Positions 1 through 64,000 of a stretch of 64,000 bases of DNA are shown piece by piece. Source of the stretch: Microcella alkalica (GTDB lineage: Bacteria > Actinomycetota > Actinomycetes > Actinomycetales > Microbacteriaceae); assembly GCF_014137945.1 (NCBI RefSeq), contig NZ_JACGWX010000003.1, forward strand, positions 124,001 through 188,000, in the 5' to 3' direction. The notes under the pieces are model-generated. The model had not been told where the DNA came from, did not search any database, and saw only the letters and a list, made by a program, of their open reading frames with translations. A program made the translations under genes and the position numbers. Numbering within the stretch: the stretch's first letter is position 1; every line of letters starts with the position of its first letter.

Positions 1-99
1 CGAGCCCGCTCGCGCCTCGAAGGAGACATCGCGCACGGCGTGCACGTCGCCGAAGCTGCGTGCCACGCCCTCGACCGCGATCGCGGCGTGGGTGGTCAT
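1..99 (-). CDS. ABC transporter ATP-binding protein, N-terminal fragment
   Basis: Only the first 33 codons lie in the window; the gene runs off the left edge on the minus strand. The ATG is at base 99. The peptide has the usual opening of an ABC ATPase: a first beta-strand (AIAVEGVARSFG), then VHAVRDVSFEARAGS leading toward the Walker A loop, which lies outside. It starts 47 bases after the mazG stop on the same strand and may be co-transcribed with it. The substrate cannot be judged from this fragment. Confidence 0.75.
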   Translation of the reverse strand, partial: MTTHAAIAVEGVARSFGDVHAVRDVSFEARAGS

Positions 100-146
100 G
101 AGGCTGAGTCAAGCACTCGCGGCACCGGGTGTCGAGGGCGACTCGC

Positions 147-887
147 CTATCGCGACGATTCCTCGACGGGTGCAGGTTTCGCTTCGGCGGCGCGGATGGC
201 CGCCTCGAGATGGCGCGTCGCTGTGCGGAGCGCGCGCTCGGCATCCCACCCCCGCTCGCGCGCGACCGCCACCAGGTGGAGGAGCTCCTCGCCGAGGGCC
301 TGCTCGTCGGCGAGGTCGGGAGCGCCGCGTCTGTCGCCGCCGGCGTCGGGCGCCGGCGTGACGCCGACCCCCTTGCTCAGCACCTTGTCGGCGCGCACGA
401 GGGCCGGGAGCCCGGCGGGGAGCCCGTCGAGGACGCTCGTGCGGGCGGGCTTCTCCGCGGCCTTCCACGTCTCCCAGTTGGCGGAGACCTCGTCGGCGGT
501 GTCGGCCACGACGTCGGCGAAGACGTGCGGATGGCGCCCGACCATTTTGCGCATGCTGCGGGCGGCGACATCCTCGATCGTGAACGGGTCGGCGGGGTCG
601 GCCGCGGCGATGTCGGCGTGGAAGAGGACCTGGTACATCACGTCGCCGAGCTCCTCGAGCAGGTCGTCGCGCGTGCCGTGCTCGATCGCGTCGACGAGTT
701 CGTGCGCCTCCTCGATGAGGTACTTCGTCAGGCTCTCGTGCGTCTGCTCGGCATCCCACGCGCATCCGCCCGGAGCGCGCAGCCGCGCCATGACGCCGAT
801 GAGCGCGTCGAGCGCGGGGTGCGCCTCGACGGGGGTGCCGGCGGGGGCGGTCGTGGGCCCGTGCGAGTCGGGAGTCGTCGAGCTCAT
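147..887 (-). CDS. mazG: MazG-family nucleoside triphosphate pyrophosphohydrolase
   Basis: A 246-residue protein that should hydrolyse (d)NTPs to NMP and pyrophosphate as a cytosolic house-cleaning enzyme. The all-alpha MazG metal site is visible as EEAHELVDAIE (EExxE) followed by EELGDVMYQVLFHA (ExxD). The preceding LRAPGGCAWDAEQTHESL is the standard MazG opening. It resembles a single full MazG unit with a variable C-terminus. Six bases before the ATG is CAGGAT (894-899), a -10-like hexamer, and no Shine-Dalgarno sequence is seen, so a leaderless mRNA is likely. It lies 31 bases downstream of the MFS gene on the same strand. In many actinobacteria mazG follows mfd, as it loosely does here. 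Confidence 0.93.
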   Translation of the reverse strand: MSSTTPDSHGPTTAPAGTPVEAHPALDALIGVMARLRAPGGCAWDAEQTHESLTKYLIEEAHELVDAIEHGTRDDLLEELGDVMYQVLFHADIAAADPADPFTIEDVAARSMRKMVGRHPHVFADVVADTADEVSANWETWKAAEKPARTSVLDGLPAGLPALVRADKVLSKGVGVTPAPDAGGDRRGAPDLADEQALGEELLHLVAVARERGWDAERALRTATRHLEAAIRAAEAKPAPVEESSR

Positions 888-918
888 GCCGTCATCCTGG
901 CATCGTCGGGCGCGGCGC

Positions 919-2451
919 TCAGGCGGGCGCTGGCGCGTCGGCTCCCGCGCGGTCGGGCGCCGCGTGCGCCTCCTCGCCGCGCGGTGCGGGTGTGCGGGGC
1001 ATGGTGGATGCCGCGACCAGGGTCACGACTGCGGCGACGAGCGTCGCGGCGAAGACGGCAGCCGAGGCCGCGATGATCGCCTCCGAGCTCACCCCGTCGT
1101 CGACCGGGATGCCCTCGCGGCCGATGATGTCGTTGGCGATCGCTCCGAAGATGGCGACGCCGACCGCGCTGCCGATCGATCGGGCGAACAGGTTGGTGCC
1201 GGTGACGACCCCGCGCTCGTTCCACGGAACGCTCGACTGCGCGGCGATGAGCGAGGGCGTCGCGACGAGGCCCATGCCGAGTCCGCTGATGAAGCACGCG
1301 AGCGCGACGAGCGCGACCGACGGCGTGGCGGCGAGCGCCGCGAGCAGCGCAGGGCCCGCGATCACGAGCACCATGCCGATGAGCACCGTGCGCTTGAACC
1401 CGAGCGTGAGGTACAGCCGCCCCGACTGCGCGGCCGAGATCGGCCAGCCGATCGTGAGGGCGCCGAGGGCGAGCCCGGCGACGAGCGGCGAGACGCCGAT
1501 CGAGCCCTCGAGGTAGGTCGGCACGTACGAGGTGAGCCCGAACAGCACCGCGCCGATGCCGGTCGACACGAGCGTCGTCGTCAGCAGAAGCCGCCTCGAG
1601 AACACCCACATCGGCAGGATCGGCTCGGCCGCGCGCCGCTCCGCGAGCCCGAACGCGATGAGCAGAGCTCCGCCGCCGCCGAACGCGACCGCGCTCTGCC
1701 ACGACAGCCAGGGCCACGCCTGGCCGCCCTCGAGCACTCCGACGAGCAGCAGCGCGAGCGCCCCCGTGAGCAACACAGCGCCGAGGTAGTCGACGCGGTG
1801 AGCGCGGCGCTCGACGTTCTCGTGGAAGTGCCGGATGAGCATCCACCCCGCCAGGATGCACAGCGGGACGTTGACGAAGAAGATCCAGCGCCACGCGTCG
1901 AGCTCGGCGAACAGGCCGCCCAGCACGGGCCCGAGAACGGCGGATGCCCCCCACACGCTCGCGATGTAGCCCTGCACCGTGGCGCGCTCGGCGACGGAGT
2001 AGATGTCGCCGGCGATCGTGATCGACATCGGGCCGACCGCGCCGGCGCCGAGCCCCTGCACGGCGCGGAAGGCGATGAGCGCGGGCATGCTCCAGGCGAG
2101 TCCGCACAGGATCGACCCGATGAGGAACAGGCCGATGCCGGTGAGGATGACCGGCTTGCGCCCGAAAACGTCGCTGAGCTTGGCGTAGATCGGCACGGAG
2201 ACGGCCTGGGCGAGCAGGTAGATCGAGAACAGCCACGGGAACTGCTCGAACCCGCCGAGCTCTTCCACGAGCGTCGGCACGGCCGTCGCGAGAATGGTCG
2301 CGTCGATCGCGACGAGGGCCGTGGTGACCATGAGCGAGAGCAGGATCGGGCCGCGCGAGGAGCGGAGTCCGACGTCGGCAGTTCCCAGGGTTCGCTCCTT
2401 CGTGCGGGGCTGATGCGGCGATCTCAGGACCGCGATGAGCGGCCGCTTCAT
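919..2451 (-). CDS. MFS transporter, DHA2 (14-TM drug:H+ antiporter) family
   Basis: A 510-residue multispanning membrane protein. Around residues 47-60 it has the DHA2 signature in TM1 (VAIDATILATAVPT, cf. LDxTIVNVALP) and the loop 2-3 motif KLSDVFGRK (91-99). A motif C-like glycine/proline-rich stretch (GASAVLGPVLGG) follows in TM5. This family uses the proton gradient to export drugs or lipophilic compounds; the actual substrate is unknown. The chosen ATG at 2451 gives a 35-residue cytosolic lead before TM1. Translation upstream of it is low quality and the ribosome site is weak, so an internal start cannot be excluded. It is divergent from the CPBP protease gene, with about 95 bases shared as promoter region. 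Confidence 0.87.
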   Translation of the reverse strand: MKRPLIAVLRSPHQPRTKERTLGTADVGLRSSRGPILLSLMVTTALVAIDATILATAVPTLVEELGGFEQFPWLFSIYLLAQAVSVPIYAKLSDVFGRKPVILTGIGLFLIGSILCGLAWSMPALIAFRAVQGLGAGAVGPMSITIAGDIYSVAERATVQGYIASVWGASAVLGPVLGGLFAELDAWRWIFFVNVPLCILAGWMLIRHFHENVERRAHRVDYLGAVLLTGALALLLVGVLEGGQAWPWLSWQSAVAFGGGGALLIAFGLAERRAAEPILPMWVFSRRLLLTTTLVSTGIGAVLFGLTSYVPTYLEGSIGVSPLVAGLALGALTIGWPISAAQSGRLYLTLGFKRTVLIGMVLVIAGPALLAALAATPSVALVALACFISGLGMGLVATPSLIAAQSSVPWNERGVVTGTNLFARSIGSAVGVAIFGAIANDIIGREGIPVDDGVSSEAIIAASAAVFAATLVAAVVTLVAASTMPRTPAPRGEEAHAAPDRAGADAPAPA

Positions 2452-2545
2452 GCTGGCACCGCTGTCTGGGAGGCGACCGCTCGCGAGCCGACCATCCGCC
2501 AGCCACCCTCCGGCCCCGGTCATGCGCCCCTGCGAGGATGTCCGG

Positions 2546-3451
2546 GTGCTCACTCCCGACGACCCGCTCAGCCGCGGCATCGCCGCCGCGGTCGCGCTCG
2601 GGCTCGTCGCGCTGCTGGTGTGGCGCGCGGTCCGCAAGGATCGCCGCGAGTACTCCCGCTTCCGCCGCTTCCGCTCGACGGCGAAGCGCCAGGGGATGAT
2701 GCGCCACTGGCTGATCGAGTCGATGCTGCTGTTCGGCGGCTCGGCGCTCGTGCTGGCGGTGGTCGTGCATCCGCTCACGGGGTCGGTGCTCGAGGCGGCC
2801 CGCTCGGTCGGCTGGGTCGCGGCGGTCGCCGGCTGGTTCCAGGGCCCGGTCGGGATGCTCGCCCTCGCGCTCGCCGTCGCCCTCGCCGTGGCGCTCACGG
2901 TCGTGGGCGTGCGCTCCGCTCGACGCGAGGGCGGGGTCGTGATGATCGGCGACATCGCCGCCCTGCTGCCCCGCAACCGGACCGAGCTCGGCTGGGCGTC
3001 GGCGCTCGCGGTCAACGCCGGGCTCGTGGAGGAGCTGCTCTTCCGGCTGTGCCTGCCGGCACTGCTGTTCGTCGTGACGGGTGAGCCGCTCAGTGCGTTC
3101 GGGCTCGCGGTGCTCCTGTTCGCGGCATTGCACGCGTACCAGGGGGTGCCTGGCCTCTTGGCCACGCTCGTGGTGGGGCTCCTGCTGACCGCCTCGTACG
3201 TGCTGAGCGGCAGCATCGTGGTCGCGATCGTGCTGCACGCGCTGCTCGACCTGCGCACGCTCGTGCTCGTGCCGGTCGCCGTGTACGACGTGCACCGGGT
3301 GCCGGGGTCGCGGCGGTTCCCGCCGGCCCTCGCGGCGCTGTCGCTGGGCGAGCCTGAGGAGGAGCCGACCAGAGCGCCCGCGTCAGCCCTGGGGCCGAGC
3401 CCCGCCCCCGCTCACGACGACGCGGCCGACGGCGCGAGCTCGACCGCGTAG
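2546..3451 (+). CDS. CPBP-family intramembrane glutamic endopeptidase
   Basis: A 301-residue polytopic membrane protein of the CAAX/bacteriocin-processing (ABI) family. With the GTG start at 2546, the catalytic motifs are EExxxR at 162-167 (EELLFR), the second-motif histidine at 196 (FAALHAYQG) and HxxxD at 231-235 (HALLD). These form the intramembrane glutamate/histidine site. The substrate is unknown. I prefer GTG 2546 over the ATG at 2522 because GAGGAT (2534-2539) lies exactly six bases before it, the leaderless arrangement repeated through this window. The 3' end overlaps the convergent mfd gene by 40 bases. Confidence 0.85.
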   Translation: MLTPDDPLSRGIAAAVALGLVALLVWRAVRKDRREYSRFRRFRSTAKRQGMMRHWLIESMLLFGGSALVLAVVVHPLTGSVLEAARSVGWVAAVAGWFQGPVGMLALALAVALAVALTVVGVRSARREGGVVMIGDIAALLPRNRTELGWASALAVNAGLVEELLFRLCLPALLFVVTGEPLSAFGLAVLLFAALHAYQGVPGLLATLVVGLLLTASYVLSGSIVVAIVLHALLDLRTLVLVPVAVYDVHRVPGSRRFPPALAALSLGEPEEEPTRAPASALGPSPAPAHDDAADGASSTA

Positions 3452-6400
3452 AGGTTCGTGAGCGCCGAGCCGACCCAGGTGATGAGGTCGTCGTCGCTCG
3501 CATCCTTCAGCAGCGGCATCGTGGCGACCTTCTGCTGACCGAAGTACTTCGACCCCGGGTACATGCGCTGCAGGCGTAGCTGGCGGGAATCGGGCAGCTC
3601 CTTGCCGACGATGCGCAGGTTCGAGCCCATGACGACGACGTCGCTGAGTCCCAGCGCCTGGGCCTGGCGGCGCAGGCGCGAGACGGCGAGGAGCGCGAGC
3701 ACCGGCTTCGGCGGGTCGCCGTAGCGGTCGGTGAGCTCGTCGAGCACCGCATCCAGCGCCTCATCCGGGCTCGCGGGGCCCGCCGCCGCCGAGAGCTTCT
3801 GGTACGCCTCGAGGCGCAGGCGCTCGCTCTCGATGAACTCCTCGGGGATGTGCGCGTCGACCGGCAGCTCGAGCCGCAGCTCGGTCTGCTCGTCTGCCGC
3901 GTCGCCGCGGAAGGCGCTCACGGCCTCGCCGATCATGCGCAGGTAGAGGTCGAAGCCGACGCCCGCGATGTGGCCGGCCTGCTCGGCGCCGAGGAGGTTG
4001 CCGGCGCCGCGGATCTCGAGATCCTTCATCGCGATCTGCATGCCGCCGCCGAGGTCGGTGTTCGCGGCGAGGGTCTGCAGGCGGTCGTGGGCGGTCTCAG
4101 TGAGCGGCTTGAGCTCGTCGTACAGGAAGTACGCGTACGCGCGCTCTCGCCCGCGGCCGACGCGGCCGCGCAGCTGGTGCATCTGCGACAGGCCGTACTT
4201 GTCGGCCCGGTCGAGGATGAGCGTGTTGGCGTTGGCCACGTCGAGGCCCGTCTCGATGATCGTGGTGGAGACGAGCACGTCGAAGCGGCGCTCCCAGAAG
4301 TCGACCATGACCTGCTCGAGGCTCGACTCGCTCATCTGCCCGTGCGCGACGGCGATGCGCGCCTCGGGGACGAGCTCGGCGAGGTGCGCGGCGACGCGGT
4401 TGATGCTCGAGACGCGGTTGTGCACGTAGAACACCTGCCCCTCGCGCAGCAGCTCGCGGTGGATCGCGGCGGCGACCTGCTTGTCGCTGTACGGCCCGAC
4501 GAAGGTCAGGATGGGATGGCGGTCCTCCGGCGGCGTCGCGAGCGTCGACATCTCGCGGATCCCCGTGACGGCCATCTCGAGCGTGCGAGGGATCGGCGTG
4601 GCCGACATCGCGAGCACGTCGACATTCGTCTTGAGCTTCTTGAGGGCGTCCTTGTGCTCGACGCCGAAGCGCTGCTCCTCGTCGATGATGACGAGGCCGA
4701 GGTCCTTGAAGGTGACGCCCTGGCTGAGGATGCGGTGGGTTCCGAGGACGACGTCGACCGTGCCGCGGGCGAGCCCCTCGATCGTGTCCTTCGCCTCCCT
4801 GTCGCTCTGGAACCGGCTGAGCGCGCGCACGTGCACCGGGAACCCGGCGAAGCGGTCGGCGAACGTCTCCATGTGCTGCTTCACGAGAAGCGTCGTCGGC
4901 ACGATCATCGCCACTTGCTTGCCGCCCTGCACGGCCTTGAACGCGGCGCGCACGGCGACCTCGGTCTTCCCGTAGCCGACGTCGCCGGCGAGCAGGCGGT
5001 CCATCGGGATGGGCGACTCCATGTCGCGCTTGACCTCGTCGATGGTCGTGAGCTGATCGGGGGTCTCGGCGTACGGAAAGGCCTCCTCGAGCTCGCGCTG
5101 CCACGGGGTGTCGGGCGGGAAGGCGAAGCCGCGGCTCGACATGCGCGCCGAGTAGAGCTTGACGAGCTCGACGGCGATGTCGCGCACGGCCTTGCGCGCC
5201 TTGCCTTTCGCCGCGGCCCAGTCGCTGCCGCCCATCTTGCTGAGCGCGGGGGCCTCCCCGCCGACGTAACGGGTGAGCAGGTCGAGCTGGTCGGTCGGCA
5301 CGTAGAGCTTGTCGCCCGGGTAGCCGCGCTTGGAGGGCGCGTACTCGATCAGCAGGAACTCGCGCGTGCTCTTCACCGCGCTGCGCCCGCCGCCCGTCGA
5401 CACCTCGCGCTGGACGAGCTCCAGGAAGCGGCCGATGCCGTGCGTGGCGTGCACGACGAAGTCGCCGGTCTTCAGCTGCAGCGGGTCGACGACGTTCTTG
5501 CGGCGGCTCGCGAGCTTCTTCGGCTGGCGCGAGTCGTAGCCGACGGCGCGGCCGTAGAACTCGGTCTCGCTCAGGAGGCCGATCTTGAGCTCGGGCAGCT
5601 CGAAGCCGTGCTCGACGCTGCCGCGCACGAGGTGCACGACCCCCGGCTCGAGCGGGTCGGGCAGTTCGTCGACGATGCGCGCGGCGACCTGCTGCTCGGC
5701 GAGGACGTCGCTCGCCCGCTCGAGCAGACCGGCGCCGCCCGCGACGACGACCATGGCCCAGCCGTCGCGAACGCGGTCGACGACGTGGTCGACGGCTCCC
5801 CCGGGGATTCCGGCGAAGCTCGGCGGCTCGCTCGCGTCGACGCGCAGGACGTCCGGGTCGTCGGCGTCGAACGCGCTGATCGTGTACCAGGCGCGATCAC
5901 CGGATGCTGCGCGCAGGCCGGTCACGGTGAGGAAGTCGCCCGCGTCGAGGTCGATGGGCGCCTCGGCTCCGGCCGTGGCCGCGTGCCACGCCGCCGACAG
6001 GAACTCGCGGTTCGTCTCGACGAGAGTCGTCGCGCGGCTCGCGACGCGCTCGGGGCTCAGGACGGCGACCGCCGCGCCGACCGGCAGGTAGTGCGTGAGA
6101 GGGACGAGCTCGTCTACGAGCGCGGGCGCGAGGCTCTCCATGCCCTCGACGGGGATCCCCTCGCCGATCTTCGCGAGCATCTGCCCCAGGCTCGGGAACT
6201 CGTTCTGCATCTCGCGCGCCCGCTGCTTGACGCTCTCGGTCAAGAGGAGCTCGCGGGTCGGCGGCAGCTCGACGCTCTCGAGCTCGGTCGGCAGCGACCG
6301 CTGGTCGGCGACCGAGAACTCGCGCAGCTGCTCGACCTCGTCGCCGAAGAACTCGACGCGCGCGGGGTGCTCGGCGACCGCGGGGAAGACGTCGAGGATG

Positions 6401-6951
6401 CCGCCGCGCACCGCGAACTCGCCGCGGCGGGTGACCATGTCGACGCGCGCGTAGGCGAGGTCGATGAGCCGATCGACCGTCGGCGCCAGGTCGAGCCCGC
6501 GTGCGCCCCTGGCGAGGACGACGGGCTCGATGCTCGTGAGACCCGTGGGCAGGGGCTGCAGCGCCGCGCGCACGGAGGCGACGACGATGAGGTGGCCGGT
6601 CGGGGCATCCGCCCACTGCGCGAGCGCCCGCAGGGTGCGGATGCGGCGCCCGACGGTCTCGGCGCTCGGGCTCAGGCGCTCGTGGGGCAGGGTCTCCCAC
6701 GCCGGCAGATCGAGGATCGTCGCGTCGGGCAGCAGGCAGCGCAGCGCGTCGATGAGCCCTTCGGACTCGCGGCCCGTCGCGGTGATCGCGAGCAGGCACT
6801 GCGGGGCGTCACGAGCGGTAAGGATGCTCGCCACGAGCGGAGCGCGCAGGCCCTCGACGACCGAGAAATCGGTGGAGCGCCTCGCCGCCTCGAGCGCCCC
6901 CTGGAGCGTGCGGGCGCGCGACAGGGCCGGGATCAACCGCTCGAGACTCAC
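3412..6951 (-). CDS. mfd: Transcription-repair coupling factor Mfd
   Basis: A 1,179-residue ATP-dependent translocase that removes stalled RNA polymerase and recruits UvrA. In order: an N-terminal UvrB-like module (the conserved AWETLPHERLSPS stretch), a CarD-like RNA-polymerase-interacting domain (LKTGDFVVHATHGIGRFLEL), RecG-like helicase motor motifs (Walker A GDVGYGKTEVA, DEEQ box VIIDEEQRFGVEHKD, motif VI QLRGRVGRGRERAYAY) and a C-terminal TRCF domain ending LYAVELAPSAASS. Length is normal. The GTG start at 6951 has no Shine-Dalgarno but has TACACT seven bases upstream. Its 3' end overlaps the CPBP gene on the other strand. Confidence 0.97.
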   Translation of the reverse strand: MSLERLIPALSRARTLQGALEAARRSTDFSVVEGLRAPLVASILTARDAPQCLLAITATGRESEGLIDALRCLLPDATILDLPAWETLPHERLSPSAETVGRRIRTLRALAQWADAPTGHLIVVASVRAALQPLPTGLTSIEPVVLARGARGLDLAPTVDRLIDLAYARVDMVTRRGEFAVRGGILDVFPAVAEHPARVEFFGDEVEQLREFSVADQRSLPTELESVELPPTRELLLTESVKQRAREMQNEFPSLGQMLAKIGEGIPVEGMESLAPALVDELVPLTHYLPVGAAVAVLSPERVASRATTLVETNREFLSAAWHAATAGAEAPIDLDAGDFLTVTGLRAASGDRAWYTISAFDADDPDVLRVDASEPPSFAGIPGGAVDHVVDRVRDGWAMVVVAGGAGLLERASDVLAEQQVAARIVDELPDPLEPGVVHLVRGSVEHGFELPELKIGLLSETEFYGRAVGYDSRQPKKLASRRKNVVDPLQLKTGDFVVHATHGIGRFLELVQREVSTGGGRSAVKSTREFLLIEYAPSKRGYPGDKLYVPTDQLDLLTRYVGGEAPALSKMGGSDWAAAKGKARKAVRDIAVELVKLYSARMSSRGFAFPPDTPWQRELEEAFPYAETPDQLTTIDEVKRDMESPIPMDRLLAGDVGYGKTEVAVRAAFKAVQGGKQVAMIVPTTLLVKQHMETFADRFAGFPVHVRALSRFQSDREAKDTIEGLARGTVDVVLGTHRILSQGVTFKDLGLVIIDEEQRFGVEHKDALKKLKTNVDVLAMSATPIPRTLEMAVTGIREMSTLATPPEDRHPILTFVGPYSDKQVAAAIHRELLREGQVFYVHNRVSSINRVAAHLAELVPEARIAVAHGQMSESSLEQVMVDFWERRFDVLVSTTIIETGLDVANANTLILDRADKYGLSQMHQLRGRVGRGRERAYAYFLYDELKPLTETAHDRLQTLAANTDLGGGMQIAMKDLEIRGAGNLLGAEQAGHIAGVGFDLYLRMIGEAVSAFRGDAADEQTELRLELPVDAHIPEEFIESERLRLEAYQKLSAAAGPASPDEALDAVLDELTDRYGDPPKPVLALLAVSRLRRQAQALGLSDVVVMGSNLRIVGKELPDSRQLRLQRMYPGSKYFGQQKVATMPLLKDASDDDLITWVGSALTNLYAVELAPSAASS

Positions 6952-6958
6952 CGGAGAG

Positions 6959-6964
6959 AGTGTA
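6959..6964 (-). promoter_or_regulatory. -10 hexamer of mfd, leaderless arrangement
   Basis: TACACT (minus strand) ends seven bases before the mfd GTG. There is no Shine-Dalgarno sequence in the gap, so transcription probably begins at the start codon. No convincing -35 box is visible. Confidence 0.55.
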
Positions 6965-7031
6965 CGCGCGAGCGGCTGGGGGTCGCGCGGGCGGGCGCCC
7001 GCCCCGCGCGATGGCACCAGTTCGGTGACAA

Positions 7032-7074
7032 GGCGGCACATCGATGTCGCGCCCTGACACCGAAGTGGCGCCAC
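7032..7074 (-). repeat. Dispersed short inverted-repeat element, copy A
   Basis: A 43-base element between pth and mfd. Its minus-strand complement matches 53536-53576: both contain the stretch GCCCTGAC and the end CGAAGTGGCGCC, and both begin with GGCGnC at the other end. The outer ends GGCGCCAC/GTGGCGCC are complementary, so each copy can fold. The function is unknown. Confidence 0.55.
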
Positions 7075-7110
7075 AGCGCCCACGACGCGCTCGGCGGGGG
7101 CGGGGCGGAC

Positions 7111-7174
7111 GGGGCGGGCGGCGGACGGGGCGGGCGGCTGGCGGGGCGGGCGGCGGGCGGGGCGGGCGGCTGGG
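7111..7174 (+). repeat. Tandem 16-base G-rich repeat, four units
   Basis: Four perfect copies of the 12-base core GGGGCGGGCGGC, each followed by a four-base spacer (GGAC, TGGC, GGGC, TGGG), lie between the pth stop and the mfd start. A degenerate copy precedes them from about 7095. The plus strand carries closely spaced G-runs that could form G-quadruplexes; the transcribed minus-strand RNA would be C-rich. Copy number may vary between strains. Confidence 0.8.
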
Positions 7175-7175
7175 A

Positions 7176-7763
7176 TCAGGGGCGCGGGCCGTGGAACCTC
7201 TGCTGCGCCGCGAGCAGTCCGTGCTCGACGAGCAGTTCGACCGCGTCGGCCGCATCGCTCAGGAGGAACGGCAGGCGCGCTTTCTCGGCGGACGGGAAGT
7301 CCTTGAGGACGTAGTCGGCGGCATCCTGCCTGCCGGGCGGGCGGCCGATGCCGATGCGGACGCGCGGGAACTCCTGCGTACCGAGCGCCTTGATGATGTC
7401 GCGCACACCGTTCTGGCCGCCGTGGCCGCCGTCGGCCTTGAGCTTGATCGACTCGAACGGCAGGTCCAGGTCGTCGTGGAGGACGACGACGCGCTCGGGC
7501 GGGATGCCGAAGTACTTGGCGGCGCTGGAGACGGGGCCGCCGGATGCGTTCATGTAGCTCAGCGGCTTGACGAGCACGAGCTTCCGGCCGCCGGCGCGCA
7601 AGCGAACCTCCGCGAGCATCGTCGTCGACCTGTGGCGCGAGAACCTTCCGCCGAGCCGCGAAGCGAGCTCGTCGAGCGCCATCTGGCCGACGTTGTGCCG
7701 ATTGCCGGCGTAGCCGGGCCCGGGGTTCCCGAGCCCGGCTACGAGCCAGACGTTCTCGGCCAC
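7176..7763 (-). CDS. pth: Peptidyl-tRNA hydrolase
   Basis: A 195-residue cytosolic esterase that releases peptides from peptidyl-tRNA. Family motifs are intact: the N-terminal GLGNPGPGYAGNRHNVG carries the tRNA-site asparagine and catalytic histidine, KPLSYMNASG follows, and LHDDLDLP carries the catalytic aspartate. GGHGGQNGVRDI and RVRIGIGRPPGR complete the Pth fold. The length is normal. It follows the L25 gene by 41 bases on the same strand, an arrangement common in bacteria. The 224 bases between it and mfd hold two repeat elements. Confidence 0.97.
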   Translation of the reverse strand: MAENVWLVAGLGNPGPGYAGNRHNVGQMALDELASRLGGRFSRHRSTTMLAEVRLRAGGRKLVLVKPLSYMNASGGPVSSAAKYFGIPPERVVVLHDDLDLPFESIKLKADGGHGGQNGVRDIIKALGTQEFPRVRIGIGRPPGRQDAADYVLKDFPSAEKARLPFLLSDAADAVELLVEHGLLAAQQRFHGPRP

Positions 7764-7804
7764 AGCCTGAGGTGCCTGACGCCTCGTGAATCCGAAGATG
7801 ATGC

Positions 7805-8443
7805 CTACTCGGCGGCCTCGGCGGAGTCGCCCTCGGCGCCCTCGCTTGCCTCAGCGCCCTCGGCTGCCTCATCGGCGGAGCCGTCGGCGTCGGAGGTCGT
7901 GTCGAGCTGCGGGGTCGACACGACGACGACGAGCGCCTCCGGGTCGGTGACGAGGGTCGTGCCCTTGGGCAGCTCGACCTGGCCCGCGTGGATCTGCGTG
8001 CCCTCCTCGAGGCCCTCGATCGAGACGACGAAGTTCTCGGGGATGTGCGTGGCCTCGGCCTCGACCGTGAGGGTCGTGTGCTCGAGCATCGCGATGGTGC
8101 CGGCGAAGCTCTCGCCCTCGAGGTGCACGGGCACGTCGACGATGACCTTCTCGCCCTTGCGGACGACGATGAGGTCGATGTGCTCGATGAGCTGGCGCAC
8201 CGGGTCCTTCTGGACGTCCTTGACGAGCGCGAGCTGCTCGTCGCCCTCGATGTCGAGCGTGAGCACGACGTTCTTCTTTCGGAGCAGCAGCGCCGTCTCG
8301 TGACCGGGGAGGGTGACGTGGCGGGGCTCGGTGCCGTGGCCGTAGATGACGGCGGGGATCTTGTTCGTCGCGCGGATCTTGCGGGCGGCGCCCTTGCCGA
8401 AGCTCGAGCGCACCTCCGCTGCGAGGTGGGTGTTCTCGGACAT
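7805..8443 (-). CDS. rplY: 50S ribosomal protein L25 / general stress protein Ctc
   Basis: A 212-residue long-form L25 that binds 5S rRNA in the large subunit. Residues 1 to about 95 form the L25 domain (opening MSENTHLAAEVRSSFGKGA, then NKIPAVIYGHG). The following TL5/Ctc beta-domain runs to about residue 185, and a low-complexity acidic tail (many E, A, G, S, D) ends the protein. The ATG at 8443 has a clear AAGGAG ribosome site. In many genomes prs lies directly upstream of this gene; here prs is about 20 kb away on the same strand. Confidence 0.95.
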   Translation of the reverse strand: MSENTHLAAEVRSSFGKGAARKIRATNKIPAVIYGHGTEPRHVTLPGHETALLLRKKNVVLTLDIEGDEQLALVKDVQKDPVRQLIEHIDLIVVRKGEKVIVDVPVHLEGESFAGTIAMLEHTTLTVEAEATHIPENFVVSIEGLEEGTQIHAGQVELPKGTTLVTDPEALVVVVSTPQLDTTSDADGSADEAAEGAEASEGAEGDSAEAAE

Positions 8444-8551
8444 GCCGGACTCCTTGTGATCAGTGGGCCGTTGAGACCCGGTCGTGTGTGTCGACTCGAA
8501 CGCGTTCACGCGTGAGGAAAGACCTGGTGCCTCGCCCACCGCGTCGATAAC

Positions 8552-8569
8552 GAAGGGCACTCGCCCTTC
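8552..8569 (-). terminator. Hairpin between gntK1 and L25 genes
   Basis: GAAGGGC (8552-8558) and GCCCTTC (8563-8569) form a perfect seven-base stem with an ACTC loop. It lies 25 bases past the gluconokinase stop and well upstream of the L25 start, so it probably ends the gntK1 transcript. There is no strong U-tract. Confidence 0.5.
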
Positions 8570-8593
8570 CTCGCCGAAGTTCAGTGGGCCAGT

Positions 8594-9109
8594 CTACGCG
8601 ACATCGGGCGGGGCCGGCACCGCGAGCAGGTCGGCGACCTCCTGAGCCAGCTGCGGGATGCTCCTCTCGCCGTCGAGCATCGTGACGAGCTCACCAGGGG
8701 CGGGGCTCTCGAGGGTCGCCAGCTGCGAGTCGAGGAGGGTCGCGGGCATGTAGTGGCCCTCGCGCGTGGAGAGCCGCTGCTCGAGCACGGGCCGCGGCAC
8801 GTCGAGGAGGGCGAAGAGCGTGCCGGGGGCGAGCTCGCGCAGTCGGGCGCGGTAGGAGCGCTTGAGGGCGCTGCAGGCCATGACGCAGGGGCGGTGGTCG
8901 CGCAGGGCCTCGCCGACGGCATCCAGCCAGGGGGCGCGATCGGCGTCGTCGAGCGGATGCCCCGCCGCCATCTTGGCCACGTTCGACGCCGGGTGGAGGT
9001 CGTCGGCGTCGAGGAACACGACGCCCGCGCGAGCCGCGGCGTCGCGGCCGACCACCGTCTTGCCGGCGGCCGAGACGCCCATGAGGACGAGGGAGGGGCG
9101 ATCGGGCAT
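8594..9109 (-). CDS. gntK: Gluconokinase, GntK type (paralogue 1)
   Basis: A 171-residue P-loop kinase that phosphorylates D-gluconate to 6-phosphogluconate. Walker A is GVSAAGKT (residues 11-18). DADDLHPASNVAKMAAGHPLDD is the family substrate/Mg region (split here as DADDLHP and NVAKMAAG). CSALKRSYR and the [17 protein letters not shown] region complete the signature. It is divergent from gnd, whose product uses 6-phosphogluconate, so the two together feed gluconate into the pentose-phosphate pathway. TACGGT lies six bases before the ATG, suggesting leaderless transcription. A second paralogue sits at 11205-11792. Confidence 0.93.
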   Translation of the reverse strand: MPDRPSLVLMGVSAAGKTVVGRDAAARAGVVFLDADDLHPASNVAKMAAGHPLDDADRAPWLDAVGEALRDHRPCVMACSALKRSYRARLRELAPGTLFALLDVPRPVLEQRLSTREGHYMPATLLDSQLATLESPAPGELVTMLDGERSIPQLAQEVADLLAVPAPPDVA

Positions 9110-9115
9110 GATCCC

Positions 9116-9121
9116 ACCGTA
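9116..9121 (-). promoter_or_regulatory. -10 hexamer of gntK1, leaderless arrangement
   Basis: TACGGT on the minus strand ends six bases before the ATG at 9109, and there is no ribosome-binding site between. Confidence 0.55.
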
Positions 9122-9234
9122 GGCGGGTGCCCCCGCGCCGGGGGCGGAGTGTTCAGGGAATAGGCTGGAGGCGGTCGTGCCACCACCTCTCTGACCGCGG
9201 CGCCGCGCGCCCCCACCCCCCTCAGGAGCACCAC

Positions 9235-10683
9235 GTGACCCAGCCCCAGGCCAACATCGGAGTCGTCGGACTCGCCGTGATGGGCTCGAACCTCGCCCGC
9301 AACCTCGCCAGCCGCGAGGGCAACACGGTGGCGATCTTCAACCGTTCGTACGAGAAGACCGAGACGCTCATCACCGACCACCCCGAGGCCGGGTTCATCG
9401 CCACGAGCACGTACGACGAGTTCGCGGCGGCGCTGCAGAAGCCCCGCACGGCGATCATCATGGTGCAGGCTGGCCGCGGCACCGACGCGGTCATCGACGC
9501 GCTCACGAAGGTCTTCGAGCCGGGCGACATCATCGTCGACGGCGGCAACGCGCTCTTCACCGACACCATCCGTCGCGAGGCGGCCGTGCGCGCGACGGGC
9601 ATCAACTTCGTCGGCGCCGGCATCTCCGGCGGCGAGGAGGGCGCACTCAACGGCCCGTCGATCATGCCGGGCGGCTCGACCGAGGCGTGGCAGACGCTCG
9701 GCCCCATCCTGCGCTCGATCGCGGCGGTCGCCGACGGCGAGCCGTGCGTCACCCACGTCGGCACCGACGGCGCCGGGCACTTCGTCAAGATGATCCACAA
9801 CGGCATCGAGTACGCCGACATGCAGCTCATCGCCGAGGCGTACGACCTGCTCCGCCGCGTCGGCGGGCTCGAGCCGGCCGAGATCGCCGAGATCTTCGCC
9901 GAGTGGAACCGCGGCGAGCTCGAGAGCTACCTCATCGAGATCACCGCCGAAGTGCTGAAGCAGGTGGATGCGACGACCGGCAAGCCGCTCGTCGACGTCA
10001 TCCTCGACCAGGCCGGTGCCAAGGGCACCGGCGCGTGGACGGTGCAGTCCGCGCTCGACCTCGGCGTTCCCGTGTCGGGCATCGCGGAGGCCGTCTTCGC
10101 CCGCTCGCTCTCGTCGAAGCCCGCGCAGCGCGCCGCGGCGCGCGAACTGCCGGGCGCCGTCGACGCGTGGGAGGTCACCGACCGCGCGGCGTTCGTCGAA
10201 GACGTGCGCCGCGCCCTCTACGCCTCGAAGATCATCGCCTACAGCCAGGGCTTCGACGCGATCGTCGCGGGCGCCGAGCAGTACTCGTGGGACATCAGGA
10301 AGGGCGAGATCGCGAAGATCTGGCGCGCGGGCTGCATCATCCGCGCGCAGTTCCTCAACCGCATCACCGAGGCCTACGCGGAGAACCCCGAGCTCGTCGC
10401 ACTCGTCACCGCGCCGTACTTCGCCGACGCGGTCGGAGGCGCGCTGCCCGCCTGGCGGCGCATCGTCTCGGGCGCCGCGCTCGCGGGCATCCCGACCCCG
10501 ACGTTCGCCTCCTCGCTCTCGTACTACGACGGGCTGCGGGCCGACCGCCTGTCGGCCGCGCTCGTGCAGGGCCAGCGCGACTTCTTCGGCGCGCACACGT
10601 ACAAGCGCGTCGACCAGGAGGGCACGTTCCACACCCTGTGGAGCGGCGACCGCTCGGAGATCTCGGCGGCCGACGCGCACTAG
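9235..10683 (+). CDS. gnd: 6-phosphogluconate dehydrogenase, decarboxylating
   Basis: A 482-residue enzyme that oxidatively decarboxylates 6-phosphogluconate to ribulose 5-phosphate with NADP. It shows the dinucleotide fold (GVVGLAVMGSNLARN), the substrate loop GGEEGALNGPSIMPGG, catalytic KMIHNGIEYADMQ and the C-terminal RDFFGAHTYKR element that reaches the partner subunit. Length fits the long homodimeric form. The GTG at 9235 is preceded by CAGGAG at 9223-9228, a normal ribosome site, unlike many neighbours. It ends in a 520-base gap of repeats. Confidence 0.97.
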   Translation: MTQPQANIGVVGLAVMGSNLARNLASREGNTVAIFNRSYEKTETLITDHPEAGFIATSTYDEFAAALQKPRTAIIMVQAGRGTDAVIDALTKVFEPGDIIVDGGNALFTDTIRREAAVRATGINFVGAGISGGEEGALNGPSIMPGGSTEAWQTLGPILRSIAAVADGEPCVTHVGTDGAGHFVKMIHNGIEYADMQLIAEAYDLLRRVGGLEPAEIAEIFAEWNRGELESYLIEITAEVLKQVDATTGKPLVDVILDQAGAKGTGAWTVQSALDLGVPVSGIAEAVFARSLSSKPAQRAAARELPGAVDAWEVTDRAAFVEDVRRALYASKIIAYSQGFDAIVAGAEQYSWDIRKGEIAKIWRAGCIIRAQFLNRITEAYAENPELVALVTAPYFADAVGGALPAWRRIVSGAALAGIPTPTFASSLSYYDGLRADRLSAALVQGQRDFFGAHTYKRVDQEGTFHTLWSGDRSEISAADAH

Positions 10684-10728
10684 GCGCTTGGCTCAGGCGG
10701 CGCGGCGTCCCGGCCGCCTCGCTCGTTG

Positions 10729-10767
10729 CGAAGGCCCGAGTCTCCAATTGGGGAGCGCAGGCCTTCG
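10729..10767 (+). terminator. Hairpin downstream of gnd
   Basis: CGAAGGCC (10729-10736) pairs with GGCCTTCG (10760-10767), with an inner CTCC/GGGAG pairing around AATTG. It starts 45 bases after the gnd stop, before the low-complexity tract. It is likely a terminator or 3' processing structure; no U-run follows. Confidence 0.45.
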
Positions 10768-10775
10768 TCGTCGGC

Positions 10776-10895
10776 GGGTGCGGCTGCGGCTGCGTCGGCG
10801 GCTGCGGCTGCGGCTGCGGCTGCGAGTGTGGCGCGGGTGCCGCGGGTGCCCGGGGGCCGCGGGTGCCTGGGGGCCCGGGGGCCGCGGGGGCTCGG
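10776..10895 (+). repeat. Low-complexity GC tract (GGCTGC and GGGTGCC units)
   Basis: From about 10776 to 10825 the unit GGCTGC recurs (two copies, a GTCGGC interruption, then four copies). From about 10835 to 10895 GCGGGTGCC and GGGGGCC units alternate. Open frames through it give only biased dipeptide-like strings, so I do not call a gene. It occupies part of the 10684-11204 gap between convergent gnd and gntK2. Confidence 0.75.
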
Positions 10896-10908
10896 CTGGG
10901 CGCACGAT

Positions 10909-10991
10909 GCGCAACCCAGGAACGCTGCGCAGACACCCCTGCCAGCCCGGGCTACTCTCCGGCGTTCAGCGCGGCCATTCCTGAGTTGCGC
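10909..10991. repeat. 83-base inverted-repeat module 1
   Basis: Ends GCGCAACCCAGGAA (10909-10922) and TTCCTGAGTTGCGC (10978-10991) are inverted with one mismatch. The inner edge of the left end (CAGGAACGC) is shared with module 2 at 11039-11125. It may be a cruciform, a small non-autonomous element or a structured RNA. No target-site duplication is obvious. Confidence 0.65.
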
Positions 10992-11038
10992 AGACTCTTC
11001 ACTCGTCCGCCGGGCCGCGGATCGTCGTCGGCTCCCAC

Positions 11039-11125
11039 CTGCCAAATGCAGGAACGCCGGGTCGGATGAGCGGCGAGTCGCGACGACACACCGTAAGGAG
11101 GCGCCATGCTTCCTGCATTTGGCAG
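11039..11125. repeat. 87-base inverted-repeat module 2
   Basis: Perfect 15-base ends: CTGCCAAATGCAGGA (11039-11053) and TCCTGCATTTGGCAG (11111-11125). The centre carries an inner dyad around GTCGCGACGACAC that is closely matched by the module at 26280-26362. It lies 80 bases before the gntK2 stop, between convergent genes. Confidence 0.75.
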
Positions 11126-11204
11126 CTCAACAACCGAATGGGGCGGCTCGGTCGCCGTGGGACGCTGCTAAGGGATGCGTCAGGCAGGAGCGAGCGGGCG
11201 GGCA

Positions 11205-11792
11205 TCAGCCCGGGGCGAGCCGGCGGGCGTCAGCGCGGACGGGCGCACGCGAGGCGGGCGCTAGCGCGGCGAGCGCCGTGACGGTCTCGTCGACGATGCG
11301 GTCGATCGTCGGTGTGACGTCGATCGTCAGGCCGACCTCGTCATCCCCAAGCGGCTCGAGCGTCGCGAGCTGCGAGTCGAGCAGACTCGAGGGCATGAAG
11401 TGGTCGCTGCGTCCCGCCATGCGCGCCTCGAGCACGCCGCGGGGCGCGGTCAGGTGCACGAACACGGTGTCGGGGCTCCAGTGGCGCAGCACGAAGCGGT
11501 ACGCGCTCGTGAGAGCCGAGCAGGCCATGACGACCCCGTCTCCGGATGCTGCGCCCGCGGCGAGCGCCCGACCGACCCTGTCGAGCCACGGCCACCGGTC
11601 GACGTCGGTGAGAGGCACACCCGCCGTCATCTTGGCGACGTTCTCGTCCGGGTGCAGATCGTCGGCGTCACGGAACTCGAGGGCGAGTCGCTCAGCCAGA
11701 GCGCGGCCGACGCTCGTCTTGCCCGCGGCCGAGACGCCCATCACGACGATGACGGGGCGTCCCGGCCGGAGCGGTGCCGACGGAGTCGTCAC
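11205..11792 (-). CDS. Gluconokinase-family kinase (paralogue 2) in uronate locus
   Basis: A 195-residue GntK-type P-loop kinase with Walker [34 protein letters not shown] and the [16 protein letters not shown] element. The GTG start overlaps the manD stop by four bases, so translation is coupled. Its family phosphorylates gluconate, but the gene sits directly behind mannonate dehydratase, whose product is 2-keto-3-deoxygluconate, and no PfkB-type KDG kinase is in the window. It may phosphorylate KDG or a related aldonate; that is inference. It differs clearly from the kinase at 8594-9109 outside the motifs, so it is not a recent duplicate. Confidence 0.88.
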
Positions 11793-13021
11793 CAGTCGTG
11801 GACGGTGCCGTCGGCGAGGCGGTTGTAGGGGAGGTACGCCTGCACGTAGGGGTAGCTGCCGGCCTCGTCGACATCGAGCTCGACGCCGAGCCCGGGCTTG
11901 TCTCCCGGGTGGAGGAATCCGTCCTTCCAGGTGAAGGACTGCTGGAAGACCTGATCGGTCTTCGCGCCGTGCTTCATGTACTCCTGGATCCCGAAGTTGT
12001 GGATCGACAGGCCGAGGTGCATCGCGGCGGCCATGCCGACGGGTGAGATGTCCGTCGGCCCGTGCATGCCCGACTTGATCTGGTACTGCGACGCGTACTC
12101 CAGCACCTTCTTGAGGTGGGAGATGCCGCCCGTGTGCGTGACCGCGCTTCGCACGTAGTCGATGAGCTGCTCGCGGATGATCTGCTGGTAATCCCACACG
12201 GTGTTGAAAATCTCGCCGATCGCGAGGGGCGTGGTGGTGTGCTGTCGAACCAGTCGGAGCGCCTCTGGATTCTCGGCCGGCGTGCAGTCCTCGAGCCAGA
12301 ACAGGTCGTACGGCTCGAGCGACTTGCCGAGCTGCGCAGCCTGGATGGGCGTCATGCGGTGGTGCCCGTCGTGCAGCAGAGGCAGCTCCGGGCCGAACTC
12401 GTTGCGCACGGCCTCGAATACGGTCGGGAGGTGGCGCAGGTAGCTGCGAGTGTCCCAGTCCTCCTCCTTCGGCAGAGCGCCTCGCACGGCGGGCTCATGG
12501 TCGTAACGAACACCGACCGCGTGCGTTGCGTTGGACGCGATTCCGTAGATCGACTTCAGGCCGGGGACTCCCGTCTGGACCCGGATCGCTCGATAGCCCT
12601 GCTCCTGGTGGTCGCGCACGCTGTCGAACAGCTCAGAGATCGTCTTCCCCGACGCATGCCCGTAGGCGAGAAGCCCATTGCGGCTCGCGCCCCCGAGGAG
12701 TTGGTAGACGGGCAGCCCAGCGACCTTGCCCTTGATGTCCCAGAGCGCCATGTCCACTGCGGCGATAGCCGCCATTGTGACCGGCCCGCGGCGCCAGTAG
12801 GCGCTTCGGTAGAGGAACTGCCACGTGTCTTCGATCTTGGCGGGGTCGCGGTTGATCAGCAGAGGCACGATGTGCTCGCTGAGGTAGGCCACGACGGCGA
12901 GCTCACGGCCGTTGAGCGTGGCGTCGCCGAGCCCGGTCACGCCGTCGCTCGTCGTGATCTTGAGCGTCACGAAGTTCCGGTCAGGACTTGTGACGATGAC
13001 TTCTGCCTTGTCGATGATCAT
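11789..13021 (-). CDS. manD: D-mannonate dehydratase, enolase superfamily (ManD/RspA)
   Basis: A 410-residue Mg-dependent enzyme predicted to convert D-mannonate to 2-keto-3-deoxygluconate. Metal ligands expected for ManD are present: D218 with H220 in LLHDGHH, E244 in [11 protein letters not shown]270 in AIGEIFNT. Catalytic-site residues R147, Y159 and H320 (GMHGPTD) also match the family pattern. Some family members prefer gluconate, so specificity is inferred from the adjacent UxaC and UxuB. A LacI-type palindrome lies about 80 bases upstream, and it is co-transcribed with the downstream kinase. Confidence 0.93.
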
Positions 13022-13099
13022 GTGCGGTCTTTCATGGTCGGGCTGGAATCGGCGGGGTTCCGCCGGAGCGATGCGGTCAGTGAATCATGATCAGGCCGT

Positions 13100-13119
13100 T
13101 TTGGCAAGCGGTTGCCAAA
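13100..13119. promoter_or_regulatory. LacI-family operator in front of manD
   Basis: TTTGGCAAGCGGTTGCCAAA is a 20-base palindrome with one mismatched pair near the centre. It lies between the uxuB stop (13161) and the manD start (13021). The core TTGnCAAnCGnTTGCCAA is shared with sites at 22541, 22564 and 35845. The CG-centred dyad is typical of LacI/GalR regulators, and the only such gene here is at 16000-17073. Confidence 0.8.
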
Positions 13120-13160
13120 CGGGGCGCGTGCTGGCTCACGTCGTGCGCAGGGCTCCACCG

Positions 13161-14555
13161 TCAGCCGGAGACGGCCGCGCGTCGAGAAGCCTCGACGACG
13201 GCGAGCGCGGCGGAGTCGTCAGCGAGCTCGGGGTCGAGGAACCCGAGGAGAGCGCGCGACGAGTCGCGCGCGGCAGCGGCGGCGGCGACCTCCTCCTCAG
13301 CCGGGTCGGGCGGCAGCGTGTCGAGCGCGGCCGCATCCATCCACGCCGCGATCGCACTCGCCGCACCCTCGCCCGAGCGCCCGGCGGCGAGCTCGGCCCG
13401 CAGCACGGGAACAGCTCGCACGCGCAGCTTCATCGAGCCGTCGCGGCCGATCTGCGCGAGGCGGTGCTCGATGCGCGGGTTCTCGAAGCGCTCGAGCAGC
13501 GCGGCGCGATAGGCGGGCACGTCGAGGTCGGCGGGCAGGTGGGCCTCCGCCTCATCCCAGAACCGCTCGACGGATGCCCGGCACGCGGCATCGGCGATGG
13601 CCTCGTGCACCGTCTCGTGCCCGCGGGCCGGGCCGGCATAGGCCAGCAGGCTGTGGGCGCCGTTGAGTAGCCAGAGCTTGCGTCGCTCGAAGGGGCGGAT
13701 GTCGTCGACGATGCGGGCGCCCGCCTGCTCCCACGCCGGGCGACCGGAGGGGAAGCCGCCACTGAGCACCCAGTCGGAGAACGGCTCGGTGACGACGGGC
13801 GCGCGGTCGTCCCAGCCCGAGAGCTCGGCCACTGTGGCGATGTCGGCGTCGCGCGTCGCGGGCGTGATGCGGTCGACCGACGTCGATACGAAGCTCACCA
13901 CATCGGTGACATATCGCGTGAGATCGTCGCTCACGGCGTCGGCCATGTCGAGCAGCGCCTGGCGCACGAGCTCGCCGTTCGACGGCATGTTGTCGCACGG
14001 CACGATCGCGAGCCCGGGGCCTCCCGCACGGCGGCGCAGCTCGAGGCCGACGAGGATTCGTCCGAGGGCGGAGACGGGCACCGATCCAGCCGGGCGGGCA
14101 CCGCCAGCGACCCTGCGCGCGAGCACGAGGTCGGAGGCGATGACGGGGTCGGCGAGTTCGATTGTGCCGTCGCCGCCGAAACGGTAGCCGGCCTCCGTGA
14201 CTGTGAGCGTGACGATCGCGGTCGCGGGCGCGGCGATCGCGGACAGCACCTGGTCGGGCGTCGAGCCGTCCACGGCGCGCACGATGCTGCGCATGACCGA
14301 GACGGAGTCGCCGCCGGCGCCGCGGACGACGAGCGAGTACAGGCCGTCCTGCGCCGCGAGCGGGGCGGCCGCGCCAGCGCTTCGGCCGGTGAAGGCCGCG
14401 ATGCCCCACGCGCGCTCGACGTCGACTGCGTCGGTATAGGACGCCTGGTGCGCACGGTGGAAAGCGCCGAGGCCGAGGTGCACGATTCGCTCCGGGGCCG
14501 GGTCGGTCGCGACCCCGCTCGCGGCGAGAGCGCTGCGCGTGAGCGGAATGGTCAC
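13161..14555 (-). CDS. uxuB: Mannitol dehydrogenase family protein, probable fructuronate reductase UxuB
   Basis: A 464-residue long-chain polyol dehydrogenase expected to reduce D-fructuronate to D-mannonate with NADH. The N-terminal Rossmann segment contains HLGLGAFHRAHQA. The catalytic KxxxxNxxH motif is KLWLLNGAH, and IVPCDNMPSNG is also conserved. The family covers mannitol, tagaturonate and fructuronate enzymes. The assignment rests on the four-base overlap with uxaC upstream and on manD downstream. It is the last gene of the long operon; an operator for manD follows. Confidence 0.9.
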   Translation of the reverse strand: MTIPLTRSALAASGVATDPAPERIVHLGLGAFHRAHQASYTDAVDVERAWGIAAFTGRSAGAAAPLAAQDGLYSLVVRGAGGDSVSVMRSIVRAVDGSTPDQVLSAIAAPATAIVTLTVTEAGYRFGGDGTIELADPVIASDLVLARRVAGGARPAGSVPVSALGRILVGLELRRRAGGPGLAIVPCDNMPSNGELVRQALLDMADAVSDDLTRYVTDVVSFVSTSVDRITPATRDADIATVAELSGWDDRAPVVTEPFSDWVLSGGFPSGRPAWEQAGARIVDDIRPFERRKLWLLNGAHSLLAYAGPARGHETVHEAIADAACRASVERFWDEAEAHLPADLDVPAYRAALLERFENPRIEHRLAQIGRDGSMKLRVRAVPVLRAELAAGRSGEGAASAIAAWMDAAALDTLPPDPAEEEVAAAAAARDSSRALLGFLDPELADDSAALAVVEASRRAAVSG

Positions 14556-15991
14556 AGCTTGAACACCTCCCGGGGCTGGGCGTCGGTGATCTCCACGATG
14601 ATGCGCTCGGCGTCGGCCATCGTCAGGCGGCCCTCGATCACGAGGCGCGCGAGGAAGGCCGAGTCGACGCGCCGCGACATGTCGTGACGTGCGGGGATCG
14701 ACAGGAACGCACGGGTGTCGTCGATGAAGCCCGAGCCGCGCGAGAAGCCCGCCGTCTCGGTGACCGCAGCGCGCACCCGCAGGGCCGCGTCAGGGGCATC
14801 CAGGAACCACCACGGAGCGCCCACGTAGAGCGCCGGGTAGAAGCCCGCGAGCGGAGCCAGCTCGCGCGAGTACACGGTCTCGTCGATGCTGAAGGCGACG
14901 ATGTGCACGTCGGGGCGCAGGCCGATCTCATCGAGCAGTGGCCGCAGGTTCGCGGTGTACTCGACGGCGATCGGGATGTCGTGACCTGAGTCGGGGCCGA
15001 AGCGGTCGAAGGTCGCCGAGGAGTGGTTTCGGTGCACTCCGGGGTGGATCGTCATGACGAGGCCGTCGTCGGCGCTCATGCGGCCCATCTCGAGGAGCAT
15101 GGCTCCGCGGAAGAGGCGGGCGCCTTGCGCGTCCAGCCGACCGGCGAGAGCATCGCGGTGGAGGGCGGCGAACTCGTCGCGGTCGAGCGCGACGGTGAAG
15201 GGCTCGCGCACGCCGTGGTCGGCCGAGACGGCGCCGTTCGCGATGAAGTGGGCACGGCGCTCGCGCAGCGAGGCGAGGTAGCCCTGCGGGTCGTCGGCGC
15301 TGCGGCCCGTCGCGGCGGCGAGGCGCTCGAGGCGCTCGCGGAAGCCCGCGGCCTCGGGGTCGAGGTATGCGTCGGGCCGGAAGGTGGGCAGGATGCGCGC
15401 CGACACCGCCGGGTCGGTAGCGAGAGCGCGGTGCACCTCGAGGTCGTCGAGCGGGTCGTCCGTCGTCGCGAGCACCTCGATGCGGAACTGGTCGAGCAGA
15501 GCGCGCGGCCGGAAGTCGGCGTCGGCGATGCGTGAGGCGATGCGGTCGTAGAACGCGTCGGCCGACGCGGGCGACAACTCGTCGGTGAGCCCGAAGAGCG
15601 AGGCCCACTCGTGGCGGAGCCAGTAGCCCGAGGCGGTGCCCGCGAAGAGATGCCAGCGGTCGGCGAAGGCGATCCAGGCCGCGCGCGGGTCGGCGGGGCC
15701 GCCCGCTCCGACGCCGAAGAGCGCGAGGTCGGCGCCGTCGGCGTGCAGGAGGCGCGTGACGTAGTGGTCGAAGGTCAGGAACAGCGAGGTCGGGTCGGCG
15801 AACGCGGCATCATCGAGAAGGATGCGCGGGTCGACGTGACCGTGCGGCGAGATGATCGGCAGCTCGGCGACGCGCTCGTGCAGCGCGCGGGCGCGGTCGC
15901 GCGTGTCCGGGTCGGCGGGGAAGAGCCGGTCGGGGTCGAGGACCGTCAACCGATTGCCATCAGGGGCGTGAAGAGGGGACGTGTTCGTCAT
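14552..15991 (-). CDS. uxaC: Glucuronate isomerase
   Basis: A 479-residue amidohydrolase-fold isomerase converting D-glucuronate to D-fructuronate (also galacturonate to tagaturonate). The N-terminal metal motif is SPHGHVD near residue 50. Characteristic stretches include WLRHEWASLFG, EVLATTDDPLDDL, TFRPDAYLDPE and the C-terminal RHDMSRRVDSAFLARLV. Length is usual. The ATG at 15991 begins eight bases after the LacI stop. It overlaps uxuB by four bases. This is the entry enzyme of the hexuronate pathway and best defines the locus. Confidence 0.96.
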   Translation of the reverse strand: MTNTSPLHAPDGNRLTVLDPDRLFPADPDTRDRARALHERVAELPIISPHGHVDPRILLDDAAFADPTSLFLTFDHYVTRLLHADGADLALFGVGAGGPADPRAAWIAFADRWHLFAGTASGYWLRHEWASLFGLTDELSPASADAFYDRIASRIADADFRPRALLDQFRIEVLATTDDPLDDLEVHRALATDPAVSARILPTFRPDAYLDPEAAGFRERLERLAAATGRSADDPQGYLASLRERRAHFIANGAVSADHGVREPFTVALDRDEFAALHRDALAGRLDAQGARLFRGAMLLEMGRMSADDGLVMTIHPGVHRNHSSATFDRFGPDSGHDIPIAVEYTANLRPLLDEIGLRPDVHIVAFSIDETVYSRELAPLAGFYPALYVGAPWWFLDAPDAALRVRAAVTETAGFSRGSGFIDDTRAFLSIPARHDMSRRVDSAFLARLVIEGRLTMADAERIIVEITDAQPREVFKL

Positions 15992-15999
15992 GGGGAGGC

Positions 16000-17073
16000 C
16001 TAGTTCTGCGCGGCGAGCGTCGCGACGGAATCGCGCACGACGAGCTCGGTGGTGAGGGGCGTCTCGTCGAGGTCGGCGACGTCCTCGCCGAGGACGGTCA
16101 GCACGGCGTGCACGGCGCGGTGGCCGGCGTCGGCGAGCGGCATGCGGATGGTGGTGAGCGGCGGCGTCGTGAAGTCGCTGCCGAAGATGTCGTCGAAGCC
16201 GATGATGCTCAGATCGCCGGGGATCGACATGCCGCGCTTCTGAGCTTCGCGCAGCAGACCGATCGCCATGAGGTCGTTGTACGCGATGACGGCGGTCGCC
16301 TTGCTCGCGAGAACTTCCGGCAACGAGGCAGGGCCCCCCGCGAGGGTTGGGCTGGCCGGGCCCAGTTGAACGACTTCGATGCCCTCCCGATCGGCCGCGG
16401 CACCGATCGCCTCGGCGCGTCGCTGACCGATCCACGAGGTCTCGGGGCCGGCGAGGTAGGCGATGCGCCGGTGACCCGCCCGTGCGAGGTGCTCCACGGC
16501 CTGCCCGATGCCGATCGAGATGTCGGGCACGATGCAGTCGACGCCCTCGACGAATCGGTTGATGAGCACGAGCGGCTTCTGTGCGGCCAGGTCTTGGATC
16601 TGCGGATCGCCGAGCCGCGTCGTCGCGAGTACGAGGCCGTCGACGGACGGGAGCACGCGCTCGGCCGCGGCTGCCTCTCGCTCACCCGACTCCTGCGACT
16701 CGGCGATGATCAGCGTGTAGCCGAGCTGCGCCGCGGCCTTCTCGGCGCCGCGGATGATGCCGAAGAGCACGGGGTTCGTGATGTCGGCGACGATGAAGCC
16801 GAGCGTCATGGTGCGGCCGGTCGGAAGTGCCCGAGCGAACGGGTTCACGCGGTAGTTGAGCTCGTCGGCGGCTTCGCGAATGCGCTGCTCGGTCTTGATG
16901 TTGATGCGACCGGGCTGGTTGAGAGCGCGAGAGACAGTGGAGGGGTTCACGCCGGCGAGCTTGGCGATGTCGTAGATCGTCGCTGCGGGCGCGCGCGAGG
17001 CGCGGCGACGCGCTGGCGACCGCGCCGCGCTCTCCTCCGTGCTCACCGCGTTCCCTCTCGGATGATCGATCAT
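16000..17073 (-). CDS. LacI-family transcriptional regulator of the hexuronate regulon
   Basis: A 357-residue repressor. The helix-turn-helix TIYDIAKLAGVNPSTVSRAL is at residues 32-51, followed by the hinge (YRVNPFARAL) and a periplasmic-binding-protein-like effector domain (LGFIVADITNP to the C-terminus). The ATG at 17073 overlaps the upstream ATPase stop by four bases. A GTG nine codons later has a better ribosome site (GAGGGA) and may be the true start. Encoded inside the operon it probably controls, it should bind the TTGnCAAnCGnTTGCCAA sites. The effector is probably a uronate intermediate (inference). Confidence 0.93.
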   Translation of the reverse strand: MIDHPRGNAVSTEESAARSPARRRASRAPAATIYDIAKLAGVNPSTVSRALNQPGRINIKTEQRIREAADELNYRVNPFARALPTGRTMTLGFIVADITNPVLFGIIRGAEKAAAQLGYTLIIAESQESGEREAAAAERVLPSVDGLVLATTRLGDPQIQDLAAQKPLVLINRFVEGVDCIVPDISIGIGQAVEHLARAGHRRIAYLAGPETSWIGQRRAEAIGAAADREGIEVVQLGPASPTLAGGPASLPEVLASKATAVIAYNDLMAIGLLREAQKRGMSIPGDLSIIGFDDIFGSDFTTPPLTTIRMPLADAGHRAVHAVLTVLGEDVADLDETPLTTELVVRDSVATLAAQN

Positions 17074-17999
17074 CGAACCCGGTCTCCTACGCTAATGCCC
17101 TCGGCGCCGTCGTCAGGTGCAGCGACGACCGCGCCGACGATCGCACCGGCTTGCGCGTCCTGCTCTCGCTGCTCGGCGAGCAGTCGCAGCCGGTTCGCCC
17201 GGCGCTCCTCCTGCCGCACAGGGTCGGGCACGGGCGAGGCGAGCAGCAGGCGCTGCGTGTACGGGTGGTCGGGTGTGCGAGTGACGTGCTCGGCCGGGCC
17301 CTGCTCGACGATCTCACCGCGGTACATCACGGCCACGTCGTGGCTGATGTGCCGGACGACGTCGAGGTCGTGCGAGACGAACAGGTACGAGACCCCGGTG
17401 TCCTGCTGGATCTCGAGGAAGAGGTCGAGCACGCGCGCCTGCGTCGTGAGATCGAGCGCGCTGACGGGCTCGTCGCACACGATCAGTCGGGGCGAGAGTG
17501 CGAGGGCGCGCGCGATGGCCACGCGCTGGCGCTGACCGCCGCTGAACTCGCGCGGCAGGCGGTGCACGGCGTCCTGCGGCAGCCCTACGCGATCGAGAAG
17601 CTCGCGGATGCGCGCCTTCGCTTCGCGCGGAGCGACGCCCTGAACGGCCAAAGGCTCCGCGAGGATCTCGCCGACCTCGAGCGCCGGGTTGAGCGACGTG
17701 TACGGGTCCTGGAAGACGACCTGGATGTCTCGGCTCAGCGCCCGGCGCTGGCGACGCGAGGCGTGCGTGATGTCCTGCCCGTCGAACGTGATCGCGCCGC
17801 CCGTGACCGGAGCGAGACCGAGCATCGCGCGACCGAGGGTCGTCTTGCCCGAGCCCGACTCGCCTACGAGGCCGAGGGTCTTCCCCTGTTCGATCGCGAT
17901 CGACACGCCGTGGAGGGCGCGGAACGGCTTGGCGCGGAACCCCTTGCCGGGGTACTCGACGACGACATCGGTGGCGGTGAGAATCGGCGTCCCGTTCAT
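17070..17999 (-). CDS. Oligopeptide/oligosaccharide ABC transporter ATPase (OppF/DppF type)
   Basis: A 309-residue nucleotide-binding subunit of an Opp-family importer. Walker A is GESGSGKTTLG, the Q-loop VVFQDPYTSLNP, the signature FSGGQRQRVAIARAL, Walker B LIVCDEPVSALD and the H-loop LFVSHDL. The C-terminal region after PDHPYTQRLL is the Opp/Dpp extension. It pairs with the ATPase half of the fused protein at 17996-19792. Four-base overlaps on both sides show translational coupling. In this context sugar oligomers or glycosides are likelier cargo than peptides. Confidence 0.94.
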   Translation of the reverse strand: MNGTPILTATDVVVEYPGKGFRAKPFRALHGVSIAIEQGKTLGLVGESGSGKTTLGRAMLGLAPVTGGAITFDGQDITHASRRQRRALSRDIQVVFQDPYTSLNPALEVGEILAEPLAVQGVAPREAKARIRELLDRVGLPQDAVHRLPREFSGGQRQRVAIARALALSPRLIVCDEPVSALDLTTQARVLDLFLEIQQDTGVSYLFVSHDLDVVRHISHDVAVMYRGEIVEQGPAEHVTRTPDHPYTQRLLLASPVPDPVRQEERRANRLRLLAEQREQDAQAGAIVGAVVAAPDDGAEGISVGDRVR

Positions 18000-19792
18000 G
18001 CGGTGCCTCCTGCGGCGGCGTCGACGGTGAGCTTGGTCATCGGCTGCTTGTCCTCGAGCATCGAGGCCAGGAGCGTCTGCGTGTACGGGTGCTTGGGATG
18101 GCGGAGGATGTCGAGCACCTCACCCTCCTCGACGACGCGGCCGCTCTGCATCACGACGACGCGGTCGGCGAGGTCGGCGACGACGCCGAAGTTGTGCGTC
18201 ACGATGATCACGCCGACGCCGAGCTGACGCTGCATCGTTCGCAGCAGGTCGAGCACCTCGGCCTGCACCGTGACGTCGAGCGCCGTAGTGGGCTCGTCCG
18301 CGATCACGAGGTCGGGCTCGCAGCTGATCGCACCGGCGATGAGCACACGCTGCGCCATTCCGCCGGAGACCTCGTGCGGGTACGCGTCGAACGTGCGCTG
18401 CGGGTTCGGGATGCCGACCTTGGCGAGCAGCTCGAGCGCGCGGGCCCTCGCTTCCGCCTTCGAGATTCCGAGCACGACGGTCATCGGTCGCACGAGCTGC
18501 GAGCCGATCGTGAATGCGGGGTCGAGGTTGGACATCGGCTCCTGCGGGATGTACGAGATGCGACGCCCGCGCAGTGCCCCGAGGCGCTCGGCCGACACGG
18601 TATCGTCACCGGGGGCGACCGTGTACGTGCCGTCGAACTGGATGCTCCCCCCGACGATCCGCGCGGTGTCGGGCAGCAGGCCGAGGATCGAGAAGGCGGT
18701 CTGCGACTTGCCGGAGCCCGACTCGCCGACGATGCTCAGCACCTCGCCGCGGTCGATATGGAACGAGACGTCGTCGACGACCGTTTTGATCGAGCCGTCC
18801 GCCTGCGGGTAGCCGACCGCGAGGTGCGAGACCTTGAGCAGGTGCTGCTCGGTGCCAGCCTCGACGGCCGGGAGGGCAGCCGAGCGGGACGGCTTCTTCT
18901 CGCCTGCGGGGCGGCGCTTGGCCGTGATCTTCTGGCCGTCCTCGAGCGCGTCGCGGACAGCGTTGCCGAGCAGGACGAGCGAGGCGATCGTGAGCATGAT
19001 GGCGAGTGTCGGCCAGACCAGCAGCAGCGGGTTGAGATACACGTTCCGGAAGCCGTCGCTGAGCATGATTCCCCACGTCGCCTGGGCCGGGTCGCCCAGG
19101 CCGAGGAAATCAAGACCGGACTGGATGGCGATCGCCACGCCGGCGACGATCGACGTCTGGATGATGATCGGAGCACGGACGACCGACATGATGTGCCGGG
19201 CGATGATGCGCAGGTCGGAGAGGCCCGAGACGCGAGCGGCGTCGACGTAGAGCTCGTTGCGCACCGACTGCACGACCGTGCGCGTGAGGCGGAAGTAGCC
19301 GGGGCTCAGCAGGATGCCGAAGACGATCATGGCGAGCCAGACCGAGGGACCGAGAGCGGCACGCACCGAGAGCAGGACCATGATGCCGGGGAGGCTCAGG
19401 ATCATGTTCGCGAACCAGCTCGCGGTCGAGTCGAACCAGCCGCCGTAGTAGCCGGCGATGAGGCCGGTCGGGAGGCCGATGAGGATCGCCACGCTCGCGC
19501 ACAGGAGCGCCGAGGCGAGCGTCAGCTGGCCGCCGTAGAGCAGACGACTGAGTACGTCGCGACCGCCGCTGTCGGTACCGAGGATGTACTCGCCGCCGGG
19601 AGCGGCGAGCGTGTTCGTGATGTCGGAGAAGTTCTGGTCGTACGGCGCGAGCACCTGGGCGAAGGCGGCAGCCGCCCCGATGATCACGAGCGCCACGATG
19701 GCGGTGAGACCCAGCGGATTGCGCACGATGCGGCCGAAGACGGTGCTGCGGACGACGACGCCGGACTGACCGGCGGGAGTGGGCTCGGTCAT
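17996..19792 (-). CDS. Fused ABC transporter permease (OppC type) and ATPase (OppD type)
   Basis: A 598-residue single chain. Residues 1 to about 300 are a DppC/OppC permease: an N-terminal TM helix, the GTDSGGRDVLSRLLYGGQ entry motif, several TM helices and the EAA-type loop near VRNELYVDAARVSGLSD. After a basic/alanine linker, residues about 318-598 are a complete OppD ATPase: Walker A GESGSGKSQTAF, Q-loop YIPQEPMSNLDP, signature VSGGMAQRVLIAGAI, Walker B LVIADEPTTALD, and PKHPYTQTLLAS. These are usually separate genes. No stop or frameshift lies between, so I read it as a genuine fusion. Confidence 0.94.
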   Translation of the reverse strand: MTEPTPAGQSGVVVRSTVFGRIVRNPLGLTAIVALVIIGAAAAFAQVLAPYDQNFSDITNTLAAPGGEYILGTDSGGRDVLSRLLYGGQLTLASALLCASVAILIGLPTGLIAGYYGGWFDSTASWFANMILSLPGIMVLLSVRAALGPSVWLAMIVFGILLSPGYFRLTRTVVQSVRNELYVDAARVSGLSDLRIIARHIMSVVRAPIIIQTSIVAGVAIAIQSGLDFLGLGDPAQATWGIMLSDGFRNVYLNPLLLVWPTLAIMLTIASLVLLGNAVRDALEDGQKITAKRRPAGEKKPSRSAALPAVEAGTEQHLLKVSHLAVGYPQADGSIKTVVDDVSFHIDRGEVLSIVGESGSGKSQTAFSILGLLPDTARIVGGSIQFDGTYTVAPGDDTVSAERLGALRGRRISYIPQEPMSNLDPAFTIGSQLVRPMTVVLGISKAEARARALELLAKVGIPNPQRTFDAYPHEVSGGMAQRVLIAGAISCEPDLVIADEPTTALDVTVQAEVLDLLRTMQRQLGVGVIIVTHNFGVVADLADRVVVMQSGRVVEEGEVLDILRHPKHPYTQTLLASMLEDKQPMTKLTVDAAAGGTA

Positions 19793-20730
19793 GAGACACG
19801 CACCTTGGGATTGAGCCAGCCGTTGACGAGGTCGACGAGCAGGTTGACGACGATGACGATAATGACGGTGAAGAGCACGACGCCCATCACGACGGGGATG
19901 TCGCCCGCGGAGGTCGCGGTGACGGCCAGGCTGCCGATGCCGGGCAGGGCGAAGATCTGCTCGACGATGACGGCGCCGCCGAGCATCCCGATGAACTGAA
20001 GGCTCAGGATCGTGAGCCCTGCGGGAGCCGCGCTGCGCAGGACGTGCCGGAAGAGGATCTCGCGCTCGGCGATGCCACGGCTGCGCAGCGTGCGCACGTA
20101 GTCGCGCTCGAGCTGCTTGATGATCGCGCTGCGCAGCTGCTGGGCGCTCGAGGCGACGGCGTTGATCGCGAGGGCGATGACGGGCAGCAGGAGCGAGGTG
20201 AACCAGGCCGCGGCCCCCGCCCCCGGAGAGATCGTGCTCACGGGCGGAACGAGACGAAGCTGCACAGCGAAGAGGGTGACGAAGAGCACGGCGAGAACGA
20301 ACCCCGGGGCCGCGTAGCCGATGACGGCGCCGACCTGGACCGCGCGGTCCATCCAGCCGCGCTTGACGGCGGCGAGCATGCCGATCAGCGTCGAGACGAT
20401 CGCGGTGAGGAGGATGGCGACCGCGACGAGGGTGAGCGTGATGGGGAGCCTGTTCGCGATCGCGACGGCGACCGGCTCGGAGGTGAACCAGGAGCGGCCG
20501 AAGTCGCCGCTCAGCGCGCTCATGAACCAGTCGGCGAAGCGCGAGAGGAAGGGCTGGTCGAGGCCGAGCTGCTGCTCCTTCAGGGCCACCTGCTCTTCGG
20601 TCGCCTGATCGCCGACCAGGTTGCGTGCGATGTTGGCGCTCGAGAAGAAGAGGATCGAGTAGGTGAGGATGCTGATGGCGATCAGCAGCACCACACCGGC
20701 GCCGAGGCGTCTCAGGGTGAACGAGACCAC
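19789..20730 (-). CDS. ABC transporter permease (OppB/DppB type)
   Basis: A 313-residue inner-membrane permease with about six TM helices. The first helix is LGAGVVLLIAISILTYSIL. The large external loop after it (NLVGDQATEEQVALKEQQLG) and the EAA-like loop ERDYVRTLRSRGIAEREI are typical of OppB. It should dimerise with the permease half of the downstream fusion. It overlaps that gene by four bases and is separated from the binding-protein gene by a 93-base gap with a strong hairpin. Confidence 0.94.
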   Translation of the reverse strand: MVSFTLRRLGAGVVLLIAISILTYSILFFSSANIARNLVGDQATEEQVALKEQQLGLDQPFLSRFADWFMSALSGDFGRSWFTSEPVAVAIANRLPITLTLVAVAILLTAIVSTLIGMLAAVKRGWMDRAVQVGAVIGYAAPGFVLAVLFVTLFAVQLRLVPPVSTISPGAGAAAWFTSLLLPVIALAINAVASSAQQLRSAIIKQLERDYVRTLRSRGIAEREILFRHVLRSAAPAGLTILSLQFIGMLGGAVIVEQIFALPGIGSLAVTATSAGDIPVVMGVVLFTVIIVIVVNLLVDLVNGWLNPKVRVS

Positions 20731-20768
20731 GAGTGCTCCGTTGGATTCGAGGGCGAGAACTGAGGTGA

Positions 20769-20807
20769 GGAGCCGCGGGGGCGGGGCGTGCCCGCCCCCG
20801 CGGCTCC
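20769..20807 (-). terminator. Strong intra-operon hairpin after the binding-protein gene
   Basis: GGAGCCGCGGGGGCGGG (20769-20785) and CCCGCCCCCGCGGCTCC (20791-20807) form a perfect 17-base stem with a five-base loop, 16 bases past the substrate-binding-protein stop. The operon continues with permease genes, so it is better read as a partial terminator or 3' stabiliser that raises binding-protein expression over the membrane subunits, as known for other binding-protein importers. Confidence 0.8.
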
Positions 20808-20823
20808 GTCTATCGGGGTCTGG

Positions 20824-22383
20824 TTACTTCTGGACCGGCGAGTAGTTGTAGATCGACGGCACGGCCTGCTGCGTCTGCGGCACCGAGGTGATCGTGTTCG
20901 GGTCGTAGAAGTAGATCTGGTCGAGGCGGTACAGTGGGGCGAACCATGCCTCCTCGGTGACGTACTCATTGATCTTCTTCGCGGCGTCGTCCGACTCGGC
21001 GCCGGAGATGCGCACCTCGTCGATGAGCTCCTGGAGCTCGGGCGTCATCGAGTCGAAGGCGTTGTAAGTCGCCTCCGTCGAGATCAGCTGGTTGATCGCC
21101 ACCCACGGCTCCCCCTGGAAGAGGAAGAAGTATGCGGCGGGGAACTTGCCACCGGCGATATCGGCGACGATGTTCTGCGGCGGGACGCTCTCGGCGACAA
21201 GCGTGATGCCCACATCGGCGAACTGCTGCGTCAGCAGCGGCACGATCGACTCAAGACCGGGGAAGGTCGGAATGGTCAGTTCGAAGCCGTCGCCGTAGCC
21301 GGCCTCGTCGAGGAGCTCGCGCGCCTTCTCGGGGTCGTACGGGTAGCGCTCGTCGAGCTCGTCGATGTACGCGCCGCTCTCGGGGCCGAAGACCTGGTGG
21401 GTGACGGTGCCCGCGCCGAGCTGAACCTGCTCGAGCATGGTCTCGCGGTCGAGCGCGTAGTTGATCGCCTGGCGGACGCGCACATCGGCGAGCGCCGGGG
21501 CGAGCGTGCCGTCGCGGTCGAGCAGCATCAGACCGGTCCAGTCGACCTGGTTGGCGCTGAGAGTCTTGCCGGCCGCCTCGACCTGACCCGCGGTGCGGGC
21601 GTCGACGATCGTCGCATCGATCTGACCCGAGACGAGCGCGTTGACGCGCGCGGTCACATCGACGAGAACCTTCATCTCGACGCGGTTGAACTTGACGAGC
21701 TCCGGGTTCCAGTAGCTCTCGTTCGCCGTGAAGACGTACTGCGAGCCAGGAACCGAGCCCGCGGCCTCCATGACGTAGGGGCCGCTGCCGACGGGGAGGG
21801 TCGCAATGCCCTCGGTGGCGATGGCGGCGGGGCTGCCCATGAGCCCTGCGGCCTGGCTGAGGTAGTACTCGAGTGCAGGGTTCGGCTGAGTGAGCTCGAG
21901 GACGACGGTGTCGGCGTCGACGACCTCGACGGCCTCGACGTCGGCGAGCTGCGCCGCCTGGCGGCCGTTGCCGGCCTTGAAGTTCTCGACGTTGACCTTG
22001 ACTGCCTCGGCGTCGAAGGCCTCGCCGTCGCTGAACGTGACGTCGTCACGCAGCTCGAGCGTGAGCTCGGTGAGGTCCTCGTTGTACGACCACTCGGTCG
22101 CGAGCATCGGGCTGAGCGTCCCGTCGGGCTCGCGCATGATGAGCGTGTCGTAGACCGCCTGGTAGGGCTGGAGGAGGTGTCCGACGTGGGCCTGCGAGGG
22201 ATCCCACGAGAGGGGCTCCTGCAGGATGCCGAGGCGCAGGGTCTCGCCGCGGACGAACTCGCCCGGCTCGTCGGTGCTGCCCGAGGGCGAGGGCTCGGCG
22301 CTGGCGCACGCCGTGAGGAGGAGGCCGGCGGCGAGAGTCAGAGCGACTCCGGCAGCGCGTCGAGGAGTGATACCAAACGTCAT
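20824..22383 (-). CDS. ABC transporter substrate-binding lipoprotein, family 5 (Opp/Dpp SBP)
   Basis: A 519-residue extracytoplasmic binding protein anchored as a lipoprotein. The signal peptide runs to LLLTAC with the lipobox cysteine at residue 26, followed by a Ser/Glu/Pro-rich tether. The mature part shows SBP_bac_5 hallmarks: LRLGILQEPLSWDPSQ, LATEWSYNEDLTELTLELRDDVTFSDG and the QAINYALDRETML segment. It is the first gene of the hexuronate operon and is preceded by two LacI-type operators about 160-200 bases upstream. The ligand is unknown; family 5 proteins bind peptides, nickel and also oligosaccharides. Confidence 0.94.
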   Translation of the reverse strand: MTFGITPRRAAGVALTLAAGLLLTACASAEPSPSGSTDEPGEFVRGETLRLGILQEPLSWDPSQAHVGHLLQPYQAVYDTLIMREPDGTLSPMLATEWSYNEDLTELTLELRDDVTFSDGEAFDAEAVKVNVENFKAGNGRQAAQLADVEAVEVVDADTVVLELTQPNPALEYYLSQAAGLMGSPAAIATEGIATLPVGSGPYVMEAAGSVPGSQYVFTANESYWNPELVKFNRVEMKVLVDVTARVNALVSGQIDATIVDARTAGQVEAAGKTLSANQVDWTGLMLLDRDGTLAPALADVRVRQAINYALDRETMLEQVQLGAGTVTHQVFGPESGAYIDELDERYPYDPEKARELLDEAGYGDGFELTIPTFPGLESIVPLLTQQFADVGITLVAESVPPQNIVADIAGGKFPAAYFFLFQGEPWVAINQLISTEATYNAFDSMTPELQELIDEVRISGAESDDAAKKINEYVTEEAWFAPLYRLDQIYFYDPNTITSVPQTQQAVPSIYNYSPVQK

Positions 22384-22540
22384 TGTCGGTCAGCCTTTGC
22401 TGTGTGATGGGTCAGGGCGGATGCTACGGGGGTCGGTCCCCGGCCGGTGGTCGCGGCCACCGCGTTTCCCGGCCGGGAACCGCGCGTCACGGGAACGGTC
22501 CGCGATCGCTTGAAGTGACTGTAAGCCCGCAGTTCGCGAT

Positions 22541-22558
22541 TTGTCAACCGGTTGCCAA
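22541..22558. promoter_or_regulatory. LacI-family operator, SBP operon, site 1
   Basis: TTGTCAACCGGTTGCCAA lies 158 bases upstream of the binding-protein ATG. It matches the sites at 13100 and 35845 and is 23 bases centre-to-centre from site 2, about two helical turns. The pair would let one repressor dimer of dimers, or two dimers, bind one DNA face. Confidence 0.85.
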
Positions 22559-22563
22559 GCTAT

Positions 22564-22581
22564 ATGACAACCGATTGCCAA
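22564..22581. promoter_or_regulatory. LacI-family operator, SBP operon, site 2
   Basis: ATGACAACCGATTGCCAA is the second copy of the same palindrome; its left half is less perfect. It is the farther of the pair from the binding-protein gene. The remaining bases up to the CoA-transferase stop at 22635 show no further element. Confidence 0.8.
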
Positions 22582-22634
22582 CGATGTGGCCCGTTTGCGG
22601 GCGGGGTACTGCCAGAAGCCCGACGATCAACTCG

Positions 22635-24698
22635 TCAGCGAGCCCGGTGGCCCCCGGCTCGACCGCGGCGCGCGTAGCGCGGGTCGACCGCGCGCGATCG
22701 CGCCGACGCGCGCCCGAGGAACGGGCGGGTGAGCGCGAGCAGCACCGGCAGCGCGAGCTGCACGAGCGCGGCGCCGGAGACGGCGAGGGCGAGCGCGAGA
22801 CCGCTGCCGAGGTTCCAGGCATCCTCGCCGGAGGCCGGCAGAGACCCCGTGTAGACGAGCGTCGCGCCGATCGTGTGCGCGACGAGTCCGAGCGCGCTCG
22901 TGACGGCGAGCGTCGGCCCGACCGCGAGGCGGCGCGACAGGGTGATCCACCCGACGGCGAGAACGACGGCCTGAGCCGCGGAGCCGACCGCCCAGCCCGG
23001 GTTCGTCCACCAGCGGGCGCCGATGTCGGGCTGCGCGAGCAGGGCTGCACCGAGGGTCTCCATGAGGCCTTGGCTCGCCCACACGAGCGCTCCGCTCAGG
23101 ATGGCCCAGACGATGGCGCGCGTCGGCTGCATGATCACGGGGCGGGGCGCGCGGGGCGCGACCCGCTCGGTCTCGGCCTCGTCGTGCCGCTCATCGACGA
23201 GCCAGTGCGGCTCGTCCGCGCCGAGGTGGCGCGGCGGGTGGAGGGTGTGCAGGCGGACTCCCCCGACCTCGAGCGGCGAGGCGAGCACGTCGGCGAGCCC
23301 CCACGGGGTGTCGAGCGGCGTCGAGGGCACGCGCGGCTCAGGGCGCCGCTCCGCGGGGCCGACCGCGTCGCGCAGCCGCTCGAGCTCGAGCGCCGTGCGG
23401 GCGAGCGACACGCGACTGCGCGACCCCTCCCCCGTGCGGCGTGCGTGCGCGACAGCGCGCAGCGAGGCGGTCGCCGCGAGCCACCCGGTGGCGTGATCGA
23501 GGGCCTGGACGGGAAGAGCGATCGGGGCGTCGGATGCGCGTCCCGCATCCCCCTCTGGCGGCGCGGGGGCCGCGACGCTCGCGCTCGCGGGGTCGGCGAT
23601 GCCGGTGGCGAGCTGGACGAGCGAGTCGAACCCGCGCCGGCCCGCCCACGGTCCCGAGTAGCCCCACGCGTCGAGCTGCACCTCGACGAGCCCGGGGCGG
23701 ATCGCGCGCAGCGTCTCGTCGTCGAGCCCGAGCCCGGCGAGCGCTCCCGGCCGGTAGCCGTGCACGAGCACGTCGGACTCGGCGACGAGCGCGACGAGCT
23801 CGCTGCGGCCCTCGAGGGTGTGCGCGTCGACGCGGGCGCAGCGCTTGCCGAGCGTCATGTCGGGCTCGACGGCAGGTTCGGCCCACCCGGGCGGGTCGAT
23901 GCGCAGCACGTCGGCGCCGAGCATCGCGAGCGCGCGCGTCGCGACGGGGCCGGCGAGCACGCGCGTCAGGTCGAGCACGCGCACGCCGAGGAGCGGCCGC
24001 TCGGGCGTGCCGATCGGGAACGGCTGGTCGGGCCGGGCAGGACCCATCGTCTCGACGGCGATGAGCGGTTCTTCCGACACGGCGAGGCCCTGGGGATGCT
24101 CGGCCCACTCCGCGACGGATCGCACGCGCGCGGCCGCCCCGCCCGCCTCCACGACCGCGGTCTCGAGGGCGTCGCAGCCGAACGGGGCGACCGCGCGGGC
24201 CACGGTCTCACGGTCGAGGGCGAAGGCGGGGTCGGGGTCGGCGTCATCGGTACCGGACAGGTCGGCGGGCGCGGTGGCGGGAGCGAGCCCGAGCACGCCG
24301 AGGGCGGCGGCGCGGTGGCGGGGCGCGTTCATGTGAAGGCGTATCCAGCCGTCGGCCGCGCGGTAGTCGCCGGTCAGCGCATCCCACGGGCTCGGCTGCT
24401 CGACCCTCGGGCGCACGGCGGCGCGGAACCACGCGCCCGCGAGCGCCGCGTCGACCGTCACCGGGCCGTCGTGCTCGACGAGGTCGGCGAGCGCGAGCGC
24501 GGTCGTCGCGACGGCCGCCGCCGCGAACGCGCCGACGGGGTAGGCGCCGCCCAGGTGCGGCGCATCGCGGAACGTCACGGCGCCGGAGACGCCCGCACTC
24601 GCGGCGAGCGCCGCGGCGGCGAGTTCGAGAGCTCGGGAGTCGGCGGTCGGGGTGCCGTGCGGGTCGCCGGGTGCGCGAGTAGTCGCGTGTCGGGTCAC
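22635..24698 (-). CDS. CaiB/BaiF-type CoA-transferase with C-terminal membrane domain
   Basis: A 687-residue protein. Residues 1 to about 515 are a class III CoA-transferase: LLGVRVLDLTRVLAGPVATR, GADVLRIDPPGW, VHGYRPGALAGLGL and RGFDSLVQLATG with the expected catalytic aspartate. From residue 523 (MQPTRAIVWAIL) to the end there are about four hydrophobic helices and a basic tail, which is not part of the family. There is no stop or frameshift between. An internal ATG at 23132 could start a separate membrane protein but has no ribosome site. The acyl-CoA substrate is unknown. CAGACT six bases before the GTG suggests a leaderless mRNA. Confidence 0.82.
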   Translation of the reverse strand: MTRHATTRAPGDPHGTPTADSRALELAAAALAASAGVSGAVTFRDAPHLGGAYPVGAFAAAAVATTALALADLVEHDGPVTVDAALAGAWFRAAVRPRVEQPSPWDALTGDYRAADGWIRLHMNAPRHRAAALGVLGLAPATAPADLSGTDDADPDPAFALDRETVARAVAPFGCDALETAVVEAGGAAARVRSVAEWAEHPQGLAVSEEPLIAVETMGPARPDQPFPIGTPERPLLGVRVLDLTRVLAGPVATRALAMLGADVLRIDPPGWAEPAVEPDMTLGKRCARVDAHTLEGRSELVALVAESDVLVHGYRPGALAGLGLDDETLRAIRPGLVEVQLDAWGYSGPWAGRRGFDSLVQLATGIADPASASVAAPAPPEGDAGRASDAPIALPVQALDHATGWLAATASLRAVAHARRTGEGSRSRVSLARTALELERLRDAVGPAERRPEPRVPSTPLDTPWGLADVLASPLEVGGVRLHTLHPPRHLGADEPHWLVDERHDEAETERVAPRAPRPVIMQPTRAIVWAILSGALVWASQGLMETLGAALLAQPDIGARWWTNPGWAVGSAAQAVVLAVGWITLSRRLAVGPTLAVTSALGLVAHTIGATLVYTGSLPASGEDAWNLGSGLALALAVSGAALVQLALPVLLALTRPFLGRASARSRAVDPRYARRGRAGGHRAR

Positions 24699-24752
24699 CC
24701 GCTCAGTCTGCCCCAGTCGCCGCGCGGCCGAGCAGGCCCGTCGAGCGGACGG

Positions 24753-26177
24753 TCAGGCGCCGGCGCTCGGCCGCGCCCGCGCCCGCAGCGCGACCGTTCG
24801 CGCGCCCAGCCCGATTGCGAGGATGCCCGCCGTGCCGATGAGCGACGCCGCCGGCAACGAGACGACGAGCACGAGGCACCCCGCGAGCCCGGCGCCGGCG
24901 ACGAGTCGCGGCTGCCACCGCTCGGCCGCCGGCTGCCGGAGCGCCGAGAGATGCGCGATCGCGTAGTAGACGAGCACGGCGGCGCTCGAGGCGGCGACGA
25001 GCTGCGCGGGCTGCAGCAGCAGCGCGATGCCGATCGCGATGAGGGCGATGAGCGCCTCCGAGACGACGGGCGCGCCCGTGCGGGTCGAGATGCGCACGAG
25101 CGGCCCGGGCAGGTCGCGCTCGCGCGCCATCGCGAGGCTCGTGCGGCTGAGCCCGGCGAGGATGCCCGCGAGGGATCCGAGGCACGCGAGCGCCGCGAGC
25201 AGCGCGATCGGCAGCGCCCAGCGCGGGTCGATCGCATCGGCGAGCGGGGAGGTGCTCGCGGCGAGCGCCTCGACCCCGAGCCGGTCGACGAGCACGAGCG
25301 CGAGGGCCGCGTAGAGCGCGAGCACGACGGCGAGGGCGATGAGGATCGCGCGGGGCAGCGTGCGCCGCGGCTCCCGCACCTCTTCGCCGAGGGTCGCCAT
25401 GCGCGCGTATCCGGCGAAGGCGAAGAAGAGCAGGGCAGCGGCCTGGAGGATTCCCGCCGGGCCCACCGGCGCGGGCGGGGCGACCGTGACGGGGGCGAGC
25501 TCGAGAGCGGCATCCGCCGGGTCGATCGCGACGCTCACCGCGCCCTCCCCCTGCCCCGGGAGGCCGCCCAGATTCTCGACCCAGCCGATCGTCGGTGGGC
25601 CCGCGACGGCGACGGCGGTGAACCACGCCGCGAGTCCGGCGAGGACGATGCTCACGATCGTGATGGCGACGCGCGCGGTCGTGCGGACTCCCGACATGTT
25701 GAGCGCCGCGAAGATCGCGATGAGCGCGGCTGCGAGCAGGCGCGTCTGGAGTGCATCGAGCCCGAGCGCGGTGCCCAGGTAGGCGGCGGCGACGGACGCG
25801 ATCGCCGCGGCGGAGGCGGTCTTGCCGACGACGAATAGCCAGCCGGCGCTGAACCCGATCCACGGGCCGGCGTAGTGGCGACCGAAGGCGTACGCGCCGC
25901 CCGAGGTGGGGTGAGCCATGGCGAGCTGCGCCGAACTGAACGCGTTGAGCGTCGCGACGAGGGCCGCGATGAGCAGCGCGAGCAGCAGGAGCTCGCCGGT
26001 CGCGGCCGCCGCGGGGGCCCACACGTAGAACGCTCCCGCCCCGATCATCGACGCGAGCCCGATGCCGATCGCGCCGCCGAGCCCGACGCTGCGCGAGAGG
26101 GCGGGGCGGCCCGCCGTCGGGCCGTTGCCGCGCGCGCGCCCGCGCTCGTCCGGCGGCGGGTCGGCGTCGGAGGTCAC
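24753..26177 (-). CDS. APC-superfamily amino acid/amine permease
   Basis: A 474-residue membrane transporter with about 12 TM helices. TM1 has the APC glycine-rich break GIGLASMIGAGAFYVWAP, and the conserved HPTSGGAYAFGRHYAGPWIGF follows in TM2-TM3. The loop motif GEEVREPRRTLPRAI after FFAFAGYARMATL is also typical. It should import an amino acid or amine by proton or ion symport; specificity cannot be read. The GTG at 26177 is six bases after TACTCT, a leaderless arrangement. It lies 54 bases upstream of the CoA-transferase gene on the same strand. Confidence 0.9.
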   Translation of the reverse strand: MTSDADPPPDERGRARGNGPTAGRPALSRSVGLGGAIGIGLASMIGAGAFYVWAPAAAATGELLLLALLIAALVATLNAFSSAQLAMAHPTSGGAYAFGRHYAGPWIGFSAGWLFVVGKTASAAAIASVAAAYLGTALGLDALQTRLLAAALIAIFAALNMSGVRTTARVAITIVSIVLAGLAAWFTAVAVAGPPTIGWVENLGGLPGQGEGAVSVAIDPADAALELAPVTVAPPAPVGPAGILQAAALLFFAFAGYARMATLGEEVREPRRTLPRAILIALAVVLALYAALALVLVDRLGVEALAASTSPLADAIDPRWALPIALLAALACLGSLAGILAGLSRTSLAMARERDLPGPLVRISTRTGAPVVSEALIALIAIGIALLLQPAQLVAASSAAVLVYYAIAHLSALRQPAAERWQPRLVAGAGLAGCLVLVVSLPAASLIGTAGILAIGLGARTVALRARARPSAGA

Positions 26178-26183
26178 GCGCGC

Positions 26184-26189
26184 AGAGTA
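26184..26189 (-). promoter_or_regulatory. -10 hexamer of the APC permease gene, leaderless arrangement
   Basis: TACTCT on the minus strand ends six bases before the GTG at 26177; no ribosome-binding site is present. Confidence 0.55.
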
Positions 26190-26279
26190 TCGGGCGAGGG
26201 TGACGCGCGAGCGATACTCCCGCGTTCGTCGTTCAGGCCTCGCGGCGGACGCCGGCCCGGCAGGCACCCAGCGCTGGAT

Positions 26280-26362
26280 ACCAAGTGCAGGATGAGCCGC
26301 TCGACTCTGCGGCGTGTCGCCGCGACACGCCGTGCCGACGGGGCCCGCTTCCTGCACTTGGT
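26280..26362. repeat. 83-base inverted-repeat module 3
   Basis: Perfect 13-base ends: ACCAAGTGCAGGA (26280-26292) and TCCTGCACTTGGT (26350-26362). The inner dyad around GTGTCGCCGCGACAC closely parallels the core of the module at 11039-11125, and the end sequences are related. It lies between the divergent APC permease and a small membrane protein gene, upstream of both promoters. Confidence 0.75.
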
Positions 26363-26438
26363 GAAACCGCCAGCCGCGGCGCCGCCCGCCGATGCCCCGC
26401 ACACCCCGCCCCCGACCCCGCGTGCGAGACTGGCCGTG

Positions 26439-26813
26439 ATGGATGACGACCCCCGCGAGCTCCGAGAGGCCGACTGGCCCGACGACGGAGACGGCACCGA
26501 CGGCCGCTCCCCCGCGTGGGAGCGCCGCGCCCGCGTCATGCGCATCATCAGCATCGTCGCCCTCCTCTCGCTCGTCGTGCCGGGCGCCCTCGCGACGTGG
26601 GCGCTCGCCCAGTCGACCGCGGCCACCGCGTGCCGCCTCGCCGTCGACGCCCTCGCGGATGTCCGGACTCCCACTCGCGTCGCCTTCGAGCTCACCAGTC
26701 TCGAGACCGCGGGCTGGAACTGCTACGCCCTCGCCCCCACCGGCGAGGTGCGCGTGGCGGTGCTCGGGGTGATCCCGGGGGCGCCCGACCTGCGGCCGCG
26801 CAGCGGCAGCTGA
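26439..26813 (+). CDS. Small single-TM protein of unknown function
   Basis: I do not recognise this 124-residue protein. It has an acidic N-terminus (MDDDPRELREADWPDDG), a basic segment, one TM helix (IISIVALLSLVVPGALATWAL, about residues 34-54) and a small extracytoplasmic domain with two cysteines (TACRLAV and WNCYALA) that could form a disulphide. The ATG at 26439 is seven bases after GAGACT, consistent with leaderless start selection. The following 278 bases up to 27092 hold no gene I can support, only a weak GC-rich stem just past the stop. Confidence 0.6.
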   Translation: MDDDPRELREADWPDDGDGTDGRSPAWERRARVMRIISIVALLSLVVPGALATWALAQSTAATACRLAVDALADVRTPTRVAFELTSLETAGWNCYALAPTGEVRVAVLGVIPGAPDLRPRSGS

Positions 26814-27091
26814 ACCGGCGCCGCGACCTCCCGGTCGGCGCAGCCGGCGCGGCTTGAGCCGAGCATCCGCCCTCGCTCTTTCGCGAATCGGCGTCCCCTT
26901 GCGATGATGGGAGCGTTCCGCGCTCGCAACGGCCGCCCCCTCGGGTGCGGCCCGACCCGTCGAGGAGCGGTGGTTGCTTTCATCGCTTCCGGTCACCTCA
27001 TGCGATTCACCGCGCGGAACCGGTGCGCCCTGCCCGCGGAGACTCCGAGACCGGCGGCGCTCGCACCGTCGACGAAACGAATGAGGACCCC

Positions 27092-28453
27092 ATGATCACG
27101 ATCGATCGCACCCGCCTGGCCGAGATGTACGCCCGTGAGCAGGAGGCGTTCACCGCCGCCCGCCCGAAGTCGAAGGCCGCCTACGAGCGCGCCGAGCACC
27201 TCTTCGGCCGCGTGCCCATGACGTGGATGAACAAGAAGGCCGGCGGCTTCCCGATCTACCTCGACCGCGCGCACGGCAATCGCGTGTGGGACATCGACGG
27301 GCACGAGTACATCGACTTCGCGCTCGGCGACACCGGGTCGATGGCCGGGCACTCGAACCCCATCGTCGTCGAGGCGGTCACGCGACGCATGGGCGAGCTC
27401 GGCGGCCTGACGACGATGCTGCCGACGGAGGACGCCGAGTGGGTCGGCGCCGAGCTCTCGCGCCGCTTCACGATGGACCGCTGGAGCTTCTCACTGACGG
27501 CGACGGATGCGAATCGCTGGGCGATTCGTCTCGTGCGCGCGATCACCGGGAAGCCCAAGCTCGTCTTCCACTCGTACTGCTACCACGGATCGGTCGACGA
27601 GTCGCTCGTCGTCGTCGGGCCCGACGGCGAGAGCATGGCGCGCCCCGGCAACGTCGGCGCCCCCGTGCCCGTGACGGAGACCTCGCGCGCCGCCGAGTAC
27701 AACGACCTGCCGGGCCTCGAGCGCGCCCTCGCGCACGGCGACGTCGCCGCGGTGCTCATCGAGCCCGCGCTCACCAACATCGGCATCGTGCTGCCCGAGC
27801 CCGGCTACCTCGAGGGCGTGCGCGAGCTCACCCGCAAGTACGACGCGCTGCTCATCATCGACGAGACGCACACCTTCTCGGCCGGGCCCGGGGGAATGAC
27901 GACCGCCTACGACATCGAGCCTGACCTCGTCGTCATCGGCAAGGCGATCGGCGGGGGCATCCCGACGGGGGCCTACGGCCTATCCGCCGAGTTCGCCGAG
28001 CGCGCCCTTGCCCGCACCGACCTCGACCTCGTCGACATGGGCGGCGTCGGCGGAACCCTCGCCGGCAACCCGGTCTCGGTCGCGGCCATGCGCGCGACGC
28101 TCGAGCACGTGCTGACCGACGAGGCCTTCGCGCACATGATCGACACGGCGACGTACTTCACCGACGGGGTCAACGCGCTCTTCGACCGCTACGAGCTGCC
28201 GTGGGCGATCAACCAGCTCGGCGCGCGGGCCGAGTACCGCTTCGCGCGGCCCTACCCGCTCAACGGGACGCAGGCGGCGGAGGCCGCCGACGGCGAGCTC
28301 GAGGACATGATCCACCTGTACCTCGCCAACCGCGGCATCATGCTCACGCCGTTCCACAACATGGCGCTCATGGCGCCCATGACGAGCCGGGCAGACGTGG
28401 ATGCGCACCACGCGGCGTTCGAGGAGTGCATCCGCGAGCTCGTGGCCGCGTAG
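27092..28453 (+). CDS. Class III PLP aminotransferase (aspartate aminotransferase family protein)
   Basis: A 453-residue fold-type I PLP enzyme of the class III/glutamate-1-semialdehyde aminomutase-like group. The PLP aspartate is in ALLIIDETHTFSAGPGG and the Schiff-base lysine in DLVVIGKAIGGGIPTGAYG. The N-terminal GFPIYLDRAHGNRVWDIDG is the usual entry strand. The substrate is uncertain: HemL-like aminomutases and omega-aminotransferases share this layout, and hemL would normally sit with haem genes, which are absent here. The ATG at 27092 has GAGGACC upstream. It converges on prs. Confidence 0.88.
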   Translation: MITIDRTRLAEMYAREQEAFTAARPKSKAAYERAEHLFGRVPMTWMNKKAGGFPIYLDRAHGNRVWDIDGHEYIDFALGDTGSMAGHSNPIVVEAVTRRMGELGGLTTMLPTEDAEWVGAELSRRFTMDRWSFSLTATDANRWAIRLVRAITGKPKLVFHSYCYHGSVDESLVVVGPDGESMARPGNVGAPVPVTETSRAAEYNDLPGLERALAHGDVAAVLIEPALTNIGIVLPEPGYLEGVRELTRKYDALLIIDETHTFSAGPGGMTTAYDIEPDLVVIGKAIGGGIPTGAYGLSAEFAERALARTDLDLVDMGGVGGTLAGNPVSVAAMRATLEHVLTDEAFAHMIDTATYFTDGVNALFDRYELPWAINQLGARAEYRFARPYPLNGTQAAEAADGELEDMIHLYLANRGIMLTPFHNMALMAPMTSRADVDAHHAAFEECIRELVAA

Positions 28454-28504
28454 CGCGCCGCGGCTCACGCCGAGTCGGTGTCGGCTCAGCGCCGAATGAG
28501 TCGA

Positions 28505-28548
28505 AAAGTCGCAGTTGAGCCCAGAATTTCGGGCTTGACTGCGACTTT
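28505..28548. repeat. Convergent-junction hairpin repeat, copy 1
   Basis: AAAGTCGCAGTTGAGCCC (28505-28522) and GGGCTTGACTGCGACTTT (28531-28548) pair with two mismatches around a short AT-containing loop. It lies between the converging aminotransferase and prs genes and has A/T runs on both sides, so it could end transcription in both directions. An additional half-copy (TCGGGCTCAACCA) follows. Related copies are at 43194-43237 and 44592-44659. Confidence 0.8.
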
Positions 28549-28606
28549 CGGGCTCAACCACGGGCAGCACGGGCAGCGCGGGCAGCGGGGCGAGCTGCGA
28601 CCCGGG

Positions 28607-29584
28607 TTACGCGGCCCCGTCGAACATGCTCGTGACAGACCCGTCGTCGAACACCTCGTGGATGGCCCGCGCGAGCAGCGGGGCGATCGGCAGGACGGTC
28701 AGGCGATCCCAGCGCTTGTCCTCCGGGATGGGCAGCGTGTCGGTCACGACGACCTGGTCGATCGCCTCCGCCTGCAGGATGTCGAAGGCGGGGTCGGAGA
28801 AGATCGCGTGGGTCGCGGCGACGACGACGCCGGTGGCGCCGTTCTTCTTGAGCGCCTCGGCGGCCTTCACGATCGTGCGGCCCGTGTCGATCATGTCGTC
28901 GACGAGGAGGCACACCTTGCCCGAGACGTCGCCGACGATCTCGTGGACCGAGACCTGGTTGGGCACGAGCGGGTCGCGGCGCTTGTGGATGATCGCGAGG
29001 GGCGCCCCGAGCTTGTCGCTCCAGATGTCGGCGACGCGCACGCGGCCCATGTCGGGCGAGACGACCGCGAGGGTCGAGGGGTCGAGCTTGGCGCGGAAGT
29101 GCTCGAGCAGCACGGGCATCGCGAACAGGTGGTCGACGGGCCCGTCGAAGAAGCCCTGGATCTGCGCGGCGTGCAGGTCGACGCTCATGATGCGGTCGGC
29201 GCCGGCGGCCTTGAACAGGTCGGCGATGAGGCGGGCCGAGATCGGCTCGCGGCCGCGCCCCTTCTTGTCCTGACGCGAGTACGGGTAGAAGGGCGCGACG
29301 ACGGTGATGCGCTTGGCCGAGGCGCGCTTGAGGGCGTCGACCATGATGAGCTGCTCCATGAGCGCCTCGTTGATGGGGCGCGCGTGCGACTGGATGACGA
29401 AGGCGTCGCAGCCGCGGACGCTCTCGTCGAAGCGCGCATAGATCTCGCCGTTGGCGAAGGTGCGCGCGTCGGTGGGCAGGACCTCGGTCTCGAGCTCGGC
29501 CGCGACCTGCTCGGCGAGCTCGGGGTAGGCGCGCCCCGAGATGATGACGAGGCGCTTCTGGCCGGTGATCTTGATGCTGGCCAC
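28607..29584 (-). CDS. prs: Ribose-phosphate pyrophosphokinase
   Basis: A 325-residue enzyme making PRPP from ribose 5-phosphate and ATP for nucleotide, histidine and tryptophan synthesis. It shows the flexible loop SRQDKKGRGREPISARLIA, the metal/ATP motif VDLHAAQIQGFFDG and the PRPP-binding loop LLVDDMIDTGRTIV. Class I length. The GTG start has GAGGA six bases upstream. It follows glmU by 73 bases on the same strand, a common actinobacterial pairing. L25, the usual next gene, is displaced to 7.8 kb. Confidence 0.97.
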   Translation of the reverse strand: MASIKITGQKRLVIISGRAYPELAEQVAAELETEVLPTDARTFANGEIYARFDESVRGCDAFVIQSHARPINEALMEQLIMVDALKRASAKRITVVAPFYPYSRQDKKGRGREPISARLIADLFKAAGADRIMSVDLHAAQIQGFFDGPVDHLFAMPVLLEHFRAKLDPSTLAVVSPDMGRVRVADIWSDKLGAPLAIIHKRRDPLVPNQVSVHEIVGDVSGKVCLLVDDMIDTGRTIVKAAEALKKNGATGVVVAATHAIFSDPAFDILQAEAIDQVVVTDTLPIPEDKRWDRLTVLPIAPLLARAIHEVFDDGSVTSMFDGAA

Positions 29585-29657
29585 GAGTCCTCGGATTCTG
29601 CCGCCGCGGCGACGTTGCGATCGGTGTCGTTCTGCTGGAGCGCCGTGGGTGAGGGTG

Positions 29658-31085
29658 CTACTCGTCCGCTGCCGCGGCAGCCGCTTCGGCCGCCGCGGTG
29701 CCCGGCCGGTTCTTCTCCACCCAGCCGGCGAGGTTCCGCTGCGGAGCGACGTTCACAGCGAGCTCGCCCGGCCCGACATCCTTGCGGATGACCGTTCCGG
29801 CACCGGAGTACGCTCCGTCCCCAATCCTAACGGGGGCGACGAAGACGTTGTGCGAGCCGGTTCGAACGTGCGAACCCACCGCCGTCCTGTGCTTGTCGAC
29901 CCCGTCGTAGTTCGCCGTGATGGTGCCCGCGCCGATGTTCGAGCCTTCGCCGACGGTCGTGTCGCCGATGTACGACAGGTGCGGCACCTTGCTGCCGGCG
30001 CCGAGCGTCGTGTTCTTCGTCTCGACGAACGTGCCGATCTTGCCCTTCTCGCCCACGACGGTGCCGGGGCGCAGGTAGGCGAAGGGCCCGACGGATGCTC
30101 CGGCCCCGATCACCGCGAGCGTCGCGTCGGTGCGGCTGACGCGCGCATCCGCCCCGACCTCGGTGTCGGTGAGCGTCGAGTCGGGGCCGACGACCGCTCC
30201 GGCCGCGATCGTCGTCGCGCCCTTCAGCTGCGTGCCGGGCAGCACCTCGCTGTCGGCCGCGAGCGCGACGGTGCGGTCGATCCACACCGAAGCGGGGTCG
30301 CTGATCGTGACGCCCGCGAGCTGCCAGCCGCGCACGATCATCTGGTTGAGACGCAGCGCCGCGTCGGCGAGCTGCACGCGGTCGTTGACGCCGGCGACGA
30401 GCCACGACTGGCCGGCGGGGAGCGCCGCGACGCCCTGCCCGTCGCCGCGCAGCAGGCCGATGACGTCGGTGAGGTACTTCTCCTGCGCCGCATTGTCGGT
30501 CGACACGAGCGCGAGCGATGAGCGGAGCGGGGCGACGCTGAAGACGTAGGTGCCCGAGTTGACTTCGGTGATGGCGCGCTCGTCGTCGGTGGCGTCCTTC
30601 TGCTCGACGATGCGGTCGAGGTCGCCGGTGGTCGAGCGCACGATGCGGCCGTACCCGGTGGCGTCGTCGAGCACGGCGCTCAGCACGGTCGCGGCCGCGG
30701 CGCGGCTCCGGTGCTCGGCGATGAGCTGGGCGAGCGTGTCGGCGTCGAGCAGGGGCACGTCGCCTGAGACGACGAGCACGTCGCCCGCGAAGTCGGCGGG
30801 CAGGGCATCCAGCGCCGCTTCGACGGCCCGGCCGGTTCCGGGGATCTCGTCCTGGTCGGCGATGAGCGCGTCGGCGTCGAGCTCGCTGATCGCGGCGGCG
30901 ACCGTGTCGCGCTCGTGCCGCACGACGGCGACGACGTGGGCCGGGTCGAGCGCGCGGGCCGTCGCGAGCACGTGCCCGATGAGCGGAACGCCCGCGAGCC
31001 GGTGCAGCACCTTCGGCGTGCGCGACTTCATGCGGGTGCCCTGGCCGGCGGCGAGGACGATGACGGCGAGCTGCGGATCGGTCAT
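29658..31085 (-). CDS. glmU: Bifunctional UDP-GlcNAc pyrophosphorylase / GlcN-1-P acetyltransferase
   Basis: A 475-residue enzyme that acetylates glucosamine 1-phosphate and joins it to UMP to give UDP-GlcNAc for peptidoglycan. The N-terminal uridyltransferase domain has LAAGQGTRMKSRTPKVLH. From about residue 250 a left-handed beta-helix carries hexapeptide repeats, with the acetyltransferase region YIGDTTVGEGSNIGAGT and NYDGVDKHRTAVG. It ends in an alanine-rich tail. The start overlaps the SRPBCC gene stop by four bases. Confidence 0.97.
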   Translation of the reverse strand: MTDPQLAVIVLAAGQGTRMKSRTPKVLHRLAGVPLIGHVLATARALDPAHVVAVVRHERDTVAAAISELDADALIADQDEIPGTGRAVEAALDALPADFAGDVLVVSGDVPLLDADTLAQLIAEHRSRAAAATVLSAVLDDATGYGRIVRSTTGDLDRIVEQKDATDDERAITEVNSGTYVFSVAPLRSSLALVSTDNAAQEKYLTDVIGLLRGDGQGVAALPAGQSWLVAGVNDRVQLADAALRLNQMIVRGWQLAGVTISDPASVWIDRTVALAADSEVLPGTQLKGATTIAAGAVVGPDSTLTDTEVGADARVSRTDATLAVIGAGASVGPFAYLRPGTVVGEKGKIGTFVETKNTTLGAGSKVPHLSYIGDTTVGEGSNIGAGTITANYDGVDKHRTAVGSHVRTGSHNVFVAPVRIGDGAYSGAGTVIRKDVGPGELAVNVAPQRNLAGWVEKNRPGTAAAEAAAAAADE

Positions 31086-31483
31086 CCGGCCATTCTTTCG
31101 CACAGCTCGCGCAGGGATCGCAGGTCGGCCGCGACGGCGGCCGCGTCGGCGTCGAATTCGGCGTCGGACATCCCGTCGCGCTGGAAGAGCGTGAAGACGA
31201 CCTCGCTGCCGCCGTCGTTCGGCAGCACGCGCATCGCGTTGGTGACGACGGTGCCGTCGGGCATCGTGACGTCGTGATCGAGGATGCCCCGCTCGAGGTC
31301 GGTGCGGAACTCGACCCGCACCTCGCCCATCGGAGAGGTCGCGATCCACGCATCGCCCTCGCGGCGGATGCCGTCGGCGAGCCCCGCTGCCCACTCGGGC
31401 AGACTCAGCGGGTCGCGGGCGATGGCCATGACGACGGAGGGCGGACGGTCGATCGACTCGCTGATGTGCCGGGCTGTGAACAT
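31082..31483 (-). CDS. SRPBCC-fold (polyketide cyclase/START-like) protein
   Basis: A 133-residue single-domain protein that fits the SRPBCC hydrophobic-cavity fold. Features are an N-terminal strand with SIDRPPSVVMAIARDPLSLPEWAAG, central beta-strands (EVRVEFRTDLERGILDHDV) and a long C-terminal helix from about residue 110. No catalytic residues can be assigned; such proteins bind lipids or other hydrophobic ligands. It overlaps glmU by four bases, so the two are co-translated. CAGACT is six bases before the ATG, a leaderless-type start. Confidence 0.75.
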   Translation of the reverse strand: MFTARHISESIDRPPSVVMAIARDPLSLPEWAAGLADGIRREGDAWIATSPMGEVRVEFRTDLERGILDHDVTMPDGTVVTNAMRVLPNDGGSEVVFTLFQRDGMSDAEFDADAAAVAADLRSLRELCERMAG

Positions 31484-31519
31484 GGGGTCAGTCTGTCGGT
31501 CGACGGCGGAACGGTGCGA

Positions 31520-32941
<1,422 letters not shown>

Positions 32942-33070
32942 GGGGGCTCCGATCGGTGGGGCCGGGTCACGGCCGAGGGGTGGAGCGACCCGTTCTGCTC
33001 GCGCTGCGCGGGTCGGCGGCGCGCGCGACGCCCCTCGTGCGGGCGTCGTCGAGCCGCGTCTCTATTGTGG

Positions 33071-33086
33071 CCCCGATCGTTCGGGG
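33071..33086 (-). terminator. Possible terminator after the isomerase/GH3 operon
   Basis: CCCCGA (33071-33076) and TCGGGG (33081-33086) can form a six-base stem with a TCGT loop about 60 bases beyond the isomerase stop on the minus strand. The rest of the 204-base gap to sdaA contains an eight-base hairpin (CGACGCCC/GGGCGTCG) and no gene. Confidence 0.35.
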
Positions 33087-33145
33087 GCGCACGGCCCCGC
33101 GCAGGTGCGCACCGGGGCGCATCGCCGGGCGGCCGCGAGTTGTGA

Positions 33146-34003
33146 TTAGAACAGCTCGGCGAACCCCATAGCGACGAGGTTATCGTACGAGGTCTGCAGG
33201 CACTCGAGCGGTGTGCGACCGTACTGGTCGTCCTGCTCGACGAGCAGGTAGCGAGCGCCGATCTGGATGCTCGTCTCGACGATCGACGGGAAGTCGAGGT
33301 TGCCCTCGCCGACCTCGGCGAACTGCACGACGCTGTTGAACGCGGTCATGAAGGCCGGGAAGTCGCCCGCGGCGAGCGCCTCGAACGCCGTCGGCGGCAG
33401 CGCGGCGATGCGGTAGTCCTTGAGGTGCACCATGGCGACACGGTCGCTGTACTTTAGCAGGTCGCGCACCGGGTCGTGGCCACCGCGCTGCACCCAGTGC
33501 ACGTCGATCTCGAGGCCCATGAGCGGCGCCCGGTCGGCGATGATGTCGAGCAGGTAGCGCCCGTCGTACTTCATGTACTCGATGTGGTGGTTGTGGTAGT
33601 AGAGCGAGATGCCGTGCTCGGCGAGCTTCGCGGCGGCCTCGTTGCTCGCGTCGCAGAAGGCGACCACCTTGTCGAGCGAGGCCATCGCGTCGAAGGGCAG
33701 CATGCCGATGCGCACCATGTCGGTGCCGAGCGCCTTCGCGTCGGCGACGATCTTGTCGAGGTCGTTCTGCAGCGAGTCGCCGCCCGTCGGGCCGGGGGTG
33801 AGCGAGGCCGAGATCGCGGCGATCTCGATGCCGAGCTCGTCGCGCGCGCGGGCCAGCTCGGCGACGTTCTCGGCGGTCATCGGCACCTGCGAGATCTCGA
33901 CCGCGCGGTAGCCGATCTCGCGCACTTTCTTCAGCGTCTCGAAGGGTCCATTCGCGGCGAACTCGTCCTTGAGCATCATTGCCTGCACGCCGATTCTGGC
34001 CAT
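33146..34003 (-). CDS. Sugar phosphate isomerase/epimerase family TIM-barrel protein (A)
   Basis: A 285-residue xylose-isomerase-like TIM barrel (IolE/YcjR/AP-endonuclease-2 fold). Metal-site type residues appear in LYYHNHHIEYMKYDG, MGLEIDVHWVQRGGHDP and MVHLKDYR. Members include epimerases, dehydratases and lyases acting on 3-keto sugars, so the exact reaction is open. I chose the ATG at 34003, which has a CAGG ribosome site; another ATG lies two codons upstream. It follows the GH3 gene by about 75 bases on the same strand and shares its operator. Confidence 0.85.
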   Translation of the reverse strand: MARIGVQAMMLKDEFAANGPFETLKKVREIGYRAVEISQVPMTAENVAELARARDELGIEIAAISASLTPGPTGGDSLQNDLDKIVADAKALGTDMVRIGMLPFDAMASLDKVVAFCDASNEAAAKLAEHGISLYYHNHHIEYMKYDGRYLLDIIADRAPLMGLEIDVHWVQRGGHDPVRDLLKYSDRVAMVHLKDYRIAALPPTAFEALAAGDFPAFMTAFNSVVQFAEVGEGNLDFPSIVETSIQIGARYLLVEQDDQYGRTPLECLQTSYDNLVAMGFAELF

Positions 34004-34079
34004 GGTCATCCTGCTTTCGTAGATGGGGTGGAGAGGGGCCGAGCGGCGCCGTGGTGTCGCGCCGATCGAGGTGCGAGGG

Positions 34080-35816
34080 CTACAGGTTCGTGCCGAAGGT
34101 GCCGCACCACACGTTGTCGTTGAACGTGCCGAGGAACGGCGAGGCGCCCGTGATCTTCTGCACGGCCGCGTGAATGGACTCGCGGCTCGGGTTGTGGGCG
34201 TGCACGACGGTCTTCACCATCGGCACGTCGATGAGGTGGTTGGGCTGGTTGAGCGAGATGAAGACGGTCGGCACCTCGGTCACGTACCAGGGGATCTCGG
34301 CCGCCATCGGCGTCGACCATTTGATGCGGATGCTCGCCTCCTGCGCGAAGCCCGCGACGTTCGCCACGATGACCGCGGCGTCGAACCGCTCGGCGTAGTG
34401 CCCGTTGGCCTCGTCGGCGAGCACGGTGTGGAAGTACACGCCCTCCTCGCCCTCGGCGATGCGCTGCTTCGCGTTCTTGAACACGTGCACCTCGAAGCCG
34501 GCCCTCTCAAGCTCGTCCTGCGCGATCGCGAGGTAGCCGTTCGGGTCGACACCGGTGAAGTCGGCATCGCCCGAGACGCCGTAGAGGCGAATGCGCTTGT
34601 GCGTCTCGGGGCGCAGCGGCAGAGTGCTCTGCGTGTCCTTCACGAGCGTGACGGTCTTGTCGGCGATCTCGGCGGCGACGGCGTGGTGCGCCTCGCTGCC
34701 GATGACGGTGAGCGCCTCGGGCGGCGGCACGAGCTCGTGCCGCGGAGTACGGTGCAGGCCGAGCGAGGCCTTGAGGCCGAGGATGCGCTCGAGCGCCTCC
34801 TGCAGGCGCTCCTCGGTGATGACACCAGAGCGGTAGCCCTCGAGCATGTACTGGAAGTCCTCGTCGGCGTTGCGGAAGAACAGGAACATGTCGCAGCCGG
34901 CGGCGATCGCCGCGGGCACGAGGTCGCGGCGCTTCATCGCCTGCGTCATGCCGACCATCATCGACGCGTCGGTGAGGATCACGCCGTTGAAGCCGAGCTC
35001 GCCGCGCAGCAGGTCCTGCAGCAGCTCGGGAGCGAGGCTCGCGGGCAGAATCTGCTCATCGCGAATGCCCGGGCGGAACCTGCGCGACAGTGCCGGAGCC
35101 CCGATGTGCCCGACCATGATGGACTGCACGCCGTGGCCGATCATCTCGCGGAACACGCGCCCGAACGACGCCTCCCACTCCTCCACCGTCTGCGTGTTGT
35201 AGGTCATGACGACGTGCTGGTCGCGCTCATCGACGCCGTCGCCGGGGAAGTGCTTGATCGCCGCGACGGTGTTCGACTCGCTGAGGCCGTCGAAGTACTC
35301 CTTGGCCCGCTCGATGACGACGTCGGGGGCGCTGCCGAAAGCTCGGGTGCTGATGACCGTGTTGCGCCAGTTGTAGTGGATATCCACGATCGGCGCGAAG
35401 GCCCAGTTGCAGCCCATCGCGGCGGTCTCGACACCGGCGACGCGCCCCATCGCGCGAGCGACGCTCTTATCGGGGGTCGAGCCGGCCTGCAGATGCGTGC
35501 TCACGAGCGTGCCGTCGTCGGCGCTGCCGAAACCGCCCATCTCGGGGTTCGAGGCGACGAGCAGCGGCACCTTCGAGCGGTTCTGCGCGTACCGGATGTG
35601 CTCCTGCACGGTCGCCGAATCGGCGCCCATGTAGCGGATGCCCCCCACGTGATACCCGTCGAGGATCCCGTCGAGGTACTCCGGGTCGAAGCGGGTGTTG
35701 AGGTTGATGAAGAGCTGGCCGATCTTCTCCTCGATCGTGAGGGATTCGATCGTCTCGTGCACCCAGCGAACGCCTTCGTCGTCGAGATGGAAGGGCTGCG
35801 CCGCAAGGTTCACCAT
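34080..35816 (-). CDS. Glycoside hydrolase family 3 protein, NagZ-like catalytic dyad
   Basis: A 578-residue GH3 enzyme with no signal peptide, so probably cytosolic. The (beta/alpha)8 domain carries KHFPGDG followed by DxH (ERDQH) near residues 187-200, the His/Asp acid-base dyad of NagZ-type members. The nucleophile aspartate is in FNGVILTDASMM. A second alpha/beta domain follows from about residue 370. The dyad suggests beta-N-acetylglucosaminidase, glycoside phosphorylase or related activity. Since it shares the uronate operator, the natural substrate may be an imported disaccharide. A LacI-type operator lies 29 bases upstream of the ATG. Confidence 0.9.
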   Translation of the reverse strand: MVNLAAQPFHLDDEGVRWVHETIESLTIEEKIGQLFINLNTRFDPEYLDGILDGYHVGGIRYMGADSATVQEHIRYAQNRSKVPLLVASNPEMGGFGSADDGTLVSTHLQAGSTPDKSVARAMGRVAGVETAAMGCNWAFAPIVDIHYNWRNTVISTRAFGSAPDVVIERAKEYFDGLSESNTVAAIKHFPGDGVDERDQHVVMTYNTQTVEEWEASFGRVFREMIGHGVQSIMVGHIGAPALSRRFRPGIRDEQILPASLAPELLQDLLRGELGFNGVILTDASMMVGMTQAMKRRDLVPAAIAAGCDMFLFFRNADEDFQYMLEGYRSGVITEERLQEALERILGLKASLGLHRTPRHELVPPPEALTVIGSEAHHAVAAEIADKTVTLVKDTQSTLPLRPETHKRIRLYGVSGDADFTGVDPNGYLAIAQDELERAGFEVHVFKNAKQRIAEGEEGVYFHTVLADEANGHYAERFDAAVIVANVAGFAQEASIRIKWSTPMAAEIPWYVTEVPTVFISLNQPNHLIDVPMVKTVVHAHNPSRESIHAAVQKITGASPFLGTFNDNVWCGTFGTNL

Positions 35817-35844
35817 GCGACCATGTCACACCTTTTCGCCCGTC

Positions 35845-35862
35845 TTGTCAATCGGTTGCCAA
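35845..35862. promoter_or_regulatory. LacI-family operator between divergent GH3 and isomerase genes
   Basis: TTGTCAATCGGTTGCCAA differs from the site at 22541 by one base. It sits in the 113-base divergent intergenic region and could repress both the GH3-isomerase A operon and the isomerase B-Gfo1-Gfo2 operon. No LacI gene is nearby; the closest is at 16000-17073. Confidence 0.85.
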
Positions 35863-35929
35863 GCGGCTATCGTGAAGCCGCCGACGCGAGCGCGCTCGGC
35901 CGCTCCCAACGACGCGATTCGACGAAGGC

Positions 35930-36787
35930 GTGACCCACGTGGCCTCTCAGCACCCTGTCTCCTGGACCCTCTCGGGCTTCGGCGACGAGATCGATCCGGA
36001 CCCGGCCGTGCAGGTCGCCGTGCTCAAGGCGCTCGGCGCCCAGCACATCGAAGTGCGCAGCGCGTGGGGCACGAACGTCGTCGACCTCGATAACGACCAA
36101 CTCGGGAAGCTGCGCGCGCTCCTCGTCGACCAGCAGATGAGTGTCTCGGCCGTTGCCTCCCCCATCGGCAAGGTCGACGTCACGCTCGACGCCGAGCTCG
36201 AGGTCGCCCGCCTGCGCCGCATAATCCGCGTCGCCGACGTGCTGCAGGCGCCGTACATCCGCATCTTCTCGTTCTTCCGGGGCGAGGGCGTCGCAGTCGA
36301 GAGCATCCGTGATGACGTCATGGTGCGCATGCGCCTGCTCGCCGAGGAGGCCGAGAAGGCCGGCGTCGTGCTCGTGCACGAGAACGAGAAGGGCGTCTAC
36401 GGCGACGTGCCCGAGCGCGTGCTCGACATCGTCGAGTCGGTCGGCTCGAGCGCCCTGCGCCTCGCGTGGGACAACGCGAACTTCGTGCAGGTCGGCGTGC
36501 GCCCCTTCGATGAGGGATACGCGATGCTGCGCCCGCACCTGGAGTACCTGCAGGTGAAAGACGCCGTCGCCGCGACCGGTGCAGTCGTGCCCGCGGGCCA
36601 CGGCGACGGCCAGCTGCTCGAGACCCTCACGGCCCTGCGCGACGACGGATACACGGGCTTCGCCTCGCTCGAGCCGCACCTCGCGAGCGCCCACGAACTC
36701 GGCGGCTTCTCGGGCCCGACCGCCTTCGGCGAGGCCGCTCGCGCGTTCGCCGACCTGCTGCGCGAGCTCGGCGTCGACACCCGATGA
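35930..36787 (+). CDS. Sugar phosphate isomerase/epimerase family TIM-barrel protein (B)
   Basis: A 285-residue xylose-isomerase-like TIM barrel, only distantly similar to protein A. It has the metal-site type motifs VLVHENEKGVYGD (Glu on strand 5), LRLAWDNANFVQVG, and LEYLQVKDAV. The GTG at 35930 is assumed; a GTG three codons later fits the ribosome site (GAAGG) better. It overlaps the following Gfo/Idh/MocA gene by four bases. Likely roles are epimerisation, or elimination on a 3-keto sugar made by the oxidoreductases. Confidence 0.85.
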   Translation: MTHVASQHPVSWTLSGFGDEIDPDPAVQVAVLKALGAQHIEVRSAWGTNVVDLDNDQLGKLRALLVDQQMSVSAVASPIGKVDVTLDAELEVARLRRIIRVADVLQAPYIRIFSFFRGEGVAVESIRDDVMVRMRLLAEEAEKAGVVLVHENEKGVYGDVPERVLDIVESVGSSALRLAWDNANFVQVGVRPFDEGYAMLRPHLEYLQVKDAVAATGAVVPAGHGDGQLLETLTALRDDGYTGFASLEPHLASAHELGGFSGPTAFGEAARAFADLLRELGVDTR

Positions 36788-37854
36788 GCTGCTTGACCGC
36801 GGCGTCCGGGGAGACGGGTGCGCGCCGCCCGCTCCGCGTCGCGGTCATCGGCTGCGGCGACATCTCGGCGCTGCACTTCGACGCGCTCACCGGCCTCGAC
36901 GGCGTCGCGCTCGTCGCCGTGTGCGACACCGACCCCGGGCGCCTCGCGGCCACGGTCGCCGAGCAGGGAGTGCCCGGGTTCGCCTCGGTCGCCGAGCTGC
37001 TCGACGCGGCATCGACGGACGCGATGCCGCTCGACGCGGTGCACGTCACGACTCCGCACCAGGAGCACGCGAGCGTCGCGATCGCGGCGCTCGAGCGGGG
37101 CATCCACGTCCTGCTCGAGAAGCCGCTGGCGCATTCGAGGGCGGATGCTGCGCTCCTGCTCGCGGCCGCCGAGGCCAGCACCGCCACCCTCGGGGTGTGC
37201 TTCCAGAACCGGTACAACACGCCCGTGCAGGCTGCGAAGGCCATCCTCGACTCGGGCGAGCTCGGCGCGATCCGCGGCATCGCGGCGACCGTGCTCTGGC
37301 ACCGCGCGCCCGGCTACTACCGCGACCGCCCGTGGCGCGGGCAGTGGGCGACGGGCGGCGGCGGGCTGCTCATGAACCAGGCGATCCACACGCTCGACCT
37401 CGTGCAGTGGTTCGGCGGGCCGGTCGTTCAGGCTCAGGGCCACGCGACCACGCGCGCGCTCGCCGACGTCATCGAGGTGGAGGACACCGCCGAGGTCGCG
37501 CTCGTGCACGAGAACGGTGCGCGCAGCGTGCTCTACGCGACGCTCGCCCACTCGACGAACCTGCCCGTGACGATCGACGTCGAGCTCGAGCGCGGCTCGC
37601 TCAGCATCCGCGGTGCGCTCACCGTGACGCGCGCCGACGGCTCGACGGAGGTCGTCGAGGAGCGGGGCGCCGCCGAGGGCGCGCGCTCGTACTGGGGCGT
37701 GTCGCACGAGCTGCTCATCGCCGACTTCTATCGCGGCCTCGAGTCGAGCATCCCCTTCTGGATCGACGGCCGTGAGGCGCTGACGAGCCTCGAGATCATC
37801 CAGAAGGTCTACGACCAGACCTACCCGGAGCGCGGCGCGCTCCCCTCGCGCTGA
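36784..37854 (+). CDS. Gfo/Idh/MocA family oxidoreductase 1
   Basis: A 356-residue NAD(P)-dependent sugar oxidoreductase. The Rossmann motif is VAVIGCGDISALH near residue 20. EKPLAHS carries the conserved EKP motif, and the C-terminal domain has GGGGLLMNQAIHTLDLVQWFGG with the catalytic-type histidine. It overlaps isomerase B by four bases and precedes a second, different member by 45 bases. Such pairs with TIM-barrel proteins oxidise sugar C-2, C-3 or inositol hydroxyls. Confidence 0.9.
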   Translation: MSCLTAASGETGARRPLRVAVIGCGDISALHFDALTGLDGVALVAVCDTDPGRLAATVAEQGVPGFASVAELLDAASTDAMPLDAVHVTTPHQEHASVAIAALERGIHVLLEKPLAHSRADAALLLAAAEASTATLGVCFQNRYNTPVQAAKAILDSGELGAIRGIAATVLWHRAPGYYRDRPWRGQWATGGGGLLMNQAIHTLDLVQWFGGPVVQAQGHATTRALADVIEVEDTAEVALVHENGARSVLYATLAHSTNLPVTIDVELERGSLSIRGALTVTRADGSTEVVEERGAAEGARSYWGVSHELLIADFYRGLESSIPFWIDGREALTSLEIIQKVYDQTYPERGALPSR

Positions 37855-37899
37855 CCCATCCGCTGACACCACCACCGGCAATCTGAAGGAACAGGACAC

Positions 37900-39066
37900 A
37901 TGGCAGAGACAGTTCGACTCGGCATCATCGGCCTCGGCGCCCAGGGCGGCATGTACGCCAAGTTCATCGCGGACGGCCTCGTGCCGAGCATGACCGTCGC
38001 GGCGATCGCCGACACCGACGAGGCCGTGCGCACGAAGGCCGCGGGCCTCTACCCCGGGGCGGCGATCTTCGACGACTACATCGCGATGCTCTCCAGCGGC
38101 ACCGTCGACGCGATCATCACGTGCGTGCCGCACTTCCTGCACCCCGAGATGGCGATCGAGGCGCTCAACCGCGACATCCACGTGCTCGTCGAGAAGCCGG
38201 CCGGCGTCTACACGAAGCAGGTCTCCGAGCTGAATCGCGTCGCCGCGAGCAAGCCCGAGCTGACCTTCGGCATCATGTTCAACCAGCGCAACAACCCGCT
38301 CTACATCCGCCTGAAGGAGATCGTCGACGCCGGCGAGATCGGCGAGATCCGCCGCTCGAACTGGATCATCACCAACTGGTGGCGCCCGCAGGGCTACTAC
38401 GACCAGAGCGCGTGGCGTGCGACGTGGGGCGGCGAGGGCGGCGGCGTGCTCGTCAACCAGGCTCCGCATCAGCTCGACCTGTGGCAGTGGATATGCGGCG
38501 TGCCGCAGTCGGTCTACTCGAAGGTCGCCTACGGCTTCCGCCGCGACATCGCCGTCGAGGACGAGGTGACCGCGGTCGCCGACTACGGCAACGGCGTCAC
38601 GGGCGTGTTCGTCACGGCGACGCACGACATCGTGGGCACCGACCGCTTCGAGATCCTCGGCGACCAGGGCAAGATCGTCGTCGAGAACAGCAAGACGGCG
38701 ACGGTCACGCGCCTGAAGAAGCCCGAGCGCGAGCTCAGCGACTCGATGACCATGGACGACGTCATGAAGCTCTTCATGGGCCAGCTCAACGCCGCCGACC
38801 TCTACGAGACCGAGGTCATCGAGTTCGACTCCCCATGGGGCCTGCAGCACTCGGGCGTGCTCGAGAACTTCGCGCAGAACATCCTCACCGGCACGCCGCT
38901 CCTCGCCCCCGGCTCCGACGGAATGAAGGGCGTCCGCCTCGCCAACGCCATCCACCTGTCGAGCTGGACGGGCGCCGAGGTCTCGCTCGACTTCGACGAG
39001 GACGAATTCCTGGGGATGCTCAACGAGCGCATCCGCGGCGAGGGCAGGTTCGCCGAGCGCGCGTAG
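37900..39066 (+). CDS. Gfo/Idh/MocA family oxidoreductase 2
   Basis: A 388-residue member with Rossmann motif LGIIGLGAQGGMYAKF, the EKPAGVYTK motif and GEGGGVLVNQAPHQLDLWQWICG containing the catalytic-type histidine. It is longer than neighbour 1 and clearly a different subfamily. The ribosome site is AAGGAACAGG. It is the last gene of the operon; a nine-base GC stem followed by TTT ends it. It probably acts on a glycoside or sugar acid, with isomerases A and B as partners (inference). Confidence 0.9.
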   Translation: MAETVRLGIIGLGAQGGMYAKFIADGLVPSMTVAAIADTDEAVRTKAAGLYPGAAIFDDYIAMLSSGTVDAIITCVPHFLHPEMAIEALNRDIHVLVEKPAGVYTKQVSELNRVAASKPELTFGIMFNQRNNPLYIRLKEIVDAGEIGEIRRSNWIITNWWRPQGYYDQSAWRATWGGEGGGVLVNQAPHQLDLWQWICGVPQSVYSKVAYGFRRDIAVEDEVTAVADYGNGVTGVFVTATHDIVGTDRFEILGDQGKIVVENSKTATVTRLKKPERELSDSMTMDDVMKLFMGQLNAADLYETEVIEFDSPWGLQHSGVLENFAQNILTGTPLLAPGSDGMKGVRLANAIHLSSWTGAEVSLDFDEDEFLGMLNERIRGEGRFAERA

Positions 39067-39080
39067 TCGGAGTTGCACGG

Positions 39081-39118
39081 CGGCCCCGGTTGCTCCCTCG
39101 CGGGGACGGCCGGGGCCG
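39081..39118 (+). terminator. Rho-independent terminator after Gfo/Idh/MocA 2
   Basis: CGGCCCCGG (39081-39089) pairs with CCGGGGCCG (39110-39118), with an inner CCCTCGCGGGG stem in the loop, followed by TTTG. It begins 15 bases after the stop codon. Confidence 0.7.
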
Positions 39119-39264
39119 TTTGCGTGTGTGCCATGCGTGGCACATACGCCACCTGGCGCGACCCGCCGCGGAGACTGCGTCGATGATGACGGCTACAGCT
39201 CGATCGGTCTTCCGGGCTCGCGGTCGGCGGTACCGAAATGCTGGCCTCCCCTGGGGTGGTGTAG

Positions 39265-39465
39265 TTCTCGGCTGACGACCTGCTTGCCTTCACCGGGTTC
39301 CCGCAGAAGCACTGGCGGCAGATCTGGTCCACCAACCCCCTCGAGCGGGTGAACAAGGAGATCAAGCGCCGCACCGACGTTGTCGGTGTGTTCCTGAATC
39401 CTGCCGCGCTGCTTCGACTGGCTGGCGCCGTGCTGGTCGAGCACCACGACGAGTGGGAAGCCGGG
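39265..39465 (+). pseudogene. IS256-family transposase remnant (C-terminal fragment)
   Basis: Translation from 39265 gives about 65 residues of the C-terminal end of a Mutator/IS256 transposase, including FPQKHWRQIWSTNPLERVN and KEIKRRTDVVGVF, then AALLRLAGAVLVEHHDEWE. A TAG sits directly upstream (39262-39264), the catalytic DDE part is absent, and the frame runs on into unrelated sequence and the tRNA. It is a dead fragment left by an insertion or deletion event next to tRNA-Gln. Confidence 0.85.
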
Positions 39466-39554
39466 TCGAGAAACCCCACCGTTCACCGGGACGTGGCCGC
39501 CACTTCTCGAGGTTTCCATTACTCGGCGCGCCCGGTTACCAGAATCGCTCCAAG

Positions 39555-39626
39555 CTCCGCCTCCAGGATTCGAACCTGGGCCTAACAGCTCCAAAGGCTG
39601 TCGTGCTGCCGTTACACCAAGGCGGA
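39555..39626 (-). tRNA. tRNA-Gln (anticodon TTG)
   Basis: A 72-base minus-strand tRNA. The seven-base acceptor stem pairs TCCGCCT with AGGCGGA. The anticodon arm is ACAGC-CTTTGGA-GCTGT, giving anticodon TTG in the seven-base loop. The T-loop carries GGTTCGAATCC. CCA is not encoded. The IS256 remnant lies about 90 bases downstream of its 3' end. Confidence 0.93.
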
Positions 39627-39760
39627 TCGCGCCACACGGGCGCGGGGCAAGTCTGCCAGACGAGCCCGTGCGACCCGCGGGCGGCGGGCGCGCGCCGAGC
39701 ATCCGGCGCCGTCGGCAGGCGACCGAGACGCGACGCGACCGGCGCACATGAGGTGCCCGC

Positions 39761-39766
39761 GATAAT
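39761..39766 (+). promoter_or_regulatory. -10 hexamer of the MarR gene, leaderless arrangement
   Basis: GATAAT ends six bases before the ATG at 39773, without a ribosome-binding site between. Confidence 0.5.
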
Positions 39767-39772
39767 GAACGC

Positions 39773-40276
39773 ATGACCGCCCCCGCTGATGACGTCGACC
39801 GCATCGTCGACGCGTGGCAGCGCGAGCGGCCCGACCTCGACTTCTCTCCGCTGCACGTGCTGTCGCGGCTCGGCCGCGTCGCCAAGCACCTGGATCGGGC
39901 GCGGAAGGCGGCGTTCGCGGCATCCGCGCTCGAGAGCTGGGAGTTCGACGTGCTCGCGGCCCTGCGCCGCGCCGGCTCCCCCTACGAGCTCAGCCCCACC
40001 TCGCTGCTGCGCCAGACCCTCGTCTCGAGCGGAACCATGACCAACCGCATCGACCGGCTGACCGCGCGCGGTCTCGTCGAACGGCGGACGGACCCGAACG
40101 ACGGCCGCGGCATCCTGGTGCGGATGACCGAGTCGGGCCGCGAGCGCGTCGACCACGCGATCGCCGAACTCGTCGTCGCCGAGCGCGAGCTGCTCAGCGG
40201 CCTCACCCGCGCCGACCAGGAGCGGCTCGCGAGCCTGCTGCGGACGCTCGGGGCCGACTTCGAAGGGACGATCTAG
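39773..40276 (+). CDS. MarR-family transcriptional regulator
   Basis: A 167-residue winged-helix regulator. Residues about 55-130 form the DNA-binding domain: WEFDVLAALRRAGSPYELSP, then SSGTMTNRIDRLTARGLVERR as recognition helix and TDPNDGRGILVRMTESG as the wing. Flanking helices make the dimer. Targets are unknown; the nearest candidates are itself or the tRNA-distal genes. A GATAAT six bases upstream of the ATG suggests a leaderless, possibly autoregulated transcript. It converges on the small membrane protein at 40303-40704. Confidence 0.9.
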   Translation: MTAPADDVDRIVDAWQRERPDLDFSPLHVLSRLGRVAKHLDRARKAAFAASALESWEFDVLAALRRAGSPYELSPTSLLRQTLVSSGTMTNRIDRLTARGLVERRTDPNDGRGILVRMTESGRERVDHAIAELVVAERELLSGLTRADQERLASLLRTLGADFEGTI

Positions 40277-40302
40277 AACCTTCAGCGTTGGCCGATGCCT
40301 GC

Positions 40303-40704
40303 CTACCCGACCAGCGGCAGCACGAACGACAGCACGACCGCGATCACTCCGACCGCCGTCAGGATGCCGCCGAGCGCCAGCAGCGCGCGCCCGTCGTGGG
40401 CCGGCGAGTCGAGGCGGGCGTTCTCGGGGCGGGAGGGGTGCACCCAGACGGTGCGGGCATCCCCCACCGCCGGAATCGGCCCCGTGAGGGGCGAGACGGT
40501 CTCGTGCACGTCGCCTCCGTCGCCGAACCAGCGCAGCTTCGCGTCGCGCTCGTCGACGTTCGTGATGACCGCCTTCGCCGAGCGGTAGCGGCTCGACCAC
40601 GCCCGGCGCGACAGCCCGATGATGAGCAGCACGATGCCGCTCGGCAGCAGCAGCCACGACACGGCCTCGGCGACGATCGCGATGGCGTCGAGGGGGTCGG
40701 TCAT
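40303..40704 (-). CDS. Small two-TM protein, DUF3592-like
   Basis: A 133-residue membrane protein: TM1 at about residues 10-30 (VSWLLLPSGIVLLIIGL), a soluble beta-rich domain (AKAVITNVDERDAKLRWFG to ARTVWVHPSRPENARLD) and TM2 near the C-terminus (LLALGGILTAVGVIAVVLSFVL). The topology and the V-T-x-V/WVHPxxPENARLD stretch resemble DUF3592 proteins, whose function is unknown. TACGAT six bases before the ATG marks a leaderless-type start. Confidence 0.7.
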   Translation of the reverse strand: MTDPLDAIAIVAEAVSWLLLPSGIVLLIIGLSRRAWSSRYRSAKAVITNVDERDAKLRWFGDGGDVHETVSPLTGPIPAVGDARTVWVHPSRPENARLDSPAHDGRALLALGGILTAVGVIAVVLSFVLPLVG

Positions 40705-40710
40705 GTGCTC

Positions 40711-40716
40711 ATCGTA
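40711..40716 (-). promoter_or_regulatory. -10 hexamer of the DUF3592-like gene, leaderless arrangement
   Basis: TACGAT on the minus strand ends six bases before the ATG at 40704. Confidence 0.55.
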
Positions 40717-40775
40717 GGGCCGAACCCCGGCGACGCGGGCCGGTTGACGTGCCGGGCGACCGTTCAGCGGCGCGC

Positions 40776-41561
40776 TCACCGCGGAGCCATGCGCACCGCG
40801 CCGTCGAGCCTGATCACCTCGCCGTTGAGCATCGGGTTCTCGACGATGTGCTGCACGAGCGCGGCGTACTCCTCGGGCTTGCCGAGACGGTGCGGGTGCA
40901 GGGTCTGCTCCTCGAGCGAGGCGAGCGCCTCCTCGGGCAGCATCTCGGCCATCGGCGTGCGGAACAGGCTCGGCGCGATCGCCATGACCCGGATGCGGTG
41001 CTCGGCCAGGTCGCGCGCGAGCGGCAGCGTGAGGCCCACGATCGCACCCTTCGACGCCGAGTAGGCGGCCTGACCGACCTGCCCGTCGAACGCGGCGACC
41101 GAGGCGGTCATGACGATGACGCCGCGCTCCTCGTCGACCTCCGCGCCGGCGACGCCGTCGACCGCGCCCGTCTCGACCATGCGCGCCGCAGCGAGACTCA
41201 CGACCGTGAACGTTCCGGTGAGGTTGATGTCGACCACCTGCCGGAACACGTCGAGCGGAAACGGCCCCTTGCGCCCCACGACGCGCGCCCCGCGCACGAT
41301 ACCCGCGCACGCCACGACGACGTCGAGCCGCCCGAGCTCGCTCGCCGCATCGATCGCGGCCTGCACCTGATCGGCGTCGGTCACGTCGGTCGGCACGAAG
41401 ACGGCGCGGTCGCCCCACTCGTCGGCGAGCGCGGCTCCCGGTGACTGGGGCAGGTCGGCGATGACGACCGAGCTGCCCGCGGCGAGCATCCGCTCAGCCG
41501 TCGCCCGGCCCAGCCCCGAAGCGCCACCGGTGATGAGAGCGGTGCGGCCGGTGATGTGCAT
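40776..41561 (-). CDS. Short-chain dehydrogenase, 3-hydroxyacyl-CoA dehydrogenase type 2-like
   Basis: A 261-residue classical SDR. The cofactor motif is TGGASGLG (TGxxxGxG, residues 11-18), DVTDADQVQ suggests the NAD-type acidic site, NAG is replaced by ACAG, and the catalytic YxxxK is YSASK with the preceding serine in MTASVAAFDG. The domain order and the C-terminal LNGEVIRLDGAVRMAPR resemble 17-beta-HSD10/type 2 3-hydroxyacyl-CoA dehydrogenases. Substrate uncertain. It has a GGAGGA ribosome site. Confidence 0.88.
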   Translation of the reverse strand: MHITGRTALITGGASGLGRATAERMLAAGSSVVIADLPQSPGAALADEWGDRAVFVPTDVTDADQVQAAIDAASELGRLDVVVACAGIVRGARVVGRKGPFPLDVFRQVVDINLTGTFTVVSLAAARMVETGAVDGVAGAEVDEERGVIVMTASVAAFDGQVGQAAYSASKGAIVGLTLPLARDLAEHRIRVMAIAPSLFRTPMAEMLPEEALASLEEQTLHPHRLGKPEEYAALVQHIVENPMLNGEVIRLDGAVRMAPR

Positions 41562-41681
41562 GGATGTCCTCCGAGAGCTCTTCCGAGCGCCGACGACGAT
41601 GACGGCGCGGCTTCCATGCCTACCACGGGGGTGCGCCGCGTAGGGTTCTTCTGCACCCGCCGCCGTCGACTGGAGTCACGC

Positions 41682-42713
41682 ATGAGCACCGTCCCGTTCC
41701 GCATCGGCTACAAGGCCTCGAGCGAGCAGTTCGCTCCGCGCGAGCTGCTCGACTACGGCGTGCTCGCCGAGCAGGCCGGCTTCGAGTCGGTCTTCATCAG
41801 CGACCACCTGCAGCCGTGGAAGCACACCGACGGCCACGCCCCCGCCGCGATCGCCTGGCTCGGAGCCCTCGGCGCGAAGACCGAGCGCATCGTCATGGGC
41901 ACCTCGGTGCTGACGCCGACGTTCCGGCACCACCCGGCGATGGTCGCGCAGGCGTTCGGCACGCTCGGGCAGCTGTTCCCGGGCCGCGTTATCCTCGGCG
42001 TCGGCACGGGCGAGTCGCTCAACGAGGCCCCGCTCGGCTTCGTGTGGCCCGACATCAAGGAGCGCTTCGCCCGCCTCAAGGAGGCCGTGCAGCTCATCGA
42101 GCGCCTCTGGGAGGAGGAGCGCGTGACCCACGAGGGCCCTCACTACCGCACCGACAACGTCACGATCTACGACCGGCCCGAGGTGAAGGTGCCGATCTAC
42201 ATCGGCGCATCCGGCCCGGCCGCGACGCGCCTAGCGGGCCGCATCGCCGACGGCTACATCACGACCTCCGGCAAGCCGCGCGAGCTCTACACCGAGAACC
42301 TCCTCCCCGCCTTCCGCGAGGGGCTCGAGAAGGGGTCGCGGCTTCCCGGCAGCGTCGACACCCTCATCGAGATGAAGGTCTCGTTCGACACCGACCGCCA
42401 GCGCGCCATGGAGGACACCCGCCACTGGGCGGCCCTCGCCCTGAGCGGGGACGAGAAGATGGGCGTCGAGGATCCGCGCGAGATGGAGCGCCTCGCCGAC
42501 GCCCTGCCGCTCGAGCGCGCCGCCTCGCGATGGATCGTCTCGACCGACCCCGACGAGCACGTCGGCCGCGTCATGGAGTACGTGCGCATGGGCTTCCGAC
42601 ACCTGGTCTTCCACGCGCCGGGCCCCGACCAGGCACGGTTCCTCGAGCTGTACGGCTCGGAGGTCGTGCCGCGCCTGCGGGCCGCGGTCGCCGAGTTCGA
42701 CGCGCAGGGGTAA
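41682..42713 (+). CDS. F420-dependent glucose-6-phosphate dehydrogenase-like LLM protein
   Basis: A 343-residue luciferase-like TIM barrel that uses coenzyme F420. Residues match Fgd proteins: FRIGYKASSEQFAPRELLD, FISDHLQPWKHTDGHAP, MGTSVLTPTFRHHPA, LGVGTGESLNEAPLG and YIGASGPAATRLAG. In mycobacterial Fgd these include the catalytic histidine and tryptophan/glutamate of the glucose-6-phosphate site, so Fgd activity is plausible; related F420 enzymes cannot be excluded. It suggests the host makes F420. A TGGAG ribosome site lies about ten bases upstream. The next gene starts five bases after its stop. Confidence 0.88.
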   Translation: MSTVPFRIGYKASSEQFAPRELLDYGVLAEQAGFESVFISDHLQPWKHTDGHAPAAIAWLGALGAKTERIVMGTSVLTPTFRHHPAMVAQAFGTLGQLFPGRVILGVGTGESLNEAPLGFVWPDIKERFARLKEAVQLIERLWEEERVTHEGPHYRTDNVTIYDRPEVKVPIYIGASGPAATRLAGRIADGYITTSGKPRELYTENLLPAFREGLEKGSRLPGSVDTLIEMKVSFDTDRQRAMEDTRHWAALALSGDEKMGVEDPREMERLADALPLERAASRWIVSTDPDEHVGRVMEYVRMGFRHLVFHAPGPDQARFLELYGSEVVPRLRAAVAEFDAQG

Positions 42714-42718
42714 TCGCC

Positions 42719-43150
42719 GTGCCGTTCTGGAGCAAGAAGGAGTCCGGCGACCTCACCCTGCCGAAGGGCGACCGCGGCAAGGGGTCCTTCGACGACTACG
42801 CCTACGACCTGCTGCCGAAGAACCGGGATGTCACGATGCGGCTCGCCGACGCGACCCCGCATCAGGACGAGATCGCGCAGCTCGCCGACGCCGAGGCCGA
42901 CTCGCTGTTCACGGCGACCCCGGCGCGCTCGCTCGATCAAGAACGAGTGGATGCTCCCATCGAGGTGCGCGTCTTCTCGGGCCGCCGCGTCTCGGGTGTC
43001 GTGGGCGTCGTGCCGCGCGGGCTCGAGAGCGTCTTCGACGAGGCGGTGCGCCGACTGGACGGCCGCGGAGACAAGCCGCGCATCCCGGTCGCCGTCGTGC
43101 AGACGAAGCAGGGCTGGCGCGTCGACCTGCTCATGGGCCGGACGAAGTAG
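42719..43150 (+). CDS. Conserved-looking small protein of unknown function, coupled to the F420 gene
   Basis: I do not recognise this 143-residue soluble protein. The N-terminus (VPFWSKKESGDLTLPKGD) is basic, and the middle has helical segments (ATPHQDEIAQLADAEAD). The C-terminal half reads like a small beta-alpha-beta domain (APIEVRVFSGRRVSGVVG, then VPRGLESVFDEAVRRL and IPVAVVQTKQGWRVDLLMG). The GTG at 42719 follows the upstream stop by five bases with GGGG as a ribosome site, so it is translationally linked to the F420 enzyme. A hairpin repeat follows its stop. Confidence 0.7.
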   Translation: MPFWSKKESGDLTLPKGDRGKGSFDDYAYDLLPKNRDVTMRLADATPHQDEIAQLADAEADSLFTATPARSLDQERVDAPIEVRVFSGRRVSGVVGVVPRGLESVFDEAVRRLDGRGDKPRIPVAVVQTKQGWRVDLLMGRTK

Positions 43151-43193
43151 GTCTGTTCGGCTGCCGACCCGCCGCCGCGCACGAGTGCGCCGG

Positions 43194-43237
43194 TTTGTGA
43201 CAGTTGAGGCCGAACTTTCGGGCTCAACTGCGACAAA
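43194..43237. repeat. Convergent-junction hairpin repeat, copy 2
   Basis: The left arm 43194-43214 and right arm 43217-43237 pair over 21 bases with three mismatches. The core GTTGAGGCCGAACTTTCGGG matches copies 1 and 3. It sits between the convergent small-protein gene and rpmJ2, so a bidirectional terminator role is likely. Confidence 0.8.
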
Positions 43238-43293
43238 GCGACGCACCGGCGAGAAGCGGTGCGCGAGGCGGGTCCGGGCGCGAGGCGCGCGCC

Positions 43294-43416
43294 CTACCCC
43301 TGACGACCCTTGAACCGCGGGTTGAGCTTGTTGATGACGAACACCTTGCCCCGGCGGCGGACGACCTGCGCCCCCGGCTGCTTCTTGAGCGACTTGATCG
43401 ATGCGCGGACCTTCAT
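43294..43416 (-). CDS. rpmJ: 50S ribosomal protein L36, zinc-independent paralogue
   Basis: A 40-residue L36. The sequence ([20 protein letters not shown], then [20 protein letters not shown]) has no cysteines, unlike the zinc-ribbon form, which marks it as the C-minus paralogue that replaces the zinc form under zinc limitation. A strong AAGGAGG ribosome site precedes the ATG. It is divergent from a CobW-like gene, with a Zur-like palindrome between, a classic zinc-starvation pairing. Confidence 0.93.
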
Positions 43417-43432
43417 GGTCGAGCCTCCTTAT

Positions 43433-43447
43433 TGAGAACGATTACTA
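43433..43447. promoter_or_regulatory. Zur-like operator between rpmJ2 and the CobW-like gene
   Basis: TGAGAACGATTACTA lies in the 68-base divergent gap. It resembles the actinobacterial Zur consensus of the TGAtAAcGATTaTCA type, with imperfect symmetry. Context (zinc-free L36, COG0523-type gene) supports Zur control. No zur gene is in the window. Confidence 0.65.
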
Positions 43448-43484
43448 TTAAGTCCACCGTAGTCGACCTCGAGAGGACGCCCCC

Positions 43485-44573
43485 ATGCAACCCGTCGATG
43501 TGATCGCCGTGGTCGGCGCCTGCGCCGCCGAGCGCGCCGCCTATGCCCAGCGGCTCGCGAGCGCGACCGGGCGCGGCATCCTCCGCGCCGCTCGACTGTC
43601 GAGCGAGGATGACCCGCTCACCGCAGCGGCGGACCTCGCGCCCGGCATGGCCACGCGCTCCGGCCTCGTCATCGAGTTGCCCGCCGAGACCGCGGCCCAC
43701 GACCTGCTCGGAGCGCTCGCAACCGCTGACGCGAGCACGCGGCTCATGGGCCTCGTGTGCGTCGCCGACGCCGCACACCTGCTGCGCGATCTTCAGCGCG
43801 ACGACTACATCGCGCGGCCCGCGCGCGAGCATCCGCACCCCGACGCCGATGCTGACGCCGACGCCGGTGGCGACGACGAGGCGGGGCACGGCGCACCCGG
43901 CCGCATCGAGCACACCGCGCGCGCGCAGCTCGCCGTCACGCAGCTGGAGTTCGCGTCGTCGATCGTGCTCGTCAACTGGTCGGCCCTGAGCACTCCCGAG
44001 CTCGCGACGACGATGGCGCTCGTCGCGCACCTGAGCCCGCGCGCGCGACTGCGGCTCGACCGGCGCGACCTCGACGTGCGCACGCTCCTCTTCGCGCACA
44101 GCCCCGCGCACGACGGCGCCGGCTGGGTGCGGCTGCTCAACGGGGCCTTCGACCCGCACATGACCGACCGGCGCGTGAGCGCCCTGCACTGGGAGCAGGC
44201 GCGCCCGCTGCACCCCGAGCGCCTGCAGCGCCTGCTCGACGACCGCGTCGAGCCGGGCGAGCTCGGCACGATCGTGCGCTCAGCCGGGTTCTGCCGCTTC
44301 GCGACGCGCCCCGGCATCACCGCCCTCTGGGATCACGTCGGCCGCACCATCAGCCTCGCGCCGCTCGCCCACGACGGCACGCTCTCGCCCGACGACGAGC
44401 CGCTCGCGCTCGGGCAGGACCTCGCGATCATCGGCCTCGACCTCGACCACGCCGGCCTGCGCGCCGCGTTCGACGCCGCCGCGCTGACCGACGACGAGCT
44501 GCTCGCCGGCCCCGAGACGTGGGCGGGCTTCCGCGACCCGTTCCCGGTCTGGCCGGCCGCGATGCGCGAGTAG
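43485..44573 (+). CDS. CobW/COG0523-like protein with degenerate P-loop
   Basis: A 362-residue protein. Its C-terminal third is a CobW C-terminal domain (VRLLNGAFDPHMTDRRVSAL, then HPERLQRLLDD and FCRFATRPGITALWDHVGR). The N-terminal half has the COG0523 layout, but the expected GxxGxGKTT is replaced by VVGACAAERAAYAQRL, and no CxCC metal motif is present. An acidic/histidine stretch (REHPHPDADADADAGG) could bind metal. It is probably a zinc-limitation protein whose GTPase activity is lost or altered. It is divergent from rpmJ2 with a Zur-like site between. Confidence 0.82.
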   Translation: MQPVDVIAVVGACAAERAAYAQRLASATGRGILRAARLSSEDDPLTAAADLAPGMATRSGLVIELPAETAAHDLLGALATADASTRLMGLVCVADAAHLLRDLQRDDYIARPAREHPHPDADADADAGGDDEAGHGAPGRIEHTARAQLAVTQLEFASSIVLVNWSALSTPELATTMALVAHLSPRARLRLDRRDLDVRTLLFAHSPAHDGAGWVRLLNGAFDPHMTDRRVSALHWEQARPLHPERLQRLLDDRVEPGELGTIVRSAGFCRFATRPGITALWDHVGRTISLAPLAHDGTLSPDDEPLALGQDLAIIGLDLDHAGLRAAFDAAALTDDELLAGPETWAGFRDPFPVWPAAMRE

Positions 44574-44591
44574 GCGCCCGCGCCCCGGCCA

Positions 44592-44659
44592 CGATTGAGC
44601 CGCTTCGTCGCGATTGAGCCCGAACTTTCGCACTCACTTGTGACGAACGCGCTCAATCG
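44592..44659. repeat. Convergent-junction hairpin repeat, copy 3 (extended)
   Basis: Outer arms CGATTGAGC (44592-44600) and GCTCAATCG (44651-44659) are perfect, with TTCGTC/GACGAA inside. The centre ATTGAGCCCGAACTTTCG matches copies 1 and 2. It lies between the convergent CobW-like and ABC-F genes. Confidence 0.75.
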
Positions 44660-44709
44660 CGGGTCTCCGCGGTCGGGGCGGCGCGGGGGTGGGCGGGTCG
44701 CGCCCAGGC

Positions 44710-46575
<1,866 letters not shown>

Positions 46576-46581
46576 CCGTCG

Positions 46582-46587
46582 AGCCTA
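46582..46587 (-). promoter_or_regulatory. -10 hexamer of the ABC-F gene, leaderless arrangement
   Basis: TAGGCT on the minus strand ends six bases before the GTG at 46575. Confidence 0.55.
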
Positions 46588-46628
46588 CGGCGCGCGGCGG
46601 GGGCCTCCATACCCGGCAGAATGGGGGC

Positions 46629-47213
46629 ATGTCTTCGACCGATGGTCCCGCCGTGCCCGCCGACGACGAGCAGGCGTCCTCGCTCGACAACCCCGCCGTG
46701 CGGGCGCGCATCCGCCGCGTCCTGCCGTGGACCCTCGTTCTCGCCGCGGGCATCATCCTGCTCGATCAAGGCACCAAGTTCTGGGCCGAGGCCGAGCTCG
46801 AGCTCGGCGTCGGCGTGCCGGTGATCGGCGAGCTCATTCAGTGGCGGCTCGTCTACAATCCGGGCGCCGCGTTCGGCATCGGCGGCGACTACACGTGGAT
46901 CCTGTCGGTCGTCGCGGCGATAGCCGTCGTCGGGCTGGCGATCTTCGTCACGCGGCTGTCGAGCGTCCGGTGGGCGATCGCGGTCGGAGCGCTCTTCGGC
47001 GGGGCGATCAGCCACTTGGGCGACCGGCTCTTCCGTGAGCCGGGCTTCGCCCGCGGCGAGATCGTCGACTTCATCGACTACGCGGGCTACTTCGTCGGCA
47101 ACGTCGCCGACATCGCGCTCGTGCTCGGCGCAGTCGCCGTGGTGATCCTGAGTCTTGCGGGCGTCAACCCGCGGCGACCCGAGCCCCGTGAACCGGACCC
47201 GTCGCACGGATGA
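46629..47213 (+). CDS. lspA: Lipoprotein signal peptidase (signal peptidase II)
   Basis: A 194-residue membrane aspartyl protease that cleaves prolipoproteins before the lipobox cysteine. Four TM helices are visible. Conserved blocks: [38 protein letters not shown] (first catalytic Asp) and [11 protein letters not shown] (second). The usual GGAxGNLxDR is slightly changed to [11 protein letters not shown] hydrophilic 30-residue N-terminal extension precedes TM1. CAGAAT six bases before the ATG suggests a leaderless mRNA. It overlaps convergent ispE by 50 bases. Its substrates would include the lipoproteins at 20824-22383 and 52954-53463. Confidence 0.93.
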
Positions 47214-48099
47214 CCGTGTGACGCCCCGCGCTCAGCTCGACCTGGAGCTCGAGCGCGGCGTCGGCGTCGGCGGCGAGGAAGGCGACGGTCGGGCCCGAGC
47301 CTGACACGATCCCGGCGAGGGCTCCGGCCTTCTCGCCCGCCTCGAGCGTGCGGGCGAGCGCCGGCTCGAGGTGCAGCGCGGGAGCCTGCAGGTCGTTGTG
47401 GAGGTACTCGGCGAGCTGGTGCGGATCGCCCGCGCGCAGCGCCTGCAGCACCTCGATGTCGACGGTGGGCTGCTCGGGCGCGGGGGCGATGTCGTGCACG
47501 TGCCGTTCGCGGTGGCGGTCGAGCTCGGCGTAGACCTCGGGGGTCGACAGCCCCGACTCGGCGAGCGCGAGGACCCAGTGGAAGGTGCCCTGCGCGAGCG
47601 CGGGAGAGAGGGCGTCGCCTCGACCCGTGCCGACGGCGGTGCCGCCCATGAGTGCGAACGGCACGTCGGCGCCGAGCTCGGCGGCGAGCGAATGCAGCTC
47701 CTCCCGCCCGAGGCCCGTGCCCCACAAGTGGTCGCACGCGAGCAGCGTCGCCGCGGCGTCGGCCGAGCCTCCGCCCATACCGCCGGCGATGGGGACGTTC
47801 TTCTCGATGTCGAGGTGCACCCCGCCTCGGTAGTCGGCGACACGGGCGAGCAGGCGGGCGGCGCGGATCGCGAGGTTCGTGCCGTCGGTCGCGAGGCCGC
47901 TCGCGTCGATCGAGCCGGAGAAGGTGACCGAGAAGTCGTCGGCGGGCCGCGCGTAGACCTCCTCGTAGAGCGAGATGGCCTGGTAGGCGGTGGCGACGTC
48001 GTGGTAGCCGTCGTCCATGAGGACGCCGACCTTCATGAAGACGTTGATCTTCCCGGGCGCTCGCACGTGCACGACGCGCGAGGCTCCCGTTGCGACCAT
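47164..48099 (-). CDS. ispE: 4-diphosphocytidyl-2-C-methyl-D-erythritol kinase
   Basis: A 311-residue GHMP kinase of the MEP isoprenoid pathway. Motif 1 is [14 protein letters not shown], motif 2 is [20 protein letters not shown] (the ATP-binding glycine-rich loop) and motif 3 is [14 protein letters not shown]. Length is typical. The ATG at 48099 is six bases after TAGGGT, consistent with leaderless transcription. It is divergent from rlmC; in related actinobacteria ispE commonly lies next to rsmA, here separated from it by rlmC. Confidence 0.96.
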
Positions 48100-48105
48100 G
48101 ACAAC

Positions 48106-48111
48106 ACCCTA
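48106..48111 (-). promoter_or_regulatory. -10 hexamer of ispE, leaderless arrangement
   Basis: TAGGGT on the minus strand ends six bases before the ATG at 48099. Confidence 0.55.
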
Positions 48112-48175
48112 GGGGAGGTCGGCGGGGCGCCCGCCGCGCTCATCCCCGCGTGCGCGCCACTACCCTGGGCCTGCC

Positions 48176-49303
48176 ATGCAGTGCTCCTACTTCGACGCCG
48201 GACTGTGCCGCTCGTGCACGCTCATGGGAACGCCGTACACGGAGCAGCTGGCAGTCAAGGAGGCGACCGCGCGCACTCTGCTGGCCGCGCATCCGGACGC
48301 CTCCTGGCTGCCCGCGATCGCGAGCGAGGAGTCGGGCTTCCGCGCGAAGGCGAAGATGGTCGTGGGGGGCTCGAGCGCCACGCCGACCCTCGGAATCCTC
48401 GACGGGCGCGGCCGGGGCATTGATCTGCGCGCCTGCGGGATCATCGCGCCGGGCATCCGCGCCGTGTTCGACCAGCTCGCCGAGGCGATCACGCGGGCGG
48501 GGCTCGAGCCGTATGACGTGCCGTCGCGGGCGGGCGAGCTCAAGTACCTCATCGTGACCGAGTCGGCCGACGGCGAGCTCATGGTGCGCTTCGTGGTGCG
48601 GTCGCGCGCGTCGGTCTCCGCCGTGCAGGCGGTCGTCCCCTGGCTCGTGGATGCTCTGCCGCAGCTCGCCGTCGTCTCGGTCAATCTGCACCCCGAGCAC
48701 AAGGCCGTCGTCGAGGGAGCCGAGGAGTTCGTTCTCACGCCGCGGTCGACGCTGCCGATGCGCGTGGGCGACGCGACGCTGCAGGTGCGGCCGCAGAGCT
48801 TCGTGCAGACGAACACGGCGATCGCCTCGGCGCTGTACCGCCAGGGCCGCGAGTGGATCGACGCGGCTGGCCCGTCGTCGGTCTGGGATCTCTACTGCGG
48901 CGTCGGCGGGTTCGCCCTCCACGCGGCGGCGCCGGGTCGGCAGGTGCTCGGCGTCGAGCTCTCCTCCGATGCCGTGGCGAGCGCACGCATCGCCGCCGAG
49001 GGGATGCCCGGGGTGCGCTTCGAGGTCGGCGACGCGACGAGCGCGGTCGCGTCCGCGGGTGCCCCGCCCGACCTCGTCGTCGTCAACCCGCCGCGCCGCG
49101 GGCTCGGCGAGCCCCTGTCGGCGTGGCTCGAGGAGTCGGGCGTGCCGACGGTCATCTACTCGAGCTGCAACGCCGCGTCGCTCGCGCGCGACCTCGAGTC
49201 GATGCCGTCGTACCGGGTCGTCGAGGCGCGGCTGTTCGACATGTTCCCGCAGTCGACGCACTCGGAGGTCATCGTGCTGCTCGAGCGGATGCCCGCCCGC
49301 TGA
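48176..49303 (+). CDS. rlmC: 23S rRNA (uracil-C5)-methyltransferase RlmC type
   Basis: A 375-residue SAM-dependent enzyme of the RumA/RlmC/TrmA family, predicted to methylate 23S rRNA U747. The Fe-S cysteines are in MQCSYFDAGLCRSC plus a later LRACG. The SAM motif is VWDLYCGVGGFALHAA. DLVVVNPPRRGLG is motif IV, and SSCNAASLARDL carries the catalytic cysteine. The opening is the RlmC form rather than RlmD. TACCCT lies nine bases upstream of the ATG. Confidence 0.93.
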   Translation: MQCSYFDAGLCRSCTLMGTPYTEQLAVKEATARTLLAAHPDASWLPAIASEESGFRAKAKMVVGGSSATPTLGILDGRGRGIDLRACGIIAPGIRAVFDQLAEAITRAGLEPYDVPSRAGELKYLIVTESADGELMVRFVVRSRASVSAVQAVVPWLVDALPQLAVVSVNLHPEHKAVVEGAEEFVLTPRSTLPMRVGDATLQVRPQSFVQTNTAIASALYRQGREWIDAAGPSSVWDLYCGVGGFALHAAAPGRQVLGVELSSDAVASARIAAEGMPGVRFEVGDATSAVASAGAPPDLVVVNPPRRGLGEPLSAWLEESGVPTVIYSSCNAASLARDLESMPSYRVVEARLFDMFPQSTHSEVIVLLERMPAR

Positions 49304-49416
49304 GCTCGCGGCGAGCCGGCTCGCCGGACAACCAGCCCGCGATCGCGCACAGACCGTTGTTAAGGAGTGACGTAATCCGACTTCGAGGGTTGGGGCGGCG
49401 CGGCCAGGCTGCCCTC

Positions 49417-50262
49417 TCAGCCGTGCACGCGCGCGAGGGCCAGGAACTCCTGCATGACGAGCTGCTCTCCGCGCGCGGTCGGGTCGAGCCCCGCCGCCTC
49501 GAGCGCGGCCGTCGCCGCCGCGGATGAGCCGAAGAGCTCCGCGAGCGCCTGCCGCAGCATCTTGCGCCGCTGACCGAACGCCGCGTCGACGAGGGCGAAC
49601 ATGCGCAGGCGCTCCGCCTCCGAACCGGGAGGAGCAGTGCGCGCCTTCATGCCGACGAGCACGCTGTCGACGTTCGGCACCGGCCAGAACACCTGCCGGC
49701 TCACCACTCCCTCGAGCCCCCAGGCCCCGTACCAGGCCGCCTTCACGCTCGGGCTCCCGTAGATCTTCGAGCCCGGGCCCGCGGCGAGCCGCTGCCCGAC
49801 CTCCGCCTGCACCATGACGAGCGTGCGCGTGATCGACGGGAAGCGCGCGAGCAGGTGCAGCAGCACCGGCACCGAGATGTTGTACGGCAGGTTCGCGACG
49901 AGCGACGTCGGCTCCCCGAACACATCAGGCAGCGACGTGACGCGCAGCGCGTCGGCGTGCACGACCTCGAGGCGCGCCGTCGGCTGCAGCTCGGCGACTG
50001 TGAGCGGCAGCTGGGCGGCGAGCCGGGCATCCAGCTCGACCGCGACGACCGAATGCCCCGCCTCGAGCAGCCCGAGCGTCAGGCTGCCGAGCCCCGGCCC
50101 CACCTCGAGCACCGTCGAGCCCGGCGGCAGCGCAGCCGTCGAGACGATGCGGCGGACGGTGTTGGCGTCGTGCACGAAGTTCTGCCCGAGCTTCTTCGTC
50201 GGCGTGACATCGAGCAGCGCGGCGAGGTCGCGCACCTCAGCAGGGCCCAGGAGCCCCGCCAC
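49417..50262 (-). CDS. rsmA: 16S rRNA (adenine1518/1519-N6)-dimethyltransferase
   Basis: A 281-residue KsgA-type enzyme that dimethylates two adjacent adenines in helix 45 of 16S rRNA. It has [10 protein letters not shown], the SAM loop [16 protein letters not shown] and the catalytic NLPYN motif ([12 protein letters not shown]). The C-terminal small helical domain ends in [13 protein letters not shown]. Its start abuts the tatD stop with no gap, so the two are co-translated. Confidence 0.96.
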
Positions 50263-51273
50263 TCAGGCCCCGCCCTGCTCGGTCGTCAGATCGTCGGCGC
50301 GGCCCGGCAGGGCGTCTCGCTCGGGGTGCTCGGCGTCGGGGCGATCGGCCCACGGGTCGCCGGGGGCGGTGACCGGCTCGGCGTCCCACGTGCCGTACAC
50401 CTGCTCGGTGTTGGAGCTGATCTGCGCCGCGAGCATCGACGCGTCGGTGCCGAGGTGGTCGGCCATCGCGCGGAGCGTCCACGGCAGCAGGTACGGCGAG
50501 TTCGGGCGGCCGCGGAAGGGGTGCGGCGTCAGGAACGGCGCATCCGTCTCGACGAGCAGCAGGGCCCGCGGCAGTACGTCGAGCGCGTCGCGCAGGTTGC
50601 GCGCTGTCTTGAACGTCGCCGTGCCCGCGAACGACGCGTACCAGCCGTTCTCCGCGAGGATCGACGCGAGCTCGACGTCGCCGCTGAAGCAGTGGAACAC
50701 CGTGCGCTCGGGAGCGCCCACGCGGCGCAGCGTCGCGACGACGTCGTCGTGCGCGTCGCGGTCGTGGATCTGCAGCGCGAGGCCGTGCTTCTTCGCGATG
50801 CGGATGTGCTCCTCGAAGGAGCGCAGCTGGGCGGCGCGTCTGCTCTCGGACGTCGCGCGGTGATAGTCGAGCCCGGTCTCGCCGACGGCGACCACGCGGG
50901 GTTGCGCGGCGAGCTCGTCGATGACCGCGAGAGCGGCATCCAGCTCGCCCGCCTCATCGAGCGCCGCGGCCTCGTTGGGGTGGATGGCGACAGCGGCCAG
51001 CACGCGCGGCTCGCGCGCCGCGATCGCCGCCGACCAGCGCGAGGTCTGAACGTCGGTGCCGACCTGCACGACACCACGCACACCGACGGCCGAAGCGCGA
51101 TCGAGGTGCTCCCGGTAGTGCATGGGGCTCTCGCCGTCGGCGATCTCGAGGTGCGTGTGGTTGTCGTACACGGGCACGACGAGCGCCTCGGGGCTCGGCG
51201 GGTAGCTGAGGTCTCGCGACGAGTCCTCCATCGCGGCGCGGGAGCGCACGTGCGGTGTCATCTCGTCGGTCAT
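50263..51273 (-). CDS. tatD: TatD-family metal-dependent hydrolase
   Basis: A 336-residue TIM-barrel deoxyribonuclease-type hydrolase. Metal and active-site motifs are present: VYDNHTHLE, VGETGLDYHRA, ALQIHDRDAHDD, VFHCFSGD and VETDAPFLTP. It has a C-terminal extension of about 40 residues rich in D, P and E beyond the usual end, and an N-terminal lead of about 35 residues. It sits between metG and rsmA, the conserved order in many bacteria. Its probable roles are DNA repair or 3'-5' exonuclease activity. Confidence 0.93.
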   Translation of the reverse strand: MTDEMTPHVRSRAAMEDSSRDLSYPPSPEALVVPVYDNHTHLEIADGESPMHYREHLDRASAVGVRGVVQVGTDVQTSRWSAAIAAREPRVLAAVAIHPNEAAALDEAGELDAALAVIDELAAQPRVVAVGETGLDYHRATSESRRAAQLRSFEEHIRIAKKHGLALQIHDRDAHDDVVATLRRVGAPERTVFHCFSGDVELASILAENGWYASFAGTATFKTARNLRDALDVLPRALLLVETDAPFLTPHPFRGRPNSPYLLPWTLRAMADHLGTDASMLAAQISSNTEQVYGTWDAEPVTAPGDPWADRPDAEHPERDALPGRADDLTTEQGGA

Positions 51274-51285
51274 GTCGCGCCCCTT

Positions 51286-52875
51286 CTAGGCGGTGGCCTC
51301 GTGCTCGATGCGCGGGAAGAGAGCCTCGAGCGCCTGGGTGCGGGCGCCCGCCGGCAACCGACCCCACTCTCCCGCATCGGGGATGCGCTGGTCTGCGAGC
51401 GCTCCCAGGTGGGGCTCGGCGCCGAGCGCCGCCCACAGCTTCTGCGTCGCCTGCGGCAGCACCGGGCTCAGCAGCACGGCGAGGGCGCGCAGGCCCTCGG
51501 CCGCCGTGTACAGGATCGTGTGGAGCCGCTCGGCCTGCGACTCGTCCTTCGCGACCTTCCACGGTTCCTGCACCGTCAGGTAGCCGTTGAGCTCGTCGAC
51601 GATCGACCAGACCGCCGCGATCGCATCGTGGATCGCGAACCGGTCGATCGCGGCGGATGCGGTGCCCGCGGCATCCGCGACCGTTCGCTGGATGCCCGCC
51701 TCGGCCTCGCTCGCGGCGCCCGCCTCGGGAACGACCCCGTCGCAGTACCGGCCGACCATCGCGACCACGCGCGAGGCGAGGTTGCCGAAGCCGTTCGCGA
51801 GCTCGGCCTGGTAGCGGGCGGCGAGGTCCTCCCACGAGAACGAGCCGTCCTGGCCGAACGCGATCGCGCGCATGAAGTAGTAGCGGAACGCATCCGACCC
51901 GAACACCTCGGTGATCTGCGACGGCGCGATGCCCGTGAGCTTCGACTTCGACATCTTCTCGCCGCCGACGAGCAGCCAGCCGTGGCCGAAGACGCGGCGC
52001 GGCACGGGCAGATCGGCGGCCATGAGCATCGCCGGCCAGACGACGGCGTGGAAGCGCGCGATGTCCTTGCCGACGATGTGGCTGGACGGCCAGAAGCGGT
52101 CGAACAGCTCGGCCGGAGCGTCGGGGCGCCAGCCGAGGGCGGAGATGTAGTTGATGAGCGCGTCGAACCAGACGTAGACGACGTGCTTGTCGTCCCACGG
52201 CACGCGCACGCCCCAGTCGAAGCTCTGACGCGAGATCGACAGGTCGTCGAGACCGCGGCGCACGAACGACACGATCTCGTTGCGCAGGCTGTCCGGCTGG
52301 ATGAAGTCGGGCTGCGACTCGTAGAGGGCGAGGAGGCGCTGCTGGAACTGGCTCATGCGGAAGAAGTAGTTTTTCTCCTTGAGCACCTCGACCGGGCGGC
52401 CGTGGATGGGGCACACGTACTGGCCCGCGAACTCGCCGGCGCCGTCGACGAGGTCGGACTGCTGCTTGTACTCCTCGCAGCCGACGCAGTAGTAGCCCTC
52501 GTACTCGCCGTCGTAGATGAGGCCGTCGTCGTACAGCTTCTGGAGGAACTGCTGCACGACGCTCTCGTGGCGCTCCTCGGTGGTGCGGATGAAGTCGTCG
52601 TTGGCGATGTCGATCGTCTTCAGCAGCGGGATCCACGCGTCGGCGACGAGCTTGTCCGCCCACTCCTTCGGGGTGACGCCGTTCGCGACCGCCGTGCGCA
52701 GGATCTTCTGACCATGCTCGTCGGTGCCCGTGAGCGACCACGTGTCGGCGCCGCTCTGCCGGTGCCAGCGCGCGAGGACGTCGACCGCGACCTCGGTGTA
52801 CGCGTGCCCGATGTGGGGCGCGTCGTTCACGTAGAAGATCGGGGTCGTGACGGAGAAGGAGTCGCCTGCGGCCAT
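51286..52875 (-). CDS. metG: Methionyl-tRNA synthetase
   Basis: A 529-residue class I synthetase. HIGH is PHIGHAYTE and KMSKS is KMSKSKLTG. The zinc-knuckle region has YYCVGCEEYKQ then YVCPIHGR, a single-knuckle pattern. It lacks the C-terminal tRNA-binding (Arc1p-like) dimer domain, as in other short MetRS. It lies 12 bases upstream of tatD and probably heads the metG-tatD-rsmA operon. TAGACT eight bases before the ATG suggests a leaderless or very short leader. Confidence 0.97.
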   Translation of the reverse strand: MAAGDSFSVTTPIFYVNDAPHIGHAYTEVAVDVLARWHRQSGADTWSLTGTDEHGQKILRTAVANGVTPKEWADKLVADAWIPLLKTIDIANDDFIRTTEERHESVVQQFLQKLYDDGLIYDGEYEGYYCVGCEEYKQQSDLVDGAGEFAGQYVCPIHGRPVEVLKEKNYFFRMSQFQQRLLALYESQPDFIQPDSLRNEIVSFVRRGLDDLSISRQSFDWGVRVPWDDKHVVYVWFDALINYISALGWRPDAPAELFDRFWPSSHIVGKDIARFHAVVWPAMLMAADLPVPRRVFGHGWLLVGGEKMSKSKLTGIAPSQITEVFGSDAFRYYFMRAIAFGQDGSFSWEDLAARYQAELANGFGNLASRVVAMVGRYCDGVVPEAGAASEAEAGIQRTVADAAGTASAAIDRFAIHDAIAAVWSIVDELNGYLTVQEPWKVAKDESQAERLHTILYTAAEGLRALAVLLSPVLPQATQKLWAALGAEPHLGALADQRIPDAGEWGRLPAGARTQALEALFPRIEHEATA

Positions 52876-52883
52876 AACGCATG

Positions 52884-52889
52884 AGTCTA
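52884..52889 (-). promoter_or_regulatory. -10 hexamer of metG
   Basis: TAGACT on the minus strand ends eight bases before the ATG at 52875; the spacing is slightly longer than at other genes here. Confidence 0.45.
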
Positions 52890-52940
52890 CGGGCGGGCGG
52901 ATGCGCGGCAGGTGCGCGGCGGAGCCCTCGCCGCGTCGCG

Positions 52941-52946
52941 TAGCGT
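52941..52946 (+). promoter_or_regulatory. -10 hexamer of the lipoprotein gene, leaderless arrangement
   Basis: TAGCGT ends seven bases before the GTG at 52954. This supports the shorter start over the in-frame one at 52912. Confidence 0.5.
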
Positions 52947-52953
52947 TCTGCGC

Positions 52954-53463
52954 GTGAGACGCGACCAGACCCGCCCGGCCCGGCCACGGGCATCCCGCGC
53001 GATCGCCGTGGGCGCGGTCGTCGCGGTCGTCGCGGTGCTGGGCGGATGCTCGGGCCCGCCCGAGGACCAGAACGCCGAGCTGAGCGGGTGCCTGGCCGGC
53101 GATCGCGGCACCCTGGCCCTCGGAGTGACCAACTCGGCCGGCGAGCCGCTGGCCATCACCGGGATCGAGCTCGCCGAGTCGGAGGGCGTCGAGGTCGTCG
53201 ACCGATTCGTCGCGATCGACCCGGAGGCGCGGGCGACTCCCGTGCTGTTCGATGCGGCGCCGTCGGGAACCAGCGGGCGGAGCGCGTTCGACGGCGTCGA
53301 CCTCACCGACGCGAGCATCGAGCCGGATGCGGCCGCGTACGTCGGCATCGAGGTCGAGCGCACCGGGCCCGCCGAGGGAGTCGTGAACGGGGTCGTCATC
53401 ACGACGGAGGAGCGCGAGACTATCGCGCCCGTCAGCCTGGAGCTGCGCGACTACTGCGGGTAG
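52954..53463 (+). CDS. Small lipoprotein of unknown function
   Basis: I do not recognise this 169-residue protein. After a basic N-region it has a hydrophobic signal segment (AIAVGAVVAVVAVLGGC) with a LGGC lipobox, so it should be exported and lipid-anchored. The mature part is beta-rich with an acidic bias and two further cysteines (LSGCLAGD and RDYCG at the very end) that could pair. It resembles a small immunoglobulin-like fold, but that is a guess. The GTG at 52954 is chosen because TAGCGT precedes it. It is divergent from metG and converges on rsmI. Confidence 0.72.
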   Translation: MRRDQTRPARPRASRAIAVGAVVAVVAVLGGCSGPPEDQNAELSGCLAGDRGTLALGVTNSAGEPLAITGIELAESEGVEVVDRFVAIDPEARATPVLFDAAPSGTSGRSAFDGVDLTDASIEPDAAAYVGIEVERTGPAEGVVNGVVITTEERETIAPVSLELRDYCG

Positions 53464-53535
53464 CCGCGCGGCGCGCGGGCCCTGGCGCCGCGGGCGCCGC
53501 GCAGCGCGGTCGAGCGCTGGCCCGCGGGTGCTAGA

Positions 53536-53576
53536 GGCGCCACTTCGAAGTCAGGGCACAACGTCAATGTGGCGCC
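53536..53576 (+). repeat. Dispersed short inverted-repeat element, copy B
   Basis: A 41-base element between the convergent lipoprotein and rsmI genes, with outer ends GGCGCCAC and GTGGCGCC. The inner sequence contains the palindrome CTTCGAAG and GTCAGGGC. Its reverse complement matches 7032-7074. The junction location suggests a terminator role for this copy. Confidence 0.6.
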
Positions 53577-53658
53577 GCCCCACAGAAGTAGCGCCCTCCC
53601 CCCGCTCAACGGGCGCGGCACACGCGACGAGCGAGCGCGGGCTCGGTGCCCGGGCCGT

Positions 53659-54474
53659 TTACCCGCGCCGGGCCGCGAGCGCGGCCTCGTAGAGCTCGCG
53701 CGTGCCGAGCCCGGTGGCGGCGGCGACCGCCGACGCCGCATCCTTCAGCCGCTCACCGGCCGCGGCACGCGCGACGACCTCCGCCACCGCGCCGGCCAGG
53801 TCGCCCGACCGCGCCGGTGCGCCCTCGACGACGACGACGATCTCGCCGCGCGCGCCCTCGGCGAAGCGCTCGGCGAGCTCCGCGAGCGTGCCGCGCGCGA
53901 CCTCCTCGAACTTCTTCGTGAGCTCGCGGCAGACGGCGGCGCGGCGGTCGGATCCGAAGGCGTCGCGCAGGTCGACGAGCGCCGCGCCGATGCGGTGCGG
54001 CGCCTCGAAGAAGATGAGCGTGCGCTGCTCGGCGGCGAGACCCCGCAGGTGGGACGTGCGCCCCTTGCGCGGCAGGAACCCCTCGAACGCGAACCGGTCG
54101 GTCGGCAGCCCGCTCAGCACGAGCGCCATGAGCACGGCGCTCGGGCCGGGCAGTGCGGTGACGCCGACTCCGGCCGCGATCGCCGTCTCGACGAGCACGT
54201 AGCCGGGGTCGCTGATGCCCGGCATGCCCGCGTCGGTGAGCACGACGACATCGGTGTCGCGGGCCCGCTCGACGAGCTCGGCCGATCGCGCGCGCTCGTT
54301 GTGCTCGTGCAGGGCGAGCAGCTGCGGCCGGTTCTCGATGCCGAGCGCGCGCAGCAGGTGGGCGGTCGTGCGGGTGTCCTCCGCGACGACGAGCTCCGCC
54401 GCCTCGAGGGTCTCGATGAGCCGCAGCGACGCGTCGCCGAGGTTGCCGATGGGGGTGGCGGCGAGCACGATCAT
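53659..54474 (-). CDS. rsmI: 16S rRNA (cytidine1402-2'-O)-methyltransferase
   Basis: A 271-residue SPOUT-unrelated, class III SAM methyltransferase (tetrapyrrole methylase fold) that 2'-O-methylates C1402 in the ribosomal P site. Motifs: VLAATPIGNLGDASLR, VAEDTRTTAHLL, VVVLTDAGMPGISDPG, ALPGPSAVLMAL, FEGFLPRKG and the C-terminal TRELYEAAL. The ATG at 54474 is six bases after GAGGAT. It is divergent from the protein O-mannosyltransferase gene, a pairing common in actinobacteria. Confidence 0.96.
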   Translation of the reverse strand: MIVLAATPIGNLGDASLRLIETLEAAELVVAEDTRTTAHLLRALGIENRPQLLALHEHNERARSAELVERARDTDVVVLTDAGMPGISDPGYVLVETAIAAGVGVTALPGPSAVLMALVLSGLPTDRFAFEGFLPRKGRTSHLRGLAAEQRTLIFFEAPHRIGAALVDLRDAFGSDRRAAVCRELTKKFEEVARGTLAELAERFAEGARGEIVVVVEGAPARSGDLAGAVAEVVARAAAGERLKDAASAVAAATGLGTRELYEAALAARRG

Positions 54475-54554
54475 CCGCTCATCCTCCCACCCGGGCACCC
54501 GGGCACCCGGACGCGGCGGGAGGCAGCACTCGGGGCACCCCGAGCGGGCGCGGC

Positions 54555-54560
54555 TAGCAT
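54555..54560 (+). promoter_or_regulatory. -10 hexamer of the PMT gene, leaderless arrangement
   Basis: TAGCAT ends six bases before the GTG at 54567 with no ribosome site between. Confidence 0.55.
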
Positions 54561-54566
54561 GAGCGC

Positions 54567-56201
54567 GTGACGCGAGCAGAGCCGACTCCCGCCCCGGAGT
54601 CGGTCGGCGATCGGATGCTCGGCTCGCGCCTCGACGAGCGCTGGGCCGCGGCATCCCCCGCCGCCCGCCGAGCGGCCCGCATCGCCGCGCCGACGCTTGT
54701 GCTCGGCGTCGCGGCCGCCACACGCCTCATCGGGCTCGACGAGCACGCGACGCTCGTCTTCGACGAGACCTACTACGTGAAGGATGCGCTGAGCATGCTG
54801 CAGCTCGGCTACGAGGGGCGCTGGCCGGAGGGCGCGAACGACGGCTTCGCGGCGGGCGAGCCCGGGTCGCCCGATCGGGCGGCTGCGTTCGTGGCGCATC
54901 CCCCGCTCGGGAAGTGGATCATCGCGCTCGGCCTCGCCGCCCTCGGCCCCGAGTCTCCCGTCGGCTGGCGCATCTCGACGGCGCTCGCGGGAGTCGCGGT
55001 CGTCGGGCTCGTCATGCTCATCGCCTTCCGGCTCTGGCGCTCGGTCGGGCTCGCGAGCCTCGCAGGCGGGTTCATCGCGATCGACGGCAACGCGATCGTC
55101 ATGAGCCGCGTCGCGCTGCTCGACGGGCTGCTCGCGCTCTTCGTCCTCATGGCGGTGCTCTTCGTGATCATCGACCGACGCGCGAGCCATCACCGGCTGC
55201 GCGAGTGGCTCGCTCGCCGGCGGTTCGCGGGGCGGCCGACCGACTGGGGGCCGGCGCTGTGGGGGCGGCCGTGGCTCATCGCCGCGGGCGTCGCGTTCGG
55301 CCTCGCCGTCTCGATCAAGTGGAGCGCTCTCTACCTGCTCGCCGCCTTCGCCGTGCTGAGCGTCGCCGCCGACGCCCTCGACCGTCGCGGGGCGGGCGTC
55401 GCCCTGTGGGCGTCGGGAACGCTGCTGCGGCAGGCTCCGGCGAGCGCGCTGCTCGTGCTGCCCGTGGCTCTCGTCGTACACCTTGTGACGTGGACCGGGT
55501 GGTTCCTGTCGACCGACGGCTATGACCGGCAGTGGATCGCGTCGGGCGGCGAGCGCTGGACGGGCATCCTCGCCTGGGTGCCCGACGCTGTGCAGAACCT
55601 GTGGCACTACCAGTCCCAGGTCTACGGCTACCACGTGGGCGAGTCGAGCCCGCACGCGTACGAGGCCCCCGCGCTCGGCTGGCCGCTGCTACTGCGACCC
55701 ACGTACATGCACTACGTCGATCAGGGTGACGGCACGGCGGTCGCGATCTCGGGCGTCCCGAACCCGCTGCTGTGGTGGGCGTCGGTCGCGTCGGTGATCG
55801 TGCTGGTGATCGGATGCCTCATGGCGGCGGTCGCGGCGGCGCGCGGCACCGGCGCCCGCGCCGCGATCGCGCCCTTCGGCTCCCCGTGGGCTCTCGCCGT
55901 GATCCTGACCGGGGTCGCGGCGGGCTGGCTGCCGTGGCTGCTCTACCCGGAGCGCACGATGTTCTTCTTCTACACGGTCGTGCTGACGCCGTTCCTCGCG
56001 CTCGCGCTCGTCGCCGTGCTGCGCGCGGTGCTCGGGGGGCCCGCCGAGCCGGCGCGCCGACGCCGGCTCGGCCTCGCGGTCGTCGCGGTGCTCGTGGTGG
56101 CGGCCGTCGCGCTGAGCGCGTTCTTCCTCCCGATGTGGACGGGGTGGCCCGTGCCGATCGACTTCCTGCGCCTGCACTACTGGCTGCCCGGCTGGATCTG
56201 A
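54567..56201 (+). CDS. Dolichyl-phosphate-mannose-type protein O-mannosyltransferase (PMT)
   Basis: A 544-residue GT39 membrane glycosyltransferase that moves mannose from polyprenyl-phosphomannose to secreted proteins at Sec export. The first external loop carries the catalytic VFDETYYVKDA (Asp-Glu pair), and HPPLGKWIIALG follows. About ten TM helices are visible. FLSTDGYDRQW and SSPHAYEAPALGWPLLLRP match PMT loop motifs. The C-terminal DFLRLHYWLPGWI is conserved. The N-terminal 40 residues are a hydrophilic lead. Confidence 0.93.
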   Translation: MTRAEPTPAPESVGDRMLGSRLDERWAAASPAARRAARIAAPTLVLGVAAATRLIGLDEHATLVFDETYYVKDALSMLQLGYEGRWPEGANDGFAAGEPGSPDRAAAFVAHPPLGKWIIALGLAALGPESPVGWRISTALAGVAVVGLVMLIAFRLWRSVGLASLAGGFIAIDGNAIVMSRVALLDGLLALFVLMAVLFVIIDRRASHHRLREWLARRRFAGRPTDWGPALWGRPWLIAAGVAFGLAVSIKWSALYLLAAFAVLSVAADALDRRGAGVALWASGTLLRQAPASALLVLPVALVVHLVTWTGWFLSTDGYDRQWIASGGERWTGILAWVPDAVQNLWHYQSQVYGYHVGESSPHAYEAPALGWPLLLRPTYMHYVDQGDGTAVAISGVPNPLLWWASVASVIVLVIGCLMAAVAAARGTGARAAIAPFGSPWALAVILTGVAAGWLPWLLYPERTMFFFYTVVLTPFLALALVAVLRAVLGGPAEPARRRRLGLAVVAVLVVAAVALSAFFLPMWTGWPVPIDFLRLHYWLPGWI

Positions 56202-56446
56202 CGTTCCGGGACTCGAGGATCCTTCTCGCGCGGCCGTCTTCCGTGTGATCCCTTCGGGGGCTAGGTTGTTGCTACCCACCCGCCGCAGATCCCCGGCAGG
56301 CGCCTACCCCGCGCCGACGCCTCGCGGCGAAGCCCTCCTCGCGTCGATCGCGGGCACCACGATGTGACGCGATTCCTCTCTCCCTGCCCCGAGGGTGCGG
56401 GGCGGTGAGAGGTCGCGTTCGGGGGCGGGCGGACGTGCGCCGCCCG

Positions 56447-56489
56447 GGCGGTGCTCGATCGCGGTGGGGATCGCCGATCGAGCACCGCC
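56447..56489. terminator. Bidirectional hairpin in the PMT/DUF418 convergent gap
   Basis: GGCGGTGCTCGATC (56447-56460) and GATCGAGCACCGCC (56476-56489) form a perfect 14-base stem with a 15-base loop. It lies in the 356-base gap 56202-56557 between convergent genes. The rest of that gap holds GC-rich sequence and a short CGCCGGCGT iteration near 56535; I see no gene in it. Confidence 0.6.
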
Positions 56490-56557
56490 GAACTCGCCCC
56501 CGTCGTCCAGGTGCTCGCTGCGCCCGTCGTCGCCGGCGTCGCCGGCGTCGCCGTCGG

Positions 56558-57820
56558 CTAGCTCGTCGCGGCGCGCCCGTAGACGAGTCGACGCAGGAGC
56601 CACTCCGCCGGGCCGGGGCGATCCCGCGCCTCGAGCACGATGGCGAGGATCAGCGTCGCCAGCCATGTCGCGAGGGCGATGAGGGAGGCTGCTGCAGCGC
56701 CGACCTCTCCGCCGAGCCCGCCCGCCCAGGCGGAGAACACGATGAGGAACACGAGCGACTGCAGCAGGTACCCCGTGAGGCTCCGGCGGCCGAGCGCGGC
56801 GAGCCAGCGGAGGCCCGGGGCCGGGCGAGCGCCCGGCCTCTCCGACGGCGCAGCGATGACGGCGATGAGCGCGAGCGCCGCAGCCGCGCCGACGAGTCCG
56901 CTCGCGCCGTGCAGCATCGTCGCGAGCGGCTCGAGCAGCGGCGGCAGCTCGTACACGTCGAGGATCGCCAGGACGATCGGCAGCGCCCCGATGAGGGAGA
57001 TCGGGATCCCGATCGCGGCGGTCCGCATGAGGAGTGCCCGGTGCTCGTGCGGTCGGTCGAGCCAGCCCCGCCGGACAGCGAGGATGCCCAGGCACATGGG
57101 GGCGAGGAACCCGAGCCCGATGATCGGGGTGCTCAGCGCGTTGGGCAGCCACGTCATGACGTTGAAGAGGATCGCGAGCGGGTAGCTCTCCGCGCCCGCC
57201 GCTCCGGGGATGAGCGAGAGATCAGGCAGGTCACCCATCGAGCCATCGGTGGGGAGGGCGCCGTCGACGACCTCGTCGACGAGACGCCCGACGCCGTCGA
57301 GCGCCGACATCAGGACGAGCGCAGCCGCGCCGATCCACCCCACGACGATGATCGCGCGGTCGGATGCTCTGATCAGGAGGACGAGACCGAGCCCGATGAT
57401 CGCGTAGGTGGTGATGATGTCGCCGAAGAACAGCAGCACGCCGTGAGCCGCGCCGATGGCGAGAAGCCACAGGTTGCGGCGGACGAGGAGCCGGCGCGCC
57501 TCGGGCCAGCTCGCGCCGCGAACGGCTTCGCGCGCCGTGATCTGGGCGAGCCCGGCGGCGAACAGGAGGGCGAAGAGCGGGAAGCTGCGGTTGTCGAACA
57601 GGAGCGCCGTGAGCGCGTTGGCGACGGAATCCGGCTCCGAGCCGATCGGCTTGAGCAGCACTCCCCGATCGACGCCGTACAGCCAGAACGGCACGTTCGC
57701 CAGGGCGATGCCGACGAGGACGGCGCCGCGGGCGACATCGGGTGCGAGCGAACGGCTGGATCGCTTCGTGGGGAGGGGCCGAGGAGGCGGCGCGAGGGGC
57801 GGGGGCGACGCAGAGCTCAT
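56558..57820 (-). CDS. DUF418-family membrane protein
   Basis: A 420-residue polytopic membrane protein with about ten TM helices. The opening SLAPDVARGAVLVGIALANVP is the DUF418 signature (D-x-x-RG in TM1). The C-terminal half (RWLAALGRRSLTGYLLQSLV) carries the DUF418 domain block GRxxLTxYxxQS. The family resembles acyltransferase-3-type proteins, and its function is not established. TACGGT six bases before the ATG gives a leaderless-type start. It is divergent from metY. Confidence 0.9.
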   Translation of the reverse strand: MSSASPPPLAPPPRPLPTKRSSRSLAPDVARGAVLVGIALANVPFWLYGVDRGVLLKPIGSEPDSVANALTALLFDNRSFPLFALLFAAGLAQITAREAVRGASWPEARRLLVRRNLWLLAIGAAHGVLLFFGDIITTYAIIGLGLVLLIRASDRAIIVVGWIGAAALVLMSALDGVGRLVDEVVDGALPTDGSMGDLPDLSLIPGAAGAESYPLAILFNVMTWLPNALSTPIIGLGFLAPMCLGILAVRRGWLDRPHEHRALLMRTAAIGIPISLIGALPIVLAILDVYELPPLLEPLATMLHGASGLVGAAAALALIAVIAAPSERPGARPAPGLRWLAALGRRSLTGYLLQSLVFLIVFSAWAGGLGGEVGAAAASLIALATWLATLILAIVLEARDRPGPAEWLLRRLVYGRAATS

Positions 57821-57826
57821 AGCACC

Positions 57827-57832
57827 ACCGTA
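57827..57832 (-). promoter_or_regulatory. -10 hexamer of the DUF418 gene, leaderless arrangement
   Basis: TACGGT on the minus strand ends six bases before the ATG at 57820. Confidence 0.55.
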
Positions 57833-57899
57833 GAGGGATCCTCAGCCCCGCACGCTACGGATTGTGACGCGCTCGACCGCCGCCCGGGTCGCCGCCGCT

Positions 57900-57905
57900 T
57901 AGCCT
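57900..57905 (+). promoter_or_regulatory. -10 hexamer of metY, leaderless arrangement
   Basis: TAGCCT ends six bases before the ATG at 57912. No room remains for a SAM riboswitch between promoter and start. Confidence 0.55.
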
Positions 57906-57911
57906 TGCTGA

Positions 57912-59213
57912 ATGGCCGACCGCGACTATGGCTTCCGCACGCGCGCTCTCCACGCGGGCAACGTCCCCGACTCGGCGACGGGCGCCCGCGCCCTGCCGAT
58001 CTACCAGTCCAGCGCCTTCGTCTTCGACGACGCGCAGGACGCCGCCGCGCGCTTCGCGCTGCAGAAGTACGGCAACATCTACAGCCGGCTCGCGAACCCG
58101 ACCGTGGCGAGCTTCGAGGAGCGCATCGCGAGCCTCGAGGGAGGATTGGGGGCCGTGGCGACCTCCAGCGGGCTCTCCGCGCAGTTCGTGACCTTCGCAT
58201 CCCTCGCCGGTGCCGGCGACCACATCGTCGCGAGCGCCAATCTCTACGGCGGCTCGATCACGCAGCTCGACGTCACGCTGCGCCGCTTCGGCGTCGAGAC
58301 GACGTTCGTCGCGAGCGACGATCCGGCCGACTACGCGGCCGCGATCATCCCGGGCCGGACGAAGCTCGTGTTCGCCGAGACCATCGCGAACCCGAGCGGA
58401 GACATCGCCGACATCGCCGGGCTCGCCGATGTCGCGCACGCCGCCGACCTTCCGCTCATCATCGACTCGACCGTCGCGACGCCGTACTTGTGCCGCCCGA
58501 TCGAGTGGGGCGCCGACATCGTCGTGCACTCGGCGACGAAGTTCCTCGGCGGGCACGGAACGACTCTCGGCGGCGTCGTCGTCGAGTCCGGCCGCTTCGA
58601 CTGGTCGAACCACAACTTCCCGCTCTTCGAGGAGACCGTGCCGCACTACGGCGGCCTCACCTGGTACGGCAACTTCGGCGAGTACGCATTCCTCACGCGA
58701 TTGCGCGCCGAGCAGCTGCGCGACATCGGACCGGCCCTCGCGCCGCACTCGGCGTTCCTGCTCGCCCAGGGCGTCGAGACGCTGCCGTACCGCATGCAGG
58801 CGCACGTCGACAACGCGCGCCGCGTCGCCGAGTGGCTCGAGGCCGACCCGCGCATCGAGAAGGTGCGCTGGGCGGGCCTGCCGTCGCACCGCCACTTCGA
58901 CCGGGCGCAGCAGTACCTGCCGATCGGCCCGAGCTCGGTGTTCAGCTTCGACGTGAAGGGCGGCCGCGCCGCGGGCGAGGCGCTCATCGAGAACGTGCAG
59001 CTCGCGAGCCACCTCGCCAACATCGGCGACGCGAAGACGCTCATCATCCACCCCGGCTCGACGACGCACGCGCAGCTGACCGAGCAGCAGCTGCTCGACT
59101 CCGGGATCGGCCCCGGTCTCGTGCGCCTCTCCGTCGGCATCGAGGACGTCGACGACATCATCTACGACCTCGATCAGGCGCTCGACGCGGCGCAGAAGGC
59201 GGTGTCGGCATGA
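57912..59213 (+). CDS. metY: O-acetylhomoserine aminocarboxypropyltransferase / sulfhydrylase
   Basis: A 433-residue Cys/Met-metabolism PLP enzyme that makes homocysteine from O-acetylhomoserine and sulphide. The PLP lysine is in HSATKFLGGHGTTLGG, the start FRTRALHAGNVPDSATGARALP is typical, and the extra loop NFPLFEETVPHYGGLTW marks the MetY group rather than MetB. The C-terminal TLIIHPGSTTHAQLTEQQ is conserved. It overlaps the CoA-binding protein gene by four bases. Confidence 0.95.
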   Translation: MADRDYGFRTRALHAGNVPDSATGARALPIYQSSAFVFDDAQDAAARFALQKYGNIYSRLANPTVASFEERIASLEGGLGAVATSSGLSAQFVTFASLAGAGDHIVASANLYGGSITQLDVTLRRFGVETTFVASDDPADYAAAIIPGRTKLVFAETIANPSGDIADIAGLADVAHAADLPLIIDSTVATPYLCRPIEWGADIVVHSATKFLGGHGTTLGGVVVESGRFDWSNHNFPLFEETVPHYGGLTWYGNFGEYAFLTRLRAEQLRDIGPALAPHSAFLLAQGVETLPYRMQAHVDNARRVAEWLEADPRIEKVRWAGLPSHRHFDRAQQYLPIGPSSVFSFDVKGGRAAGEALIENVQLASHLANIGDAKTLIIHPGSTTHAQLTEQQLLDSGIGPGLVRLSVGIEDVDDIIYDLDQALDAAQKAVSA

Positions 59214-59815
59214 GCGAGAAGACGACGGATGCCGTGGGCACGACCGCGACCGGCACCACCGAGACCGTCACCCTCGCCAACGGCCTCACCTGCGCGATCC
59301 CGGCGAGCTCGCCGCTCGCGAAGCTGCTGAAGTCGCAGCGGACGTGGGTGGGCCCCTCCGCGAAGGAGCGGCTGGGCATCCTGCGCCGCGCGAAGAGCGT
59401 CGCGATCGTCGGAGCCTCCCCGAACGCGGCCCGCAGCTCGTACTTCGTCGGCACCTACCTGCAGCAGTCGAGCGACTACCGCGTGTACTTCGTGAACCCG
59501 AACGCGACCGAGATCCTGGGTCAGCCGGCCTACCCCGACCTCGCCTCGCTGCCCGAGGTGCCCGACATCGTCGACGTGTTCCGCAAGGCCAGCGACATCC
59601 CCTCCGTCGTCGACGACGTCATCGCCGCGGGCGCCTCGACGGTCTGGGTGCAGCTCGGCATCTGGAACGAGGAGGCCGCGATCGACGCCGAGAAGCGCGG
59701 GCTCACGGTCGTCATGGACCGCTGCATCAAGGTCGAGCACGCGCGCTTCCACGGCGGGCTGCACCTCATGGGCTTCGACACGGGCGTCATCAGCGCGAAG
59801 AAGCAGGTGCGCTGA
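59210..59815 (+). CDS. CoA-binding domain protein (YccU type)
   Basis: A 201-residue Rossmann-like protein. After a Thr-rich N-terminus, residues about 65-200 form the CoA-binding fold: KSVAIVGASPNAARSSYFVG, YRVYFVNPNATEILGQP, PDIVDVFRKASDIPSVVDD, TVWVQLGIWNEEAA and VVMDRCIKVEHARF with the conserved cysteine. Such proteins often sit behind O-acetylhomoserine sulfhydrylase genes. The four-base overlap with metY suggests a linked role in sulphur or CoA-thiol metabolism; the reaction is unknown. Confidence 0.9.
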   Translation: MSEKTTDAVGTTATGTTETVTLANGLTCAIPASSPLAKLLKSQRTWVGPSAKERLGILRRAKSVAIVGASPNAARSSYFVGTYLQQSSDYRVYFVNPNATEILGQPAYPDLASLPEVPDIVDVFRKASDIPSVVDDVIAAGASTVWVQLGIWNEEAAIDAEKRGLTVVMDRCIKVEHARFHGGLHLMGFDTGVISAKKQVR

Positions 59816-59872
59816 GCGGTTCCGTCCGCGGCGGCTCCGCCGTGTGAGCCTCGTTCACTAGAAGTTCACACA

Positions 59873-59928
59873 GGTCCCCCGAAGTGGGGACATCCCCTAC
59901 CCCGCGAGGGATTCCGAAAAATCCCCAT
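59873..59928 (+). promoter_or_regulatory. Structured leader upstream of the GT2/GH18 operon
   Basis: Within the 200-base gap before the glycosyltransferase, two short inverted repeats occur: GTCCCC/GGGGAC around 59874-59891, and GGGATT/AATCCC around 59909-59926. They are followed by ATGTGGCG and TACCGT, which may be a -10 box. This gives a leader of roughly 70 bases, unlike the leaderless genes nearby. The regulator is unknown. Confidence 0.35.
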
Positions 59929-60015
59929 GTGGCGTACCGTCGGCCTGTCACGGTTATCACCCGACATCTCGAGGGCACCCGAATCCTTCGAGAGCCGTGG
60001 CTGAGGTCGTTCCCC

Positions 60016-62382
60016 ATGCCCGAAACCACCAATGCTCCGCCGACCCCGAAAACGGCGCACGCGTCCACCACGACACCCCCCACCACAGCACCCGGCACAG
60101 CCCCGTCCCGCAAACGGCAGTGGGGCGCAGAGAAGCGCACCGCTCCCCTGCCGATCGTCCACCCGCGGCCGAGCGATCGCAGTATCGCGATGGCCCGAGT
60201 CGCCATCGTGGCGACCGTCGTCTTCTGGATCGTCTACGTCGTCTACACGGTCATCGCCGAGTTCCTGAACAACGGAACGCAGAGCTTCCAGTTCACGACC
60301 GAGGCGATCTCGTACGTCGTCGTCGTCACGTTCCTGACCTTCTCCGCGCTCATGTACCTCATCGCGCGCCACGGCGCGCTGCAGCGCTTCCGCGCTCACG
60401 TGCGCGTCCCCCGCGCCGAGCTCGACCGCCACTTCACCGATCGGCACACCTCAATGACGGTGCTCGTGCCCTCCTACGCGGAGGAGCCCGACGTCGTGGC
60501 CACGACGCTCTGGTCGGCGGCCCTGCAGGAGTATCCCGAGCTTCGCGTGGTCCTCCTTCTCGACGACCCGCCGGCCCCGACCGACCCTGCTGCGGTCGCC
60601 GCGCGCCTCGACGCCACACGCGCGATCCCCGCCGCGATCGAGGAGGCGCTCGCCGAGCCGGGCGCCCGCTTCCGAGACGCGCTCCTCGGCCGCGAGATCG
60701 GCGAGACCACCGAGCTCACCGACGACGATGTGGCCGAGATCGCCCAGCACTTCCGCTGGGCCGTCTCGTGGCTCGACGCGAGGATCGCCGAGCACGCCAT
60801 GACCGATCACGTCGACGTGTTCTTCGTCGAGCAGGTCCTGGGGGGCATCCGCCATGAGTTCGCCGTGACGGCCGAGGCTCTCGATGCCGCGACGACCGAC
60901 GGCTTCCGACTCCCCCCCGCCCACGCCGTGCATCTGCTGCGGCGCCTGGCCTGGACCTTCACCGCGAGCCTCACCTCCTTCGAGCGCAAGACCTTCGCGT
61001 CGCTCTCGCACGAGGCGAACAAAGCGATGAACCTCAATGCCTACATCGGCCTGATGGGCGGCGCGTACGCGATGGAGGCCACGCCGGACGGCACCGCGCT
61101 CCGGCCCGTCGGCTTCGGAGATGCGGCCGACCTCGTCGTGCCCGACTCCGACTACCTGCTGACTCTCGACGCCGACTCAATGCTCCTGCGCGACTACTGC
61201 GTCCGGCTCGTCCACTCGATGGAGCAGCCGGAGAACGCGCGTGTCGCCGTGACTCAGACGCCGTACTCGTCGTACCGCGGCGCGAGCACCCGCATCGAGC
61301 GCCTCGCGGCGGCGACCACCGACATCCAGCACATCCTCCACCAGGGCTTCTCGCACTACAACGCGACCTTCTGGGTGGGCGCCAACGCCGTCATCCGCAA
61401 GCGCGCCCTTGACGACATCGTCGTCGTGGAGACCCGCGGCGGGTTCACGGTCAAGCGCTACGTGCAGGACCGCACCGTCATCGAGGACACCGAGTCGAGC
61501 ATCGACCTCGGCACCCACGGGTGGAGCCTCGTCAACTACCCCGAGCGCCTCAGCTACTCGGCGACGCCGCCCGACTTCGGATCGCTCGTGATCCAGCGGC
61601 GCCGCTGGGCCAACGGCGGGCTGCTGATCCTGCCCAAGTACTTCCGTCAGCTCCGCGAGCGTCGCGCGCGCGGCGAGCGCATCAGCCCGATCGAGATCAT
61701 GCTGCGCGTCAATTACATGTCCTCGATCGCGTGGGCGAGCTTCGGGCTCGTGTTCCTGCTGGCCTACCCGTACGACAGTCGGCTGCTCAGTCCGATGGTG
61801 CTACTGGCCGCTCTGCCCTACTTCATCGCGATGGCGAGCGATCTGCGGTACGCCGGCTACAAGCGCACCGACATCCTCCGCATCTACGGCTTCAACCTCA
61901 TCCTCCTGCCGGTGAACCTCGCCGGAGTCGTGAAGTCGATCGAGCAGGCGATCACGTCGAAGAAGATCCCCTTCGCCCGGACGCCCAAGGTGCGCAACCG
62001 CACGTCGACGCCCCTGCTGTACGTGCTCGCGCCGTACCTCATCATCGCCTTCTCGATCTTCACCCTCTGGCGCGACTTGAACGCCGAGAACTGGGGCAAC
62101 GCGGCGTTCGCGGCGTTCAACGCCGTACTCGCCCTCGCGGCGGTCGTCGCCTACATCGGCCTCGGCACCTCGCTCGTCGACCTCGGCATCGGCCTCACGA
62201 ACTGGCTGTACGTCACGCCGAAGGCCGCGCCCGTCGCGCGCGCCGGAGGAGGAGACGGCCGACCCGCCGACTGGCAGACGGTGCTCTACCACGGGGCGAT
62301 CCACGACCACGCGGACGAGAACCCCGCTCCCGCGCTCGCGGGCGCCGTCTCATCGACGTCCGACCGGAAGGCGGCCGCCTGA
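60016..62382 (+). CDS. Processive family 2 glycosyltransferase, cellulose-synthase-like
   Basis: A 788-residue membrane polysaccharide synthase. After a 60-residue Thr/Pro-rich N-terminus and two TM helices (about 63-120) comes the GT2 catalytic domain: substrate Asp at 183-184 (LLLDDPP), DxD at 385-387 (LDADS), the TED-type acid at 490-491 (VIEDTES) and QxxRW at 527-531 (QRRRW). About five further TM helices follow. There is no PilZ domain. An inserted region (about 195-330) without clear homology splits the catalytic core. The ATG at 60016 has TGAGG upstream. Its stop overlaps the next ATG. Confidence 0.92.
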   Translation: MPETTNAPPTPKTAHASTTTPPTTAPGTAPSRKRQWGAEKRTAPLPIVHPRPSDRSIAMARVAIVATVVFWIVYVVYTVIAEFLNNGTQSFQFTTEAISYVVVVTFLTFSALMYLIARHGALQRFRAHVRVPRAELDRHFTDRHTSMTVLVPSYAEEPDVVATTLWSAALQEYPELRVVLLLDDPPAPTDPAAVAARLDATRAIPAAIEEALAEPGARFRDALLGREIGETTELTDDDVAEIAQHFRWAVSWLDARIAEHAMTDHVDVFFVEQVLGGIRHEFAVTAEALDAATTDGFRLPPAHAVHLLRRLAWTFTASLTSFERKTFASLSHEANKAMNLNAYIGLMGGAYAMEATPDGTALRPVGFGDAADLVVPDSDYLLTLDADSMLLRDYCVRLVHSMEQPENARVAVTQTPYSSYRGASTRIERLAAATTDIQHILHQGFSHYNATFWVGANAVIRKRALDDIVVVETRGGFTVKRYVQDRTVIEDTESSIDLGTHGWSLVNYPERLSYSATPPDFGSLVIQRRRWANGGLLILPKYFRQLRERRARGERISPIEIMLRVNYMSSIAWASFGLVFLLAYPYDSRLLSPMVLLAALPYFIAMASDLRYAGYKRTDILRIYGFNLILLPVNLAGVVKSIEQAITSKKIPFARTPKVRNRTSTPLLYVLAPYLIIAFSIFTLWRDLNAENWGNAAFAAFNAVLALAAVVAYIGLGTSLVDLGIGLTNWLYVTPKAAPVARAGGGDGRPADWQTVLYHGAIHDHADENPAPALAGAVSSTSDRKAAA

Positions 62383-63989
62383 TGCACGCGATCCTCTGGC
62401 GCGATGGCCGACGACTCTCGTCGTTCCGGGCGATCCTCGCCCTCCTCATGACCTCGGCCCTCGGACTCTGGGGCTATATCTCGGTGCAGAACTGGGCGGG
62501 GGCGGCCTCGCTCGAGGACAGGGACCCGTGGTTCGCGGGCTACGTCGACGCCACCGCGACCCCGGTGTTCGCCTTCGAGGACGTCGATGCGGCCGGTGCG
62601 CGCGACATCGTCTTGTCGTTCATCGTCGCCGACCCGCAGGAGCCGTGCACTCCGACGTGGGGCACCGCGTACGACCTCGAGGAGGCGGCCGTCGAGCTCG
62701 ACCTCGACCGCCGGCTCGCCCGACTCGAGCAGCTCGGGGCCGACCTCGCGATCTCGTTCGGCGGTCTGCTGAACGACGAGCTCGCGACCGTCTGCACGAA
62801 TCCTGCCGAGCTGGTGCGCTCCTACGACACCGTGATCGAGCGCTACGACGTGACGACGATCGACCTCGACATCGAGGGCGAGAACCTCACCGACTCGGTG
62901 GCCGGGCAGCGCCGCGCCGAGGCGATCGCGACGCTGCAGGAGCGTCGCCGCGACGCCGGCGAGGATCTCGCGGTGTGGCTCACTCTTCCCGTCGCGCCGT
63001 TCGGCCTGACCGAGGACGGCACGACCGCCGTCCAGCAGATGATCGAGGCGGGCGTCGACGTGGCCGGGATCAACGTCATGACGATGAACTACAACGATTC
63101 CAAGGAGCAGGGCGAGTCGATGGCGGATGCCTCGATCCGCGCCCTCCAGGCCACCCACCGCCAACTGCGCATCATGTACGAGCTCGCCGACATCGAGCTC
63201 AGCGACGCGACGCTCTGGCGCAAGATCGGGGCGACGCCCATGATCGGTCAGAACGACGTCGTCGACGAGGTCTTCACGCTGAAGGATGCGGAGGCCCTGC
63301 ACGACTGGGCGGTCGAGAAGGGCCTCGGTCGCATGTCGATGTGGTCGCTCAACCGCGACGTGCAGTGCGGCCCGAACTACGTCGATCTCAGCCGCGTCTC
63401 CGATGCGTGCTCCGGCTTCCCGCAGGGCGACGTGCGCTACGCCGACATCCTCGCCGAGGGGTTCGCGGGGCGTCTGGATGCGAGCGCGGGGATCGTCACG
63501 ACTCCCGAGCCGCGCGACCCGGCCGACTTCATCGACGACCCCGACACGAGCCCGTACCCGATCTGGAACGAGGAGGCCTCCTACCTCGCCGGGAGCAAGG
63601 TCGTCTGGTACCGCAACGTCTACGAGGCCAAGTGGTGGACGCGCGGAGAGATCCCCGACAACCCCGTGCTCAACGAGTGGGAGACCCCCTGGGTCCTCGT
63701 CGGGCCCGTGCTCGACGGCGAGAAGCCGCGCGAGATCCCGACGCTCCCCTACGGCGTCTACCCCGAGTGGGATGGCACGGTCATCTACGACAAGGGCGAG
63801 CGCATCCTGTTCGACGGCATGCCGTACGAGTCCAAGTGGTGGAACCAGGGCGACAGCCCCGAGGCCTACGCCGCCGACCCCGACAGCTCGCCGTGGACCC
63901 CGGTCCGCCTCGAGGAGATCCAGGAGATCCTGATCGAGCTGGAGGAGACGCCGGCGGTCGCGCCGAGCGGCGAGGAGCCGACTGGGTAG
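62382..63989 (+). CDS. Membrane-anchored GH18-like protein with two chitin-binding modules
   Basis: A 535-residue protein. One N-terminal TM/signal anchor (FRAILALLMTSALGLWGYI) is followed by a GH18 TIM barrel with TTIDLDIEG, where D161, D163 and E165 fit the DxDxE end of the chitinase motif (the first Asp of DxxDxDxE is displaced). The C-terminus has two similar CBM5/12-type modules near 390-430 and 459-510 (YEAKWWTRGE and YESKWWNQGD). Translation is coupled to the GT2 gene (TGATG). It probably cuts or binds the polymer made by that synthase. Confidence 0.9.
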   Translation: MHAILWRDGRRLSSFRAILALLMTSALGLWGYISVQNWAGAASLEDRDPWFAGYVDATATPVFAFEDVDAAGARDIVLSFIVADPQEPCTPTWGTAYDLEEAAVELDLDRRLARLEQLGADLAISFGGLLNDELATVCTNPAELVRSYDTVIERYDVTTIDLDIEGENLTDSVAGQRRAEAIATLQERRRDAGEDLAVWLTLPVAPFGLTEDGTTAVQQMIEAGVDVAGINVMTMNYNDSKEQGESMADASIRALQATHRQLRIMYELADIELSDATLWRKIGATPMIGQNDVVDEVFTLKDAEALHDWAVEKGLGRMSMWSLNRDVQCGPNYVDLSRVSDACSGFPQGDVRYADILAEGFAGRLDASAGIVTTPEPRDPADFIDDPDTSPYPIWNEEASYLAGSKVVWYRNVYEAKWWTRGEIPDNPVLNEWETPWVLVGPVLDGEKPREIPTLPYGVYPEWDGTVIYDKGERILFDGMPYESKWWNQGDSPEAYAADPDSSPWTPVRLEEIQEILIELEETPAVAPSGEEPTG

Positions 63990-64000
63990 GCGTCAGCCTG

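What the first reader, a model, noticed from the sequence alone, without database searches (positions are those of the whole stretch)
11205..39066. One LacI regulator appears to tie two separated sugar loci into a single uronate/glycoside regulon
The same CG-centred palindrome (TTGnCAAnCGnTTGCCAA) is seen at 13100 (manD-gntK2), 22541 and 22564 (importer-LacI-uxaC-uxuB operon) and 35845 (between divergent GH3-isomerase A and isomerase B-Gfo1-Gfo2). Only one LacI gene (16000-17073) is in the window. The GH3 and oxidoreductase genes are therefore likely part of hexuronate use although about 10 kb of unrelated genes (CoA-transferase to sdaA) lie between. The combination of Opp-type importer, cytosolic NagZ-like GH3, two TIM-barrel isomerases, two Gfo/Idh/MocA enzymes and UxaC-UxuB-ManD is not a standard described set.
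Basis: partly seen in the sequence, partly recalled or inferred. Interest (0 to 1): 0.82.

Follow-up and report, generated by a model that had tools for sequence, protein, structure and literature searches.

The report
LacI regulon for oxidative glucuronide breakdown
An actinobacterium appears to use one repressor to switch on, together, an importer, a four-enzyme oxidise-and-eliminate system that probably frees glucuronic acid from its conjugates, and the ordinary pathway that then consumes the glucuronic acid.

Summary
The palindrome lies at 13101, 22541, 22564 and 35845; at up to two mismatches these are the only four places in the 2.74-Mb assembly.

The regulon inference is supported. In many relatives the two loci are one cluster: 39 of 80 fetched neighbourhoods carry isomerase A, isomerase B, both Gfo enzymes, uxaC, uxuB and this LacI. 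The motif occurs 141 times in those loci against 0 for the reversed pattern, in 47 of 48 loci with the LacI and 4 of 32 without.

Gfo2 closely matches a solved glucuronide-3-dehydrogenase. Isomerase A keeps the two key histidines of the beta-eliminase AtOGE. Gfo1 resembles a uronic-acid 3-dehydrogenase. In relatives the motif also precedes a glucuronide symporter. The 33-39 kb genes therefore most likely cleave glucuronides by C3 oxidation, elimination, hydration and reduction, passing glucuronate to UxaC-UxuB-ManD.

"Not a described set" is only partly right: similar four-enzyme sets are published, for example for levoglucosan. I did not find this uronide version under one LacI in my searches. 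DNA binding, substrate, the hydratase step and the steps after KDG are unproven.

The parts
16000..17073 (-). lacI: LacI-family regulator, proposed repressor of all four operators
   Evidence: PF00356 and PF13377; recognition residues N16-P17-S18 (LacI numbering, recalled) found in none of the other 12 LacI proteins of the genome
13101..13118 (.). operator 1, upstream of manD-gntK
   Evidence: exact match
22541..22558 (.). operator 2a, upstream of oppA; contains the -35-like TTGACA
   Evidence: exact match; promoter-like TTGACA-18-TACAGT
22564..22581 (.). operator 2b, upstream of oppA
   Evidence: 1 mismatch
35845..35862 (.). operator 3, between divergent GH3-isoA and isoB-gfo1-gfo2
   Evidence: exact match
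15943..15960 (.). degraded operator-like site inside the 5' end of uxaC
   Evidence: 3 mismatches, not above noise on its own; 44 sites with at most 1 mismatch lie just before uxaC in relatives
22518..22547 (-). putative oppA promoter, -35 inside operator 2a
   Evidence: 10 of 12 consensus matches; shuffles mean 0.1
35845..35873 (+). putative isoB promoter TTGTCA-17-TATCGT, -35 inside operator 3
   Evidence: 9 of 12 consensus matches; shuffles mean 0.0
20824..22383 (-). oppA: family 5 solute-binding protein of the importer
   Evidence: SBP_bac_5 E 3.1e-70
19789..20730 (-). oppB permease
   Evidence: BPD_transp_1
17996..19792 (-). oppCD: fused permease and ATPase
   Evidence: BPD_transp_1 and ABC_tran in one ORF
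17070..17999 (-). oppF ATPase
   Evidence: ABC_tran, oligo_HPY
14552..15991 (-). uxaC glucuronate isomerase (start ATG 15991 or a TTG further in)
   Evidence: NF002794 515.6 bits, cut-off 387; start region read
13161..14555 (-). uxuB-like fructuronate reductase
   Evidence: Mannitol_dh; best model fructuronate reductase NF011611, 237.8 bits, below its cut-off 603
11789..13021 (-). manD mannonate dehydratase
   Evidence: NF043051 688.9 bits, cut-off 550
11205..11789 (-). gntK-type gluconokinase
   Evidence: TIGR01313 164.6 bits, cut-off 113.75; exact start not determined
37900..39066 (+). gfo2: proposed glucuronide 3-dehydrogenase (step 1, oxidation)
   Evidence: 8tdi P2B11 glucuronide-3-dehydrogenase E 8.8e-138, residues 3-387
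33146..34009 (-). isoA: proposed 3-keto-glucuronide beta-eliminase (step 2)
   Evidence: best match 8bvk AtOGE E 2.1e-19 over residues 77-202; AtOGE H134 and H189 correspond to H141 and H195, invariant in all 26 aligned sequences
35930..36787 (+). isoB: proposed hydratase of the keto-glycal (step 3)
   Evidence: xylose-isomerase-like TIM barrel, AF2 pLDDT 91.9; AtHYD 8ro4 only at rank 36 of many similar fold matches, 14% identity; role assigned by elimination
36784..37854 (+). gfo1: proposed 3-keto-glucuronate reductase (step 4)
   Evidence: best sequence and fold match WlbA, UDP-GlcNAcA dehydrogenase (its C3 regiochemistry recalled)
34080..35816 (-). GH3 of the BglX beta-glucoside phosphorylase type
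   Evidence: 5vqd E 8.6e-114 over residues 4-572

Best explanation
One LacI-type repressor (16000-17073) binds 18-bp CG-centred palindromes that overlap promoters of the units oppA-...-lacI-uxaC-uxuB, manD-gntK, and the divergent GH3-isoA / isoB-gfo1-gfo2. When a glucuronide or a derived uronate binds the repressor, all units are expressed. The Opp-type importer takes up glucuronides. Gfo2 oxidises the sugar at C3. IsoA eliminates the aglycone. IsoB hydrates the resulting keto-glycal. Gfo1 reduces 3-keto-glucuronate to glucuronate and recycles NADH. UxaC, UxuB and ManD then convert glucuronate to 2-keto-3-deoxygluconate (KDG). Shown here: the sites, their rarity in the genome, their conservation with the LacI and the cluster, and the close relationship of Gfo2 to a glucuronide-3-dehydrogenase. 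Inferred: binding and derepression, the order isoA then isoB, the role of Gfo1, the imported substrate.
For: Four sites with up to 2 mismatches in 2.74 Mb, all here. 141 sites with at most 1 mismatch in 80 relatives' loci, chosen by Gfo2 and not by the motif, against 0 of the reversed control; 47 of 48 loci with the LacI (49% identity or more) and 4 of 32 without. Flanks of the sites are only 33-45% identical between loci, so the sites are not merely unchanged shared sequence. A -10-like hexamer follows the half-site nearest the gene: best at 16-18 bp scores 3.2-3.8 of 6 against 2.1-2.3 in shuffles for three gene groups; the window has two promoter-like pairs using an operator half. 59 of 80 gfo2 loci also carry uxaC or uxuB. 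Gfo2 to 8tdi E 8.8e-138. IsoA keeps the AtOGE histidines. Gfo1 to WlbA. In relatives 16 of the 26 sites not assigned to cluster genes precede a GPH symporter; its L042 member passes the glucuronide transporter cut-off (627.7 against 528 bits).
Against: No binding, expression or enzyme data. The 80 loci are the closest of at least 567 relatives and many are Arthrobacter, so counts are not independent. The reversed control keeps base composition but not dinucleotides. In the own genome that control gave 2 places at up to 2 mismatches. Many Arthrobacter-type clusters carry a second LacI (about 41-48% identical) beside isoB, which could share or take over sites there. In relatives' oppA sites the perfect TTGACA is in the far half (21 of 27) though the -10 fits the near half, and in the window isoB pair it is the far half that fits. 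IsoB's match to AtHYD is no better than to many epimerases. UxuB is below its model's cut-off. No PF01081 aldolase was found in the genome, so the end of the route is unknown. One GH2 gene elsewhere has beta-glucuronidase as best model, far below cut-off, so the new route need not be the only one. Six of 20 genomes with a close LacI have no exact site; three of those have 1-mismatch sites, three I did not read.
Confidence: 0.8

Rival explanations
1. The regulon is real, but its substrate is not simple glucuronides: the four enzymes and GH3 serve other uronides or glycosides (for example aldobiuronic acids, plant glycosides), with UxaC-UxuB-ManD handling the uronate part.
For: Opp-type importers take larger solutes (general knowledge); GH3 is closest to a beta-glucoside phosphorylase and occurs in 37 of 80 loci, with 6 shared GH3/isoB sites.
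Against: Gfo2's very close match is named glucuronide-3-dehydrogenase; relatives place a glucuronide symporter behind the same motif; Gfo1 resembles a uronic-acid enzyme.
Confidence: 0.35
2. Two regulators, not one: the 33-39 kb site is read by another LacI of this genome with a similar operator.
For: 13 LacI genes in the genome; Arthrobacter-type relatives have a second LacI beside isoB.
Against: No other LacI here has N-P-S recognition residues or a site with fewer than 4 mismatches in its 3-kb locus, and three have other palindromes 85-90 bp upstream of the HTH. In L032, L034, L035, L036 and L040 a site lies before isoB and the window-type LacI is the only LacI detected in the locus; L030 has a further 32% match.
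Confidence: 0.07
3. The sites are a by-product of strong -35 boxes or a global regulator, with no tie to uronates.
For: The half-site contains TTGNCA.
Against: Only four places in the genome at up to 2 mismatches, all at these genes; in relatives 115 of 141 sites lie near the start of a cluster gene.
Confidence: 0.03

Closest known systems
P2B11 glucuronide-3-dehydrogenase (PDB 8tdi). I recall it from the Withers group's work on non-hydrolytic glycan breakdown; that paper was not seen, only three papers holding a phrase of its title in a search listing
   Same: Gfo2 matches over residues 3-387 (E 8.8e-138); same proposed first step
   Different: Here joined to an Opp importer, a LacI regulon and UxaC-UxuB-ManD in actinobacteria; no activity shown
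Levoglucosan pathway LgdA-LgdB1-LgdB2-LgdC of Bacillus smithii (PMC7676230; abstract and two sections read)
   Same: Two Gfo/Idh/MocA-type oxidoreductases and two sugar-phosphate-isomerase-like proteins; a LacI gene and ABC transporter genes beside them
   Different: Levoglucosan dehydrogenase model not met by either Gfo (51.1 and 71.1 bits, cut-off 650); no hexuronate genes in the cluster described
Agrobacterium tumefaciens O-glycoside operon GlycDH-AtOGE-AtHYD-Gfo (PMC10628242; passages read)
   Same: IsoA aligns with AtOGE including His134 and His189; same four-step logic
   Different: Different first dehydrogenase; product glucose, not glucuronate; isoB not clearly AtHYD
Hexuronate (Ashwell-type) pathway UxaC-UxuB-mannonate dehydratase (recalled)
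   Same: UxaC and ManD meet curated models
   Different: LacI-type control with this operator; fed by a 3-keto route rather than only free uronate
BglX GH3 beta-glucoside phosphorylase (PDB 5vqd)
   Same: GH3 matches over residues 4-572
   Different: Substrate and phosphorolysis untested here

Membership tests
Four-enzyme 3-keto-glycoside pathway (oxidation, elimination, hydration, reduction) | C3 dehydrogenase | tested here: met
   By sequence only: Gfo2 to 8tdi E 8.8e-138
Four-enzyme 3-keto-glycoside pathway (oxidation, elimination, hydration, reduction) | Eliminase with the metal and base histidines of AtOGE | tested here: met
   H141 and H195 of isoA correspond to H134 and H189; invariant in 26 aligned sequences
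Four-enzyme 3-keto-glycoside pathway (oxidation, elimination, hydration, reduction) | Hydratase | tested here: inconclusive
   isoB fold resembles AtHYD (TM 0.72 by query, 14% identity, rank 36) but equally many epimerases
Four-enzyme 3-keto-glycoside pathway (oxidation, elimination, hydration, reduction) | Second Gfo as 3-keto-sugar reductase | tested here: inconclusive
   Gfo1 is in the family, best match WlbA; direction and substrate unknown
Levoglucosan pathway (Lgd) | LgdA levoglucosan dehydrogenase | tested here: not met
   NF052479: gfo2 51.1 and gfo1 71.1 bits, cut-off 650
LacI-family local repressor | LacI HTH plus sugar-binding domain | tested here: met
   PF00356, PF13377
LacI-family local repressor | CG-centred palindrome at the promoters of its targets, conserved with the regulator | tested here: met
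LacI-family local repressor | Effector-controlled DNA binding | not testable with these tools
   needs gel shift or footprint
Hexuronate pathway | UxaC and mannonate dehydratase | tested here: met
   NF002794 515.6 over 387; NF043051 688.9 over 550
Hexuronate pathway | Fructuronate reductase UxuB | tested here: inconclusive
   Best model fructuronate reductase, 237.8 bits, cut-off 603
Hexuronate pathway | KDPG aldolase of the PF01081 type in the genome | tested here: not met
   PF01081: no match in own genome, 8 of 14 control genomes ring
NagZ beta-N-acetylhexosaminidase | Score over the curated NagZ model | tested here: not met
   NF003740 118.6 bits, cut-off 207

The most novel reading that the evidence does not exclude
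Micrococcales carry a dedicated, widely conserved uronide regulon in which conjugated glucuronic acid is freed by redox-elimination chemistry instead of beta-glucuronidase, with import, cleavage and hexuronate catabolism under one LacI operator code; GH3 phosphorylase and glucuronide symporter are alternative modules of the same regulon.
Probability: 0.55. Interest if true: 0.62.

Novelty: new variant of a known kind. Interest (0 to 1): 0.52.

Why it matters
It gives a concrete physiological setting for the recently described oxidise-eliminate-hydrate-reduce route: glucuronides, a specific importer, a specific repressor and a downstream pathway, in dozens of mostly actinobacterial genomes. It also makes a sharp, cheap test possible, because the operator predicts which genes belong to the route in each genome. 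Glucuronide cleavage matters for plant matter turnover and for the fate of drug and steroid conjugates (general knowledge).

Tried and rejected
Levoglucosan pathway as the identity: rejected because neither Gfo meets the levoglucosan dehydrogenase model. NagZ as identity of GH3: rejected. Extending the regulon with sites at 3 mismatches: rejected as noise (17 places against 25 control). Exact sites in G024 and G057 lie beside other LacI genes (29% and 32% matches) with no uxaC, uxuB or Gfo2 match in the stretch read (L136, L137); I treat them as another regulator's. The exact site of G106 lies between isoB and a 45% LacI followed by uxaC (L138), so it fits a uronate cluster though it counts among the 3 of 130. 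One exact site in G002 (L131) lies about 95 bp before an aldose 1-epimerase-type gene away from the cluster; unexplained. G028, G050 and G072 have a close LacI and no exact site; I did not read their loci. The G066, G001 and G071 loci have sites with 1 mismatch. The high identity of the 18-bp sites themselves is not used as evidence, since the sites were chosen by that pattern. Papers: PMC7676230 abstract, genomic section and discussion; PMC10628242 passages; PMC10066097 passages; other papers only as search listings. Searches for a prior report of this regulon; none listed one, but the library lacks most subscription journals.
Full report
Observation. With up to 2 mismatches TTGNCAANCGNTTGNCAA occurs at four places in the whole assembly, and all four are those in the window (reversed control 2 places). 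Exact sites are 3 against 0 in the control (row G000). With 3 mismatches the search is noise (17 against 25). The genome has 13 LacI HTH matches, one of them in the window.

Genes. Searches give an Opp-type importer (oppA, oppB, fused oppCD, oppF), LacI, UxaC, UxuB-like, ManD and a GntK-type kinase; then CoA-transferase to serine dehydratase (about 22.6-32.9 kb, with no evidence here tying them to the rest); then isoA and GH3 on the minus strand and isoB, gfo1, gfo2 on the plus strand. Against solved structures, Gfo2 is very close to 8tdi, named P2B11 glucuronide-3-dehydrogenase (E 8.8e-138). GH3 is close to BglX phosphorylase 5vqd (E 8.6e-114). IsoA best matches 8bvk (E 2.1e-19, residues 77-202), which PMC10628242 identifies as AtOGE, an O-glycoside beta-eliminase (passages read). 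His134 and His189, whose loss abolishes AtOGE activity, fall on H141 and H195 of isoA, invariant in 26 aligned sequences. Gfo1's best sequence and fold matches are WlbA, which uses UDP-GlcNAcA. IsoB is a confident TIM barrel (pLDDT 91.9) with many fold matches of similar strength, AtHYD (8ro4) at rank 36; its hydratase role is by elimination.

Comparative test. A scan with Gfo2 found at least 567 relatives; the best 80 loci (up to 10-kb flanks, some cut by contig ends) were kept. By tblastn with the window's proteins, 59 of 80 also carry uxaC or uxuB; 51 carry isoA, isoB, gfo1 and gfo2; 39 carry these plus uxaC, uxuB and the LacI; 30 also oppA; 23 also GH3 (thresholds in that script). Thus the window's two loci are one cluster in many relatives. 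The motif with at most 1 mismatch occurs 141 times in the 80 loci (1.58 Mb), the reversed pattern 0 times. It is in 47 of 48 loci with a LacI of 49% identity or more and in 4 of 32 without. Of the 141 sites, 115 lie from 60 bp inside to 350 bp before the projected start of a cluster gene: uxaC 44, isoB 38, oppA 27, others 6 (shared GH3/isoB and lacI/isoB gaps counted under isoB). Of the other 26, 16 precede a GPH symporter; the L042 symporter meets the curated glucuronide transporter model (627.7 bits over 528). Four of the remaining 10 are cut by the locus end; the other six (L034, L037, L056 twice, L071, L076) lie 1.9-3.7 kb before manD with a gene I did not identify between. The 40-bp flanks of isoB, uxaC and oppA sites are only 33-45% identical between loci, so the sites stand out from diverged sequence; their own 89-97% identity is largely built in by the pattern used to find them. 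These loci are related to each other, so the counts are not independent events.

Family-wide test. In 150 genomes of the family, 17 have an exact site and the reversed control has 1 site in one genome. Gfo2 relatives at E 1e-80 or better occur in 12, of which 9 have an exact site. LacI matches of 340 bits or more, a cut I chose after seeing the list, occur in 20; 14 of these 20 have an exact site against 3 of the other 130. Some genomes with the LacI but no Gfo2 (L125, L126, L128-L129, L140) have sites before uxaC, opp genes or isoB, so the uronate genes look like the core and the 3-keto dehydrogenase a frequent addition. Two same-genus genomes have no LacI match, no Gfo2 match at these cut-offs and no exact site.

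Mechanism. In relatives the operator half nearest the gene sits where a -35 box would be, with a -10-like hexamer mostly 17-18 bp on: mean 3.8, 3.3 and 3.2 of 6 for isoB, uxaC and oppA against 2.1-2.3 in shuffled flanks; the far half shows no such excess. Against this, the perfect TTGACA lies in the near half in 44 of 44 uxaC sites but in the far half in 21 of 27 oppA sites. The window shows TTGACA-18-TACAGT before oppA and TTGTCA-17-TATCGT before isoB, each using an operator half-site; for isoB in the window it is the far half that fits. A repressor there would block RNA polymerase. This is inference from sequence.

Window-specific detail. Many relatives have a site between lacI and uxaC. Here that stretch reads as the first codons of uxaC and the site has 3 mismatches, so uxaC-uxuB probably depend on the oppA promoter (inference).

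Other LacI proteins. None of the 12 others has N-P-S at the recognition positions; their 3-kb loci have no site closer than 4 mismatches, and three show other palindromes 85-90 bp upstream of the HTH.

Limits. No KDPG aldolase of PF01081 is in the genome; two DHDPS-family genes are, one of them below the dapA cut-off, so KDG use is open. A GH2 gene lies elsewhere; its best model is beta-glucuronidase but far below the cut-off (109.2 against 544).

Placing. Four-enzyme sets with two oxidoreductases and two TIM-barrel proteins are known for levoglucosan (PMC7676230; sections read, which also show a LacI gene and ABC transporter beside the set) and O-glycosides (PMC10628242, passages). This is a uronide version tied to hexuronate catabolism. 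I found no report of this regulon, in a library that lacks most subscription journals. Hence: new variant of a known kind, moderate interest.

Noticed in passing
many of L037-L076, upstream of isoB: Many Arthrobacter-type clusters have a second LacI (about 41-48% identical to the window's) divergent from isoB, with operators in the shared gap and a different recognition segment (mostly A-A-S).
   Followed up: partly
L050, L073, L075, L081: Firmicutes records (Desemzia, Alkalibacterium, Carnobacterium; L050, L073 and L081 measured at 35-43% GC) carry Gfo2 75-79% identical to the window's, with isoA but without the motif at up to 1 mismatch; possibly gene transfer.
   Followed up: no
L052: A record titled Sporosarcina beigongshangi has an Arthrobacter-type cluster at 64% GC; transfer or a mislabelled or contaminated assembly.
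   Followed up: no
L056:15534-15562, L057:15336-15364, L065:15399-15427: After uxuB a second motif copy overlaps the first, shifted by 11 bp; in L057 and L065 a GPH symporter follows.
   Followed up: no
L131:7948-7965: An exact operator-like site in G002 lies before an aldose 1-epimerase-type gene away from the cluster; possible extra regulon member.
   Followed up: partly
own genome C13:4177-5061 (L144): A second DHDPS-family gene scoring below the dapA cut-off; candidate KDG aldolase since no PF01081 aldolase was found.
   Followed up: no
window 17996-19792: An OppC-type permease and an OppD-type ATPase are fused in one 598-residue protein.
   Followed up: no
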